Shown here piece after piece: positions 1 to 64,000 of a DNA stretch of 64,000 bases (positions are counted from its first letter, which is position 1; every line of letters begins with the position of its first letter). Location of the stretch: NCBI GenBank assembly GCA_021234155.1, contig JAJEKV010000026.1:2542001-2606000 (forward strand), written 5' to 3'. The DNA is from Isoetes taiwanensis. Lineage: Eukaryota > Streptophyta > Lycopodiopsida > Isoetales > Isoetaceae. The translations under genes were made by a program, and so were the position numbers. The notes under the pieces were generated by a model, which worked only from the letters and a program-made list of their open reading frames with translations, was not told the DNA's origin and did no database searches.

Positions 1-723
1 TCTCTGGGCGCAAGCAGCCAAGGGATCTTATGAATTTTCCGGAGTGGCTTAAAATGGAAGTACAACGTATTGTTGAGAATAAAGAGCAAGTGGATCCATT
101 GTTGCTTGATCTTGCTTTTGGAGTTGAAGAATACGCTACAAGTTATAAAAGCATGTGGGCATATGGTTGGCATTTACGGGTGCAAGACTTAGATGCAAAG
201 CAAGTGATACAAGATTCAGGCATTTCAGCAATATTTAGATCTACGAGTCGTAGTAGTGCTAAAGACAAGCGACCCATTGAAGCTGACATAGAATACTTCG
301 CCAAAATTCAACAGATTTTGCAGGTAAGTACATGTATAACATTGTATTGTATCACATTTTGTCCACTAAGTATTTTACATGGTTCTGCAGGTCTGTCTTG
401 GTTCAACACGTATAGTGCTTTTGCAATGCCATTGGTATAGGCCTGACACTGTTGGACAACGAGCATCAACAAGATTTGATAAGTATGGCTTTCAAATTAT
501 AGATACTACAAAAGCAGCATATAAAGGGAATTCAAGTTCTCAACCCTTTGTCTTTCATTTTATTTTTATTTTTTCTAGATAGTATATGTTTACAAATTTA
601 AATGTTGTGCAGGTGTTCTATTTTGATGATCCTCATAATCCAGGTTGGTCTATTGTGCTTCGAAATCCATCACATAGATGGGCTAGTACTTATGATGAAA
701 GTGAAGATGGCGTAGATAATTGA
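1..723 (+). pseudogene. CACTA (En/Spm) TNP2-type gene, 3' end with DUF4216-like domain
   Basis: This is the C-terminal end of the large CACTA transposon protein, whose transposase part would lie left of the window. The frame is already open at base 3, so ATG at 30 is probably not the start. Three exons are visible: 1-323 (donor CAG|GTAAGT), 391 to about 550, and 613-723 (acceptor GTGCAG). Exon 1 has the FPEWLKMEVQ linker typical between DUF4218 and DUF4216. Exon 2 has DKYGFQIID and exon 3 has VFYFDDPHNPGWSIVLR, the hallmark end of DUF4216. The middle splice is uncertain. The protein ends at TGA 721. The domain is known from plant CACTA elements; whether this copy is functional cannot be judged from the part seen. 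Confidence 0.75.
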
Positions 724-840
724 CTTGCAATCTATATTGGTTGGTATAGCATCCATTAGATGTTGCTTTTGACACATTCTATGACTCAGTTTCAATTTTA
801 ACATTATTACATTCTATATAACTTGATAGCTTGACATTAA

Positions 841-863
841 GATAAGATAAGATAAGATAAGAT
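841..863. repeat. (GATAA)n microsatellite
   Basis: Four to five copies of GATAA lie in the 3' flank of the CACTA gene. No function is apparent. Confidence 0.7.
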
Positions 864-1119
864 GAATTTTTACGTCCACTGGAACCCAACGGGTTATGGG
901 ACGGCACATGCAAGGGCAACCAAGTGAAACCAAGTGAATTGCGCTTAGTTAGTGAGTGCTTTTAATATAGGCATGTGATCTCATCTATGGATTCTAAGAA
1001 ATAAATATGTTATTTCAATTCATCAAATTGACACATTCCTATTCTCTAATCCATATGTACATGGACTTACACTGTTACATCATCTGTGGTATGAACATAT
1101 ATGATGTACGGGTATTCCT

Positions 1120-1610
1120 CACTCAAAATGGAAATATTTGGGTAAATTTTGAGATAGTGACAAAAAGTTGGTTGTGTCCTTTATGACCATGCAAATGGCA
1201 TAGTGAAATGACACTTTTGCGACAATTGGCTCACACTTACAATAATGCTGTGCTGGATAAATGGCAAAACTGTAACCACACTTGAAAGGCAATTATAAGT
1301 CACTTGAACAAGTGCCATTTATTTGAATACAAATGCCATTCATATACATGCAGTTGTGTGGCACATACATGGCACTTTCTAATATGCCATTTATGCGAGT
1401 CAAAATGGCAAAACTCTAACACACTTAAATGGCACATACATGACACTAATATATGCGCCATTTCCATGGCCAATAAAGGGCAAAATAATTGTCACTTAAA
1501 TGGCATATACTCGTCACATTTTTTTATGTGCCAATTACAATGGCTCAAATGGCAAATTTATGAAAATATGCCATTTGTTTGTGCCATTTGTACCTATTTT
1601 TGTAGTAGTG
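1120..1610 (+). mobile_element. CACTA right end: subterminal repeats and TIR
   Basis: About 490 bp are packed with short repeats in both orientations around AAATGGCA / TGCCATTT and ATGGCAC / GTGCCAT. That is the organisation of CACTA subterminal regions, where the accessory protein binds. They stop at CCTATTTTTGTAGTAGTG (1593-1610), which is the inverse of a CACTACTACAAAAAT terminus. The next three bases, ATA, would be the target duplication. The matching left end was not found, so it lies outside the window or is lost. The terminus fits the TNP2-type gene at 1-723 in orientation. Confidence 0.7.
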
Positions 1611-1759
1611 ATAAGCGCCAAGACTTTTGCGCAGTTACTACGCAGTAAGGTGGGATCCCCTCCTCCGATATCACACCTCTTGGGGATCCCATCCTTCAGG
1701 ATCACACCTCCGGGATGCCCGAAGCAAGGGTAAGAATATCAAATACCTCACAGTTCTTC

Positions 1760-1782
1760 AAAAAAAAAAAAAAAAAAAAAAA
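1760..1782. repeat. poly(A) run of about 23 bp
   Basis: A homopolymer A tract lies just upstream of the Transposase_24-like gene. It could be a retroposition scar or simple slippage; no flanking duplication was seen. Confidence 0.6.
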
Positions 1783-1836
1783 TTGGCGAAAGCGCCTTTG
1801 TAAAGGTTTTAGAGATGCAAGAAGAAGTGTTTGTGA

Positions 1837-3209
1837 GGGGTTTTTGCGAGCAAGGAAGATTGGCGAGGAGCCTATGAAGCCAAATGGATGAAAAATGATA
1901 TGTGGTTCAGATTTCTTGCATATATGGAGACAAGCCAATACAAGGTATACTATTAACCATTTTTACTAACATTATATAGATAATTCAGATGCAAATACTA
2001 AATTGGATTTTTGTAGAACTCAAGCACTCGTAACAAAAAGGCCAGAGCTGATCAAAAACAAACTGTCAATACAGGAAGAAGGGGCTATGCTGGAACATAC
2101 ATGTATTTGGTAAGAATCTTGTTTGTAACTTGGAAACTAATTCTATTTAATTGTATGAAGTTACACTATGGTTAAAATTTTATAGAAAGAGAAGATGCAA
2201 AGGTCACCAACCACAGCTGAAATTGCAAATGAAGCTCATACCTCTAAAGGGTATGGAATTGTACCAAGGGGAGTCAAAACGCTAGATCTAGAAGAGAGAT
2301 CAAATAATGTAAGTTCCATTTGTGTTTTTTTAAAATAATATGTTGAACTTTCATATGTATTTATTTTATTTGCTCTATGCATTTTTAGGGGACATGTGCA
2401 CCTTCTTCACCATCTTTCAATATGAAGACTACATGCAAACATGTTGTGAAACCGATCATTCTTTATGAAAGCTTTGAAAAGCCTGTGGAATGTCAAGTTG
2501 ATGTTACACAATCAGTGAACGATGCTAAATCTGTGCTTTAGGAGTTGCACAAACAAATTGAAAGCTTGTCTGCAAAAAAGAAACAACTCGAAAAAGACAT
2601 GAATAAAAAGGTAATTTGAAAACATCTTCATTAATTGTTCGTGCTCATTTTATTTTACTGTATAAATCCTTTAAAAACATCCATAGGCGGCAAGAAAAGT
2701 GACGAATAAAGAACCTTCGATTGGAAGCCAAGTAAGTAAATTTTTTTTGCTTAGTGAATCATATAATGAGTTCTATAATCTTCTTCAATGCTTGGACATT
2801 AGGCAAGTGCAATTCCCAAGTTTTCAAAACAATGCTCGCCGACAAAACATATCCAGAAAAATATTGAGGTAACATCTATATTTGTGATTCAAGTGCTTGA
2901 GTTTTTTAAGAAATAATACTTCTTCCTCTTCTTCTTTGATTTACATTAGGAGAATAGTGAAGTCCAAATTCTTGATCTAAGAAATAAATCTATCATTGGT
3001 CATGGAAGAATTTTCTCATTGGATCCAAAGAAGACTTGCCACGTTCAACCATTGGGAATGGTAATGCTTCAATTGAGATTCAAAACGTGAACCCTGGACA
3101 CTTGAATGATCAGTTATTGTATCCAACAAGTGAACTTACTACATTCAAAGATGCGATAAACTCAGTAATCATATGGTCACTATCTTTAATGAGTAATATT
3201 TCTCAATAA
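1837..3209 (+). pseudogene. CACTA second-gene relic (Transposase_24 / Ptta-En-Spm-like)
   Basis: Seven exons with clean GT-AG borders can be followed: 1837-1944, 2017-2109, 2186-2308, 2389-2610, 2687-2731, 2803-2868 and 2951-3209. They read TRNKKARADQKQTVNTGRRG, then MQRSPTTAEIANEAHT, matching the plant Transposase_24 pattern of a basic NK/RA..TGS block followed by PT..E....TH. A coiled-coil stretch, LHKQIESLSAKKKQLEKD, follows. The last exon has GHGRIFSLDP and, one frame away, TSELTTFKDAINS, both typical near the end of this family. An in-frame TAG at 2539 and a one-base frame change near 3058 break it. It lies beyond the CACTA terminus at 1610, so it may belong to a second, host element. 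Confidence 0.65.
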
Positions 3210-3325
3210 ACTTATTGTCTAGTACACTTTGTTGAATGTATTGCAATTGCAATATTTCTTTAAACTTATTTCTTGTTTATATTGTCTATCAAGACATATC
3301 ATTATCTGTTATATATATATATATA
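3210..3325. repeat. AT-rich spacer with (TA)n tract at 3310-3325
   Basis: Short AT-rich spacer that ends in a (TA)n run. The run directly abuts the transposon end beginning at 3326. Confidence 0.6.
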
Positions 3326-3375
3326 CAAGTATTTGTACCGTGAGAGGGTGTATGAAGTCGAATGTACGTACATTA
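3326..3375 (-). other. 3' terminus of the Helitron-like element (copy A)
   Basis: Read on the minus strand, this ends ...CTCTCACGGTACAAATACTTG, then T and a TA run. It matches the end at 18030 at 29 of 35 positions. The inferred element containing the Rep/helicase gene would finish here. Confidence 0.5.
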
Positions 3376-4203
3376 GGAAGTATAACCCAAGTTTTTGAAG
3401 AAATCTATTAGGAGTCCGAAGATACGGCAAGTATTGCTTAAGATTATACAAACATACACTGCAAAACATACCCAATGTGAATGATCTACGTAGATTCCCT
3501 TCAGATCCCCTTAGAAAACAATAACAAATTCCTGACAATGCAGAACCTCAGGTTAAGGATTGTGGCCTTCTTACTGCCAACAATTAAGGGAACACATGGT
3601 TAAAGAAATTAATGGCAGTATTGCCACCAAATTCTATAATTATTTTGCACGTTGTACTTATTAGGGATCCTTATTTTTCAATTAAAAAAAATGGACTTCC
3701 AAAGTTGCAAATAGCCGTGGAATAGGTTGTAAGTTCCTTTAGGTTCCATCTAATTTATTTAGAAGTTCACCTCACGTGTTTGAACTTTTTCAATCAAATT
3801 TATAGATGTTATATTTGGGATGCCACTTTCAAAAGTAATCAAAATTGCAATATGGCCATTACATGTAACGTAGATATCTAGGTAACTTTTCTAAGAATAA
3901 ACCATCTGAATCGGCATGCCCTATTGTGCATTTATGACTCATAGTCCCTTTGGTAATTTGAAGATGTTGGATTGTTCAATATCAAAATGAGAGGACTGGA
4001 TCACCATCCCAAAATTAATTTCTTCATAGTGCACCCGAGGGCCTGTTGGTTTATCTGTTTTCCCAGACATCCTTTGTTTTCATTTATCTTTCTTTCATCA
4101 GTTCTGCAAATAAAAGTTCTTTAATGCAATCTACTTCTAATTTGAAGGTTTAAATGGCTTCTTCATCAAAGTACACGGATTCTATTTTGAATAAGAAAAA
4201 TAG

Positions 4204-4302
4204 TAAAACCTTTTTATCTATCCAAATGCTATTCAACAATCCGGTCAATTGGTAAAACCTTTTTATCTATCCAAATGTTATTCAACAATCTAGTCAATAA
4301 AC
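4204..4302. repeat. two-copy tandem duplication, ~49 bp
   Basis: The segment AAAACCTTTTTATCTATCC plus about 30 further bases occurs twice head-to-tail with three or four differences. Non-coding 3' part of the Helitron. Confidence 0.8.
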
Positions 4303-4904
4303 AACAACAAAAAACAAATTACACATGAAGTCGAAATTGCAATGTCTAAAGCAATTAATTTCTAATTCTTCTTCAATCTCACCCTTCTCCCATACTTGGA
4401 GCATGAAAATCTATAGAACCTGCATAGTAAAATGTTTTTAAATATAATTGCTACCATTCTAATGCTCAAGACTTTTATGTGATAATCCAAAGCTTTAAAC
4501 TACCTTATTTACTTTCAACTACTGCAAATACCAATTTATACGCAATTAGTAAGTAGCAAGAAAAATGTCAAGTCTCATTCAATCATCCTAGCATTTGGGT
4601 GCAAAGGAAAATAGCATTCTGTAAGAAAAACAAAGGATTAAACCTCAATCATGCTATGTTCAGTGCATGCAAGAATTGAAACATCAAGATACACGATATT
4701 AAAGTTGAATCCCTAGACTCTTTTTCATATTCATTATTATTAAAGCTCTCTATAAAACATTCTCAAGTGGTCTTTATCAGAAGTCTTCTGTCGCAGATTT
4801 TGCATTCCAGATCCAAGCATGCCTAAAAATACCCTTGGCAATGGCCATGTCTTCGGGGAGCCTTTGGCAAAGCTCTCAGGAGGTTCAAATCGAGTGACTG
4901 GTTT

Positions 4905-5110
4905 ATCCAAAAACTTTTGTTATGAGCATAATAGAAATATGTTAGCAACTCTTCAAATATTGCTAATGTAATATCAATGTCCAACAACCAATAGTTATTT
5001 ATAGTATACAAAAAACTTTTGTTATGAGCATAATAGAAATATGTTAGCAACTCTTCAAATATTGCTAATGTAATATCAATGTCCAACAACCAATAGTTAT
5101 TTAGTATACA
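4905..5110. repeat. two-copy tandem duplication, ~100 bp
   Basis: About 100 bp beginning CAAAAACTTTTGTTATGAGC is repeated almost perfectly in tandem. The near identity implies a recent duplication. A minus-strand open frame running through both copies is a by-product of the repeat. Confidence 0.85.
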
Positions 5111-5149
5111 ATACCCATTTACATAGATGTATCCAAGCTTACAAACGTA

Positions 5150-5638
5150 CAACTAATACTTAATAAGAATTGAACCGATATTCTATTCTAATCATTTACA
5201 GGAAAGCAATACTGAATCAATACCAATCTTTAGAACAGCAGTTCTGAATAGAAAAAGTTATAATATAGCTGCAAGTCCAGATACTTCCAAGAAATTAATC
5301 TAAGAAATGAGCAAGTCCAAATACTTCCTAAAATCTAAGAAATGAGCATTAAAATATTCAATTCTAAAATCACAGATAAACAAAAAATCAGCTCAGCTTA
5401 AATTCGATTACAGTCAAAAATTAATATCCAAGAACCAATCATTATTTATTTAAAATCCAATACCCATGTACATTAATGCGTCCAAGGTTACAACTAGATA
5501 TCATGACATTCTAAAACATATTCTTATGGATTCAAAAACATATTTATTTTAGCATTGATTCCCACAACCATATACTATCCCATAAAACCAAAAATAGTGA
5601 TTCTGTTTTAGCGTAGGAATTCGCCAATCACAATGCTC
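5150..5638. other. non-coding AT-rich 3' region of the Helitron
   Basis: No gene or RNA was recognised. It contains a short ~40 bp imperfect duplication near 5270-5350 (CAAGTCC.ATACTTCC). Confidence 0.5.
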
Positions 5639-6679
5639 TCATAGGAGCAGCTCTCTAAAAACAACATTTCTCGTTGTTACAACAGGACTATCACTATTAT
5701 GTAAGATAAGGACATCCTCCCTTCGTCTGATCCTCGTGAGAGCTGTGTAAAGTTGCCCATATGCAAATACATCTGTCCGTAAATCTAGAACTATCTTGTC
5801 AAGTGTGAGTCCAAGACAACTGTGAAATGTTGTTGAGTAAGCAAGTCTCAATGGCAATTGACGTCGATGGATGGTGAATGGTGAATTTCGTGGCTGATGA
5901 AAGAAGTCCACTCTAGAGATTGGGTGGATGTAATCAGCAGATACATTATCAACCCCAACAATTCTAACAGTGACATACTTCTCATGAAGTTCATGGACAA
6001 CTACTCTGGCATTTTTTACCAAACCTTTGTCTCTATCCAATAGCTTCATGAGATGACAGATTGATCCTTCTTTTAGGTGCAATGCATGTTTTGGGAGCGT
6101 TGGATGATCATAACTATGAAGGAAGTCGTTTTCTGCAAGCCCACTGCTATGGAGCACTTGGTCATTTTCTGTTATGGAGCTACAGCTGAAGTAAACCTTC
6201 TCTCGTGCAACTAGACGATCTAGGATAGACTTATTGAAGTCATCAACATATACATTTAAAGGAGAAAGGAAAGCTCTTTTTTGACATAATGAAGGCGATG
6301 AGAGTATATCACTAGGAAATAAGAATTCACGAGCATCGTCAATGTTATTTGTTGTCTGGAACAATGTCAACGTAACCGTATCACATGACCAGTTTTCGCC
6401 CACTGATGTTACACATTCAACGAGCTCCAAATCTACTGCATTCCTTATTGGTTGGTCTAATTTGTATATAATGAATGCATCCCATGTGCGTGAGGACCTG
6501 ATGGAAGCTTCAAAAGTAGCTTGTCTACCTGCTCCCTGGACAATGGGCGCTATTTGTCTAAAGTCTCCAGCAGCAATAAAACATTTTCCACCAAATGGAA
6601 GGTTGTTTCCACAAATTTGCTGGAGCAAGGTATTTACTGATTCTATGACGGCCTGTTGGCCATTGGGAACTCGTCCCAA
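5639..6679 (-). pseudogene. Helitron Rep/helicase, C-terminal helicase part
   Basis: This 346-codon frame continues the Rep/helicase after a one-base frame change; its first ~10 codons overlap the upstream frame and its ATG is not a true start. The sense match begins at about VIESVNTLLQQ. PIF1-family helicase motifs follow: motif III GDFRQIAP (residues 38-45), motif V as CLGLTLDKIVLDLR (288-301), where most relatives have SQGQT, and motif VI QLYTALTRIRRRED with the presumed arginine finger near residue 316. The frame ends at a stop by 5639. Its role in the intact protein would be 5'-3' unwinding of the displaced strand during rolling-circle transposition. Confidence 0.8.
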
Positions 6680-9600
6680 ATGATGGCATCTGCCTCTATA
6701 AGGAGCGCCGCTTTCTCAGATGCTGGATTGATTATTGACTCAATTCCAACATTATCATCAACAACAGGTATCTGAAATAAGCTATGCGCTGTTTTGCCAC
6801 CTGGATACAACAATCCAGCCAACCCCGTTGTTGCACAAGGCAGCACAATCCTCTGATGAGATCTAATTTTCAAGCATATAGCATTCAAGAGGAAGGTCTT
6901 ACCCGTACCACCTTGCCCATATATAAACACAGGTTGTCTTGGTGTTGGTTGTTGTAGCATGCTCATCACGTGATCATATATTTGTGCCTGCCTTACATTC
7001 ATGATATCACGCATTGCTCTTGCCTGCTCCATGTATGAATCATGATCTGGGAATTTCAGCAACTCTTGCAGCACGAAATCTGAGTGGATACTGATAGGTG
7101 GAAGCCCGAAATCCGTGACAGTCTTATTGTGCTGAGTAAGCGTATTTTCTATGGAGATAAGTGCCTGTTGATCTGCAAGCATCACATTAGAGTTTGTATT
7201 GATGTAATAATCTTGTATCAAGTCCATATGGAACCTATTCCATAAATCCACTGCTTCAGCACCATCAAGAATTAAGATTGTAAATAGAAAACGAAGCTGT
7301 GAGGGTGTTTGTAGAAAGGATATTGCTTCTTGCATTGTGGATATTGGCTCAGATCTATCTTGTAGAAGTCCCATTGCAGTGACAGTTTCTTGATAAGTTC
7401 CGTAGACTTGCCCATTATATGTTTTTAATTCCTGCCATGTCCTTGGAGATGTATGCAAGAGTAGCTGCCGGAGATAGAATAGTTCCCCTTCTCGAGGCAT
7501 CACCAGCCTTATTCTGCAAATGAGATCTCTTTTTGTTCTGGCACGCACAATATTTCTAGGAATTGCGCCATGACCTATTTCAATGTGCTCGTTAGGTGTA
7601 TGCTGCGCCCGACTCAAAGGCAAAAATGTGTAGCGTTCATAGTAGTCCACATATGTCAGATCTGAGAACTCAGGTGTTAGTGGTCTGAGGAAATACCGGC
7701 TCAGTAACGATGTCGTTTGATCTCTTCTATATCTTATTGAAAATCCTGCTTCAAGGTGGATAGGAAGGCACTTCACAGCAGGTTGTTTTTCAGTGATATG
7801 GAATTTGAGAATCCGCCATGCTGCCTCTGTCGATGACAAATATCTGGCAGTTATATAATCGTCCACCTCACTCCGATGTTGCTGCTGGGAACCAATATGG
7901 TACTGTACCTTATCAAACCCTTTATATATGTAGGTATATAAATACATGAAGACATGAACAGTGGCGGCAATATCTACGTTCACATGGCAATCAAGTTGCT
8001 TCAATAGAAAAGCACAATAAGGAACAACATTTGTGTCTTCTGCTGTACGTCTTCGATACTGCACATAACCCTTAGCATCAATTCGTGTTGATTGGTTAAG
8101 AGGTCGGGGATACTTCCAACAGCAAGAACCATCCTTGGAGCAACGGTTAGAATGGTGGTGGATCATGTATTTACGTACCATTGTTGCTAATGCGTCGTCA
8201 TCAGCTGGTATCTCCGCTGATATCAAAGAGTCGATCATTCTCAGAGATATATCATATTTTGTTTTAAACACTATGTGACCATGAGGAAGTCCACGCTTCT
8301 GAAACTCAATGACATGCAACATGTACACAATTGGTCCAAAATATGAACGTAACAAAGCCTTTGCTCGCTGGAAACGGGCATGGAATGAACGGACAACTAT
8401 TACTGGTATCTCTGCTGATGTTTGTCCAGGCTGTAACATTGCTTTAATTTCTGGCCAGTCTGGATTAGTTGTGATTGTCACAAAAAAACTTGGGGGTCCT
8501 TTTGCTCTAGTGAGAGCAAGTGCATCTGCAATCTGAACTGAGCACCAACTCTTGCAGCCAAGAAAAGATGAAGGCAATCTCGTTCGTGACCATTCTGGTT
8601 CGTCCTCTTCTGCAAAGTCCTGATCTAGACTTGGCACATTTCTGTTATAACGACCAGTTGCTAGAAAATTTAGCTTCTCTTCTTCGACCCTAGAATACAT
8701 ATCAACAATATATTCACATGCAAGCCGCCCTAGCTGTAAGAACCTTTGCTCATGGATTAGTCTACATCTATACCAATCTAGTTGTGATAAATGTTGTTCA
8801 TTATCTGGAGACCAACCCAACGTTCCGTGTGGATATAATAAAGGATATTGCAGGGGCTCATATTGTGGATCTAAGATGCTTATATATACTGGCTGTGGGT
8901 TATCATGCAACCAGAATACAACAGTTCTTGGATTTACTGTCATTGAGTTGTTGGCATGTATGACAGCAGCAACCTCACCTGTTGCAATTGTCCCATTCAA
9001 CCTTAGCACTGCTGTCTCTAGTTGCATGCCCTGCATCATTCTGATCAGTCCACAATACGGATTTACATTTTCCAGTGCCTCTCCTATTTGTAAAACCCAA
9101 TCAGCTCTTACACCATGCATCCCTGCATGTCTGTATCTATCACTTTCATCATAGATATACCAATGCAATGGTTGATGTGGTTTGGACACACGGAAAAGTT
9201 GGTGATATGTCCGCCCCATCAGCGCAATGGAAGATGGAGTTGGTAAATCAACAAATTGTCCATCTGCACAAAGCGCAGTGAAGCAAAAGAGCCGGTTCAA
9301 TTTTCGACTGTCTGCACTGAATCCTCGTTGAGTATAAAGATTTGCAAGGGTAAGAGGCACCTCTGGTAACAATGGAAGCATGCGACGACCATTGTTACAA
9401 CAGAACGTATCACTTTCATCTCGCAGCAATCTAGCACCACAATATATACATGACTTACTCCATAGAATTGCAATGGGCGTCTGGGCTTGCATCTTACATA
9501 TTTGACGTTGCCAATGTTGCATTGCTAACACATGACTGTCACTAGCACTTGCAGTCGTGGCTCGGTCATTATCGGCATCTGACTGCGCATGATCAGTATA

Positions 9601-10146
9601 GGGGCTTTCATTGGCAATCGAATGATATTCTGAACCTAACAGCTGGTTGTCTTGTTCTGCTCTTTTGTCCCTGTTCCTTCTGCACTGTCTTTTTGCTCTC
9701 TGATCAGCCTTTCTTTCCTCAGAGAGCTCAGCATACCATCTCCGCTTACGTTCGTTTTGTTGTGACCTGCTATTGTCAGCTAACTGAGCACTAATATCAA
9801 TGCTTGCACCTGGAACAGTAATTTGTGACTGGCTTGACGAAGTGTTACGATCCGCAATCAATACACAATTTGAATCCACTTGTTGGTTATGAAATTGTGA
9901 AACAGACTCGTCTTCAGACACGCCATTCAACGAGTCGCTACCTTGCTCTGCACGCTGCTCTGCTGCATCTTGATTGCTTTGACCCCCTCTATGCCCCATA
10001 TATTCCCTTCTCAACCTCAGGTCATTCTTCCTTTCATCTGATAGCCTAGCATACCATCTTCGTTGATATTCATTTCGCTTCAATCTTTCCAACTCCTCAC
10101 TCGTGTAATTTCTATTTGGATCTATCTCTACCGCTCGCCTTGGCAT
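6643..10146 (-). pseudogene. Helitron Rep/helicase, N-terminal Rep and first helicase motifs
   Basis: A 1167-residue frame. Residues 25-50 and 130-155 are two basic repeats with the core RRWYA.LS.ERK. A CIYC...CC zinc-finger-like motif (233-250) precedes the Helitron_like_N region. The HUH nuclease motif is PHGH (621-624). The catalytic tyrosine region is YLYTYIYKG (735-743), against YLFKYIYKG in most plant Helitrons. PIF1 helicase follows: Walker A GQGGTGKT (1077-1084) and Walker B IWDEFPM (1156-1162). Translation then stops at MANRPS because of a one-base indel; the C-terminal helicase continues in another frame at 5639-6679. The ATG at 10146 gives a normal-looking start. Family role: nicking and strand transfer in rolling-circle transposition. 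This copy cannot make a full protein as written. Confidence 0.9.
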
Positions 10147-11639
10147 GGCTTTTAATGGTGACTAGATATGTTGCGAACATACACAAATCACTGTTGACCT
10201 ACGCTAACATAGGAAACATGTCACAATTGCCACCAAATAATGGCACCGTTTTCAGTAGCACATAATTAATGCCTGTCTAATTGCATCCATATAAAACATA
10301 GGAAATTACTGGACAGAAAAATGCAAAAATCACATAGAGCCTTATGGTTAAGGGTCAGTGGACTAGCGCTCTTAACTACATATACGCAGAAGCAATCAAG
10401 AGAAAAAGCAGAACGTACAATGAGTTCGCTTGACTACCTGGGCAACATCAACTTCTTTCAAGCAATAGATAGCAGACCATCAATTTGATACTCCGCCAAA
10501 CACCGATTTGTTGGTCATGAACTGCATGCAATTTGTTCAATTCACTATCATTAGTATAGTAGATAATGTGATGAAAGCATCGTCAGAAATTAACAACCAT
10601 GCTCTAGTTTAGTTCCCCCATACGTCTAGCTTCGTTGTGAATAAGGACTTTCAGCAATTTACCAATAAAGAGGAATAACTGTCATATCATCATACCTTAA
10701 ATATTCGCTTCCTTGTCGTTGCTTCCCTTGGTTCCCAGGAGCTTAAGATGCAGTCTGCAAAGAGCACGATCACACCTACCACATTGTTTAGGCCAAGCAA
10801 ACAACATGACAAAAAGAGCAAAAGAAGGATGATGCATGACATTTCTTCTCTGAATTCCAAAAAACCCACTTACCTAGCTCTCTTCAACGCCCTGCACAGA
10901 GATAGGATAACAGCAGGACCTAGGTAAATTAAGAACTATCACACCATAGAAGATCCAAAAGAAACTGACCTCAGACGTAAAAGCCAGATTTGCACCAAAG
11001 TAGAGGCTAGATGCAGCACCAATTCGCAGCCTTGTAGCCTAATTTTCGCCGCCAGGCAAAAGTGCAATCTTCTGCTCATGCCGGAATCATCTTCACCACT
11101 TCCATTTGCAGAACATTCGCCACTGTACATGAAGCATACTTGAGATGGCGTTTAAATTATCTGGTTCCAAATTTATATCAAATAACTGTCATGATCGTCG
11201 GCAGCGTAGGCTCCGTCTCAACAGAGAGGCAGATCCGGCCCCCCTGTCGGAGACTTGCATATGCCACGTCAACTGGTCCATTTTTCTCAACCTCGGGGAC
11301 TCCATATGCCTCCTGTGACTATTTTGCAAAGTTGAATGTTGGCAATGCATTGACCCGATTATGACAATTATGCATGTCACAATTTTAAGTTCAGTACATT
11401 AATCCACACACCCATCGCATCATCCCAACATGCTCACCTTTACTACCATTCATAAATGCATGTCACATCGGCTGCCGTCAAATGCCAATGGCTATACCTC
11501 AATAAAACTAAATGCCATATAAGACCAATAGCCATCGTATATATTCGGTGAACCCATCATTTTACCAATGGTTGTCATCAATTTCTAGGAACATGGCCCA
11601 TTAATAAATATTGTCACCTCATTATTTCCTCATTAAATA
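10147..11639. other. Helitron 5' leader, no gene recognised
   Basis: About 1.5 kb upstream of the Rep/helicase start. Several 60-100 codon frames occur on both strands, but none resembles a known protein. It may hold the promoter of the minus-strand gene; no specific element could be defended. Confidence 0.4.
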
Positions 11640-12045
<406 letters not shown>

Positions 12046-12051
12046 TTATAT

Positions 12052-12360
12052 ATATACGATTATATAAGTGTACCAAATGTTTGTAACCCGAGGTGTCGCC
12101 GTCTTGACGGTTTAGATTGTCGGATCCGACGGTGCAGACGAAGCCACGTCATATTCCCCAAGGAAGCCACTTAAATACAATTATATAAGTGTACCAAATG
12201 TTTGTAACCCGAGGTGTCGCCGTCTGGACGGTCCAGATTGTGAGATCCGACGGCCCAGACGAAGCCACGTCATGATCCCCAAGCAACCCACTTATTTTGG
12301 GGCTTCTAATCTTAGCCCTTGGAATTAGGGCATTTCATCTGGGCCGTCCAAATTTTACAT
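12052..12360 (+). other. GC-rich 5' subterminal segment (copy M2) with 121 bp tandem duplication
   Basis: Starts TATATACGATTATATAAG. A 121 bp unit (12056-12176, 12177-12297) is present twice and includes GAGGTGTCGCCGTCT and GAAGCCACGTCAT. The second copy is nearly identical over ~100 bp to 51240-51360 (copy M6). It continues into GGGGCTTCTAATC and GGGCCGTCCA motifs shared with 40775-41280. Confidence 0.6.
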
Positions 12361-13141
12361 CTAGGTTATGTGCAATGATTGCAAATTGATGAGTTGGCAC
12401 TAACATTTAATGATATCTTTAGAAAAAAGAGGCAAGTTAAACTGGATTTATCCCAACCGTATAAAGTGCTGCATCGGTGGCTCATAATTTGCCTCATGTG
12501 TGCCTTAAGCAAGTGAGGTGGCAGGCAACATTTATGGTGATCCGGATTTAGCCACGGGCGTTAAATGCCATGTCAGTGACGTGCCTGTTGGGTATTTTCA
12601 GAAGGTTGGAGTAAATGGGAAGATCGAAGTGAAGAGTCGACTAGTCGACCCGTCTCTCATCTTTTATCAATTAAATTCGTCCATTTTCTTTTTACTTGAG
12701 CGGCATAGTGCCGATGAAGATGAAAGACACCATAGCTGTGCTTGCATAGCGGATCAAGAGGGCAAGACAGGGATTTTCCTTCTGATCCTTTAACATCCAA
12801 TCTACTTCATTGCCTTAGAGGAATGTGGCTGGTGTTTAGTACCGAAGCCGTAGCTGAGAATCTCTCCAGATTTTGAAGAATTTATTTGGCAGTAATTAGG
12901 GCAACTGTTTGCTTAATCTTTCTGTCTGAAGCTTGAGCTTTTCATCGAGGTAGTGATTGCCGGATTTGAAAACGAAACAGTATCGATTCAATGTTTGGAA
13001 AAGGAATAGCAGCGATTCAGTGTTTTTCCCATCTGGGTATGAATCTCGGGGGGCCGGGGTTTGCTTTCGGGGTCATGAACTCGGGCGGTTGGGCATGGAG
13101 CGGCCGCAAACTCAGAGCTACAACCACGGCCTGCGATCGCG
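12361..13141. other. no recognised gene; possible upstream part of the captured MYB gene
   Basis: Moderately GC-rich sequence. Plus-strand frames of about 90 codons (12518-12793 and 12957-13247) give no family match. The second frame overlaps the MYB exon in another reading frame, so it is at least partly a shadow. Confidence 0.3.
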
Positions 13142-13249
13142 ATTTCGGCGATGGGTCAAAAGCAGATTAGAAAGCCTTATACTATTACCAAATCGAGGGA
13201 AAGCCGGGACCCGAACAGAACATGACAAGTTTTTGGAAGCCCTGTAGTT
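13142..13249 (+). pseudogene. REVEILLE/LHY-CCA1-like MYB exon, broken
   Basis: The sequence reads ISAMGQKQIRKPYTITKSRES and then, one base out of frame, TEHDKFLEAL. This is the first half of the single MYB repeat of REVEILLE-type circadian transcription factors, which normally read RKPYTITKSRESWTE.EHDKFLEALQL. Two lesions are visible: an indel near 13205 that replaces the conserved Trp region, and a TAG at 13245 where the family has CAG (Gln). A proper donor, TT|GTGAGT, follows at 13250, the conserved intron position. The remaining MYB exons (SHAQKYF) were not found downstream. It therefore looks like a captured gene fragment, not a working clock gene. Intact members bind evening-element DNA in the nucleus. 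Confidence 0.75.
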
Positions 13250-14308
13250 GTGAGTTCTCTTTCTTTCTTTTCAATTTTACTCTTACTCTAGTTTTCCGTA
13301 TTTTTCTACTCTCTCACCTTCTTAATGGTGCCATCCATAGAGTTAAGACAAATATGCATCACAGAAATCTTATATTGTAAAGAGTTGGACGAAGATTTCA
13401 GTAGGACACCATTGATGTCAACGGTTTAAAAGCTTATGAGTCCTCGTAGTCCTTATATGGTGGAGACTTATATGGTGGAGAGAACTATAGGTCTGGAAAT
13501 ATCCTGCGTTTCTATTATTAATGGAAATATCCTGCATTTTTATTATTAATGATCTTGAAAACGTGCACAGAAATTGTTGCATTGTTGCTCAAACATTGTC
13601 ATTTGGGCTGGTCTTCCATTTTGCAATGAATCTGAGACCTCTGCGGGCTGCTATATGCTGTAAGAATGCTTAGAAAAGTAAGCGAGAATAGAGTGGAAAC
13701 ATGGAGCAGATGCTTTTATACCATTGTACTCTGTAAAGGAATGACCACAAGGAAATTTTCTTTTGTTTGGGTTTCATTCTCTGTTATTTGGTTTTTCCCA
13801 AAGCCGCTGCTACTGTGTTCCAGTATTAAGCCTAAATAAATAGGACGGATTTTATTTAAGGTATGCCCAAGTCGTAGTCGTTTGGCGGAAGCCATAGGCG
13901 GCATTCAACAACTGGCTTTGTTTTTGCTAAGATACCGACTGGCATTCAACAGTGGGTCCGTTTTTGCTAAGGTTTGATTGTATTCTAGCGCCATAGCCAA
14001 GCTTGTGCAATCTGTTGGTCGGCCGATTCTGCGAAAATATTATGGTAGGCACATGGGTAAGGAACGTGTTGGTTCTGATCTTGGTCTATCTCATGTTTGC
14101 GGTTTCTGTTGCAGATACACAAGAGCTTTGTACCAACATGCGTGCATACTTTATGTTTGCAATTGGAAAGATTGAATTTTGAAGCATCCAAAATGACAAA
14201 GTTCCTTCGGCTATGATTATTTTGACGGCCTATTTTTAATGCCACCTGATTAAGCAAAGGTGCCATTTTTGTGCTTTGAAGATTTTTTCCCTTTTGCCAC
14301 AATTTCAG

Positions 14309-15790
14309 ATCTCATAATTCAGTCTGTGGCAGCAAGGTTTCGAGTTGTTCAAGTAAGTAAGTATGATTTTATCTGTAAAAGAAATGAGAAGTGGCCCGGG
14401 CTGTACACATTTGTTCTTTAGATTGACATTTAGCACAGCATTGCAGGTTGGAATAATAAAAAAGGAGAATGATATTACTACGGTTACTAATGACATTCGT
14501 GAAGGTAAAACAAACTGCTGCCATTAAGTTAGATTTAAACATTCTGTAGCTTAAAACTGCCCGTCAAAATATTTTCTAACAGTCATAGAGATTGCGCTTG
14601 CATTAAATATATTATGCAAGTACTGGTGAAGCTAGACTTTTTTTTGTTTGAAACTTTTTCAAAAGAGGTTGAGGTGTCGCATGATTTTTGAATCTGCGCT
14701 CTAAAGCATGGCTATGCAACCCCATCACCAGATCTGTTGCATTGTTTCAAGACAGATTGTTGCACTTCTAGGGGGATTCTCTTTAGCTGTATCATTCAGA
14801 ATTATGATTGCACTCATGCCAGTGCAAAAGTACTTTGTGTCTAATTCAAGCAATGGGATGCTTCTAATACATACAATGGCATGCTTCATCATTGCAATGA
14901 TCCTTCAGGTAAACAATGTTAGAAAGTCAGTTGGCGTTCATAATCTAAATGAAGCATTCATGCTATTTCTACACTTCTAATTCCATGCCTCTATAGGTTT
15001 AGACAAGCTAATTCAAAGCACTCTTGAGAATGAAGACGTCAGGTTTCCAAGTAATGTTTTCGAACGCTTTGAGGATCACATAGTTTGTTTATCTTTCTGA
15101 ATGATCTCTGAAAGCAAATACTGTTTAGCAAAATAGATGGATTTTACCAACAACTGCTGTAGGATTGGAATTCAGACAGAAAATTTGACACTCCTGCATT
15201 AAATATTGCCGGGTATTTATTAGCTTCTGCTAGCTCAAGAGGAAAACATGAAGTATGCAGAATAAAGCTTCATATATCTTACCATTGCATAACGTCTAAT
15301 TCAGAGGACCAGTCTTGAACTCGCCATTATTCTCATTTACTAACAATGCCTTCTGCCATGTATTAAGATTGGCTTTGGAGCTGCATCTACCATTTCTTTG
15401 ATGGAAAGCTTGCATTTGCAGCTAAAAAAAAAGTTTTTTGACTTTTTGATTTATCTTGCTCGTAGGATTACTCCAACTCTGTGCTTTTTTGTTGTAGACT
15501 GTGGATGCCATGATTATCGAATTACACTAATTAGCAAATCAAGTAGGTGAAGCATTGGGCTATGTAGTTGCATGTGGCCTCGCAATTGACCATTCCATCA
15601 TGACATCAACAGATTCCTAAACTTTGCATGAATGCTTGTTGCATCCATATAAGGAGGTATTAGCTCGAGAGGGATTCAACCATTGGCTGTTCATATGGCT
15701 ACTCTGTCCACATGGAGAGCAAGCACAGCAGCTTGAAGGTGCCCATGTTGAATTTTTGTGTGGTGTTGCTAACCAGATTGGTGTGAAGGT
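14309..15790 (+). pseudogene. series of exon-like segments, gene not identified
   Basis: Short open segments bounded by good acceptor and donor sites: 14309-14352 (ends RFRVVQ), 14447-14504 (VGIIKKENDITTVTNDIREG), 14997-15042 (LDKLIQSTLENEDV), about 15162-15255 (FDTPALNIAGYLLASASS) and 15624-15790 ([18 protein letters not shown], then GVANQIGVK before GTGAGG). The spacing and splice signals suggest a captured multi-exon plant gene, but I do not recognise the protein and the join between segments is uncertain. Confidence 0.3.
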
Positions 15791-17955
15791 GAGGCTTCTC
15801 TTCTATTTTCGTTTAACGTAGAGATGTTGACTCTTTTGCGTTATTCAAAGATAAAAAATGGTCAAATTGTTGTCTATGATCAGATTGTTGTCTTCTTTTC
15901 TTAAGTCATATTGGTAAAACCTGGTAATGTACTGGTAATGTACTGTTCGATCAAACTGGGGTTGCTAAAATGATAAACTTTTGATTAAGCAAAATTGTGG
16001 AGGAAGGTGTTCATTCACAAGGAATGGAATTAACATCCCAAGGTGCAAGGACATATTGGTATGTTCAAATCTATGTTGTTTTTGGCATTAGCAGATATGA
16101 TGCTATATGAAAGGATGATAAAATAGAATCAACCATTGCTATGGTCGACTAACATCAATGTTTTTTACTGTTTACTGATGGTCCATGTATTCCAGGAACC
16201 ATTGTAATGGTTAAGTATTTTAAAGTTGAAGGTTATTTTGCCAGTTTGATGTTTGGCCAATAAAATTTGTTAATTTAAGAAGGGACCAAGAATGTTTGCT
16301 TTTGTAGAACTGGATGAGGCAAGTAATGTGCGTATGATGCAATTTGGTTCATGCTCATACTATTGCAGGGTACAAGTTTGAAAGGCCTTGCATTGTTTCC
16401 ATGGTAATTGTTTCCATGGTATGAAATTTCTAGCATCTGTGAAATTTGTCAAAGTCTTGAATTTTCTTATTGATTTCTGCATGCATCGGCCAATTGCTTT
16501 GATGTGGCGAGACACGAAGATTCTTGTGCCCAACAAATTTGTTAACGCTTTTCGCTTTTTGCTAGAATCTAAATTGTTGATCAAGCAGTTTGCATAATTG
16601 GTGTTGGTGCGCCTCACGCTGTCTTTTATTTTGTTAGTTAATTGACTGGAAAAGCTTATAGAGTAAAATGGCGCTCCCTTACATGCTGTTACATATATTT
16701 TAGTTGTAGCCATGTTAACTCAGGCATATCCTCTCCAAAAAATATCCTCTCCATTGGTGGAACTTGCCATAGGGTGTTATAAATATCTCTCCTAAATGCC
16801 TTAGCCTTCGTAGACAAATCAAGCGCATGCATGATCAATATCGTTAATATTCGAGTTTGCAACTCAAAGGTAGCAAGATCATGAAAGCAAGCCATCAAAT
16901 CGTATATTAAAGAGACCAATTGTCGTCAATTTTGCTATTGTTTTATAGTTGTTGCTAAGTTGATTTCCATAATGAGACAAAATTGTTAATTTATTTGAAT
17001 CTTCAAGCAATTGGATCGTGTATGCAGTCGGGCCTGCATAAAATAGCAAACAATTGCACATTTGTTTGTAGATCTGTCGACAGTGGCAAATTTAATCTTG
17101 CTTTGTTTTATTTTGACAATAGCATGTCTATGTGTCAAGGTTGAAATGATATTTTAAGTAGAAAGCACCATTATGATTTGAATTTTGGGTAGCGTTAAAA
17201 AGGGAGTTTCTATCTATTGAAATAAACACCCAAGGATGTGAGTGATACTATTTGGTCTCTATTAGTAAGGACTATTAAACAAGTATAACACATAAAGACC
17301 AAACATTCAAACCTTTGGTCTAGACATTTTTTTTATACTGCATTGCTAAAGTTCATCGCCCTTCCTTATGCGACTACCCTCTAGTGTATGCCTTCAAAAA
17401 CATGATTGTTAAACAATCATGGCTATCTGCTTCCCAAGTAGAAGATTTACAAATTGTTAAATTATTTTGCACCTTCACACTTGTTGAGGTTCTTTATTTC
17501 ATCAAAGAAGACATTGAAATTGACTTATTGAAACTAAAGCCACAACGCAGTTGACATAGCTTAATTGGGCGTGTTACAACTTTAATATCACTGCCAATAT
17601 TTTAGCAAATGCATGTTCCTTCTGTTTTGGACAAATTGAACCATCATTATCTTAGAAAAGAACAACCCTTCGCTGCTAGAAAATGTTCAATTGATTTAAC
17701 ATGTTCAGGGTTTCAAGGTTGTTAAGTTCCGAATACCATAGCAAAATCTTAATTCTTAAGGGTAGTTGAAGAATATACGTAGCGACCACTTTAATGAAAT
17801 CCGCTGTTGAGCAATCCAATAAAACTTTTATGGAATATAAGAAACACACACAGACTTGCTAGGGAGGGTTAATTTATTAGAGTTTGAGCAGGTATTAACC
17901 GCAACTACAATTTTCACTTTGACTTTGACTTCCTGGGTGTAGCTTTTAGTTGATT
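15791..17955. other. AT-rich 3' part of element, possible degraded coding remnants
   Basis: No gene was recognised. Two open stretches read like degraded protein: minus strand 16689-16919 (AKAFRRDIYNTLWQVPPMER) and plus strand about 17380-17552 (AFKNMIVKQSWLSASQVE). Neither could be assigned to a family. Confidence 0.25.
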
Positions 17956-17961
17956 TTGTAT

Positions 17962-18028
17962 AACTTTGACTTTGACATCTCAGCAAGCTATCAGTCGACT
18001 TGATATACTCCCTCATAGTACAAATACT

Positions 18029-18030
<2 letters not shown>
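17962..18030 (+). other. 3' terminus (copy D), arm of a 70 bp inverted repeat
   Basis: Ends ATAGTACAAATACTTG, then T and (TA)n. It pairs with 28690-28760 in inverted orientation at about 90% identity (roughly 7 mismatches in 75 including the TA edge). It also shares CTCCCTCATAG with other termini in the window. Confidence 0.7.
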
Positions 18031-18086
<56 letters not shown>

Positions 18087-21000
18087 TATATAAATTGGTC
18101 AGTTCCCTGTGGTCAGACTTTCATAGCCTAGAATAGTGGGAAGTTCCCCACCCACTTCCGATATGGGTGGAAGCTCTTTATGCTAGTTGCCATACACCGC
18201 CTAGCATAAGCCCACTATCCGGGTTTTTATTCTAAAAAAGACGGGCTCAAAGTTTTCCCAAAAAAAAAAAATTTGTGTCAAGTACAAATGCCACGCCCAA
18301 TATTTTGTGGTTTGCACTTGGTTGCCAAATGGCATATGGTAACAAACGGATGTAATATCCAATTGTATTGTTATAGTGAGCTCAGGGTGACCCATGAGGT
18401 CAAAATTTTCCCTTAAGCAAATTTAATACTTGAATATAGGTGGGCAAACTATGGTTGTTATTTAGGGCTTGATTATTCACTTATGTGGAGCCAAAGATGG
18501 CCCCTGGCATTAACAGGATGTGCCCTTGCTAAATGAGGCTGTCTACATTTGCCTCACACATATTGCCTTACAAAGGTGGGTAGTGTTGTTGATACATAAT
18601 AAGCTTCCAGATTGGGATTTGATTTTCAACAAGGCAGTCACATGTTGGGTGTATCGCCTTTGCCTTGCTTGTGGCACCAAGAATATCATGTTGTGGCAAT
18701 ATGGGTAATACCATAATATGGAAAATACCTCAATAACATTCTATCTTGGGTAAGACATTTTCATGGAGAAAAAATATTGTAGTACGGTACACTATATGAA
18801 AAAACATGTTGGATGGGAGTGTTGCTAAATTTGTTCCCATTCTTGAAATTATGGAGGATGGTTTGAAGCAACCATTGTTTTGTTTTGGATGTTTTTTACT
18901 CTAACATACGTGCTACCTTTACATGGGAGCATATGTTAAAAATATGGGAAGTTAGGCTAGATGTGGATTTCAAATAATATTTTTTGTTTTGAAATGAGCC
19001 ACTTGGGTTTCTTTGCATGCATGCAAGTGCATGCAATGCATGCGTGCAATACTTTTGTAAAAAGTAAAAAGAAAAAGAAAAATGTTTCTTATCTACATGG
19101 GGTCTTTTTAGCCCACGTTTCCTTATAATGGACCAATATAATACCATGGCAAGGTATGTATGAAAAGTAATGTATTTTGTATTTTGGTAAAATACCAAAA
19201 ATTGGATTTTGAGAAATGGACGTCTCATTTTCCTACAAAGATTAGGGCCAATATCGTGGCAGTTCTGATAGCGCCAAAATGGCCGCCCATAAGGGCAAAA
19301 CCAGATCGTTGATGGGTGACAGATATCAGATTCTGGGTTTTCAGATGTAGCATAGCCAGATATGGCTTCGTCCATGACCTGCACTGGCCGAAAAGCCATG
19401 GGCCTGCATTTCGGCATGTGTAGTAACTGAAAGAGCAGCTCAAAATTTTGTTGATGATCTGTGCCTACCGAATACAAATTTTGCCGATCAACTTCGAAGT
19501 TACCCTTTTTGCTTAAACCCGCAGACCGCATACAATGATGGATCTCTCGGCAGCTTATATAAACATGGAACAAAAAGGTATTTTGCATTGTTATGTATAA
19601 GTCGCCATTACCTTATTTAATGATTACTTGATGATGATAGGGTGCTCCAAAGGGCGTACCCAAATAAATGTTGTTCATTGAGAACCGGCTCTCATATTTT
19701 CTCGCTATAAATGCTCGAGTTTGTGCTACTGAAAATGGAAAGAGCCGCAAAGAATGGATCCAAATTGAGCTAGGCAAATCGGTTTGTAATCTTGTTGAAT
19801 ATTTGAATGAATTGTTTATTGGTGCCACTTCTATGCAAAGACCATGGTTTGCAAGGGAAGTTCCACCATGCATACAAGGAAATTTTATGACACAAATCGA
19901 TGGCCTACTCTATCGATTCACAATGACCGTTATGGATTTGGAGCTTTTCCAGTGTCCGCTAATATCGTTTAGAAATGCATGATAGATCAAACAAAGATTA
20001 TCATTCAGTTTGACATATTCTATGTGAATGATATGATCTTTCTATGATTATGGTATGATCTTTCTATGACTATGTTCTCGCTTTATGACCACAAGTGGAA
20101 TTATTATCCGATTGTGAACTTGGAAAATGCTTAAATATTTTATGCTTTGTTTCTAAGATCATGATGTCGGCTATATATTATTATGGCAATCCAAAGAAAT
20201 GTAGACCATATGGGCATGCTTGGTATAGATTTCTTGGTTGTACATGCCTTGAAAAACCGCCACATGCATTTAACTACAATTTTGTGATGATTGTGAATGC
20301 TCCACATGAATTAATTTTGTTATAGGTTTACATGAACATAGTTCATTAGAACTACTATTCCAGCTTCTTTCTTTTCTTTTCCTCAAAAATGGACCATAGG
20401 GGGCAAAAGGATACAATTGGTGATCGATAAACCGAGAGACCCAATGTACCTTTTGGCCCTTGCATCGCTACCGGGATTACCGCTAACGCTTGCATGATTG
20501 GCCGCAGTGTACGGGTCTCTCCTCCAATTGTCTCTTCTTTTGCTAGCATGGTTGCGCTTAACATGGAAGTCTATGGAATAACCAAGAACAATTGTAATCG
20601 GTAATCGTAATCGCACGCCTACACTTTACGATTATTGTTTTTGGTATACACAATTAATTCATTAAGTATTCTACTTTGCATTTTAATTGCTTAGTTTTAT
20701 GATACTTCTTAAAACTTTGTCGCTACTACTTTGCATTGAGGAAGCGTGGTTTTGGGACTTGAGAAATCAGCCTTCTACCGTGACTTTAAGTGTTAAGTGG
20801 TTAGATTAATTTTATGACAAGTAAGATTACTTTGAATTGTGGTATTTTGCAACTACTTTTCATTAAGAATACATGGTTTTGGGGCTTGAGAAATCAGTCC
20901 TCTACTAGGTAGCCTTTGGTTAGTTGTTATGTTCTAGTTTATAACAACTAAAATTAAAATAGTACCAGATCTCGTGGGATGGGCCCGGGTAACGCCGTGA

Positions 21001-21869
21001 CGCATCCTTCTCAAGCTCTAGCGAGGTGCTAGTGTTTGGAGTAATAGTGTTTGCTAGATTAGATCCTAGTAAATAGCTAGTATATATACCGAACTTCGCT
21101 TTTTCCGTTCTAGGACGATAACCCAACCCCCGGGTAATACTAATACTAATACTAACGCCTCGCTTTTTACAATAACATTTCTACGCATTACCTAATTTAA
21201 TATAACTTATAGTCCTCAATTCTTGCTCGCTTGGTTTAGGGTCAATAGCTTGGCTCTCATTAAGGGGGTGGAATTTGAGACTTTAAGTATCCATAGAATT
21301 ATTTACTTATAATCCGTGAATTATGCTTGATGTTATTTTGCTAGTCACTCTTTGAACTAACAAGAGTTCATCTATTACAGAATCTCAAAAATGTTTCCAA
21401 ACCATGCTACATTGGTGAGTTTTGGATTTTTAAGTTCAAGAATTCCTGGATACTACTTTTATCCTGGATTGTATGATCTATCGCTTCAAACATGGAAGCC
21501 AGACATTGTATCGCATGCTACATTGGTGAGTTTTTTGTTTTTTTAATTCAAGGATTCCTGGATACTACTTTAATCCTGGATTGTATGATCTGCCACTTCA
21601 AACATGGAAGCCATACATTGTATCATATTTTGTTGCTGCCTAAAACATAAGGCATGCACATACAAAAATTCATAGTGAAGGATCTTTACTGAAGAGGTCC
21701 TCACAAGGCTATACTAAATATGCGGTTGTGCCTCACTATCATCTGGGCAAAATACGTAGAATAGGTCCTAGTAAAGATAAGCTAGGTACCTTATGCCTAC
21801 CTAGCACGTAATAATTATGCCGATTGTTAACACATAAATTGTTCTACCCCGGTTTGGGTTGAGGTTTTC
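18030..21869. repeat. array unit 1 (~3.84 kb)
   Basis: Opens with the longest TA tract of the three units (about 50 bp). It contains a plus-strand open frame at 19668-19982 conserved in unit 2, and two internal duplications: a ~120 bp direct repeat at about 21405-21630, and a weaker one around 20730 and 20865 sharing CTTGAGAAATCAG. No LTR, primer-binding site or coding family was identified. Confidence 0.9.
19668..19982 (+). CDS. short open frame conserved between array units, function unknown
   Basis: A 104-codon frame starting MLFIENRLSYFLAINARV. The same frame recurs at 23474-23815, with only a few residue changes over the first ~85 positions. Conservation may simply reflect recent duplication of the unit. 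Unit 3 carries frameshifts in the same place, which argues against a required protein. No domain, signal peptide or membrane segment was recognised. Confidence 0.2.
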   Translation: MLFIENRLSYFLAINARVCATENGKSRKEWIQIELGKSVCNLVEYLNELFIGATSMQRPWFAREVPPCIQGNFMTQIDGLLYRFTMTVMDLELFQCPLISFRNA

Positions 21870-24800
21870 TATATATATATATATACATATATATATAAAT
21901 TGGGTCGCCCTGTGGTATCGTGACTTTCATAGCCTAGAATAGTGGGAAGTTCCCCAGCTCCACTTCTGATATGGGTGGGAAGCTCCTTATGCTAGTTGCC
22001 AGTGGCCACTGCCTAAGCATAAGCCCACTATCTGGGTTGCTTTATTCTAAAAAAGACGGGCTCAAAGTTTTCCCAGCCTAAAAAAATTTGTGCTGTTGTA
22101 CAAATGCCACGCCAATATTTTGTGGTTTGCACTTGGTTGCCAAATGGCATATGGTAACAAACGGATGTAATATCCAATTGTATTGTTATAGTGAGCTCGG
22201 TGGTGACCCATGAGGTCAAATTTTCCCTTAAGCAAATTTAATACTTGAATATAGGTGGGCAAACTATGGTTGTTATTTAGGGCTTGATTATTCACTTATG
22301 TGGAGCCAAAGATGGCCCCCGCATTAACAGATGTGCCCTTGCTAAATGAGGTCGCCTACATTTGCCTCACACATATTGCCTTACAAAGGTGGGTAGTGTT
22401 GTTGATACATAATAAGCTTCCAGATTGGGATTTGATTTTCAACAAGGCAAATACATGTTGGGTGTATCGCCTTTGCCTTGTTTGTGGCACCAAGAATATC
22501 ATGTTGTGGCAATATGGGTAATACCATAATATGGAAAATACCTCAATAACATTCTATCTTGGGTAAGACATTTTCATGGAGAAAAATATTGTAGTACGGT
22601 ACACTATATGAAAAACATGTTGGATGGGAGTGTTGCTAAATTTGTTCCCATTCTTGAAATTATGGAGGATGGTTTGAAGCAACCATTGTTTTGTTTTGGA
22701 TGTTTTTTACTCTAACATACGTGCTACCTTTACATGGGAGCATATGTTAAAAATATGGGAAGTTAGGCTAGATGTGGATTTCAAATAATATTTTTTGTTT
22801 TGAAATGAGCCACTTGGGTTTCTTTGCATGCATGCAAGTGCATGCAATGCATGCGTGCAATACTTTTGTAAAAAGTAAAAAGAAAAAGAAAAATGTTTCT
22901 TATCTACATGGGGTCTTTTTAGCCCACGTTTCCTTATAATGGACCAATATAATACCATGGCAAGGTATGTATGAAAAGTAATGTATTTTGTATTTTGGTA
23001 AAATACCAAAAATTGGATTTTGAGAAATGGACGTCTCATTTTCCTACAAAGATTAGGGCCAATATCGCGGGCAGCTCGAGAAGCCCAAAATGGTCGCCAT
23101 AAGGGCAAAACCGTGATCGCTGATGGGTGATGATATCGATTCGGTTTTCGATGTAGCATAGCCGATATGGCTTCGTCCATGACCTGCACTGGCCGAAAAG
23201 CCATGGGCCTGCATTTCGGCATGTGTAGTAACTGAAAGAGCAGCTCAAAATTTTGTTGATGATCTGTGCCTACTCGAATACAGCTTTGCCAGATCAACTT
23301 CGAGTTACCCCTTTGCTTAAACCTGCAGATCTGCATACAATGATGGATCTCTGTGCAGTTATATAAACATGGAACAAAAAGGTATTTTGCATTGTTATGT
23401 ATAAGCCGCCATTACCTTATTTAATGATTACTTGATGATGATAGGGTGCTCCAAAGGCGCACACTCCAAATAAATGTTGTTCATTGAGAACCGGCTCTCA
23501 TATTTTCTCGCTATAAATGCTCGAGTTTGTGCTATCGAAAATGGAAAGAGCCGCAAAGAATGGATCCAAATTGAGCTAGGCAAATCGGTTTGTAATCTTG
23601 TTGAATATTTGAATGAATTGTTTATTGGTGCCACTTCTATGCAAAGACCATGGTTTGCAAGGGAAGTTCCACCATGCATACAAGGAAATTTTATGACACA
23701 AATCGATGGCCTACTCTATCGATTCACAATGACCGGTTATGGATTTGGAGCTTTTCCGTGTCTCATAATATCGTTAGAAATGCATGATAGATCAAACAGT
23801 ATCATTCAGGTTTGACATATTCTATGTGAATGATATGATCTTTCTATGATTATGGTATGATCTTTCTATGACTATGTTCTGCTTATGACCACAAGTGGAA
23901 TTATTATCTGATTGTGAACTTGGAAAATGCTTAAATATTTTATGCTTTGTTTCTAAGATCATGATGCTGGCTATATATTATTATGGCAATCCAAAGAAAT
24001 GTAGACCATATGGGCATGCTTGGTATAGATTTCTTGGTTGTACATGCCTTGAAAAACTGCCACATGCATTTAACTACAATTTTGTGATGATTGTGAATGC
24101 TCCACATGAATTAATTTTGTTATAGGTTTACATGAACATAGTTCATTAGAACTACTATTCCAGCTTCTTTCTTTCTTTCCTCAAGTAAATGGGATCAAGG
24201 GCAAAAGGATACAATTGGTGATCAAGGATAAACCGAGAGACCCAATGTACCTTTTGGCCCTTGCATCGCTACCGGATTACCGCTAACGCTTGCATGATTG
24301 GTCGCAGTACGGTCTCTCCTCCAATTGTCTCTTCTTTGCTAGCATGGTTGCAAAGCTTAACATGGAAGTCTATGGAATAACCAAGAACAATTGTAATCGC
24401 GGTAATCGCACGCCTACACTTTTACGTGATTATTGTTTTTGGTATACACAATTAATTCATTAAGTATTCTACTTTGCATTTTAATTGCTTAGTTTTATGA
24501 TACTTTTAAAACTTTGTCGCTACTACTTTGCATTGAGGAAGCGTGGTTTTGGGACTTGAGAAATCAGTCTTCACCGTGGTGACTTTAAGTGTTAAGTGGT
24601 TAGATTAATTTTATGACAAGTAAGATTACTTTGAATTATGGTATTTTGCAACTACTTTTCATTAAGAATACATGGTTTTGGGGCTTGAGAAATCAGTCCT
24701 CTACTAGGTAGCCTTTAAATGGTTAGTTGTTATGTTCTAGTTTATAACAACTAAAATTAAAATAGTACCGTGATCCGTGGGATGGGCCCGGGTAACGCCA

Positions 24801-25669
24801 GACGCATCTTCTCTGCTCTCTAGCGAGGTGCTAGTGTTTGGAGTAATAGTGTTTGCTAGATTAGATCCTAGTAAATAGCTAGTATATATAATTAAACTTC
24901 GCTTTTCTCGCTCTAGGACGATAACCCAACCCCCCGGGTAATACTAATACTAATACTAACGCCTCGCTTTTTACAATAACATTTCTACGCATTACCTGTA
25001 ATTTAATATAACTTATAGTCCCCAATTCTTGCTCGCTTGGTTTAGGGTCAATAGCTTGGCTCTCATTAAGGGGTGGAATTTGAGACTTTAAGTATCCATA
25101 GAATTATTTACTTATAATCCGTGAATTATGCTTGATGTTATTTTGCTAGTCACTCTTTGAACTAACAAGAGTTCATCTATTACGTATCTCAAAAATGTTT
25201 CCAAACCATGCTACATTGGTGAGTTTTGGATTTTAAGTTCAAGAATTCCCTCGATACTACTTTTATCCCGATTGTATGATCTATCGCCTTCAAACATGGA
25301 AGCCGACATTGTATCGCATGCTACATTGGTGAGTTTTTGGTTTTTTTAATTCAAGGATTCCTGGATACTACTTTAATCCTGGATTGTATGATCTGCCACT
25401 TCAAACATGGAAGCCATACATTGTATCATATTTTGTTGTCGCCAAAAACATAAGGCATGCACATACAAAAATTCATAGTGAAGGATCTTTACCAAGAGGT
25501 CCTCACAAGGCTATACTAAATATGCGGTTGTGCCTCACTATCATCCGGGCAAAATACGTAGAACAGGTCCTAGTAAAGATAAGCTAGGTACCTTTATGCC
25601 ACCTAGCACGTAATAATTATGCCGATTGTTAACACATAAATTGTTCTACCATGGGTTGAGGTAGGTTTC
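21870..25669. repeat. array unit 2 (~3.80 kb)
   Basis: Full-length second copy. Its boundary is GGTTTTCTATATATA at 21864. It keeps the internal ~120 bp direct repeat (about 25200-25440) and the conserved open frame at 23474-23815. Confidence 0.9.
23474..23815 (+). CDS. unit 2 copy of the conserved short open frame
   Basis: A 113-codon frame, the counterpart of 19668-19982. The residues LNELFIGATSMQRPWFARE are identical in both. The C-terminal ends differ because of indels. Not recognised; possibly non-coding. Confidence 0.2.
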   Translation: MLFIENRLSYFLAINARVCAIENGKSRKEWIQIELGKSVCNLVEYLNELFIGATSMQRPWFAREVPPCIQGNFMTQIDGLLYRFTMTGYGFGAFPCLIISLEMHDRSNSIIQV

Positions 25670-28600
25670 TATATATATATATATACATATATATATAAAT
25701 TGGTCGCCCTGTATCAGACTTTCATAGCCTAGAATAGTGGGAAGTTCCCCACCCACTTCCGATATGGGTGGAAGCTCCTTATGCTAGTTGCCGCTGGCCA
25801 CCGCCTAAGCATAAGCCCACTATCCGGGTTGCTTTATTCTAAAAAAAGACTGCTCAAAGTTTTCCCCCAAATTTAAAAATTTTGTGTCAAGCAGGCAAAA
25901 TGCCACGCCCAATATTTTGTGGTTTGCACTTGGTTGCCAAATGGCATATGGTAACAAACGGATGTAATATCCAATTGTATTGTTATAGTGAGCTCAGGGT
26001 GACCCATGAGGTCAAAATTTTCCCTTAAGCAAATTTAATACTTGAATATAGGTGGGCAAACTATGGTTGTTATTTAGGGCTTGATTATTCACTTATGTGG
26101 AGCCAAAGATGGCCCCCGGCATTAATGTGATGTGCCCTTGCTAAATGAGGTCGCCTACATTTGCCTCACACATATTGCCTTACAAAGGTGGGTAGTGTTG
26201 TTGATACATAATAAGCTTTCCGTGATTGGGATTTGATTTTCAACAAGGCAGTCACATGTTGGGTGTATCGCCTTTGCCTTGTTTTTGTGGCACCAAGAAT
26301 ATCATGTTGTGGCAATATGGGTAATACCATAATATGGAAAATACCTCAATAACATTCTATCTTGGGTAAGACATTTTCATGGAGAAAAAATATTGTAGTA
26401 CGGTACACTATATGAAAAAACATGTTGGATGGGAGTGTTGCTAAATTTGTTCCCATTCTTGAAATTATGGAGGATGGTTTGAAGCAACCATTGTTTTGTT
26501 TTGATGTTTTTTTTACTCTAACATACGTGCTACCTTTTACATGGGAGCATATGTTAAAAATATGGGAAGTTAGGCTAGATGTGGATTTCAAATAATATTT
26601 TTGTTTTGAAATGAGCCACTTGGGTTTCTTTTTGCATGATGCAAGTGCATGCAATGCATGCGTGCAATACTTTTGTAAAAAGTAAAAAGAAAAAGAAAAA
26701 TGTTTCTTATCTACATGGGGTCTTTTTAGCCCACGTTTCCTTATAATGGACCAATATAATACCATGGCAAGGTATGTATGAAAAGTAATGTATTTTGTAT
26801 TTTGGTAAAATACCAAAAATTGGATTTTGAGAAATGGACGTCTCATTTTCCTACAAAGATTAGGGCCAATATCGCGGCGCCTCGATAAGCCCAAAATGGT
26901 CACCATAAGGGCAAAACCAGATCGCTGATGGGTGACAGATATCGATTCGGGTTTTCGATGTAGCATAGCCGATATGGCTTCGCCCATGACTCGTGACCGC
27001 CGAAAAGCCATGGGCCCCGTGATTTCGGCATGTGTAGTAACCGAAAGAGCGTACCAAAATTTTGTTGATGATCCGGCCTACCGAATACGCCTTTGCCGAT
27101 CAACTTCGAAGTTACCCCTTTGCTTAAACCTCGCAGACTGCATACAATGATGGATCTCTCGCAGCGCTATATAAACATGGAACAAAAAGGTATTTTGCAT
27201 TGTTATGTATAAGCCGCCATTACCTTATTTAATGATTACTTGATGATGATAGGGTGCTCCAAAGGGCGCACTCCAAATAAATGTTGTTCATTGAGAACCG
27301 GCTCTCATATTTTCTGTTATAAATGCTCGAAGTTTGTGCATCGAAAATGGAAAGAGCCGCAAAGAATGGATCCAAAATTGGAGCTAGGCAAATCGGGTTT
27401 GTAATCTTGTCAATATTTGAATGAATTGTTTATTGGTGCCACTTCTATGCAAAGACCATGGTTTGCAAGGGAAGTTCCACCATGCATACAAGGAAATTTT
27501 ATGACACAAATCGATGGCCTACTCTATCGATTCACAATGACTGGTTATGGATTTGGAGCTTTTCCAGGTCTGCGAATATCAGGTTAGAAATGCATGATAG
27601 ATCAAACAGTATCATTCAGGTTTGACATATTCTATGTGAATGATATGATCTTTCTATGATTATGGTATGATCTTTCTATGACTATGTTCTCGCTTTATGA
27701 CCACAAGTGGAATTATTATCCGAGTTGTGAACTTGGAAAATGCTTAAATATTTTATGCTTTGTTTCTAAGATCATGATGTCGGGCTATATATTATTATGG
27801 CAATCCAAAGAAATGTAGACCATATGGGCATGCTTGGTATAGATTTCTTGGTTGTACATGCCTTGAAAAACTGCCACATGCATTTAACTACAATTTTGTG
27901 ATGATTGTGAATGCTCCACATGAATTAATTTTGTTATAGGTTTACATGAACATAGTTCATTAGAACTACTATTCCAGCTTTTCTTTCTTTTCTTTCCTGT
28001 TAAATGGGAATCGGGGCAAAAGGATACAATTGGTGATCGCTGATAAACCGAGACCCAATGTACCTTTTGGCCCTTGCATCGCTACGGATTACCGCTAACG
28101 CTTGCATGATTGGTCGCAGTACCGGGTCTCCTCCAATTGTCTCTTCTTTGCTAGCATGGTTGCGCTTAACATGGAAGTCTATGGAATAACCAAGAACAAT
28201 TGTAATCGCAGTAATCGCACGCCTACACTTTACGATTATTGTTTTTGGTATACACAATTAATTCATTAAGTATTCTACTTTGCATTTTAATTGCTTAGTT
28301 TTATGATACTTTTAAAACTTTGTCGCTACTACTTTGCATTGAGGAAGCGGGTTTTGGGACTTGAGAAATCGCCTTTCACCGTGACTTTTTTAAGTGTTAA
28401 GTGGTTAGATTAATTTTATGACAAGTAAGATTACTTTGAATTATGGGTATTTTGCAACTACTTTTCATTAAGAATACATGGTTTTGGGGCTTGAGAAATC
28501 AGTCCTCTACTAGGTAGCCTTAATGGTTAGTTGTTATGTTCTAGTTTATAACAACTAAAATTAAAATAGTACCGTGATCCGGGGGATGGGCCCGGGTAAC

Positions 28601-28675
28601 GCCAGACGCATCTTTCCTCTCAATTCTAGCGAGGTGCTAGTGTTTGGAGTAATAGTGTTTGCTAGATTAGATATA
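25670..28675. repeat. array unit 3, truncated (~3.0 kb)
   Basis: Third copy. It breaks off about 3 kb into the unit, at the point that corresponds to 24866 in unit 2, and is followed by a TA tract. The open frame conserved in units 1 and 2 is interrupted here by several indels near 27330-27420. Confidence 0.9.
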
Positions 28676-28690
28676 TATATATATATATAT
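28676..28690. repeat. TA tract closing the array
   Basis: A short (TA)n run joins the truncated third unit to the inverted transposon end at 28690. Confidence 0.7.
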
Positions 28691-28760
28691 ACAAGTATTT
28701 ATACTATAAGGGAGTATATCAAGTCGACTGGTCGCTTACTAAGAAGTCAAAGTCAAAGTT
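28690..28760 (-). other. 3' terminus (copy G), inverted partner of copy D
   Basis: Reads TACAAGTATTTATACTATAA then GGGAGTATATCAAGTCGAC. On the minus strand it ends in CTTG followed by T and (TA)n. It is proposed as the 3' end of the minus-strand element spanning 28691-37212. Confidence 0.65.
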
Positions 28761-29878
28761 GCAATCACTGTGAAATAAAAAAGGCAAATCAGTAGCTAAA
28801 AGTGTAGTTACTCTTGGCATAGATATTATCTTAACTGCTTTTATTCAATGGGCATCCATTCTTGGTCTCGAAAGTGGGGGTGTCTTTGCCTCGATAAGTC
28901 GAATTCAATGTCTCCTCTACCAAGTAGCATAAGCGTATTTGTTGAACAACCTACGTAAAATGCATCCACACACTCTTGCAACCTACTAAAATTGTGAATG
29001 TAACTTATTGTTATATTCCTAATCATCTCAACTGAATCCCAATTTCTTCAATCGAAAAGCTAAGGATCCCAAACAAGTGTCAACGTCGTAATAATTTGAC
29101 AACTTGGTGAGTATCGTGCGGATAACTTCTTTGACCATGTGCTCCCTTGACTGCTGAAAAGCAATGAGCGCTCCAAAACACATTACACAATGCAATGACT
29201 TATTTTTGAAAATGAAATAGCTTTTAATCTATTGAAATATTATGGATTACTTTCTCGCAATAGCAAAAATGAGTTCTTCAAACCATAAACCACCTAATTA
29301 GAAACGACATGGGCAAACAAAATCAATATAAGTGTCTTGTCATCATTCTTGAATGGTTCCTTGACAAATGGTGATCGTGAACAATGCTCACGAAGTTCAA
29401 TGACAAGGAATGCAAGTCCAAGCTACTCAAAATGTAAAAGAATCTCTTATGAAATAATTTTGAAATAGACACTATCCAAAATTTTTGAATTCAAACTAAT
29501 AAAATGGGTTCTTTATTTAACACAGTGCAAAAATTGTGGATCCTAGCCTGATATTTGAAAATAGAAGTCTCCTTAATTGTATTTATTGGAGATACCATGC
29601 CCCTACTTGGTCCTTTAGTACAAATGGCCTTCGTTTGAAAATGGAACAAATGCATGAAACATCCGAGGAAACTTCAACTGGCAAATATATAACACATGCT
29701 AGTATGATTCTCAACTTCTCTCTTCTGTTACAGCTATGTCTCCTTTTATTTTTCTCTCTTTTAATTAAAAAATGAAAAAACGAATGTTTATTGTCGTTAA
29801 GAGTAGTGTGGCATCTACATGTTTGCGTGCGAGAAGTTGTGCCTGAATTATAATGTTTTTTCATAAATGGTGCTCTTT
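28761..29878. other. AT-rich region without recognised gene
   Basis: Near 28761-29500 the minus strand resembles degenerate TE sequence, but no domain could be named. No RNA gene was seen. Confidence 0.35.
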
Positions 29879-29953
29879 TAGACAGATAGAAATAGACTTC
29901 TAGGCATCACCTGTTCTAGACAGATAGAAATAGACTTCTAGGCATCACCTGTT
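29878..29953. repeat. two-copy tandem duplication, ~38 bp
   Basis: AGACAGATAGAAATAGACTT followed by CTAGGCATCACCTGTT is present twice in a row without differences in the core. Confidence 0.85.
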
Positions 29954-30720
29954 TGTGAAAGAAGAGAGAAGATTTTAAATAGAGAGCCTGAGCTCCAATA
30001 TGCTCATCCAGAGTGATTAAGCAGCAAGAACCAGCTTCAACAGTACGATGCCCCAAAATCATCATGTGAAACAAAGTTCTTTATGGGAGTCTCTGGTAGT
30101 GGCGGCGAACCGGAGAAGCCGCAGCTTTGAATCCAACACTTGCTTTAGTCTTGCTGTGGTGCTGTGCAAGGTACCAACAGGTGAGGAGGAATGGCCAATG
30201 ATTTTGCTGCCAAGTTAAGCCATTGCGTTGAATCTGGTTTAACCATTCATGACAGTACAATAAAAAAAGCAATTTAATAACCACAGTTCATCTTCTACAC
30301 CCTGAAACACAAGACTGGGATTTGGCAGCCTGTCAGGTGTCGCTCAATTTTGGAAGGAGCTAATGTACCCTGACCATTAGACCAATTGTAAGACTTACTA
30401 CTACATCCGGCCACTCTTCTAATAGTTTTAACATAAGGAGGGCACATAGTCATTTTCGACCGCAAATACCAAATATCCATTAGTACGGGAATCTCAATTG
30501 CCCCCGCCATCTATGACGGCAACCCCATCTCCCAAGTACCGGGTACTCCTTCCCCGAAATGCCTCAGATCACCGCTCTATTTCCCTTCTATCATCCTCCC
30601 CGCCAAGTTCCTTATATTGTCGGCCTCCTTTCGTATGTCCTCCTCTTCGTATGGCCTTCACATTCGAGGGTAGAACATCGTAAAGCCTAGACTTTGAAGT
30701 CCCTTCGATCGTAACTTCTT
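29954..30720. other. no recognised feature
   Basis: Short frames on both strands without similarity to known proteins. No motif could be supported. Confidence 0.3.
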
Positions 30721-31245
30721 TCACGAAGTTGAGGGCTCCAAAACCAACAAGGGGTCTCTCAAGAGCAAGTCGACGTCTTTGCTTTGTTGGGGCTGATAAG
30801 TCGCTCCAAATGCAATTCGCATCAAGGGGTATGGAGGAATCTCAAATGCACTACTGATGCTTAAAACATCCTCACCAGAAATGTACCTACATACAAAACG
30901 AAAAGGTCAACACTGAAATTATACAGCATTATATAATCCTGTAAAGAAATTTTGCTTTGTCAGGTACTCTTGCGTCCTCTGTATTGTGAGTCTAAGATTG
31001 CACATATCTTCCTGGGAACGGATTGCCACCAAAGTATCAAATTTTACCCGTGGAAATACGAGTTGGGCTTTCACCAGTGCATCTGGTTCCTGCTGCAAAA
31101 GTGCCTGCCGAACTTCTTCATAAACCTTGGCCATAACCCGATTGGGTTCCGTGGACGTTAAAATTTCTTCCTTCCTTCCTTTCATTTCTTCCTTCCTTCC
31201 TTTCATGACTTGATAGAAGTTGAAAAGAGAAGCTCCATTTTGCAA
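30721..31245 (-). pseudogene. unidentified gene fragment, two exon-like segments
   Basis: On the minus strand, 31245-30919 is a 108-codon frame containing AKVYEEVRQALLQQEPDALV and a short duplicated MKGRKEE. After a likely intron (acceptor TATGTAG before 30887), a second open segment reads SGEDVLSISSAFEIPPYPLM and stops at TGA 30721. The composition looks like real protein, and the strand agrees with the VPS13 and Mpv17 pieces. The donor site linking the two segments was not found, and I do not recognise the family. Confidence 0.35.
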
Positions 31246-32804
31246 GGGTTCTGTAAACGTGTATACAGAACTGATAATGGTCTACATGGCTTCAAGTCGG
31301 TGCTTTCTTATTTGCATTTGCTTTCTCGTGGGATCAATCGTATTTATATTGATCTTTATCTATACCGCTTCATATTTAACATTAAATAGTTAGTTTAAAG
31401 ATAGCATGATTTTATTGACGATAGAAAGCAAGAACCAAAAAATGTGAAGACCTACTTACAAATTACAAATCCAAAAAGTAGTCGCAAACATAAAGAATAG
31501 GCACAAATTTATCCTCGACTACCAATCCCAAAAAAATCAACACCGAAACATCTCAGACACCTTAAAAATCTCAAAAAGCTAAGGCATTTGAGATTAATAT
31601 ATGCTTGCAATAAAGATATGAATGCATGACTTTTGACAAATACGCCATGGCATACCAAAAGACATGGAACGTAGACGGCATCACCCCCTCGTTGAAGCTT
31701 TATAGAAACACGTACATAAACATGTCAAAGCTTCACACTTGTTAAGCATCGTTGCTAACTCCACAAGCGTAGGGAGGACATTTAATCTGCCGCATCACAA
31801 TGGTCGCCCTGCTTTTTTCCTTTTCATCCCGAAATGAATCAATATCCGCACACGATGAACAATAACCACTTTTTGCGCATATATAGCCAAAAGGACCCCG
31901 TCATCCAAGAAAGCCAAGGAAATCAAGCCATATGCTCAATTGTTGACATGACAAAATAGTCATAAATCATAAATAGCCCACCCTCATCAATACAACCATT
32001 GCCAAAAATGTAACCTTATTATGGATTTTGCAAGATGTTCTTAAAACAATTAGAAGCTAGAAAAACTTTAACTATGTAGCAAAAACTTGGGAAGCATGGT
32101 TGATATGCAAGTTAATAAAGACCGATCAATTCTAAATTGCACCATAAGGCAAGCCCTCAAGCATCCGATATACCCCTCAAATTAACTCTCAACTTATCCC
32201 CGCATCAATTTTCCCTTTGAATAACAAACCACTCCATTAGGATCATTTTATAGAGAAATAGATGTAGCCATGTTTGTGTCTGAACCTACCATTTTCTCTA
32301 TTCACAAAGCCACATTATTGTAGTGCTAACGAGTGTATTACCTATTGCCCTATTTGCACCTTCAAGGCTGTGGCCATAGTCAATTTTGCATGACCCCGCA
32401 ACATGTAGGCACTTTAAAAAAAGTCTTATGTGCTCTGTTTCTTCCATATTCTTCAGAACTACTTACCTTTTCACGCAACTTGAAGTCGCGAATCGATGTT
32501 CGTGTTGCATCTGCATGGAACATTTTAAAGTTTAATGTTAAGCATAAACATAAGCACTAAGCATAAACATATGGAGTAGCATTCATCATAAAGACAAACC
32601 CAACACCTCAAATGCAAATGTTAACGACCATGCTTTCTAAAAAAGGGATTGATCGAGGAAACCAAATAAGGATGGTTATTTTATTCCAGTAATTGAAGCC
32701 CTTTAGAATGGGGATGAGATTGATCCTAATTCAAGGATTGAAGTGCTCTATTACAATCAGATAAATTTTTTTGAAGCTCATGATTGCAAACAATTCTTCT
32801 AAAG
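31246..32804. other. no recognised gene
   Basis: About 1.5 kb of AT-rich sequence with no open frame of interest and no RNA gene. Small direct repeats only, for example TAAGCATAAACAT near 32540-32572. Confidence 0.35.
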
Positions 32805-33165
32805 CTAATAATCCATGTACACCCTCACAGCATGAACCCCAACCATCATTTCTAAATCATAGGGAGGGTAATTTACTCCAGCTAAATTTAGTTCTCCTGT
32901 AACTCATTTACACAGACTGTGCCGTCTTGCATCAAGAACCCTCCAATAGCAACTTCCGAAGCATCCGTCACAACTTGGGATTGTTTATCCATCTCATGGA
33001 TTTTCAATACAGGAGCAATTACTGATGTTCATTTAAGCACAACAAAACTAGGTTCAATATCATCCCAAGGTGGTCAGCCGTTTTGTGATACGTTGAGAGA
33101 GGCTATAAAGTTTATCGACCTTAATGTGAACAATTCCACAAAGTTAACAATAGTTTTCTTTGTGG
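32805..33165 (-). pseudogene. Ty3/gypsy polymerase fragment (RT-RNase H junction)
   Basis: On the minus strand, frames spliced across several stops read IAPVLKIHEMD, then VVTDASEVAIGGFLMQDG, the classic start of gypsy RNase H (TDAS...GGVLMQ). This is followed by LNLAGVNYPPYDLEMMVGVH, matching the later RNase H segment of the family. The intervening VAYESRKL block is damaged, and no LTRs were found. It is a small, old fragment embedded in the larger element. Confidence 0.7.
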
Positions 33166-33210
33166 TGCATTCCTTCTAGTTCATGTTACAATGGACCGTA
33201 GGCCATGGAG

Positions 33211-33720
33211 TTAGATGCAAATGATCCTCTTCAGCGCATTTTGGAAACAAACGAACTTATCAACTAAATGCACTGTGGCAACATGACCAAGAAAAATGTA
33301 AGTGAGCGCAGTATAAGACAAAGCTTTTTGGCTGGACAGGAAGGGATCTACTCTTACAGCAATAAACTTTCCACAGATCCACAGGTCGCTCCATCCTGTC
33401 TTTAATTTTCTTTGCCTTAACATATAACTTTTAAGATACAACCAAACAATGGATGGACAAATAAGTTCCTTCTGCTTAGGAAGGAGATAAAATAAATTTC
33501 TAGAACCAGCAGATTCCCTAGTCAGCTCAGGCTGGGGGACCCATTGTAGATGAAAGGTAGAAATTCCAAAATATGGAATAGCATGACATGAATGCAACCC
33601 TTGTTTGTAACGGCAGCACGCTGCAAACATATAATGCTTGTCAGTGTATGAAGTAAAAAATGAATATAGTTGAGCAGGAGTGACTTTGAATGACAGACCT
33701 TAAAATGCATCCAAATATGG
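33211..33720. other. no recognised gene
   Basis: Minus-strand frames of 60-140 codons are present, but none resembles a known protein. Confidence 0.3.
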
Positions 33721-33975
33721 CTTTCATGACATGCAAGTTTTCAACTCTTGCAAATGTCACCTTAGAAGCTGAATGATCCCGTGATTGGCAATACTTAGTG
33801 ATATGTGCAACTTCGGAGTCCAGCATAATATTAGAGACTTGTATCACTAACTGACCTGTAAAATGGGGCCTACTGCCCACAATTATCTTTGAAACCATGC
33901 TTAATGGCACGGATAGAAAGTGCTCCAAGGTGTTTATCAGGAATATCACGAGGAGATCCAAAAGCTCTGCTCAAT
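33721..33975 (-). pseudogene. unidentified exon-like segments
   Basis: A minus-strand segment reads SPRDIPDKHLGALSIRAIKH and, after an acceptor TTTTACAG, LVIQVSNIMLDSEVAHITKY with a donor AAG|GTGACA. Good splice sites and protein-like composition suggest captured exons. The family was not identified. Confidence 0.3.
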
Positions 33976-34114
33976 TAGACTGTAGTTATGCCCCATACTG
34001 GTTATGCCTGCCTGTTCTTTTGCATTTACACTTGTACATGCCTAACATCTATTGAATCTTATGCTTGTAAAATGGCAGTCCAAGATTACACAGTGCTTAA
34101 GCAGTTAACAGTCA

Positions 34115-34480
34115 CTAACTTCTGCCCATGGAATCTAGCTCTAACGAACGTGCATAACTATGTATGTTTGGACTTTCTGATTGGAAATATATTTTTACTG
34201 CTTTGCAACAGAATGTCACTTCAGCAAAGGCATTAAGAAAGTAGAGTTGAATGAATTCTTCTCCGGTCAACTTTTTGGACAATTCATAGCTCAAAAAAAG
34301 TGCAGAAACCTCCCGACCTCTGCTGACTATGAAGCTTGACTTCATGTAGAGATTTGTATAATATGTATGTCCTTCCTGACTTTTAGATAAGATTTCATAC
34401 TTCTTTAGCATCGCACTTGCGAAGAACTTATCATTGACACAAGGCATTTCTACGTAAAATGATAAGCACAGGGAAGCCAC
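34115..34480 (-). CDS. open frame of unknown nature
   Basis: A 121-codon minus-strand frame including KKYEILSKSQEGHTYYTNLY, immediately downstream of the Mpv17/PMP22 exons. No family was recognised. It does not read like the expected Mpv17 C-terminus (WVVPL.AR.AFMS). It may be partly exonic. Confidence 0.2.
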   Translation of the reverse strand: MASLCLSFYVEMPCVNDKFFASAMLKKYEILSKSQEGHTYYTNLYMKSSFIVSRGREVSALFLSYELSKKLTGEEFIQLYFLNAFAEVTFCCKAVKIYFQSESPNIHSYARSLELDSMGRS

Positions 34481-34484
34481 TCAC

Positions 34485-34726
34485 CCAAAATTTACAACAC
34501 TTGCAGGAATCCAGAACTTCCAACCTGTAGAGACATGATTCTTGTCAGGCACGATGTCCAAATATGCACAAAAGACACAACTTGAAATTGTACCACTAAC
34601 TAAAGTCGACAGGGCCTTATCCTGATATTGCTTGGGAAGTTCATGCAGTTGGCCTTGCCACAAACTATTCCATGCGAAAACAACCAAGATAACGCATGGA
34701 CCAAGAACTACCTGATTTAGCCCAAC
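34485..34726 (-). pseudogene. Mpv17/PMP22 family membrane protein, two exons only
   Basis: Minus-strand exons 34726-34594 and 34524-34485 are joined by a GT-AG intron of about 70 bp. They read VGLNQVVLGPCVILVVFAWN, then WQGQLHELPKQYQDKALSTL, then GWKFWIPASVVNFG. This is the central part of plant Mpv17/PMP22-like proteins (peroxisomal, mitochondrial or plastid membranes), including the GLDQ..LGP and GW.FWIP...NF signatures. The exons before and the final exon (WVVPL...) were not found nearby, so this is a partial gene. The segment itself has no stop, which suggests fairly recent capture. Confidence 0.7.
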
Positions 34727-35060
34727 CTGCAAGGATAAGAGATTGAATTTTGAGTATAGGAACCTACCAACTAAAATGGGATATATTCAGTAGCCTCCAT
34801 ACTAACCTTCAATGTGAGGTTAAGAGGACTCTTTGCCGGAAGAGTCCTCTATATTTTGAACAGACGGCTCTGCTGGCAGCAATAAAAAATTGATGTCCAA
34901 TTTCATTGACATTGGTTTTCTATAAAAATGCCTGAGCTAAGGATAAATAACTCACAGAACTCCGTGAACATCTTCCTACGTAAATGCAGGAAGTCAGTAT
35001 AGTCAGGACCAAGCTCGCAAATCACAGGCATCCATGCGATTATCAAAACCAACGTCTAAC

Positions 35061-35142
35061 CTGAACCCCTGGGTAAGAAATCACAGCCCACAACACTCTC
35101 CATCAGCCAGCTCTGAAGGGAAGAACCCGAGCTGTTCGCCAT
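35061..35142 (-). CDS. possible first exon of an unidentified gene
   Basis: ATG at 35142 opens MANSSGSSLQSWLMESVVGC and runs to a donor TCAG|GTTAGA at 35061. A further open segment at about 35035-34920 contains PDYTDFLHLRRKMFTEFCE. Its position upstream of the Mpv17-like exons on the same strand could make it their 5' exon, but no similarity supports this. Confidence 0.25.
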
Positions 35143-36041
35143 GTCAGTGCAGTTATGTGGCTGTAGCTGGGAAGAAAAGGGAAGATTCACTGGAAAAAGC
35201 AGATCGACATTAAGCCAATAGAACGCAAACAAGAAGCCTCCTTTGTAACACTTTCATCAATAGAACTGGCTTCATCATCCATCAAAACCACATACAAAGG
35301 CTATAATCTGTCCACCATTATGTCACAGCTGAAGAACACAGAAGCCAGAGTTACTGCACTGTTTATAACAACTAATTATTACAACCATAAATCAAAATCC
35401 TAGCTACTGTGTAAACCAGTCTTTTTTCTTTTTCTATTTTGCTTGGCTCTCCTAGCATCTGTTACCTCAGAGCTCCACTATGGCACCTCGCATTCAGCCT
35501 GCCTTTCTCATCCTCTTCCTAGGTTTGCAGCAATTGCAAGGTGAAGCCCTTTTTCATGCTATTAGACAAAATAACTATTTATGTTTCACCCCTGACTTTA
35601 AGATACACAATCTTATCAGGTCAAACACATCTATTTGATAGTCTGTTAGTCTTTGGCGACTCATATGCGGGCAATATCAGCATCAGGGAGTCTTTTTCAA
35701 CATTATCTTACAAAAGCTTTGCCTGAACCCATTTTACACTCTAGCACAGACCTCTTAATTCAAAAACCAAGTTCATTTCCAGTGGTAGTTGAATTCTTGC
35801 AAAGCTCATATGGGCAGTGTGTACAATATGGCTGCCAGCAATCTCCCATCTATATACGGTGTCAACAAGACATGCGGCCACAAACGTCAGAATCATAAAG
35901 GACAGTTGGCTAAATACAATAATGGACATGACATTTTTGGCTGTTTCCAACCAAATCAAAAGCCTAGCTACTGTGTGAACCGCTCTTGCACATCAAAACA
36001 GTATAGATAGGCAGAATATTATTCAGATGTGGGTGGCTCAC
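35143..36041. other. no recognised gene
   Basis: Contains several frames of 60-80 codons on both strands but no family match. It lies between the VPS13-like exons and the Mpv17-like region. Confidence 0.3.
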
Positions 36042-36389
36042 CTTTATTCCAATATTTGGGTATACATAATGATCAGAAACTCCATCATCTTGAGTAGTTA
36101 TAGAGCATTTCAATACGAACTCTGCTTGTTTTACCTTGTGGACAAATATTACTGGCATTGGAGTTACAGGCAACTGGTTGTCAAGCTGAAGCCGATCAAT
36201 TCGAAGCTTCACTCTGCATATCATCTTACACGTCATACCACAAACAATAAAATTAAGATGTGAAAGGAACAGACCTGCTAGTTTTTGTGCTAACTCCCAC
36301 AGCATAGGAGAGGATAAACTTCTGAACAGGCAAATAAAGTAGTTCCTCTGGAGTGTGATCAACAACTGAGATGCCAAAGCCTACCATCT
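36042..36389 (-). pseudogene. VPS13-like lipid-transfer protein, two exons
   Basis: Minus-strand exons 36389-36275 and 36213-36042 have good splice borders (CTTCAG|, CAG|GTCTGT, ATGCAG|, AAAG|GTGAGC). They read VGFGISVVDHTPEELLYLPV, then LRIDRLQLDNQLPVTPMPVI, then CSITTQDDG...YVYPNIGIK. This order and wording match the SHR-BD/C-terminal region of plant VPS13 (SHRUBBY-like) proteins, very large bridges that move lipid between membranes. Only about 95 residues of a protein of over 3000 are present. The next expected block (INIHEPIIWR) was not found, so this is a captured fragment. Confidence 0.75.
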
Positions 36390-36939
36390 CTGAAGACCAA
36401 TAAGTACATTATCTTGGGATACCCGCAAGCTGGCTCGATCACCTCAACAGGCGCCACAACCGATCTAGATTCCAGAACATCCATGCAAGTAGAAGCTAAA
36501 AGGGGTGTGAAGATATGCATAGGGCAGTATCAATCTGCCTAGGCTGGCCATGGTACAGGAATAGATTTTGAAATACAGGATTTACAAATAACACAGAAGC
36601 AATAGGGGCAAAACCACTTACTTGGAGGCAACTGCTCCAGATTATTCAAAATGGTAAGAAAGCGGGTAATAATCACAGCCAATTAGGTCACCGCCGTCGC
36701 AACAGATAGCACAGCAATCTTCATTCATAGAAGATGAAGCAGAGCAGAGGGAAAGCTATGAAATGCAACGTCCGGCAATGGCGGCAAGGCTGAAAGCACG
36801 GCCATATCAAAAGCTTCGATCTACCGACAAAGGGAGGGAATTTTTTTTCTTTTTTTCTTTTTTTCCTTCCCTACATTAATTATAATAATGTGCCAACATT
36901 AAATATAATGCCAACATTAAATATAAATGCATTAACTTC
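36390..36939. other. no recognised gene; T-rich tract at ~36840-36870
   Basis: Possible upstream VPS13-gene intron or exon sequence on the minus strand could not be confirmed. A pyrimidine-rich run sits at 36840-36870. Confidence 0.3.
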
Positions 36940-37212
36940 AATGAGTTACTAATCGATGGCCGAGATGAAATCTTCAAATCCAACGGTCCATATCAAAAGC
37001 CCCAAATAAGGGGGCACCTTCCTTACACCTTCCCTAAAAAAAATCAAGGGCCAGGATTTCTCACGTGCCCGATCGACGGCCCAGGGATGGGGTGCATGCC
37101 CCATGCATGCCCCATACATGCCCCCCATCAAATCCAAGGGCCATTGTCGCGACACCTCAAAAAATCGACGGCCAAGAATAATCTCTACAAACTTTCACCC
37201 CCCCATAGGACC
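36940..37212 (-). other. GC-rich 5' subterminal segment (copy M3)
   Basis: Contains, on the minus strand, TAGAGATTATTCTTGGCCGTC, GAGGTGTCGCGAC, repeated GCATGCATGGGGCATG motifs, GGAAGGTG, GGGGCTTTTGATATGG and CCGTTGGATTTG. These parallel copies M1, M5 and M7, so it marks the start of a minus-strand element. Confidence 0.5.
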
Positions 37213-37875
37213 CATATCAAAACATATGTAATTGAGTTTCAAATTTTTCTTTTTTCCTTTTTTTATTTTCTTGGTTCTCCGCCGCAATCCAAATTCGCCG
37301 TCGCTTGCCACGTTTTTTTGTCCTGAGTAATCTACTTCGTTAAAACATAGGGTTGCTATCCAGCAAACATCCAAGCGGGCCAGACATGCATTCTACTCCG
37401 GCCCCCTGTGTTCGGGGCAAAAAATCTTTGTACAGCTCAAAAAAACCGCTTCCGCCCTTACTTTGGAGATGCAAGTTTGGCAAAAATGTCGGAGCGGCAA
37501 GTTTGTTCTAATTTTGCAGGATCTCACCAGTATAGGCATGGCTGCGATTTGTGGAGCAGTTAAGGTGTTACTTTTTACTTCGCTATGGCATGGCTAAGGT
37601 TAGGGAGGATCAGCTGGTCGGCCTGCCAAAGTTCGCATCAGCTCGGCCATGTAAAAAGATGAAAGAATGTAGATGGTTGAGATCCATTACCCTAAAAACC
37701 CATTTTTGCCTTTTCTGTTTAGCATTTGCAGATCCTGGAAGCCCGGTTGGCTATGCATGATAGATCACGGCAACGATGCAGTGGTTCTGCTCAGATGCGA
37801 TGCAAGCATCACTACTTGTGTACCCCTGGCCCTGAAAACTAGGAAACAGTTGAGTGTATGTTATTGCATTTAAAA
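37213..37875. other. no recognised gene
   Basis: A short region with a few frames of 60-80 codons. No family match. Confidence 0.3.
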
Positions 37876-38190
37876 TTAACTTAGTTCTTCATAATCAAGC
37901 AGTTTTTGACGGATTGAGATAGATCGAGGTGTCAAGTGTTTGGTGAATGGGTCTGCTACCTCATGGCCTGTAGAATGGTACTGGAGCTCAAGTGGGCCAG
38001 ATTCTACCTTCTCTTAAACATGATGTAGTGTGTCTCAATGTGCTTGCTGTGTTTATGGAAGACAAGGTTTGCTGCCACTTTGTCCGATTGGCACACTTGA
38101 AGTATGCCTCTGAGGCCTGACTAGGATTTGGAACATTTCTGTATGCCAGACTATCTTAGGTGTGGTTGCATATGGAACTTCATATGTCGC
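37876..38190 (-). pseudogene. Ty1/copia polymerase C-terminal fragment (RNase H)
   Basis: On the minus strand, the degraded RNase H of a copia element can be read. NNEATYEVPYATTPKIVWH is the counterpart of S.EAEY.A...A..E..W. Next comes NLVFHKHSKHIETHYIM, the counterpart of NPVFH.RSKHIE..YH. After a one-base frame change it reads VESGPLELQYHSTGHEVADP then FTKHLTP (counterpart of ADIFTKPL). It ends at TAA 37876. There is no integrase, RT core or LTR around it. It is a fragment embedded in other sequence. Confidence 0.8.
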
Positions 38191-40664
38191 TTCATTATTG
38201 GGATGCCTCTTACTCTGTCGTGAAATGAAGCTATTGCCATAGGCCAGAACCTAGGCGGTGGTGCTCCTTCGAGTGTGACTGTTAGTAGAGCTTTGCATTT
38301 TCTCCTTGGGAAGGTGGGTGAGCCTGCAGTCTTCTGAGAGCCGTCGTTTGATATATATCCCTCCTGAGACAAAACACGCTCAACGTGTTGCTGACAGATC
38401 TCAATGCCTAAGACAAAAAAGTCACAAGAGGCCAATGTGGGTCATACTGTGCCTGCTTCTCCACAATTACAGAGATGGTATATCATATGCACAAGGTATT
38501 TATTGGGCATGGCATATTTCATGTTTTTTAAATGACGACACCTTTTCATCGCAATTTTGTTCATGCCGATTCATCTATAATCCATAGAAATATATTTTTA
38601 AAAACCCCATATGTTTTCAAATTACATGATAATCCCTGCAAGTAGATTGATCATTATTTTGATGAAGATCTCCACAATTCTGTTCACACAACTATCTTGT
38701 TGCAGTCTGCATATGTTATCACAACGATAAAATAAATGTCTGATTCTAGATATGCAGGATCATCTCCATCTATGCAAAGGAGAAGCAAAGCAAGACCTGA
38801 AGTTTAAAGAGCTGAACTTTAAAGAGCTGAACTTTAAACCGATTGACCTGAAATATAAGGTATGTTTGTCCCAATTGTTTCATTGTGATTTCATTGTCTG
38901 CTAATGCTTCTAGAAGAATATCCTTATGAATATGGCATAAAGGTCGTTGTGAACATGAATTTTGCATGATTTATCCTTGGTTGGAAGAAGGTGCGGTGCA
39001 ACAAAACAGTAGAGCAGAATTGGTGCAAATCAGGTCATATAAAGTCGGAAAAACAAATAACGTTCACAACATACAAATGCAAATGTGAAGTGCATCATAG
39101 TTTCTGTCCGAATTCAGGACCCTGGAGGAAAGACTTTTCTGCACAAACAAATAGGGCGTTTGTACTTTTCTTCATTGTTATTATTTCTTTAAGTTGCTAT
39201 TTAATCCATCAGGCACAAGAGCAATCTGTTCGTGAAAAGATCAGGGTTAATTTGTTGTATCAGATTGTGTGCCGTACTGGGTTGTGTTCTTTTTAATAAT
39301 GGCATCTGCCTATCTCTTCAGTACTTTGTGTAACAATTTTTATGAGCTATGGAATTCAGTAATGACCATGCCATGTAAACTTAAGGCAAATATTTGTGCC
39401 ATTATATAGTTGTTATGGGCAGAGACTCTATTCAGATAGATATATTGGCGGCATTTTTAATGCAGGTAACATTTTTATGATGCCACCACCAATTGTGTTA
39501 ATGAACCTGGATGAGTTAGCATGCCATTGGTTTCCCTCATGCTTGACAATTGACAATGTAGTTCAGTCGTGCCATGTTGTACATGGCATTTTAGGCTTTC
39601 TTTACAGACATAGGACCTTGGCAATGTATTGGCAATGTAGCAGAGACGAATGTCATATTCAACAGACTCTTAACACATTATTATTAGATTTTTTAAGTTG
39701 CATAATATAGGCTTTGGCGCTGCAGTTATGTTTTAGGCTTTGGCGAGGTTATTTCACAGAATTGGAACTATGAAAGCACATTGCGAGATTAAGATATAAT
39801 TGTTAAGTGCTTGCATGTGTAAACCTCCATCCACGTATGTACCATAACCAGTCTAGCATGTGTATATGTCAGCGCACCAACCAAACGCAGTAAGCATCCA
39901 CATATTTTATTCCGTGTTTTTGCCAAAAGAAGTTGTCGTAGAAATCAAGCATGTTGGGATCATGGATATTCAGAGCTTGACATGCTTATTCTAAGATAAT
40001 TGAAATGGAGTCATTGCATATCTTAAATACGGTATCTAGGAATACTTTCTGTATGGACATGCTTATTCAGTGGATATGAGTAGCCATACATACACCAGAA
40101 TACACTGATTTATCTGATATCTGATTTACCTGATAAGTATGTGTGTTGCTGTATAACCCTTGGAAGCATTGCCTCAGACCAGGGGAGCGCTTGCTCTATT
40201 TTAACATGAAGCCATCGCCATCTCGCCGGAATGGCTATTCTGACAACAATCATGCATGGGAGAAATCTTTGGCCCAGTTTTGGCTGAGACATCCTTTTGC
40301 CATAGCCAGTTTTCAAAGCTACCATTTCCTTAAAGAATCCTCAAAACTGCGAAAAAGGATGCAAAGCTGTCTATATGCAGCATGATGACGTGGCAGATTC
40401 CTGAGTTATAGGTGCTCCGGGCTTTTTTTATTTTTCATGAAACCAGTGGTGAAGTTTCTCAACTTAATGGTTCATAATTCATTCATTTTGTGATTCAAAT
40501 CCTCCAAGCTTAGACATTCGGCACTACAGTTTGAGGACATCTATTGGTCATACCATTAAAATAAATGTCTATATGTATGTTCTCTCAACTGGCACAAAAC
40601 CAGTAAGTGAGTCTCTACCAGTATTCCCCTTTAACAAATACTCATCTAAAGACAGAGAAGTCGA
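38191..40664. other. no recognised gene
   Basis: About 2.5 kb. Contains a 15 bp repeat (AAAGAGCTGAACTTT, about 2.5 copies near 38799-38840) and duplicated TTAGGCTTTGGCG near 39710-39745. The open frames on both strands are short and without family similarity. Confidence 0.35.
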
Positions 40665-40714
40665 GAAAGAGAAATGTTCGCGGCGGCCTTGGCCGCCGCG
40701 ATAAATTTCTTGTA
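40665..40714 (+). other. palindromic 3' terminus (copy H), identical to 62679-62728
   Basis: A 50 bp sequence with a 10 bp perfect stem, CGCGGCGGCC / GGCCGCCGCG, and a TT loop. It is extended by AGAAAT / ATTTCT and ends ATAAATTTCTTG then TA. The stem ends 12 nt before the CTTG end, the spacing expected of a Helitron 3' hairpin. A TA-rich stretch follows. Confidence 0.7.
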
Positions 40715-40790
40715 ATATAATTGTATAATATATATAATAGATAATAGATAATAGATATCCTTATCCTTATCCTTATATATATACAACTAT
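40715..40790. repeat. TA-rich junction with short tandem repeats
   Basis: Contains TATAATA runs, three copies of ATAATAG and three copies of CCTTAT, then TATATATACAAC. It lies between a 3' terminus (H) and the next GC-rich 5' segment. Confidence 0.75.
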
Positions 40791-41290
40791 ATAATCTCTA
40801 CCAACTTTCGGTAGAGATTGATCTCGGCCGTCCATCTCTGAGATGGACGGCCCAGACGGTGACACCTTGAATCACCCCAAGCAAACCCCTTTTGGTGCAG
40901 ATTGAGGTGTCGCCTTTCAGGGTCACAAATGTCTTGATCGATCGGCCCGGATGCGGGACCTTTATTTGGGGCTTTTAGTCTGGGCCGTCGGATCAAGGGG
41001 GGAGGCAAAATCATAGCCATTGATCTTTTTAGAGAAACTACAAGGAAGGTGCAATTTTGGGGGCATTTAATCTAGGCCCTTCAAGTTAGGGCATCTAATC
41101 TAGACCGTTATTTACAAGTCTGACCATTATTAATTTCTAATTTCATTAATGGCCCCTTATTTTGGGGTTTTTATTCTAGACCATTGGGCTCTTTAGATTC
41201 GATCTTAACCATTGATTAATAGCCATCAAAATTTAATGCCAGAGGTGACAGTCATAATTTAATGTTTCCTTAGGTGTTCAGAACTTCAGA
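40778..41290 (+). other. GC-rich 5' subterminal segment (copy M4)
   Basis: Starts ATACAACTATATAATCTCTA; the A|TCTCTACC within it fits the canonical Helitron 5' start. It contains GTAGAGATTGATCTCGGCC, GAGATGGACGGCCCAGACG, GAGGTGTCGCC, GGGGCTTTTAGTCTGGGCC and GGGCCGTCGGATC, motifs shared with M1-M3 and M6. Confidence 0.55.
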
Positions 41291-42533
41291 TGGCTTATTG
41301 AAAATTTTGCGCATGAAAATTTTGCAGCCGTGCATCCTCTCTCCCGCGACAACCAGCCGCCATGCCAAAAGCATTCTGCAATCGAGTTCTTCTTCGGCTT
41401 ATCTATTGCCGGATCTGCAGCCTTAAGCCAGGTCCAGCCAGGGATTCGAGCTCCTCAAGGATGGATAATTTCTTTTGAAATAGACCAGGAGATCATTTCT
41501 TTAGTGGGCGGATCCGGCAGTGTATGTGGCATCAGTAATGTCATTTAGGGAGCTACCCGACGGGCTTCGCCATTTAGAAAAATTATTGGCATTTGGCCTT
41601 GGGTTTTACAGAGACCCAAAACATCTTTGGATCTGGGTCGTGTTGTCTCGTAGGTCGACTTTGTAGATTCGAAAGTTGCGCATTCAAATCGGGCTCCTCC
41701 TCATCAAGAACAATCATTTTTAAGATTATTTTTGGTCGTGGACATCTGCTCCCAGGATCCTCAAACAGAGCCTAAGACTATGATTTCTAAGGCCCAAATA
41801 TGGCTCAAAAATTTCGTAGCGGTGATCTTCCCGTTGTAGCCGAAAATTACTACGCCCGTCTTTGGACAATATTTCAACCATCTCGTTGCAACACATAAAA
41901 CAGAAATTAGCATCTCGTTGTGCTTCGGGCATGCATGCGGCGCCGCGATAGCTTAGACTTCATTCGATGCCATGACCCTATGATGCGGCTATTGTGCTCC
42001 AAAGACCGAAAGCGAAGGGGTTTTGCGATGGAATGCGAGATTCGACTATCTTAACCGATTTCATATTGCACTTTCTCTACCCAATATTCATTAGCGGATT
42101 GTTGCGGTATTTCTCTCCTATCATCAATTGACTTTTGGGTAAATCACTCCTTCCAATGTGTTTTTTTTTTTCAAGTTCTCAAAACAATCTACTCCGAAAG
42201 CAAAAATGCTTTGATGACACGCTTGGTAAACTTTTGTGCAGATATTAGGGCTTTGGAAGATGGCCCAAAATGCATTGCTATTCTGCACAAGAGAAGATCT
42301 GTCTTCAGGGCTTTTTGAGCGTAGCTGTGCCCACATTATAGCTCTGTACACGGGTAAAGGTTCTATTTCGCTTGCAAGCAGACATGTATTTGTTATGACT
42401 ATGTTTATGATCTTTGCTCGCACTGCTTCCTCTTCTTATGAAGGTGCACACGTGTTATGTCTTTTTCCATGGCATTCAAATAGAATAAATTACTCTATGT
42501 ATACTGGTTCTTAAATCTTAAGCTGATTTGCAG
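41291..42533. other. no recognised gene
   Basis: Plus-strand frames at 41330-41548 and 42236-42514 give no family match. Some splice-like sites are present, and this could be the 5' part of the exon series that follows. Confidence 0.3.
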
Positions 42534-44285
42534 GATCTGTTTCTAGACTCAATGCGCAAGCATGGATTTGAAGTTGAAATAGAAACTCCGACTCCTTTTC
42601 TTTCGAAGAATCCATTTGCAATTGCATTTTTTAAGGTTAGTTGTGGTGTTGATTGTACTTTTGACAATATGAATGGACTAGAAATTGGTATCTCACAGAG
42701 TGAGGCTGAGAAACGGCAGTCTTTGCAGGAAAAGGGGGATGTAGAGTATAAGGAGGTGAGCTATTTCTTAACCAAAATGTAAGAGAAACCTTTATAGGAA
42801 AGCAATAATAGGTGTTTATGAAAGCACTCTTTTAAATATTAATGGCTTATATGAGCAGATAACTGAAGGTGATGTCCTAGAGGAAGTTACAAAAAGTGAA
42901 AAGGCATATGCCATTTTTACCATCAAGAGTTTGTTCGGTGCAAGTATGTGATCCAGTTATTATAACTAGTTGACAATATTACTGTAGATTATCGTTTAAC
43001 TGATGTTAAAACTATTACAGAATAGTGAATCAAGCATTTAAAACTCCTGGCCCCAAAATATAAGGATACCAAGCTTGTGATATGTGTGCACTGTCTGAAC
43101 CTTTATAGATTGAATGCATCATCAAATTTCTATTAGGTGTTACAATAATTTTTTTTGTCATGTTGTGAATGCAAAAATGCCCGTGCAGGATTTGATACTT
43201 GATACTGTACGAGGATTTCCACAAGATTGCTACAAAGTAGGTTGCTACAAAGTAGGTAGAGATATGCTTTCTAAACACTTTCTTGCAGAAATATGGATGG
43301 TTGTAATATTCTAAAATGAATTATATTCTCCATGTAAGTTATGCAAGCCAAATGAAAGAAAAGCGCACAAAATTAAATTTGAATTAAATTTTATCATTGA
43401 CTGAGGTGGGCTGGGATAAAACTGACCAATACCTTATCATTGCAGAGCACGAGATTGCTTTCTAGCGATCCCTTGGACATGTTTCCAGCATTAGAGGTGA
43501 TGAAGATCCTCATGAGCTGTTATAGGATTTCTGAGTTTGGACAGATGGAGAAAAGTGAGATGCCACATATGGCAAGCATATATATTCAATGCAATGAGTT
43601 AAAAGGAAGGTTGGCCTATGGATTTCTAATGGGTCTATTGATTTCTAAAGTGGAACATTTGATGCAGCGAAAGTCCATGTTCTGCAGGTAAGGCAATGAT
43701 GACGTGCTGTATACTGACATTCAGTAAGCATACTGATTCTAACTAAGGTGGCAATGTATTTATCAACAGAATAATGAAATTCTAGCTAAAGTATAAGCAC
43801 TATAAGTTCCCGAAATGCATAAATATAGTATGTGCAATGGTCCGCTCTTAAAAGCTCGGTTACATGTCGTTCAAAATCCAGTGTAGGTACCTGTTTAAAT
43901 CTAATGGTTGCTCACAACTGCAGGTGATGCACAATTAGACAAGGGCTGAGGCATTCTTTCCACCAACCCATGTAGAGCTAAGGGCGACCTAAGGGCGACC
44001 TGGCAAAAGAGACTTTCATGAAGAGAATTTGAGCTTTACTGGTCTTGTCGCAAGTGGGACTCCCGTTTATATGAAGGAGAAAGTGAAGTAATTTCCTCTT
44101 TATAGGAGCATTTCTCTATTTAAATCTCGCCTTCAGGTTTCTTCAACGAATGGTATGTCGTCTCTCTTAAAGAAGGTAGTTCTTCAAATAGAAGCTTGCT
44201 GTCGTTTCAGAATTCTTTCCCAGACAACAGTGCAGTGCAAGATGTTCTTGCAATGTATTCTCAAATTAGCGGCAAGGTAAAGTTT
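42534..44285 (+). pseudogene. unidentified multi-exon gene fragment
   Basis: Exon-like open segments have standard borders: 42534-42635 (DLFLDSMRKHGFEVEIETPT, after TTGCAG, before GTTAG), about 42700-42756 (EAEKRQSLQEKGDVEYKE), about 42860-42945 (ITEGDVLEEVTKSEKAYAIF), 43446-43500 (STRLLSSDPLDMFPALE), about 43985-44090 (RDFHEENLSFTGLVASGTPV) and about 44165-44276 (SFPDNSAVQDVLAMYSQISG). Composition and splice signals look genuine. I could not assign a family, and some joins would need frame changes. It may continue into the RINGv exon at 44499. Confidence 0.35.
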
Positions 44286-44498
44286 TGCCACTTGCTTTTA
44301 CATGCGTTTATTCTGTAACTTAACTTATAACATGGTTCTGGTACAGGTTCTGGTACAGGATGACAGCCATTGGACACAAATTATAAGCTTAGTAACTCGT
44401 CCACAATTGCAAATTTTTTCTTTGGTAGTAGTCATCATTGTATGTATATACTCTCTACCCTTTAAGTGGACAACTATGCTGACAAGTAGTCTCTGCAG

Positions 44499-44610
44499 CC
44501 AGGGATTTTATTGCTCCATGCAAGTGCAAGGGATCATCAAAGTATGTTCATCGGGCGTGCTTAGATCATATGGCGAGCATACCAGCGTTGGGGAAACTTT
44601 CAAACCCTGT
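44499..44610 (+). pseudogene. RINGv (RING-CH) zinc-finger E3 ligase fragment
   Basis: After the acceptor TCTCTGCAG, the frame reads RDFIAPCKCKGSSKYVHRAC then LDH. The C.C(x)nH..C spacing and the phrase PCKCKG..KYVHR.CLDH are the second half of a plant RINGv domain, as in MARCH-like membrane E3 ubiquitin ligases. The expected continuation (WR..KEGFAF.HC) is displaced by a one-base change at the TGG and is then lost. The first cysteine pair, on an upstream exon, was not found with confidence. Only about 25 residues are reliable, so this is a fragment. Confidence 0.6.
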
Positions 44611-44731
44611 TAGGAAAATTTCCTGCAAGTCCTAAAACTATTCGGAATTCATAAAATGCAGTCGGAAGCTCCCTGTTGCTAATACCTCAAACCGGAAATA
44701 ATATATATTCAATACCTATTTTTTTTTTTAC

Positions 44732-45084
44732 CTTTCACAGATTCACACACGAAGAAAACCCCATACGGACCTTTCACTGAAGTGTAATGTTCAATTACAT
44801 CATCAACAATCTGGTCAAATTTGTGAATGTAGCAATGCAGACCCTCAGACAGGCCAACTCCTTCATAATCCATGCCAAAGACAAATAACCGAAGCCGCAG
44901 CCGGTCGTTGCCCACATCTGCAGATGCTAGTTATGAAGGATTGCAAAATGCTATTAATAGAACATATTTGGACATTACCGCCCAAGTAGAAGGTAATAGT
45001 ATCTCCGTATCCATGGCAAAGGAACACCGGTGCTTTGAGCTTGCCTTTGATTCGGAAGCCAATTTTTGTATATAACTCTACTAC
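44732..45084 (-). pseudogene. monoacylglycerol lipase-like alpha/beta hydrolase fragment
   Basis: Minus-strand exons 45084-44979 and 44917-44732 read KLKAPVFLCHGYGDTITFYL, with the HGYG oxyanion-hole motif, and FVFGMDYEGVGLSEGLHCYI then DQIVDDVIEHY. Both are diagnostic of plant MAGL / caffeoylshikimate-esterase-like hydrolases. Where the family has the nucleophile elbow GESMGG, this copy reads CESVKG, so the GxSxG signature is lost. The catalytic Asp and His region is absent. Possible 5' exons lie at 45228-45179 (YYALAGKSSSLESLKQ) and about 45539-45324, but their frames do not join cleanly. It is a captured, inactive fragment; intact enzymes hydrolyse monoacylglycerol or related esters. Confidence 0.7.
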
Positions 45085-45539
45085 CTGAGGCAAAGAACAC
45101 ACAAAGAACCCCTCGCATTTAATCGCTTGTGTAAAAAAAAAAATTCAATGTTAAAGCACAAAGTAGACTTTTTTTTACCTCTGTTTCAACGACTCCAAAG
45201 AAGAAGATTTTCCCGCCAATGCATAATACTGGTAAGAACCCAACCATATTTAATGCTCGACCTAGAATTTCTTCTCCCTACAACTTCTAACATTACGAAT
45301 TTTTAAATAAATTTGTTTCTCACCAAAACAAGGGGTGCTTTAACCCTTTTTCCGACTTTTTTCGTAAGAGGCAAAGACTCTTCTTCTTGCCGGAGCGAAA
45401 TCTAAACTCTCTTGAAACTGAAGCTTTCCATTTCTTTGGTTGCAACTCAATTCCTGCTCCATCCGAATCTTTGTAGCGGCAGAGGGCGGCTACGCCATTG
45501 CCCACCCACGACCATTGCCCAGCCCCCCAGTGTCTCAAA

Positions 45540-47502
45540 CATTTACGCTCTACTTTCGAGCTAAAAATCGCTGATTGAATAGCCCAAATGGGAAAAAATT
45601 TTCCCCAACCTTTAGTTCCAGCTGGTTCGCATATGGATCCGTGCGGGAAGCACCGGATCCCGTTTTAGACAGAGGATATTTGCCAAGGAATGATCGCTAG
45701 TCTATTTCATGGGAGGAATGATCAGAAACAAAAAGCAGAGGACCTGAATGCTGCCGGAACAGGGTTTTTTGTGTTGAGTGAGAGCTCTTACGAAAAAAAA
45801 TTATGCAAATTTCTGTTCAATACTCATTCTCAATAAAAAATCGATATCTAATACCTGGAATTGTTTAGAATCCTTGTTGCTCCACGGAATGGGGCTGGTG
45901 CAAGAATCGACCAGATAGGGGTACAAGATCCGCTCGTTTTCTTTGGGGCGGGAAGGATCCTAAAACCGTGGAATTTCTCGCCAGGGGGCTTCCTGATGGT
46001 CACCCATTTAGGACGGTTTTTTTATATCCAAAGATGGACGGTAGCAATACACTCTCCCGGGGAATTTCCCCAACGTAGGAGCATACCGGTATTTGAAGAT
46101 ACCTTTTAAAGATATCTTGAGGCACTTTCCGCTTCAAATGTTGGATCCAATGATTATGCGCTGTATATTGACATTATAGCTAACCTCAGGTAAATTTTCA
46201 TGCTACATTTCACAAAACAGCTGAATTAAGGCTTTTTGGTTCTTAAGAGTAGTACACATGTTGATTTTAACTTGGATTAGGAGTGATTTAATAGTTAAGG
46301 TATAAATGTAGAATTGCTTAAGCAATCCACTTTAATTTGCCTTCAAAACTACATTTTATTTGTGGAAGTGTTTCCTATGCTGCGGTCTTGTGTGACAGTA
46401 TCAGATTCTATTTGTATATTGAGTGCTCGCAGATAAGTTTTCAAGAGAAGCTTGCAGGCAATGCTGGTATAGAGTGCCCTGAAAGTTTGCTGGATATGAA
46501 GTTTATGGCCATTACATTCTGAAGCCCTCTTTGTGCAGTCTCTCTGCAATGTGATCAGCCCATTGCATGCAATTCCACCCACATGTCTATTGTTTATGAG
46601 ATTGAACTGAAGTATTATTAAGCCTAATAGTTTGCAAAGTTTTTGGAAAAAGGGAGATGGAAGACCATTTCGTGCTGGGAAAGTTTGATTTGCTTGGTGT
46701 TGATGTACGCGTTTCTTATTTATGAGGCCCGTGTTGTAGCAAAGTTGCCTCATATTATGGTTTTATGTATTTGTTGTCTTGGAGGTTTTGCAAGGTAGAT
46801 GGTGGTATCTTTCTGTATATTTAATATCTTATCTCTGCCAGTAGTTTTGCTGTTTTAGAAGATTTGTTTCGAGGTTTGAGTCTTAATTTTGAGTGCAGGA
46901 GTTGAAGAAGATGACAAATGGACCAGAGCAAAGAATTGGTCATTCTACAATAGAGCAAGATCAGTTTTACCTGAACTAATGTTCTGTGGCCCATATTGGA
47001 CAAACCTGTGTTGAACATGCCCATGGTGTTGCTTACAGATGAGATGGCGAGCCATTTGCTATTTGGGATTGTGCAATAGGCCCATATTAGGCTGACCTGT
47101 TCATCCAACAAAAACCTGTTGGATCAACCCTTGTGAACAAAACATAGTATTTGTCGTTGTAATTTTGAGGCTCACAAGCTTGCCAACATTATCAAGCTCT
47201 GTTAGATTAATGTTTATGCTTTGTATTTTCTAAAATATGAAATATAGATGTTCATGTTGAAGGCTATATATAAATGTTCGTGACACAGGCTATGGTTATG
47301 GGACGTTGCCACATTATTGGACGTGACGTTATAATAAGTAAGCTTTTAGCTACTGCTTTTTCAGTTTTCTTTTTCCTGCTTTGTCCGTGACGATTTATAA
47401 CATTCCAGGTACAATTTGTTGTGTGGTTCCATCACAAAGTTAAACACTTGAAGAACATGGATGCTCAAGACCCTTTCCTTGATCAGATTTTGGAGAAGCT
47501 AC
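45540..47502. other. no recognised gene
   Basis: Frames at 46337-46522 (plus) and 46349-46753 (minus) overlap each other and have no family match. There is a short plus-strand open segment around 46110-46185. Nothing definite. Confidence 0.3.
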
Positions 47503-47945
47503 CTGATGAGTATGTGTAAAGACAGATCCAAGGACAGAAAAAATATCAGTTTTCGTGGTGAAATTTTTTATTCCAAGAAACCCTTCGAGTTGTTGGAGGC
47601 CAATGGTAATAGCAGCCCCACTAATAAATCCGACAACAGCAGCATATGACAGGAAATGAATGACAAACCCAAGCCTGATATATCGGGGCATAAGTGACGC
47701 ATAGCTTAGCCTAGCAAACTCTCTCGACATAATCCCATAGACCCAAGCGCTGCTTGGAAAATGCCACAAAAAAATGTTGGAGGTTATTGCAAGTCGTAAA
47801 TACAATGCTTCAACCTCCTTGCTAAGCAACCCTCCCAATAATAATGAGACAATCAAGAATGAGTCCAATCGCTATATGTCCGAACTTCCAAACACAAAGA
47901 TACAAGATGGGAGGAACAAAGCTTGTGTCTACAACACATAACGTA
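47503..47945 (-). pseudogene. SULTR-type sulfate transporter fragment
   Basis: On the minus strand, the N-terminal membrane domain of a plant sulfate transporter is readable across frames: FVPPILY, VFGSSD, LIVSLLLGGLLSKEVEALYL, then in another frame TFFCGIFQAALG, then RLGFVIHFLSYAAVVGFISG and QQLEGFLGIKNFTTKTDIFS. It ends at a donor CATCAG|GTAGCT (47503). These match the conserved P-loop-like GSSRDIA...SLLL and the GAAITIALQQLKG segments of SULTR proteins. At least three frameshifts (one in a run of seven T) break it. STAS and most membrane helices are missing. Intact proteins move sulfate with protons across the plasma or plastid membrane. Confidence 0.8.
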
Positions 47946-49069
47946 ATATAATTAAGAACGATTTCATCACATCATCTGTATTGGCACATTAAACAAACCA
48001 TAACTGAACAAGTAAGATTACCAAGATTGAATGGAGCCCTTTTTGTCATCTTAATTTTTTATTGCCAATGTTGCTGTCAAGTGATATCAGTACATATATT
48101 AGTGGTGACGAGTTCGAAAACAATATTCTTCGTAGTATGAGTGTGTAGTTCTTTCGCTGCCATATTAACTTTATGCATATCGCTATCGCGTTAAAAGCAG
48201 TGGGGAAAATTACAATTGGATCTAAATATAGGTATATGTGATTAAAAGGCTACAGCCCATTTCTTCACTTAATGCAACTTAGAAGCAAAACCACCCATAC
48301 TTAACGAAATAAAGTGAAGTGCATTTGTTTTAGTGACGCCCGATTTTTTTTGCACCTTTCTTGGATTCTTGGAAAACCTAGCCTACTTATTAGGGAATAA
48401 TATAGTAATAATGTTGATGTGGTGTGTGCATTGTATCTCCAATGAGATGTTGCCTATGTGGCATGATGTAAAAATTGCTTCAATGGTGAGAGAGGTCGAG
48501 AAAGAGAGATAGGAGTTGGGAAGTGGACGCTCTCACCTTTAAGAGAAAGTGAGAGATTTTTGTTTTCTCTAACTAGAATTAACGGTATTTCTCGTTGTAG
48601 ATTTGTTGCTAAAGCACATATTTACACCTCTAATGTAATATGCACAGTAGTGAAAGCTGACGCAAGCTCTGGCTTAATTATGTATAGACAGGTGTTGCTA
48701 ATACAGTGAGTGTGAGGCAGCCAATTTTTGGTTTTGCAGAATCTGCTAAAATTGAAAGCCTTAACTGTATCCCAGGCAGTAATGTGGCTTCTGTAATCAG
48801 GATTGCATTCTGTAGAGATAGAACTGGCAGTGCATAAAGATATACTTAGAGAGAGGATGGCATGTATGGAAAGAAACCTACAACAACTTATTCTTTAAAA
48901 ATGCGTGCGCCATGCTTTTGGGATGAACTCGTGGTGATGTCGCTGTCGAGATAACCACTATTTTATTTTAGCAAGAATTGGTGATTTATGAAGTTAGTAT
49001 GGAGTCTCAACATCAGAACTTGATGTCAATATTCCAAATTAATACCAACTGCATATCATTTGCATAGGC
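47946..49069. other. no recognised gene
   Basis: About 1.1 kb without convincing open frames or motifs. Confidence 0.3.
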
Positions 49070-49430
49070 AAATTGGAAAATCTCAAGGAATTTTGATAGA
49101 ATCTCAATTAATCTTGCAATAATTTGGTGGAACGTTAAGAAATCTTGGAGAATCTAGAGAAATTAGTTAGACTAAGGATAACAATAAATAAATAATACCT
49201 AAGAATGTTGAGGAATCTAGAGGATCTTAAGGAATCTATGGGAATCATGAGAGAATCTTTGAGAAATTAAGGGAATCCAAAGGAATCTTCATAAAATCTT
49301 TGAGAATCTAAAAGAATCATGTAATGTCTAAGGGAATCTTCATAGGATCTTAGAGAATCTAGAGGAACCTCAAGAGAATCCTTGGAAATCTAAGGGAATT
49401 AGAGGGAATCTTTTTAAAAACTTTGAGTTA
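49070..49430. repeat. GAATCT short-period repeat block 1
   Basis: Degenerate repeats of (G)GAATCT(n)4-5, spaced mostly 10-11 bp, with variants such as AGAATCTAGAG and GGAATCTT. The block ends about 230 bp before the proposed 3' terminus at 49656. Confidence 0.85.
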
Positions 49431-49627
49431 ATTTTTTTATTTCTCTGAACCCAATAGGATACAGTCTTTAATTTCTAACATTCTTGCTAAATGCAAAATT
49501 ATCAGTTCGTGTGTGGATTTTAACTTCTTGCTTGACTTTCATTGCTGTAGTGTAATCTTATCTTAGAAAGATGGGTGCACGTATAATTCAAACTATCTAT
49601 ACATTTTCGTTTCATCCCATTTTATTT

Positions 49628-49656
49628 TATCCCATTGATAGTACAAAGACTTGTTA
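49628..49656 (+). other. 3' terminus (copy I)
   Basis: Reads ATCCCATTGATAGTACAAAG then ACTTG, followed by TTATATCAGTTATATATATA. The latter string is also found at 12039-12056 next to copy M2. It is followed at once by a GC-rich 5' segment. Confidence 0.5.
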
Positions 49657-49689
49657 TATCAGTTATATATATAAAGGTATATCATAAAC

Positions 49690-50110
49690 TTTGGTATATA
49701 ATGTGTCTGATTCTTACATGCCCGGATGCCGTCCATTTAAAGTGGGGCCAGTGAGGTGGCAGCATCAGGGCCATCCATTCCTTATGGGCATGCATGGAGG
49801 CATGCATGGGTCATGCATGGGGGCATGCACCACATCTCTGGACCGTTGGATCGAAAGGGGAGGATAAATCCTAGCCCTTGATTTTTTGTAAGGAAGGTGC
49901 AAGGAAGGTCCCTTAAAGTAGATTTGGTGTAGCAGATCTTAGCCGTTGGATCAAAAAGTGAGCATGAATCCTAGCCATTAACTTTTTAATATTAAATTGA
50001 TTTTTTTTAATTTAAAGGAGGTGAGGTGGCACCCTCATTAATAAAAAGATAATGAGGTGGCAAAACATTTATGATTAGACTTTCTAGGAAGCTTCCTTTT
50101 GTTTAATCGC
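49690..50110 (+). other. GC-rich 5' subterminal segment (copy M5)
   Basis: Contains GCCAGTGAGGTGGCAGC, several GGGCATGCATGG motifs, CTGGACCGTTGGATCG, GGAAGGTGCAAGG, a second CCGTTGGATC and GAGGTGGCACC. The same motif order occurs in M1 (inverted) and M7. Confidence 0.55.
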
Positions 50111-50246
50111 CTTCAAAGGCACGTAGCTTGCGGTAGAGGGGTCGGATCATGGTGGGACCCACGCCATTGGATTCCTCTCGTCGAGAGCTTTCCAATGAGT
50201 GGTGCTTTGGCACTATTTCGTCGCAGTTGCAGCCAACGTGATCGAA

Positions 50247-51160
50247 CACTAAGAATCTTTTTGGAATCTTAGAATTTTACGGAATTCATGGTAATTTATA
50301 GGAATCTGGGGAATCATCAGAGATCTTAGAGAATCTAGAGGAATTCCAAGAGAATCTTAGGGAATCTAAAGGGAATCCATAGGAATCTGAGGGAATCTAA
50401 AGGAATCTTCATAAATACGTGGAGAATCTAGAGGAATCTTGATGCAATCTTGGAGAATTTAGAGGAATCTTTATAGAATCTATGGGAATCTTAAGAGAAT
50501 CTTTGGGAAGCAAAGGGAATCTCAAGAGAATCTTTGGAAAATTGAAGGAAATCTATAGGAATCACGAGAGAATCTTTGAGAAATTAAGGGAATCCAAGGG
50601 AATCTTCATAGAATCTTTAAAAATCTAGAGGAATCTTGATGGAATCATGTAGAGTCTAAGGGAATCTTCATAGAATCTTAGAGAATCTCGAGGAATCTTA
50701 AGAGAATCTTTGGGAATCTAAAGGAATCTTTCTAAAAGCTTTGAGAATCTAGTGAAATCATGATAGAATCATGGAGAATTTTCCTATAATCTAAAGGAAT
50801 CTAGGAGAATCTTCATCAAATCTTTGAGAATTCAATAGAACTACATAAAATCTTGGAGAATCTTGGGAAATCTTGTGGAATCTATGAGAATATCAAGAGA
50901 ACTTCTCTGAATCTAGGGAAATATAAGGAAATTTAGAGGAATCTTCATAAAATCTAGGAGAATCTAGGAGAATCTAGGAGACTATACATAGAATCTTGAG
51001 GAATCTTGGCATAATCTTTGGAAATCTAGGAGAATCTAAAAAGAATCTTTGTGAACATAGGAGATCTAAGGGAATCTTCATAAAATCTTTGAGAATCTAG
51101 GGGAATCTTCATAGAATCATAAAGAATCTAGGGGAATGCTTATAGAATCTTCATTGAATG
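50247..51160. repeat. GAATCT short-period repeat block 2
   Basis: About 900 bp of degenerate GAATCT repeats, for example GAATCTTAGA, GAATCTCGAG, GAATCTTAAG, with a period near one helical turn (10-11 bp). It ends some 55 bp before the terminus at 51215. No protein is encoded. Confidence 0.9.
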
Positions 51161-51189
51161 ACTTTGCATTGGCTTCCGGTCGAATTTGT

Positions 51190-51215
51190 GCAGTCCCTCG
51201 TAGTAGAACCACTTG
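51190..51215 (+). other. 3' terminus (copy J)
   Basis: Reads GCAGTCCCTCGTAGTAGAAC then CACTTG, followed by TATATATATACAATTATATA. It matches copy D at about 24 of 34 positions. It is immediately followed by copy M6. Confidence 0.5.
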
Positions 51216-51223
51216 TATATATA

Positions 51224-51440
51224 TACAATTATATAAGCTGCCCCCTTGTTTCCGACCCGAGGTGTCGCCGTCTGGACGGTCCAGATTGTGAGATCCGACG
51301 GCCGAGAGGAAGCCACGTCATCCTTCCCAAGCAACCCACTTAAATTGGGGCTTTTGATTAAGGCCGTTGGATTGTATTGAATGTAGATCTTGGAATCCTG
51401 GCCGTCCATCTCAGATCTGGACGGCCCACGTTAAAACCCC
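51224..51440 (+). other. GC-rich 5' subterminal segment (copy M6)
   Basis: Starts TACAATTATATAAGC. About 100 bp (GAGGTGTCGCCGTCTGGACG onward) are nearly identical to the second unit of M2 at 12210-12297. It then shows GGGGCTTTTGATTAAGGCC, GTTGGATTG and GATCTGGACGGCCCACG. Confidence 0.6.
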
Positions 51441-52779
51441 TAAATAATCCCCTGCCTTCGTCCAGTTCCAGATCCGTCCTCCTGCCCAGCTTCGATTTCT
51501 GCTATGTAGCATTCGGATCCATCCTATGTTGCTGCTCTCGGCGGTTACGGCCACATTTCGTCTCCTATAGCAGCCTCTCAGGCGGGAGCCTGTTCAAGCT
51601 CCGGATCATCGTTGCCCTTTGTTGCACTGTCCCTCATAATGCAGATCGCTTTTTATTTCGGTTATTTTGTGTGGGCATTATTGGATTCGCGTTTTTTGCA
51701 TAGGATTTTGTCTACAATAGCAGAGGAATCCGACTCTTCACTTTCCGTTGGGTTCCCATTAGCCAAGAAGTTAAGGGCCTCGTCTTTCTCTGCCATGGTA
51801 CCTCAGATTTCTTTCTTGCATTGTAGATCTTGGAATCTCTAGGCATTTACTGTATCGCCATAGTTTCGATCCGATTCTGGCGACGACCTCTGCTTTAATC
51901 CGACTTCTGTTGGTTTCGATTATATGGCCGGGTAAATGGATGCCCTCTCCTTCAGTACATTGAACTCATAGACTTATGGTATCACAGCCTGATTGGAGGA
52001 GTCAGCATTGAATCGACTTGCAATTGTTTTTTCCAGATCTAGAGCTAGGCTGATGCTTGTGATTAAGCTCATAATTTCTTGAATCAGAAGGACGTCTGAT
52101 TATTTCTTGTCGAATCTGCAAGAACAGGGGTTTTGGACTTTCGGGACATGTTTTCTCTCCTACTTTCCAAGTTTTGTGCATACATTAGAGGTCGATTTGA
52201 AAAGGGCTCCGAGTTCAGGATGAGTCAAGATTTTGCTCCAGATAGCTTTGCCGACATCAAATTTGTTCACGTCAAATTTGTTGACGTCCATTTCTCCACG
52301 ACCGGACTGTACATTTGCCGGCCCCAAGAACTCTGCCTTCGAGCTTTCTAGCATGCCATCAATGGCAGATAAGGACGTTGCTGATCACTGCATTGCTCTG
52401 TTCCCCCTTTAGTGACTCTGCTATCTCACAGGTACACTGATTCTCATTTACAAGCTCGATTATGATTCGTTGTGCAGGTGCATATGTGTGGTCGTTTGGT
52501 GCTAGCAGACATAATAGCTCTGTCGATTTTGCAACGTTTAGTCTATTCTTCCATGCCTTAATATATTTTGATGTATCACCGTTAGCTATTTTTCCACATT
52601 TTCAATTGCAATCAGTTGGAAGTTTTCGTACTAGAAAACTTGAATAATTGTTTTAACTCAACAGGAAAGCTGGACGTTGCTAATAGGGAGCCATTTTTTC
52701 CGGCACAAGTCATCCCGTATACAGGAAAGGCATGTAGATCGCCTTTCTTGTAACGTGGAAAAGAGTTAGGAGACATTCT
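51441..52779. other. possible captured gene 5' region, not identified
   Basis: Overlapping frames on the plus strand at 51377-51842 look promoter/UTR-like rather than coding. A 12-of-13 match to an initiator-tRNA primer-binding site at 51977-51989 stands alone. Confidence 0.3.
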
Positions 52780-52873
52780 GATGCAGGTAAAAAGCTTAAG
52801 AATGCAGGTAAACAGTTCGGAATGCAGGTAAACACTTCGGAATGCTTGGTAAACTCTCCGGAATGAAGGTAAA
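52780..52873. repeat. ~20 bp tandem repeats (GGAATGCAGGTAAA)
   Basis: Four to five imperfect copies of AATGCAGGTAAACAGTTCGG stand in tandem, each carrying AGGTAAA, which looks like a splice donor. Confidence 0.8.
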
Positions 52874-52956
52874 AGAGCAGTAGAAGCAGAGCAGCCGCCG
52901 TAGAAGCTCAGGTCCGTGATCGAAATTTTTTTACTAACATTTCTTTGTTTGAAACA

Positions 52957-52970
52957 GTGCCACGTGGCAC
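52957..52970. promoter_or_regulatory. 14 bp palindrome with central G-box
   Basis: GTGCCACGTGGCAC is a perfect palindrome centred on CACGTG, the core bound by plant bZIP and bHLH factors. No gene start could be placed directly downstream, so its role is speculative. Confidence 0.3.
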
Positions 52971-55060
52971 GGCGCTACCGGCGGACGCAGCAGAATGTCT
53001 CCTAACTGTTTTTTACGTCTTCTTTAAAGCACACTGGTAGCATCTTCTTCTTTTGGATTTATCCAGAATTGAATTTTTGAGCTATTGTAGCCTCTTTTGT
53101 TTCGTATGCTAATTTGACACAGATGTTACCAATTTGGTGTAGAAGTACATGCTCTATTTAAGACCAGTTGAAGTTCATGGTCTATCTTACATCATTGAAC
53201 GCCTCCTCTGCTGGTACGGTGCTATGTTGTTCAAAATTGTTTCTATCTTATATGATGATGCATTCATGGACTAGGAATTCATCGTTTGGCATTTGTGCAA
53301 CTTTAAATCGATGGCGTTGTAGCATGGGTTCTTGGAGCTCTCTTGGTAAATCATTCCGAGCAACAAAGTAGTTACTTTCGGTGATCTTTGTGCCCATACG
53401 GTGTTTTCTTGGTGCTGTGTTTTTTAGTACTTTGTATTTTTTATTGCTTACGGTTGACGAATTTTTCCCTAAAGTATCAAAGAGATTTTGTTTTTGCCCT
53501 TTGCAGAGGTATGAATCTTTGCTCTGTCCTTCTGTGTTTTCATTGGATGTCTGGTTTGATTTAGACACCCTCGCAGGTGTTGATAAAGTAAATTAAAACA
53601 TGTAGCTTCTTGCTTGAGAAATTTGTAGTAGAATGTGGTGTGCTGGTTTGCACTGGTTGAATAGATAGATGCTTTTTTGCCGAAGAAACCATCTAGTGGT
53701 TGAATAGATAGATGCTCTTTTGCCGAAGAAACCATCAGGTTGATTTAGATACCATGTACCAGCCTGTGTGGGTTTAAATCAATCATGTCGGCAAGATACT
53801 CATAAGAGTAGGTTGAATACTATTTCAGGCATTATTGCAGTCTGCTTTATTTTGTATAACACTTGCACATTACTATCTGTACAAATTGACCATGCTTGAT
53901 GTCATTACATCATCAAATCGTTTTTTGAAGCACAAAGTATGGGTTCCTTCTAGTAGCAGCGATTTAGATATGGCATCCCTTGCCAATTTCGGGGACTTCG
54001 TGCTTATTCCTTTCTGTGTTTCCGGAGGGCTTTTTTGGAATTTTGCTCCCAACTTCAAATCCTGAGAAAGAAGACACTGGATCTGCCATTGCGTTATGCG
54101 TCCTAGCAGGTTCGCATCTAGAATGATGACACAGTTGCCACTTATCGGGCCTGCTTTCTTTTTTAAAATGACTCCATTTTTTATTTAGGGTTGGGATTTT
54201 GCACAGTGTTACATGCCATTGTTTTGGTGTTTCGTTGGTCATTATAATTGACTGTTCATTTTGGTTTTCTTTCTCATGAAAGGCATCAATTCTAGTTTGA
54301 CAGTGTGAAAAAAGGTAAAGCGACCCAGCCAATTATGTCATGTTCTGGTTTTTCGTTTTGTTCCGTTCGCCAGGCAAATTCTACAAATGCCTTGCAGATT
54401 GGTACAAAAAATTGGGCAGATGTTTATCGGAATGGGGTGCTTGCGGTAGCCACTAGTCTGGCCAAGTTTGGCCAAGTTTGATATGGTTAGAACTAGCAAC
54501 CTGTATCATTCAAAGCCTGATCTCATCGCAGCCAAATCCCAGCCAAGCTAAAGTCTCGGCAGTCTCTTCAAGTTGGCGACAAGGCTGCCAACTATATTTG
54601 CCATTATTTTGCAATTTGACATCCTTATTTTACATCTTCAGGAGGAAAACGTTAGCATCCCAAACAACAATCATTTGTAAATTGGCAATGTGGCTTAGTG
54701 CTTGCCACAATGGGCTACATAATTATAATTTAGCAGTTATATCATTATGAAGAAGTCAATGTTATGGAGTGGTGGCCTAGAATAATATCATATCATTTCA
54801 TAACATCATTCCTGTGCATGATGTCTTGGCAGACCATGCTGCTCTACATCTTCCCGAGGTACAATGGAATCCTTATTTCTCATGTTAATCAGGCGGAAAC
54901 ATGTCCATGATATCAACCATTTTGAACTGGCTGGTTTTCTTGACACTGCCCCTTATCAACATACTTCAGGTTTGTTTACTTCTCTTGAATTCTCTTGAAG
55001 TTATCCAATAGAAAGTGTTGTTATTTGGTAATGCCACAACATTTAGAAGTTTTTTTTTTT
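52971..55060. other. no recognised gene
   Basis: Several 60-120 codon frames on both strands, without family similarity. A ~43 bp tandem duplication (GAATAGATAGATGCT...GCCGAAGAAACCATC) lies at about 53656-53738. Confidence 0.3.
53656..53738. repeat. two-copy duplication, ~43 bp
   Basis: TGGTTGAATAGATAGATGC and the following TTTTGCCGAAGAAACCATC are repeated with one or two changes. Confidence 0.8.
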
Positions 55061-55063
55061 TGC

Positions 55064-55266
55064 AGGATTGTCTGGCATTGCTGGCCGATGAACATCACGC
55101 AGAATCACCTGTTGAGTACTGCCTATGCGGGACTTGCTCAATGTTTGCATCCAATCTCTTCTTGGGCTACGTTTTGGATTTTGCTGTGGAATATGTACAT
55201 GCAACAACTCTTGAAGACATGCTTCTGCTCATTCTAGATTATTGTATATCCAAGGCCCTAATCTGA
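55064..55266 (+). pseudogene. exon-like segment, not identified
   Basis: After an acceptor TTTTTTGCAG, the plus frame reads DCLALLADEHHAESPVEYCL, then GTCSMFASNLFLGYVLDFAV, ending at TGA 55264. An upstream open segment (about 54900-54968, TILNWLVFLTLPLINILQ, donor CAG|GTTTG) could be its previous exon. An alternative frame is also open. No family was recognised. Confidence 0.3.
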
Positions 55267-57827
55267 CTTGCATGACCAACATAGAAAGCAGACCCAATAA
55301 TAGCAAATAACTTGATCCTGTAGCTCATTTTTGTGGTCCTATTTTAGACCTGGAATCATGTTTGTTAAAGGCTGTGTTGTTCTTTACAGGGATGCAAAGC
55401 TGCATTTGATCTTTATTTGAAAAGGAGATCAGTCCACCCATGTAGCAAAAAGATATCTTTTGTTTTTTGTGCATTATGATCACAACAATTTCTTTCTCAT
55501 TTTTTCTTTCGTTGCTTAATGTGTAGTTGGGAATCCTTCTCCAAAAGGCTCGTTCCTTCATCAACGGCAACAACATGAATGATAGAGGGCTTTTGCAGTC
55601 CTGAGCAGCATATATGGCTATAAAATCCTGATCTGCTTTGCTGCAGCTGTTGGGAGGCAAAGTACACTGCCAAATATCTTAGGTTTCCTGGGGCGCAGGC
55701 AAAAGATGCTATTCCTGGTGAGTATGTGTTTCTAAGCATGAGGTTTCAGTTCCCATGTACTGTTTTTCTAATAAGCTCATGCTTAATGTCTTAGCAAGTA
55801 GCTATTGGTATGCTGGCCTCATGGCTAAGAGCTTGATTGAAGTCCTGTTCAGACATTTCGGTTGCCATCATTGTGGAAGGACTGGTGAAAGGTAACTTGG
55901 CTTTTCTAAATACATCGAATTTGTATGAAGTTCTTCTTAAATGAACCTAACTGAAACACAGCTTGTTTGATCGTTCCAATTGAAACAAGTGAGCATAGAT
56001 ATCATTTGTCAATTTTCTTCAATCCTCTCATATGATATTGCCAGATCCCATGGTTGAAGTGCTTTGATATGGTCATAGAGGATATTGTTACTTTCAATTT
56101 ATATTTGCATTTTTCTTTTGCTTATTATTAACCTTTATATGATCCACGCCTTTATAGCAGTATTTTACTGCTGGTTTTTGGTACCAAATGTTGTCAGAGT
56201 CTGTTCTTTCATCAGGAAATCATAGTTTTAGGCCTATGTGATTATGATGTCTTTTTTAGTTAGGACACTCATTTTCATTATGCGGAGAACCTATTTTCTT
56301 TATGCTCGTGATTGGAGAAGGGAACTTCTGTGGGTTCAAATGAATTGCAAAGCAGTACTTCAGAATCCAGCCAATTCCAGCAACATAGATACGAACAAAA
56401 ATATTGACAGTTGTGCAACAAATAGCAATTCTTAAATAGGGAGGCTGGATAGGCAGGGGGGAATGTTGAAACGGGTTGAAAATGTTTTTGAGGACCACCA
56501 TCCTTTTCCAATGGAACATATTGGCTAAATTAATGCTCTCCTCTCAAATTGGTGAAGCCAACTGCATCTATTAAAAAAGGAAACTGGTTATGAGCTTTAC
56601 TGTGATTGCTCAAACTGCAGCGGTTGATGGAATCACTAGAGTTGGACTTATATGCATATGTTGTGTGGCTTGGTTTATCTGCCATTTTTTCGTGGAATGT
56701 GTTGCCATAAAGATGGAAATTGGAGCAGCATAGCAGTGTTTGATAGATCGCCAAATCTAAAGATAAGATCCTCTAAAGATCTGCAGCATCTAAATAGGAT
56801 CTTATGTTAGATCCTTCTATATAAAGAAAAAAAGGAAATTTCCTGGGGATATAACAGCGCAGTTCTCATCTTTATTAAATTAATATGTTGTTTAGTGTAC
56901 CTAATATGTTTATGTTCATATCTATTATGGATGGCTGCAGATGATATAGAGTGAGGGGGTATTTCTCATCTATATTTGAAATACATTTTGGTATTTACAG
57001 AAGGATCTGACTTGGATCTGAAACGATCGGTCTTTTGATAAAACCCAGCCCTAACTTAATCCTTTGATAATTTTGAACTGAGATTAAACATAGTCATAGT
57101 TCTGGCCCAAGATGTAATTGGTCTTATTGATTTATTCTGTACTGCTTGGATATGTTATTGTCATAAGTACTTTCTTAGTTCACATATCGAATCACAAAAA
57201 TATAATTAGCCTGCTATGTGATTTTGTACGCCTTTGCACATTTTGCCTTGGGTAATCATGGGTAATTAAAGTGTTTCCTCATGCATTTCTTACACTTTGA
57301 ATTTCCAGGTTTAATGCAGTTGTGTGTACCATCTTCATTTGGGGTCTCTGATGCCAAAATGTTGCTATCATTGTGGCCTTTTGTGCAACGTGCGTTGAAG
57401 ATAAGTACAGATAGCAGAATATCCTTTAAAAACTAAACTATATTGAAGCTAAAAATGATTCGTGCTCTCTCCCTTTAGCTTCAGCGAGATACTCCAGTAC
57501 TGGCATTTGCATTTTGAAACCATATGCAGTATGGTAGTTGATAGTGAGGATCAGTACAATTGCTCGTGAATGGTGGAAACTTGGATGTCCAAATGTTTAG
57601 TGGTTTGTTAAGTATGGTATCATGACAATGCAGTCTAGCTGGTATAACCGGTATAAGCGTTAGTTGTTGCAGCCCCTCGAACAAAAGCGTTTCATGAGTT
57701 TAGAAAATTTTTGTTTTTTGTCACCCCTTTCTCAAAATATCCTTAAAAAATGTCAAAATGTACTCAATATTGAGCGAAGAATAGGCGTCTTTATTCGAGA
57801 GTGACTTGGTCCTAGTCATGGGTTAAG
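55267..57827. other. no recognised gene; scattered exon-like pieces
   Basis: Plus-strand segments with splice borders occur at about 55600-55722 (AAAVGRQSTLPNILGFLGRR) and 57309-57400 (LMQLCVPSSFGVSDAKMLLS). Neither was assigned to a family. The rest is AT-rich. Confidence 0.25.
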
Positions 57828-58700
57828 CTGACCCTAATTTGGCTAGCTCATATTATGCAAAAGCCCCATTATTGTTTACACTTGGAATTTAATAAATACA
57901 TTGGTAGAATCTTGTTACAACTCCAATTGCCACGATATCATATAAAAAATGTATATACAAATTGTGATAAAAGAAAACCAGAGAACTTTTGTACCATACT
58001 TAATGCGAACAATTATGGGTGCATTTGATCACGAGAGTCGACAAATATAGTTATGGTAGTTCTAGAAGTAAAAGTTACATTGGTCCTGTGCGACAAATAT
58101 AGTTATGGTAGTTCTAGAAGTAAAAGTTACATTGGTCCTGTGCGGGTGGAAATACTTGAAATATAACAGTAAATTGGAGTTCAAAGAGTTCAACTTATTT
58201 AAATGAAACTCCATTAGAATGTCAGTTGATCCAACTTGCATATAGATTTCAGTTTATCTAGAGCACAGGGATGTATTCCTTACGAGTAAATCGCTTCTTT
58301 TGGGCTTACTATTCGATTTTGTGACATGATATCATTGCCATTGTGCACACAATAAAGTAAAAAATCCAAAGAAACCACTAAAAAATATTCACGTGAATAA
58401 ATTGCTTCTTCTAGGCCGATCGTTCAATTTTACGATATTATGCTATTTTTGCTCCTCCGGCATCGACAATGCTTATGGGGTAGCCTGGACCTATGTTTGA
58501 CCATATTGTTGTCTAGCTTATAATATGCAAATCCTCATTATTGTTTAGACTTGGAATTAAAAAAACATATTTGTAGAATCTATTAGAACTCCAACTGTCA
58601 CAATATAATATAAAAATCATATATGCAAATTGCGATAAGACAACCAAAGAAGAGCTTTTGTACCACACTTAATGCAAACAATTATGGGTGCATTTGATCT
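57828..58700. repeat. pair of ~200 bp diverged direct repeats
   Basis: 57828-58030 and 58497-58700 share a co-linear series of matches (TATTATGCAAA.CC.CATTATT, GCAAATTG.GATAA, CTTAATGC.AACAATTATGG), roughly 80% by eye. A second, shorter pair is at 58283 and 58393 (AAAT.GCTTCTT). Probably an old TE duplication. Confidence 0.7.
58039..58143. repeat. two-copy tandem duplication, 52 bp
   Basis: CGACAAATATAGTTATGGTA followed by GTTCTAGAAGTAAAAGTTAC and ATTGGTCCTGTG is repeated exactly. Confidence 0.9.
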
Positions 58701-58930
58701 CTGTCAATATGCTCCTCCAAAAATTTGTCAAATGTAGAGAAACGTCCATTTCCTCCAACCATGAACAGATAGAAAGCCCGTTCTGAATAGGAATTGTGAT
58801 ATCATGGCCAATGGTGGTCAATTACAAGATGATTTTAGTGTTTTCCATCATGGATCACTATGATAATGGCTTAAATGTTTAATCTGTCAGCTTGAATTTT
58901 ACTTTCAGATCTTTATAACCCATAGGTGAT

Positions 58931-58957
58931 GCACCCATTCATAATACAAAAACTTGT
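58931..58957 (+). other. 3' terminus-like sequence (copy L)
   Basis: Reads GCACCCATTCATAATACAAA then AACTTG followed by TATATCAC. It fits the terminal consensus, but only a short TA stretch follows and no GC-rich 5' segment abuts it. Confidence 0.35.
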
Positions 58958-59041
58958 ATATCACTACTTATGTAATGCAGTCTATTTTGTTCTTAAAAAA
59001 ATAGACGTGTAATATTTCTGGGCTGAGAGTAACCCTGGCGC

Positions 59042-59545
59042 TTGACACATACATTTTTTTTTTCATTTCTAAAATCAAAGAAAATGTTGCATGGTCGACA
59101 CGCAGATTTTCTGCCTTCTTATTCTGCAAGCAATCTCAGCGCTGGATTCACAAGCTCTACTCCGGCATTCCTCTGCTTGAAGGATCTGTGGGGTGCGGGA
59201 AACAATTCGGCCAGAATTTCCCGAGCAAACAATAGTTCTTCATTCCGAGAAGATCCATCACGGCCTTCCACCAGATTACAGGGTTTTAGAAATGCAGTCC
59301 GCTCCATCATTTTTGCATCGCCAAAAGTTTATTATAGCATGAACGATGGCTATGTTTTCTACTTTGCAACAAGGCGTGCCACTCTTTCGGTTGAAGTTGT
59401 GGAACAAAGCTCTTCTGGCCATCGTTGTGTTATGCTCCTATTTTTCCATGGCAAATGCCTTCCGGTTAACTAGCAAAAATAGTCGCAATGGAGCGGGGCT
59501 CTGCGACATTCGACATCTTGATATAGGTCTTTGGATCGAACCCTA
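59042..59545 (+). CDS. open frames of unknown nature
   Basis: Two overlapping plus frames (143 codons from 59042 and 66 codons from 59346) are open with unusually even base use. The first contains DLWGAGNNSARISRANNSSS. A minus frame is open as well. No family was recognised; it could be the 5' part of a captured gene. Confidence 0.2.
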
Positions 59546-60539
59546 AAAATATGTTTCAAAGGTGCAAACTTGCCTTCCTTTCCCGGATTTACGCCTTAGA
59601 TATTTGGCGGGGTCGTAGAGCGTAATAAAGGAAAAATCCCCATATTTATTTGCTTCTTATTTGCTTCGGATAGGTGCCAGCTATATTTCAAGTCCTAGAT
59701 TAATCATAGTGGTCTTGATTGCATTTCGAGTTGTTCGTATGGAGATTGGTACATTGCGCATTATGGAGCCCGAGACATATCTCCGATATCGAGTCTCCGC
59801 ATAATCGTGGGCGATGAGTAAAGCTTTGCTATCTTGAAGTAAGCATTTTGTTTGTATTTTGAGACCAATACTCTCTTCTTGCCCTTTAAAGTCTTTTTAG
59901 AATCGAATTATGATGCCCTTTTAGTTGCATTGCACTTCATAAATTGGCCCATCGCGACCGCCATATGTTCTGGCCGCTTTCTTTGAAAATGCCACTATAT
60001 CGATTCTTCTTTTGCAGATCCGCACATATCTTTCGGCCCGTTCTTTGTTTTGGTTTTTCATGCCTTTGTCCTTTACGCCATTTTCTCGGTGCTTGAATGG
60101 CGTTAGATGTTGTTTGTTTGAGTTCCTTGAAGTGTTCTTCTTTTTTGAAGTGTTGTGCGCGAGTCAGGGGCGGTGGAGCAAGCGGGCGGATTGTGCGAGC
60201 ATGGACGGCCATCTTTGCTGAATCGGATCAAACGGAACTGCGGCATTATGGATCATGGATCACGGTGTGAGTTTCGCGTGGCCCAAATCATTTCGGCATG
60301 GCCGTGCCAGATGCAAATTGTTTGCCTTTGGCACGGAGGTTTGCATCTACAATGTACCCTTTGAATCGGTCTCGAATAGACTTTGAATGTACCCTTTGCA
60401 TTCACAATGTACCCTTTGAATCGGTCCGATGGTCGCTTTTATAGGCTGCTTCTTTGCTTTTACTGCAGATGTGAAGGTGACAACATATCTAATTGAAATA
60501 GAGCCATTTGGTTGCAATCAAGGTTATTTTTTCTACACT
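59546..60539. other. no firmly recognised gene
   Basis: An open plus segment at about 60266-60390 reads VSFAWPKSFRHGRARCKLFA then FGTEVCIYNVPF. It is protein-like but unassigned. A duplicated CAATGTACCCTTTGAATCGG lies at about 60350-60425. Confidence 0.3.
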
Positions 60540-61062
60540 TTGGCTAATCTTATGGACTACGATATGGGAGTGTGTCTATGGCAAAGATGGTAAATTTAAG
60601 CCCGGTGGACAAAGTCATGCAACTTAATCTCTTCATTTTCTAAGAGATAAATAATGTTAGTGGTTCAAAATGCATTTAATGGATTTCTATGTGTGCAGAG
60701 TGTTTGTGACATGGCTTTGTTTCACATCGGATTCAAAGCGCGTCGTTCTCGCATCTAAGGATGGTTCAATCGAGAATATGGAATATAAATGGTTAGAAGA
60801 TTTGAAATTCACGAACCATTATTCCCTTTCACGCTTTACTTACGATCGGTCATGTAATTTTAGTCAAGTAAACCACCTCGATGAAGATCCAAATGTTTGA
60901 AGTCATTTCCTATACCACCTTGTGATGAGAAAGGAGAAATTAGGCACTACGATATGATTGCACTCTCTTCGGACAACAAGGTCCTTGTCTGCGACACATG
61001 GTTCAAATCCCTACAATGGTTAAATATTGAAACCGAGAGGTGTTAGATCTGACATCGAATGC
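60540..61062 (+). pseudogene. TBL2-like WD40 repeat protein fragment
   Basis: Plus-strand pieces read WECVYGKDGKFK, then VDKVMQLN in another frame. After an intron come VTWLCFTSDSKRVVLASKDG, SQVNHLDEDPNV and, one frame on, LKSFPIPPCDEKGEIRHYDM then FKSLQWLNIETE, and finally VLDLTSNAHDG. The order matches the WD40 blades of transducin beta-like protein 2 (KVWE..Y.KDG, VTWLCFTP.S, ASKDG..R.WN, DEDPK.LK.FPIP). A TGA at 60898, frameshifts and a damaged WN motif make it non-functional. Only the middle of the propeller is present. Its strand agrees with the surrounding putative element. Confidence 0.75.
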
Positions 61063-62678
61063 ACATGATGGTAATTTCCTTCATCACCTCTTTGTCCTCA
61101 CTTAGAGGCGTCTCTTGAAGATGATTTTGTGGCATAGATTGACTTGGAAGTCACCTTTTATTCCGATAGAACACCGAATGAAGATTTGATCTTGGTTTGT
61201 GCAAAGAAAAATCTCCGGTTTATGTTGGTCACCCCACCCAATTCTAACAGTAACTTTTGTCTTTTATCCCTTCCAAACTCATTTGCTTAACCCAAGGTTC
61301 TTTTGTTGTGTGTTATTCTCTATTTGGATGCGATCGTGGGCGGGATGATAATATTAGCAAGTGGAGGGGTTGATAAAAAGTGAAATTATGGTTGTCTCCA
61401 CCTTAGGCACAAGAAGAGATATGATTGGTCCTGAGGTATCAGCATCAATCCATTGCAATGGTTGGTGGGATTCTCATGAAATATTGCAAGTCCCATGATA
61501 TCTTACACATCAGTCGATCTACGTAAATGGCGATGAAGGGTCCTAATCCCGCATGAACTTAGCAGTCTGCTTCCCATCATGAAGATATTTCACTGAGTTA
61601 TCTAGAATTATGATATATAATGTGAAGCGTTAATCTATTTTTATGACTTTATTTGTTTCCTTTGTCTAATACGTGAAGTCTTGGTAAGTCATTTTTTTAA
61701 TCAAGTAGAGAATAGACTTAAACTTGGTGAAATCAAATTAGGAAATTAGGTAAGTAGGGAAAACAAGTTGCTAATGCAATGGAGGGTTGCCCTCTTAAGA
61801 GAAAATGTAGGCATTTATCGGAAGAGGAACGGTTGTTTAAAGAATGCAGATGTATGTTGATAATGAAAGTAAAGCATGAGAAGCAAGCCATAGGTAGGAA
61901 CGAAAGGAACAGCAAACATGAGTATGAAACTAGAGAGGGCTAAAGAAGGAAAGCCGAATTTAAAGGTTTAGCTCAACAAAAAACACAATTTAGGTGCTTG
62001 AACTCAAAATCGAGGTCAATGGTTTAGCTCAACAAAAAACACAATTTAGGTGCTTGAACTCAAAATCGAGGTCAATGATCTCATGACTGAAGCACCTCGG
62101 CCTGCCAAAAAAAATCAGTGCCTTCCTTTCGTTCCCTTTTTTTTGAACACACCCATAATATAACATTCAACGGTTGTGCTTTCGTTATATAATGGAATTC
62201 TAAACATTCAATAACCTTATTCTAAAAAAGAAGAAAAAAAAAATAAGATTGGAAACTAGATTTTCTAGATTTGGACTTGATAAACTTTGAGATTCGGAAT
62301 GGTGAGCCTCCTAATCACTTTGTAATAAAAATCCATTGCCAAGCAAGTGGAGCAAGATTGCACCATGGACTGACCATAGGTTTGTTAGTGCCAAGTTAGG
62401 GGGGCTTTATGAGTAATTCCATGAATTGAGGCATTTGACCTAGCTAGATTGGTTCCTTTGAACTACGACCTTTGTTGTGCACACAAAGCATTTAAATTTG
62501 GAAAGTAAGTCAAATACCATTCGCCAGTCATCTAAACTATAACACGATGCACACAACTAGATCATCTATAACTATTCTGCTACCAGACAAAATTCTAACC
62601 GATAAGCGAGTCGGTAGATCTTGGGCACTGTGAACGATATTTTTTGTTTCACTCAATTGGGTACAGACGAGGGGTTGG
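61063..62678. other. no recognised gene
   Basis: AT-rich. Contains the tandem duplication at 61967-62077 and poly(A)-rich stretches near 62225. No coding family was seen. Confidence 0.35.
61967..62077. repeat. two-copy tandem duplication, ~55 bp
   Basis: GGTTTAGCTCAACAAAAAAC followed by ACAATTTAGGTGCTTGAACT and CAAAATCGAGGTCAAT is repeated exactly. Confidence 0.9.
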
Positions 62679-62728
62679 GAAAGAGAAATGTTCGCGGCGG
62701 CCTTGGCCGCCGCGATAAATTTCTTGTA
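62679..62728 (+). other. palindromic 3' terminus (copy K), identical to copy H
   Basis: The same 50 bp as 40665-40714, including the 10 bp GC stem and the CTTGTA end, followed here by TATATAAACACAC. The flanking sequence upstream differs completely from that of copy H, so only the end is shared. Confidence 0.7.
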
Positions 62729-62734
62729 TATATA

Positions 62735-62990
62735 AACACACTTTGATGTGTGGGACACATCGGTTGCTCCTTTTTATCTGGGCCGTTGAATTTCAGGGGT
62801 TAAATCTCGGCCACATATTTTAGATGTGTGCATATGCATGGGCATGCATGGGGGCATGCCCCCCATCTTTAAACCGTTGGATCAGAGGGGCAGGTTAGAT
62901 CTTCACCGTAGATTTTTGGGAAGGTGCATTGAAATTGCACAACAATTAATATGTGAGGTGAGGTGTCATTTATTTATTTAATTCCTTTTA
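62735..62990 (+). other. GC-rich 5' subterminal segment (copy M7)
   Basis: Follows the terminus directly. It contains CTGGGCCGTTGAATTTCAGG, GGGCATGCATGGGGGCATGC, TAAACCGTTGGATCAGAGG, GGGAAGGTGCATTG and GAGGTGAGGTGTC, the same order as M5. It marks the start of an element that runs out of the window. Confidence 0.5.
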
Positions 62991-63087
62991 CTCTGAATAG
63001 GTAGCGTGGCATAATATCCTTTCTCTAGGTGGCAGTAAAAAAAAATGACTCCTTCGTGTCCTGGCACCTTACTAGGTGACACTGCAA

Positions 63088-63683
63088 ATTTCTGTCAGAT
63101 GTAGCAGAAGGCAAAAAGAAGGGCGATTCTTCATCTTCTACTCCGTCCTTGGACAACTCCGACAAATTGCAAAGCTCGGAAGAGCGGATTTGCTCGCTAA
63201 AATCTGCGTCAAATCTTCAGATTACAGGCCAGATTCAAGAGGAATCACAGTGCTACGAGCAGTATCTGCAAGGGGTTTGCAATTCCAAAGGACCCAGTTT
63301 ACGCCTTTCTTCCACATCAAACACAAACACAAATCCAAATCGAAAACCGGAAGCTCAAAACTGCACGCCGCTGCAGCACACTTGAGCTCCATATCCAGCT
63401 CCGTTCCTTGGCTTCGATCCAAACAGGAAGAGCAGGTTTTTGACTCCACATGCTTTTTTATCTTCCTTGCTTCCATTTAGATTGAGCTTATAATAACAGA
63501 CGATTTGCTGACCTTTACAAAGAAATCACATTCATCCACTCTGGTTCCAGTTAGCCCTGTTACGAAAGGGACGATCCGCCTGAAATAGATAATGCCTTGA
63601 ATGGGAGAGAGGTCGTTGTGAATATCCAGGCTGGAAGTGTCATGGTCTATTTTCATGTTCTTTGTATTTCTTAGTATAAGCAA
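63088..63683 (+). CDS. possible coding segment, not identified
   Basis: The plus frame through 63149-63385 (DNSDKLQSSEERICSLKSAS, then YEQYLQGVCNSKGPS) is Ser/Gln-rich, and two other frames overlap it. Composition suggests a captured 5' exon, but no family was recognised and which frame is used is unclear. Confidence 0.25.
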
Positions 63684-64000
63684 AAAACTTGCATTAAGGA
63701 GCGGAGGAGCGGCTCTAACTCACGGATTTTTGAGACGGTCGATTTGTGTAGGGTTTTTACTGGAATTCTTTTCTAGTGATTGAAGCTAACTGATTCTAAA
63801 TGTTTGCTGGCCAGGAGTCTACGAATTTAAATCCAACACACGGTCAATTTTTGTAAGAATCCGTTTACCTCTGGGGTAATATTTGGTTCGCCTTGCAATT
63901 TTTCCATGTTGATGCATGTTCCAGCTGTGATTTCTATGTTAGCTTTATGCTTAGTAAACTTAGACAATAGATGCTGGAATGTAAACCCCAATCAGAGAGA
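63684..64000. other. no recognised feature to window end
   Basis: Ordinary AT-rich sequence. The element starting at 62735 presumably continues beyond the window. Confidence 0.3.

Follow-up and report, generated by a model that had tools for sequence, protein, structure and literature searches.

Helitron families with hairpin-less CTTG ends and a probable preference for TA microsatellites in Isoetes taiwanensis

The window, by which we mean the whole stretch analysed, comprises 64,000 nt of Isoetes taiwanensis DNA (GCA_021234155.1, contig JAJEKV010000026.1, positions 2,542,001–2,606,000, forward strand) and contains a Rep/helicase gene and a series of Helitrons, as listed below, with a slash marking element boundaries.

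3326–11939, minus strand: element A, a Helitron with the Rep/helicase gene; CTTG 3' end at 3326, then a TA run
5639–10161, minus strand: coding region for the Rep/PIF1 helicase, spread over two open frames that overlap (6643–10161 and 5639–6715)
12042–18030, plus strand: element B, starting TATA/TCAGTTATATATATACGATTATATAAG and ending AGTACAAATACTTG/(TA)25
18083–28672: 3.8-kb tandem repeat (about 2.8 units); the ends at 18030 and 28692 sit in its TA tracts
28692–37212, minus strand: element C, with 3' end AGTATAAATACTTG at 28692 and a GC-rich 5' part near 36940–37212 with a degenerate tip
40678–40712, plus strand: hairpin-type 3' end of family H, its element lying leftward
40770–49653, plus strand: element D, from TCCTTATATATATACAAC to AGTACAAAGACTTG
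49659–51215, plus strand: element E, a 1557-bp non-autonomous Helitron, TATA/TCAG...CCACTTG/T
51216–58956, plus strand: element F, without its 5' tip (TC plus 4–5 nt), ending AATACAAAAACTTG
58961–62726, plus strand: element H, a separate hairpin-bearing Helitron of 3766 bp, TCACTACTTATG...GGCGGCCTTGGCCGCC...TTTCTTG
62727–64000, plus strand: element G, without its 5' tip (TCATTA), extending past the window edge

We infer that the 5' and 3' ends given for elements C, D and F belong together, and the two ends of element B were likewise paired, by their orientation. The 5' TC tip of element A was lost in a (TA)n tract (11940–12041), and fuller 5' relatives were found at loci L068 and L100. The tips of elements F and G are missing because the ends of elements E and H, respectively, abut their TA runs. 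Element E has many near-identical copies in the genome. The family H end at 40712 adjoins a minus-strand 5' end of the TCTATTA type (about 40713–40755), and a fragment of a sulfate-transporter gene lies inside element D (47440–47871, minus strand).

The coding region of element A matched the Pfam families Helitron_like_N and PIF1, and its protein is a homolog of Helraiser (7lcc, E 1.1e-82), in agreement with the earlier note on this DNA, which had placed a sense-oriented Rep/helicase gene in this element. In the alignment, HGH and YLYTYIYKG stood opposite HAH and YLFKYIYKG of Helraiser, which we take to be the Rep HUH motif and the two-tyrosine motif; a Rep with these motifs joined to a PIF1-type helicase is characteristic of the Helitron superfamily. 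The two reading frames scanned gave no Pfam match to the endonuclease domain that accompanies Rep/helicase in Helentrons. When 12 autonomous relatives were probed, the same end, TAGTACAAANACTTG/T(A), was present downstream in the same orientation in six, where it may belong to a nested neighbour, and absent within about 5.4 kb in five. The twelfth, C224, which is the closest relative of element A (96% over the query), is cut about 20 nt short of its 3' end.

CTTG 3' ends were located at 3326 and 28692 on the minus strand and at 18030, 49653, 51215 and 58956 on the plus strand, and two nearly identical palindromic CTTG ends were located at 40712 and 62726 (plus strand), all within 0–4 bp of the positions noted earlier. 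The 14-mer core, allowing up to three mismatches, occurred 19 times in the window as compared with 9.8 by chance, an excess of only twofold, while ACTTG(T)TATA occurred six times against 0.9 expected (maximum of 4 across 60 first-order Markov simulations), and AGTACAAATACTTGTATATA was found 274 times in the 1.66-Gb genome, with no occurrence of the reversed control. The shared transposon ends are thus real, and they are Helitron ends; the proposal of one large family has to be given up, since the palindromic ends, tried as members of the family with linear ends, belong to the separate hairpin-bearing family H. The GC-rich segments described at the 5' ends were recovered at six of seven positions (at or above the 96th percentile of 300-bp windows), while the segment after 62726 reached the 78th; relatives indicate that this segment and the one after 51215 are 5' ends without the TC tip. 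That description was also incomplete, as the true 5' end lies upstream of the segment and consists of TC followed within 2–5 nt by the element's own TA run (TCNNTTATATATATA). Since further elements land in this run, the pairing of several ends in the window is not straightforward.

Canonical Helitron1 elements end in CTRR and have a hairpin near the 3' end. Here, the linear 3' motif is TAGTACAAANACTTG (AGTAGAACCACTTG in family E), so that the ends are CTTG and not CTRR, and CTTG was followed by T in all 30 copies of families C and E sampled irrespective of flank. At the other end, a 5' TC after TA, as expected for Helitrons, was present in 17 of 20 copies of family E, 9 of 10 of family F and 8 of 10 of family G. 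The 3' ends of families E (mean fold z +1.64, n=15) and C (−0.14, n=20) folded like shuffled sequences, with the exception of one C end (L078, z −3.66), while those of family H (−7.6, n=3) form the hairpin. Terminal inverted repeats of at least 6 nt were absent from elements A and E, reached 7 nt at most in element B and amounted in element H to an A-rich 8-mer. The asymmetric terminal inverted repeats, hairpins at both ends and T-rich target of Helitron2/Helentron elements were likewise not found, the target here being TA/T.

The 14 insertions of family E that were read on both sides all had the structure TA/TC...CTTG/T, confirming insertion at A/T within (TA)n tracts. The possibility, raised earlier, that the ends never pair across single insertions is contradicted by these 14 and by the autonomous copies on C930 and C1093, whose 5' and 3' ends pair. 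As to target duplication, which Helitrons lack, 9 or 11 bp was ruled out in all 14 and 8 bp or more in seven, the remaining seven being pure TA and uninformative, while a 2-bp TA duplication was ruled out in only one. Of the 30 sampled 3' ends of families C and E, 24 lay within TA runs of 10 nt or more, against a window background of 0.46% of T positions, as compared with 0 of 12 other copies of family H, whose flanks are AT-rich too; the binding to TA microsatellites that had been proposed for all ends does not extend to family H in the copies read. Both window copies of family H adjoin TA runs of other Helitrons.

Empty counterparts, all of them paralogous and from one genome assembly, were found in the 3.8-kb repeat. 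The 18030 end has counterparts in units 2 and 3 (21870 and 25670), where the TA tract has 8 units each as compared with 25 at the filled site, and the 28692 end has counterparts near 21064 and 24866, the 28692 site also lacking about 16 bp. Elements also insert into the TA run at the 5' end of another Helitron, a run that is intact at L104/L107 and filled in a copy on C996.

Direct CTTG/TC joints were found at four loci, one of them between two E copies, with none for the reversed control, which suggests that they are rolling-circle products; they also show TC as the 5' terminus. The chain D-E-F-H-G of the window is made up of different families, and where two elements meet there is a TA tract or a truncated 5' tip. 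The exact E-F joint occurs at three places with different F-type elements, and a composite of E and F moving as a unit was rejected for this reason. Two TCCTTA stubs to the left of element D were predicted to be the tips that F and G have lost; the prediction failed because intact relatives start with TC(TGTT, TGCT, AATC or AGTT) and TCATTA.

These observations were weighed against four other readings. Mutator-like or other elements with terminal inverted repeats might target TA microsatellites, as does MuTAnT of Medicago, whose insertions are described as lying mainly in (TA)n tracts (PMC4486113), but the near-absence of such repeats in elements A, B and E, the Rep/helicase gene and the duplication lengths excluded above leave this reading next to no probability. 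It is very improbable that ordinary Helitrons with a general AT-rich preference merely resemble microsatellite targeting: Helraiser is reported to favour AT dinucleotides in AT-rich surroundings (PMC4778049), yet none of the 12 H copies, in the same genome and also in AT-rich flanks, lay in TA runs such as hold 24 of 30 C and E ends. The head-to-tail chain could also be a rolling-circle concatemer and not piled separate insertions; the direct joints, one of them E-E, speak for this, while the mixture of families, the tracts or cut tips between them and the varying partners at the E-F joint make it very unlikely.

The long TA tracts might instead be no target but a product of insertion, repair or slippage, which created or extended them, a reading consistent with the longer filled tract at 18030 and with the variable TA repeats described after excision of maize HelA2 (PMC10095026). 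TA tracts are already present in the empty counterparts, however, and Helitrons insert into the intact 5' runs of others, so that we regard it as unlikely; later lengthening alongside targeting is possible.

Helitron-like elements in (GAAA)n microsatellites were reportedly described from Lepidoptera by Coates and colleagues in 2010, in animals and with another repeat unit. Canonical Helitrons (Helitron1; Helraiser/Helibat1) share with the Isoetes elements the Rep/PIF1 helicase protein, 5' TC, A/T insertion and lack of inverted repeats, and differ from them in CTRR as opposed to CTTG, in the confinement to TA microsatellites and 5' TA run seen here, and in the 3' hairpin missing from families A–F. 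HELPO2 of Pleurotus ostreatus is a Rep/helicase Helitron with a CTTG 3' end and AT insertion, but with a subterminal hairpin and, in the parts of the source consulted, no microsatellite target (PMC4289320). FoHeli3–5 of Fusarium oxysporum are autonomous and lack a 3' hairpin, but have Helitron2-like asymmetric inverted repeats, 5' TGCCT, 3' CTCCTGT and, in the parts consulted, no known target preference (PMC5148889). MuTAnT shares the TA-microsatellite target in a plant, but is Mutator-like with inverted repeats and a 9-nt duplication, neither of which was found here; rice Micron and maize TAFT are also reported to prefer (TA)n (all in PMC4486113). Exceptions to CTRR ending in CTTG are in print as well (passages of PMC4289320 and PMC4778049), and for Helitrons a CTTG end, an AT target and a clustered arrangement had all been described before, while a Helitron targeting TA microsatellites was not found in the open-access literature searched.

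Taken together, the termini, the target, the lack of a hairpin, the Rep/helicase association, the paralogous empty sites, the nesting and the tail-to-head joints, all read directly from the DNA, make it highly probable that these are related Helitron families with a linear hairpin-less CTTG end, A/T insertion in TA microsatellites and a 5' end of TC plus a TA run. A Rep/PIF1-helicase protein like that of element A, which we would assign to these families, presumably nicks at TA/TC; rolling-circle copying would then proceed to CTTG, terminating at the hairpin-less end, and the copy would be joined into a TA tract. Each copy carries a 5' TA run, and therefore a younger insertion falls within or next to an existing copy, giving the stacked chain. 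Counted against this explanation are CTTG in place of CTRR, the six of 12 autonomous relatives without a detected end, the fold of L078, the purely paralogous nature of the empty sites with the 16 bp or so missing at 28692, the exclusion of a 2-bp TA duplication in just one of 14 insertions, and the repeated 5' stubs, which lie outside its account.

Helitrons are reported to pile up on one another in maize, and a 5' end that contains a TA run offers a concrete cause of such pile-up. Search programs that demand both CTRR and a hairpin should overlook these families, for which single 5'-end queries returned 271–764 first-look candidates. The Helraiser 3' hairpin has been proposed, in the part of the source consulted, as the signal that ends a transposition round (PMC4778049), and hairpin-bearing and hairpin-less Helitrons in one genome, with such different targets in the samples read, offer a natural comparison for this model. 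The TA microsatellite might stand in for the missing hairpin as a stop signal, an idea that we hold to be unlikely: the 40 nt 3' of CTTG had mean fold energies of −4.7 (C) and −5.2 kcal/mol (E), as compared with −2.0 in the flanks of family H and −1.9 in 40-mers drawn at random from the window. Just past CTTG the displaced strand would enter a self-folding (TA)n tract, the target would thus provide the signal that Helraiser has in its own end, and clean termination only for copies in TA tracts would tie the lineage to TA microsatellites. If this were true, the lineage would, through its 5' TA runs, create the very sites at which it lands and stops, and so extend its own niche.

The earlier note had taken a shared set of CTTG-finishing ends, together with GC-rich 5' segments, as one large Helitron family inserting into (TA)n. 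All eight of the ends it listed were present, 0-4 bp from where they had been placed. Seven GC-rich positions were scored against all 300-bp windows: six ranked among the highest 4%, and the position following 62726 reached the 78th percentile. A loose 14-mer for the end occurred 19 times in the window against 9.8 by chance, a twofold excess only, and ACTTG(T)TATA occurred six times (0.9 expected). Across the genome searched (1.66 Gb, 1110 contigs), whose content points to a plant, AGTACAAATACTTGTATATA had 274 occurrences and its reversed control none. The features concerned are as follows (in sequences, a slash marks a junction).

3326-11939, minus strand: A, Helitron with the Rep/helicase gene
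18083-28672: 3.8-kb tandem repeat, about 2.8 units
28692: end of element C, the type for hairpin-less linear-motif 3' ends (C ends)
40770-49653, plus strand: D (presumed pairing of its ends)
49659-51215, plus strand: E
51216-58956, plus strand: F (presumed pairing of its ends)
58961-62726, plus strand: H, hairpin-bearing Helitron
62727-64000, plus strand: G, running off the window

Helitron_like_N and PIF1 domains are encoded at 10161-5639 (minus strand), with the coding divided between two frames, and this region matched Helraiser (query residues 425-1168, E 1.1e-82); with the 5' TC terminus, these bear out the Helitron identity proposed earlier. A search for relatives yielded 3380 first-look candidates; scoring 67 of them gave 89 matches, and 3' flanks were read in 12. 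TAGTACAAANACTTG/T(A) lay downstream in the same orientation in six of these 12 (contigs C1067, C1093, C1025 at 16.75 Mb, C930, C1035 and C1034), where it could be the end of a nested neighbour; the relative on C224 is cut about 20 nt short of the CTTG end, and five had no end of this type in the roughly 5.4 kb read downstream. The C930 and C1093 relatives also had 5' ends, TATA/TCATTATATTTATATAATT and TATA/TCTGTTATATATATAAAGG. The 3' end of the Helitron is therefore most likely the CTTG end. Downstream of another Rep/helicase copy, near position 2958 of genomic stretch L152, CCCCGGGG...CTAG/TTAAAT has the look of a canonical Helitron terminus of the CTAG type, within the same genome. Element D carries a sulfate-permease fragment at 47440-47871 (minus strand; Pfam PF00916, E 5.5e-17), a probable gene-fragment capture.

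The 5' part of E (49659-49840) was used as a query, yielding 764 first-look candidates, and the 40 scored, including the window's own, were 96-100% identical across the aligned part. Their junction was TA/TCAGTTATATATATAAAGG in 17 of 20 read, with preceding sequence that largely differed between copies, and the other three (L062, L064, L070) were changed at the start or within the TA run. Intact 5' ends were seen in 9 of 10 F relatives by eye (six under a stricter pattern) and in 8 of 10 G relatives, every one preceded by TA; the 5' end therefore contains a TA run of its own. Direct CTTG/TC joints, with zero TA between, occurred at four loci (L043, L143, L144 and L145; reversed control 0), or about three events, because the surroundings of L143 and L145 are near-identical. 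These joints indicate that the outermost bases are TC (5') and CTTG (3'), and rolling-circle copying would leave such joints as its expected product. At 49078-51150, E consists for the most part of a degenerate repeat with a unit of about 31 bp (AATCTATGGGAATCTT...), a satellite-like cargo, with similar repeats in L040, L043 and L049.

Short 5'-terminal stubs, each finishing in TA, are repeated before intact Helitron 5' ends at 40758-40785 (plus strand) and about 40713-40755 (minus strand) of the window, and in L077, L102, L104, L107, L164 and L167. The window has TCCTTA and TCTATTA three times each, L104 and L107 have TCCCTTA three times, and L164 and L167 have TCACTA twice, the type mostly matching that of the following element. 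Slippage, self-insertion or re-initiation could have produced the stubs; nesting of F and G into those of D was tested as their origin and failed.

On the 3' side, T came next in all of 15 C ends (consecutive entries, C976 to C1019:18362857, among 100 listed of 164 places), and in 12 the flank opened with a TA run 10 nt or longer. The E family gave the same counts in the 15 of 20 copies in which the end was present (T in 15, such a run in 12), the background being 0.46% of T positions in the window. Among the first 58 C-type matches listed, exactly TATATA followed in 47 (two lists compared by hand), and 10 of the other 11 flanks begin with T. All 14 E insertions with both sides read were TA/TC...CTTG/T. 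As the earlier note had anticipated, a target duplication of 9 or 11 bp was excluded in all 14; one of at least 8 bp was excluded in seven, the other seven lying in pure TA and being uninformative. Duplication of whatever length was excluded only in L056/L096, a 2-bp TA duplication being possible in the other 13. In L072, L079, L092, L105, L106, L171 and L172, Helitrons stood tail to tail, their 3' ends opposed on either side of one TA tract; a single tract therefore accepts elements from both strands.

Empty sites were of two types. The 18030 end lies in the unit-1 TA tract of the 3.8-kb repeat, with 25 TA units past CTTG, while units 2 and 3 hold the same tract Helitron-free, with 8 TA units. 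For the 28692 end, located in unit 3 at its far end, the matching positions of units 1 and 2 are empty, and about 16 bp beside the tract is missing from the filled site compared with the empty units. Two of the repeat's longest frames had no Pfam match, and the L090 and L096 flanks resemble it (81-84% across 52-61 nt). In the second type, the site is a TA run within another Helitron's 5' end: an E copy on contig C996 splits ...TCCCTTATCCCTTA/TATATATATACAATTATATAAGCACC, a type of run that is unbroken and one TA shorter in L104 and L107. Elements F and G have lost their TC tips and each abuts a preceding CTTG end, consistent with insertion into their 5' TA runs, the same type of event as on C996. 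Immediately beyond A's 3' end, positions 3299-3325 read TCATTA/TCTGTTATATATATATATA, remnants of two different Helitron 5' ends broken by A.

The palindromic ends, grouped with the others in the earlier note, belong instead to a separate family, H, with its own 5' and 3' ends. Its 5' end was TCACTAC(C/T)TATG in most copies read; over 14 copies the preceding base was A ten times (nine of them as TA), T three times and G once. In the 12 best-ranked copies, the window's own left out, hairpin and CTTG were always followed by TA, and no such TA run reached 6 nt. The H ends at 40712, at 62726 and in L064 adjoin TA runs belonging to other Helitrons; H is therefore able to use such runs. H thus looks closer to the canonical Helitron form, its 3' terminus being CTTG, and no Rep gene could be tied to it. 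When the last 45 nt were folded against shuffles, three hairpin-type ends (one cut one base short) had a mean z of -7.6; 15 E ends were no better than shuffles (+1.64), and 20 C ends, 11 of them chosen for absence of TATATA, were shuffle-like (-0.14; one outlier, L078, -3.66). According to PMC4778049, hairpin-deleted Helraiser still transposes (8.8%, corrected), and part of its products finish in CTTG.

Taken together, our results establish the termini, the TA target, the nesting and the association with Rep/helicase genes. A CTRR 3' end and a 3' hairpin, parts of the canonical Helitron definition, were both looked for and, apart from the well-folding C end L078, neither was found in the E and C ends, so we regard these elements as a Helitron variant rather than canonical members. 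Four of the features are each already in print for Helitrons, namely a CTTG end, an AT target, clustering among other Helitrons and the lack of a 3' hairpin; Helitrons bound to TA microsatellites were not found in the open-access literature searched. In the mechanism we propose, the element would be nicked at TA/TC and copied by rolling circle, and the copy would be released at CTTG and joined into a TA tract. On the boldest reading, drawn from the predicted fold energies, the TA tract itself may be the stop signal for hairpin-less ends.
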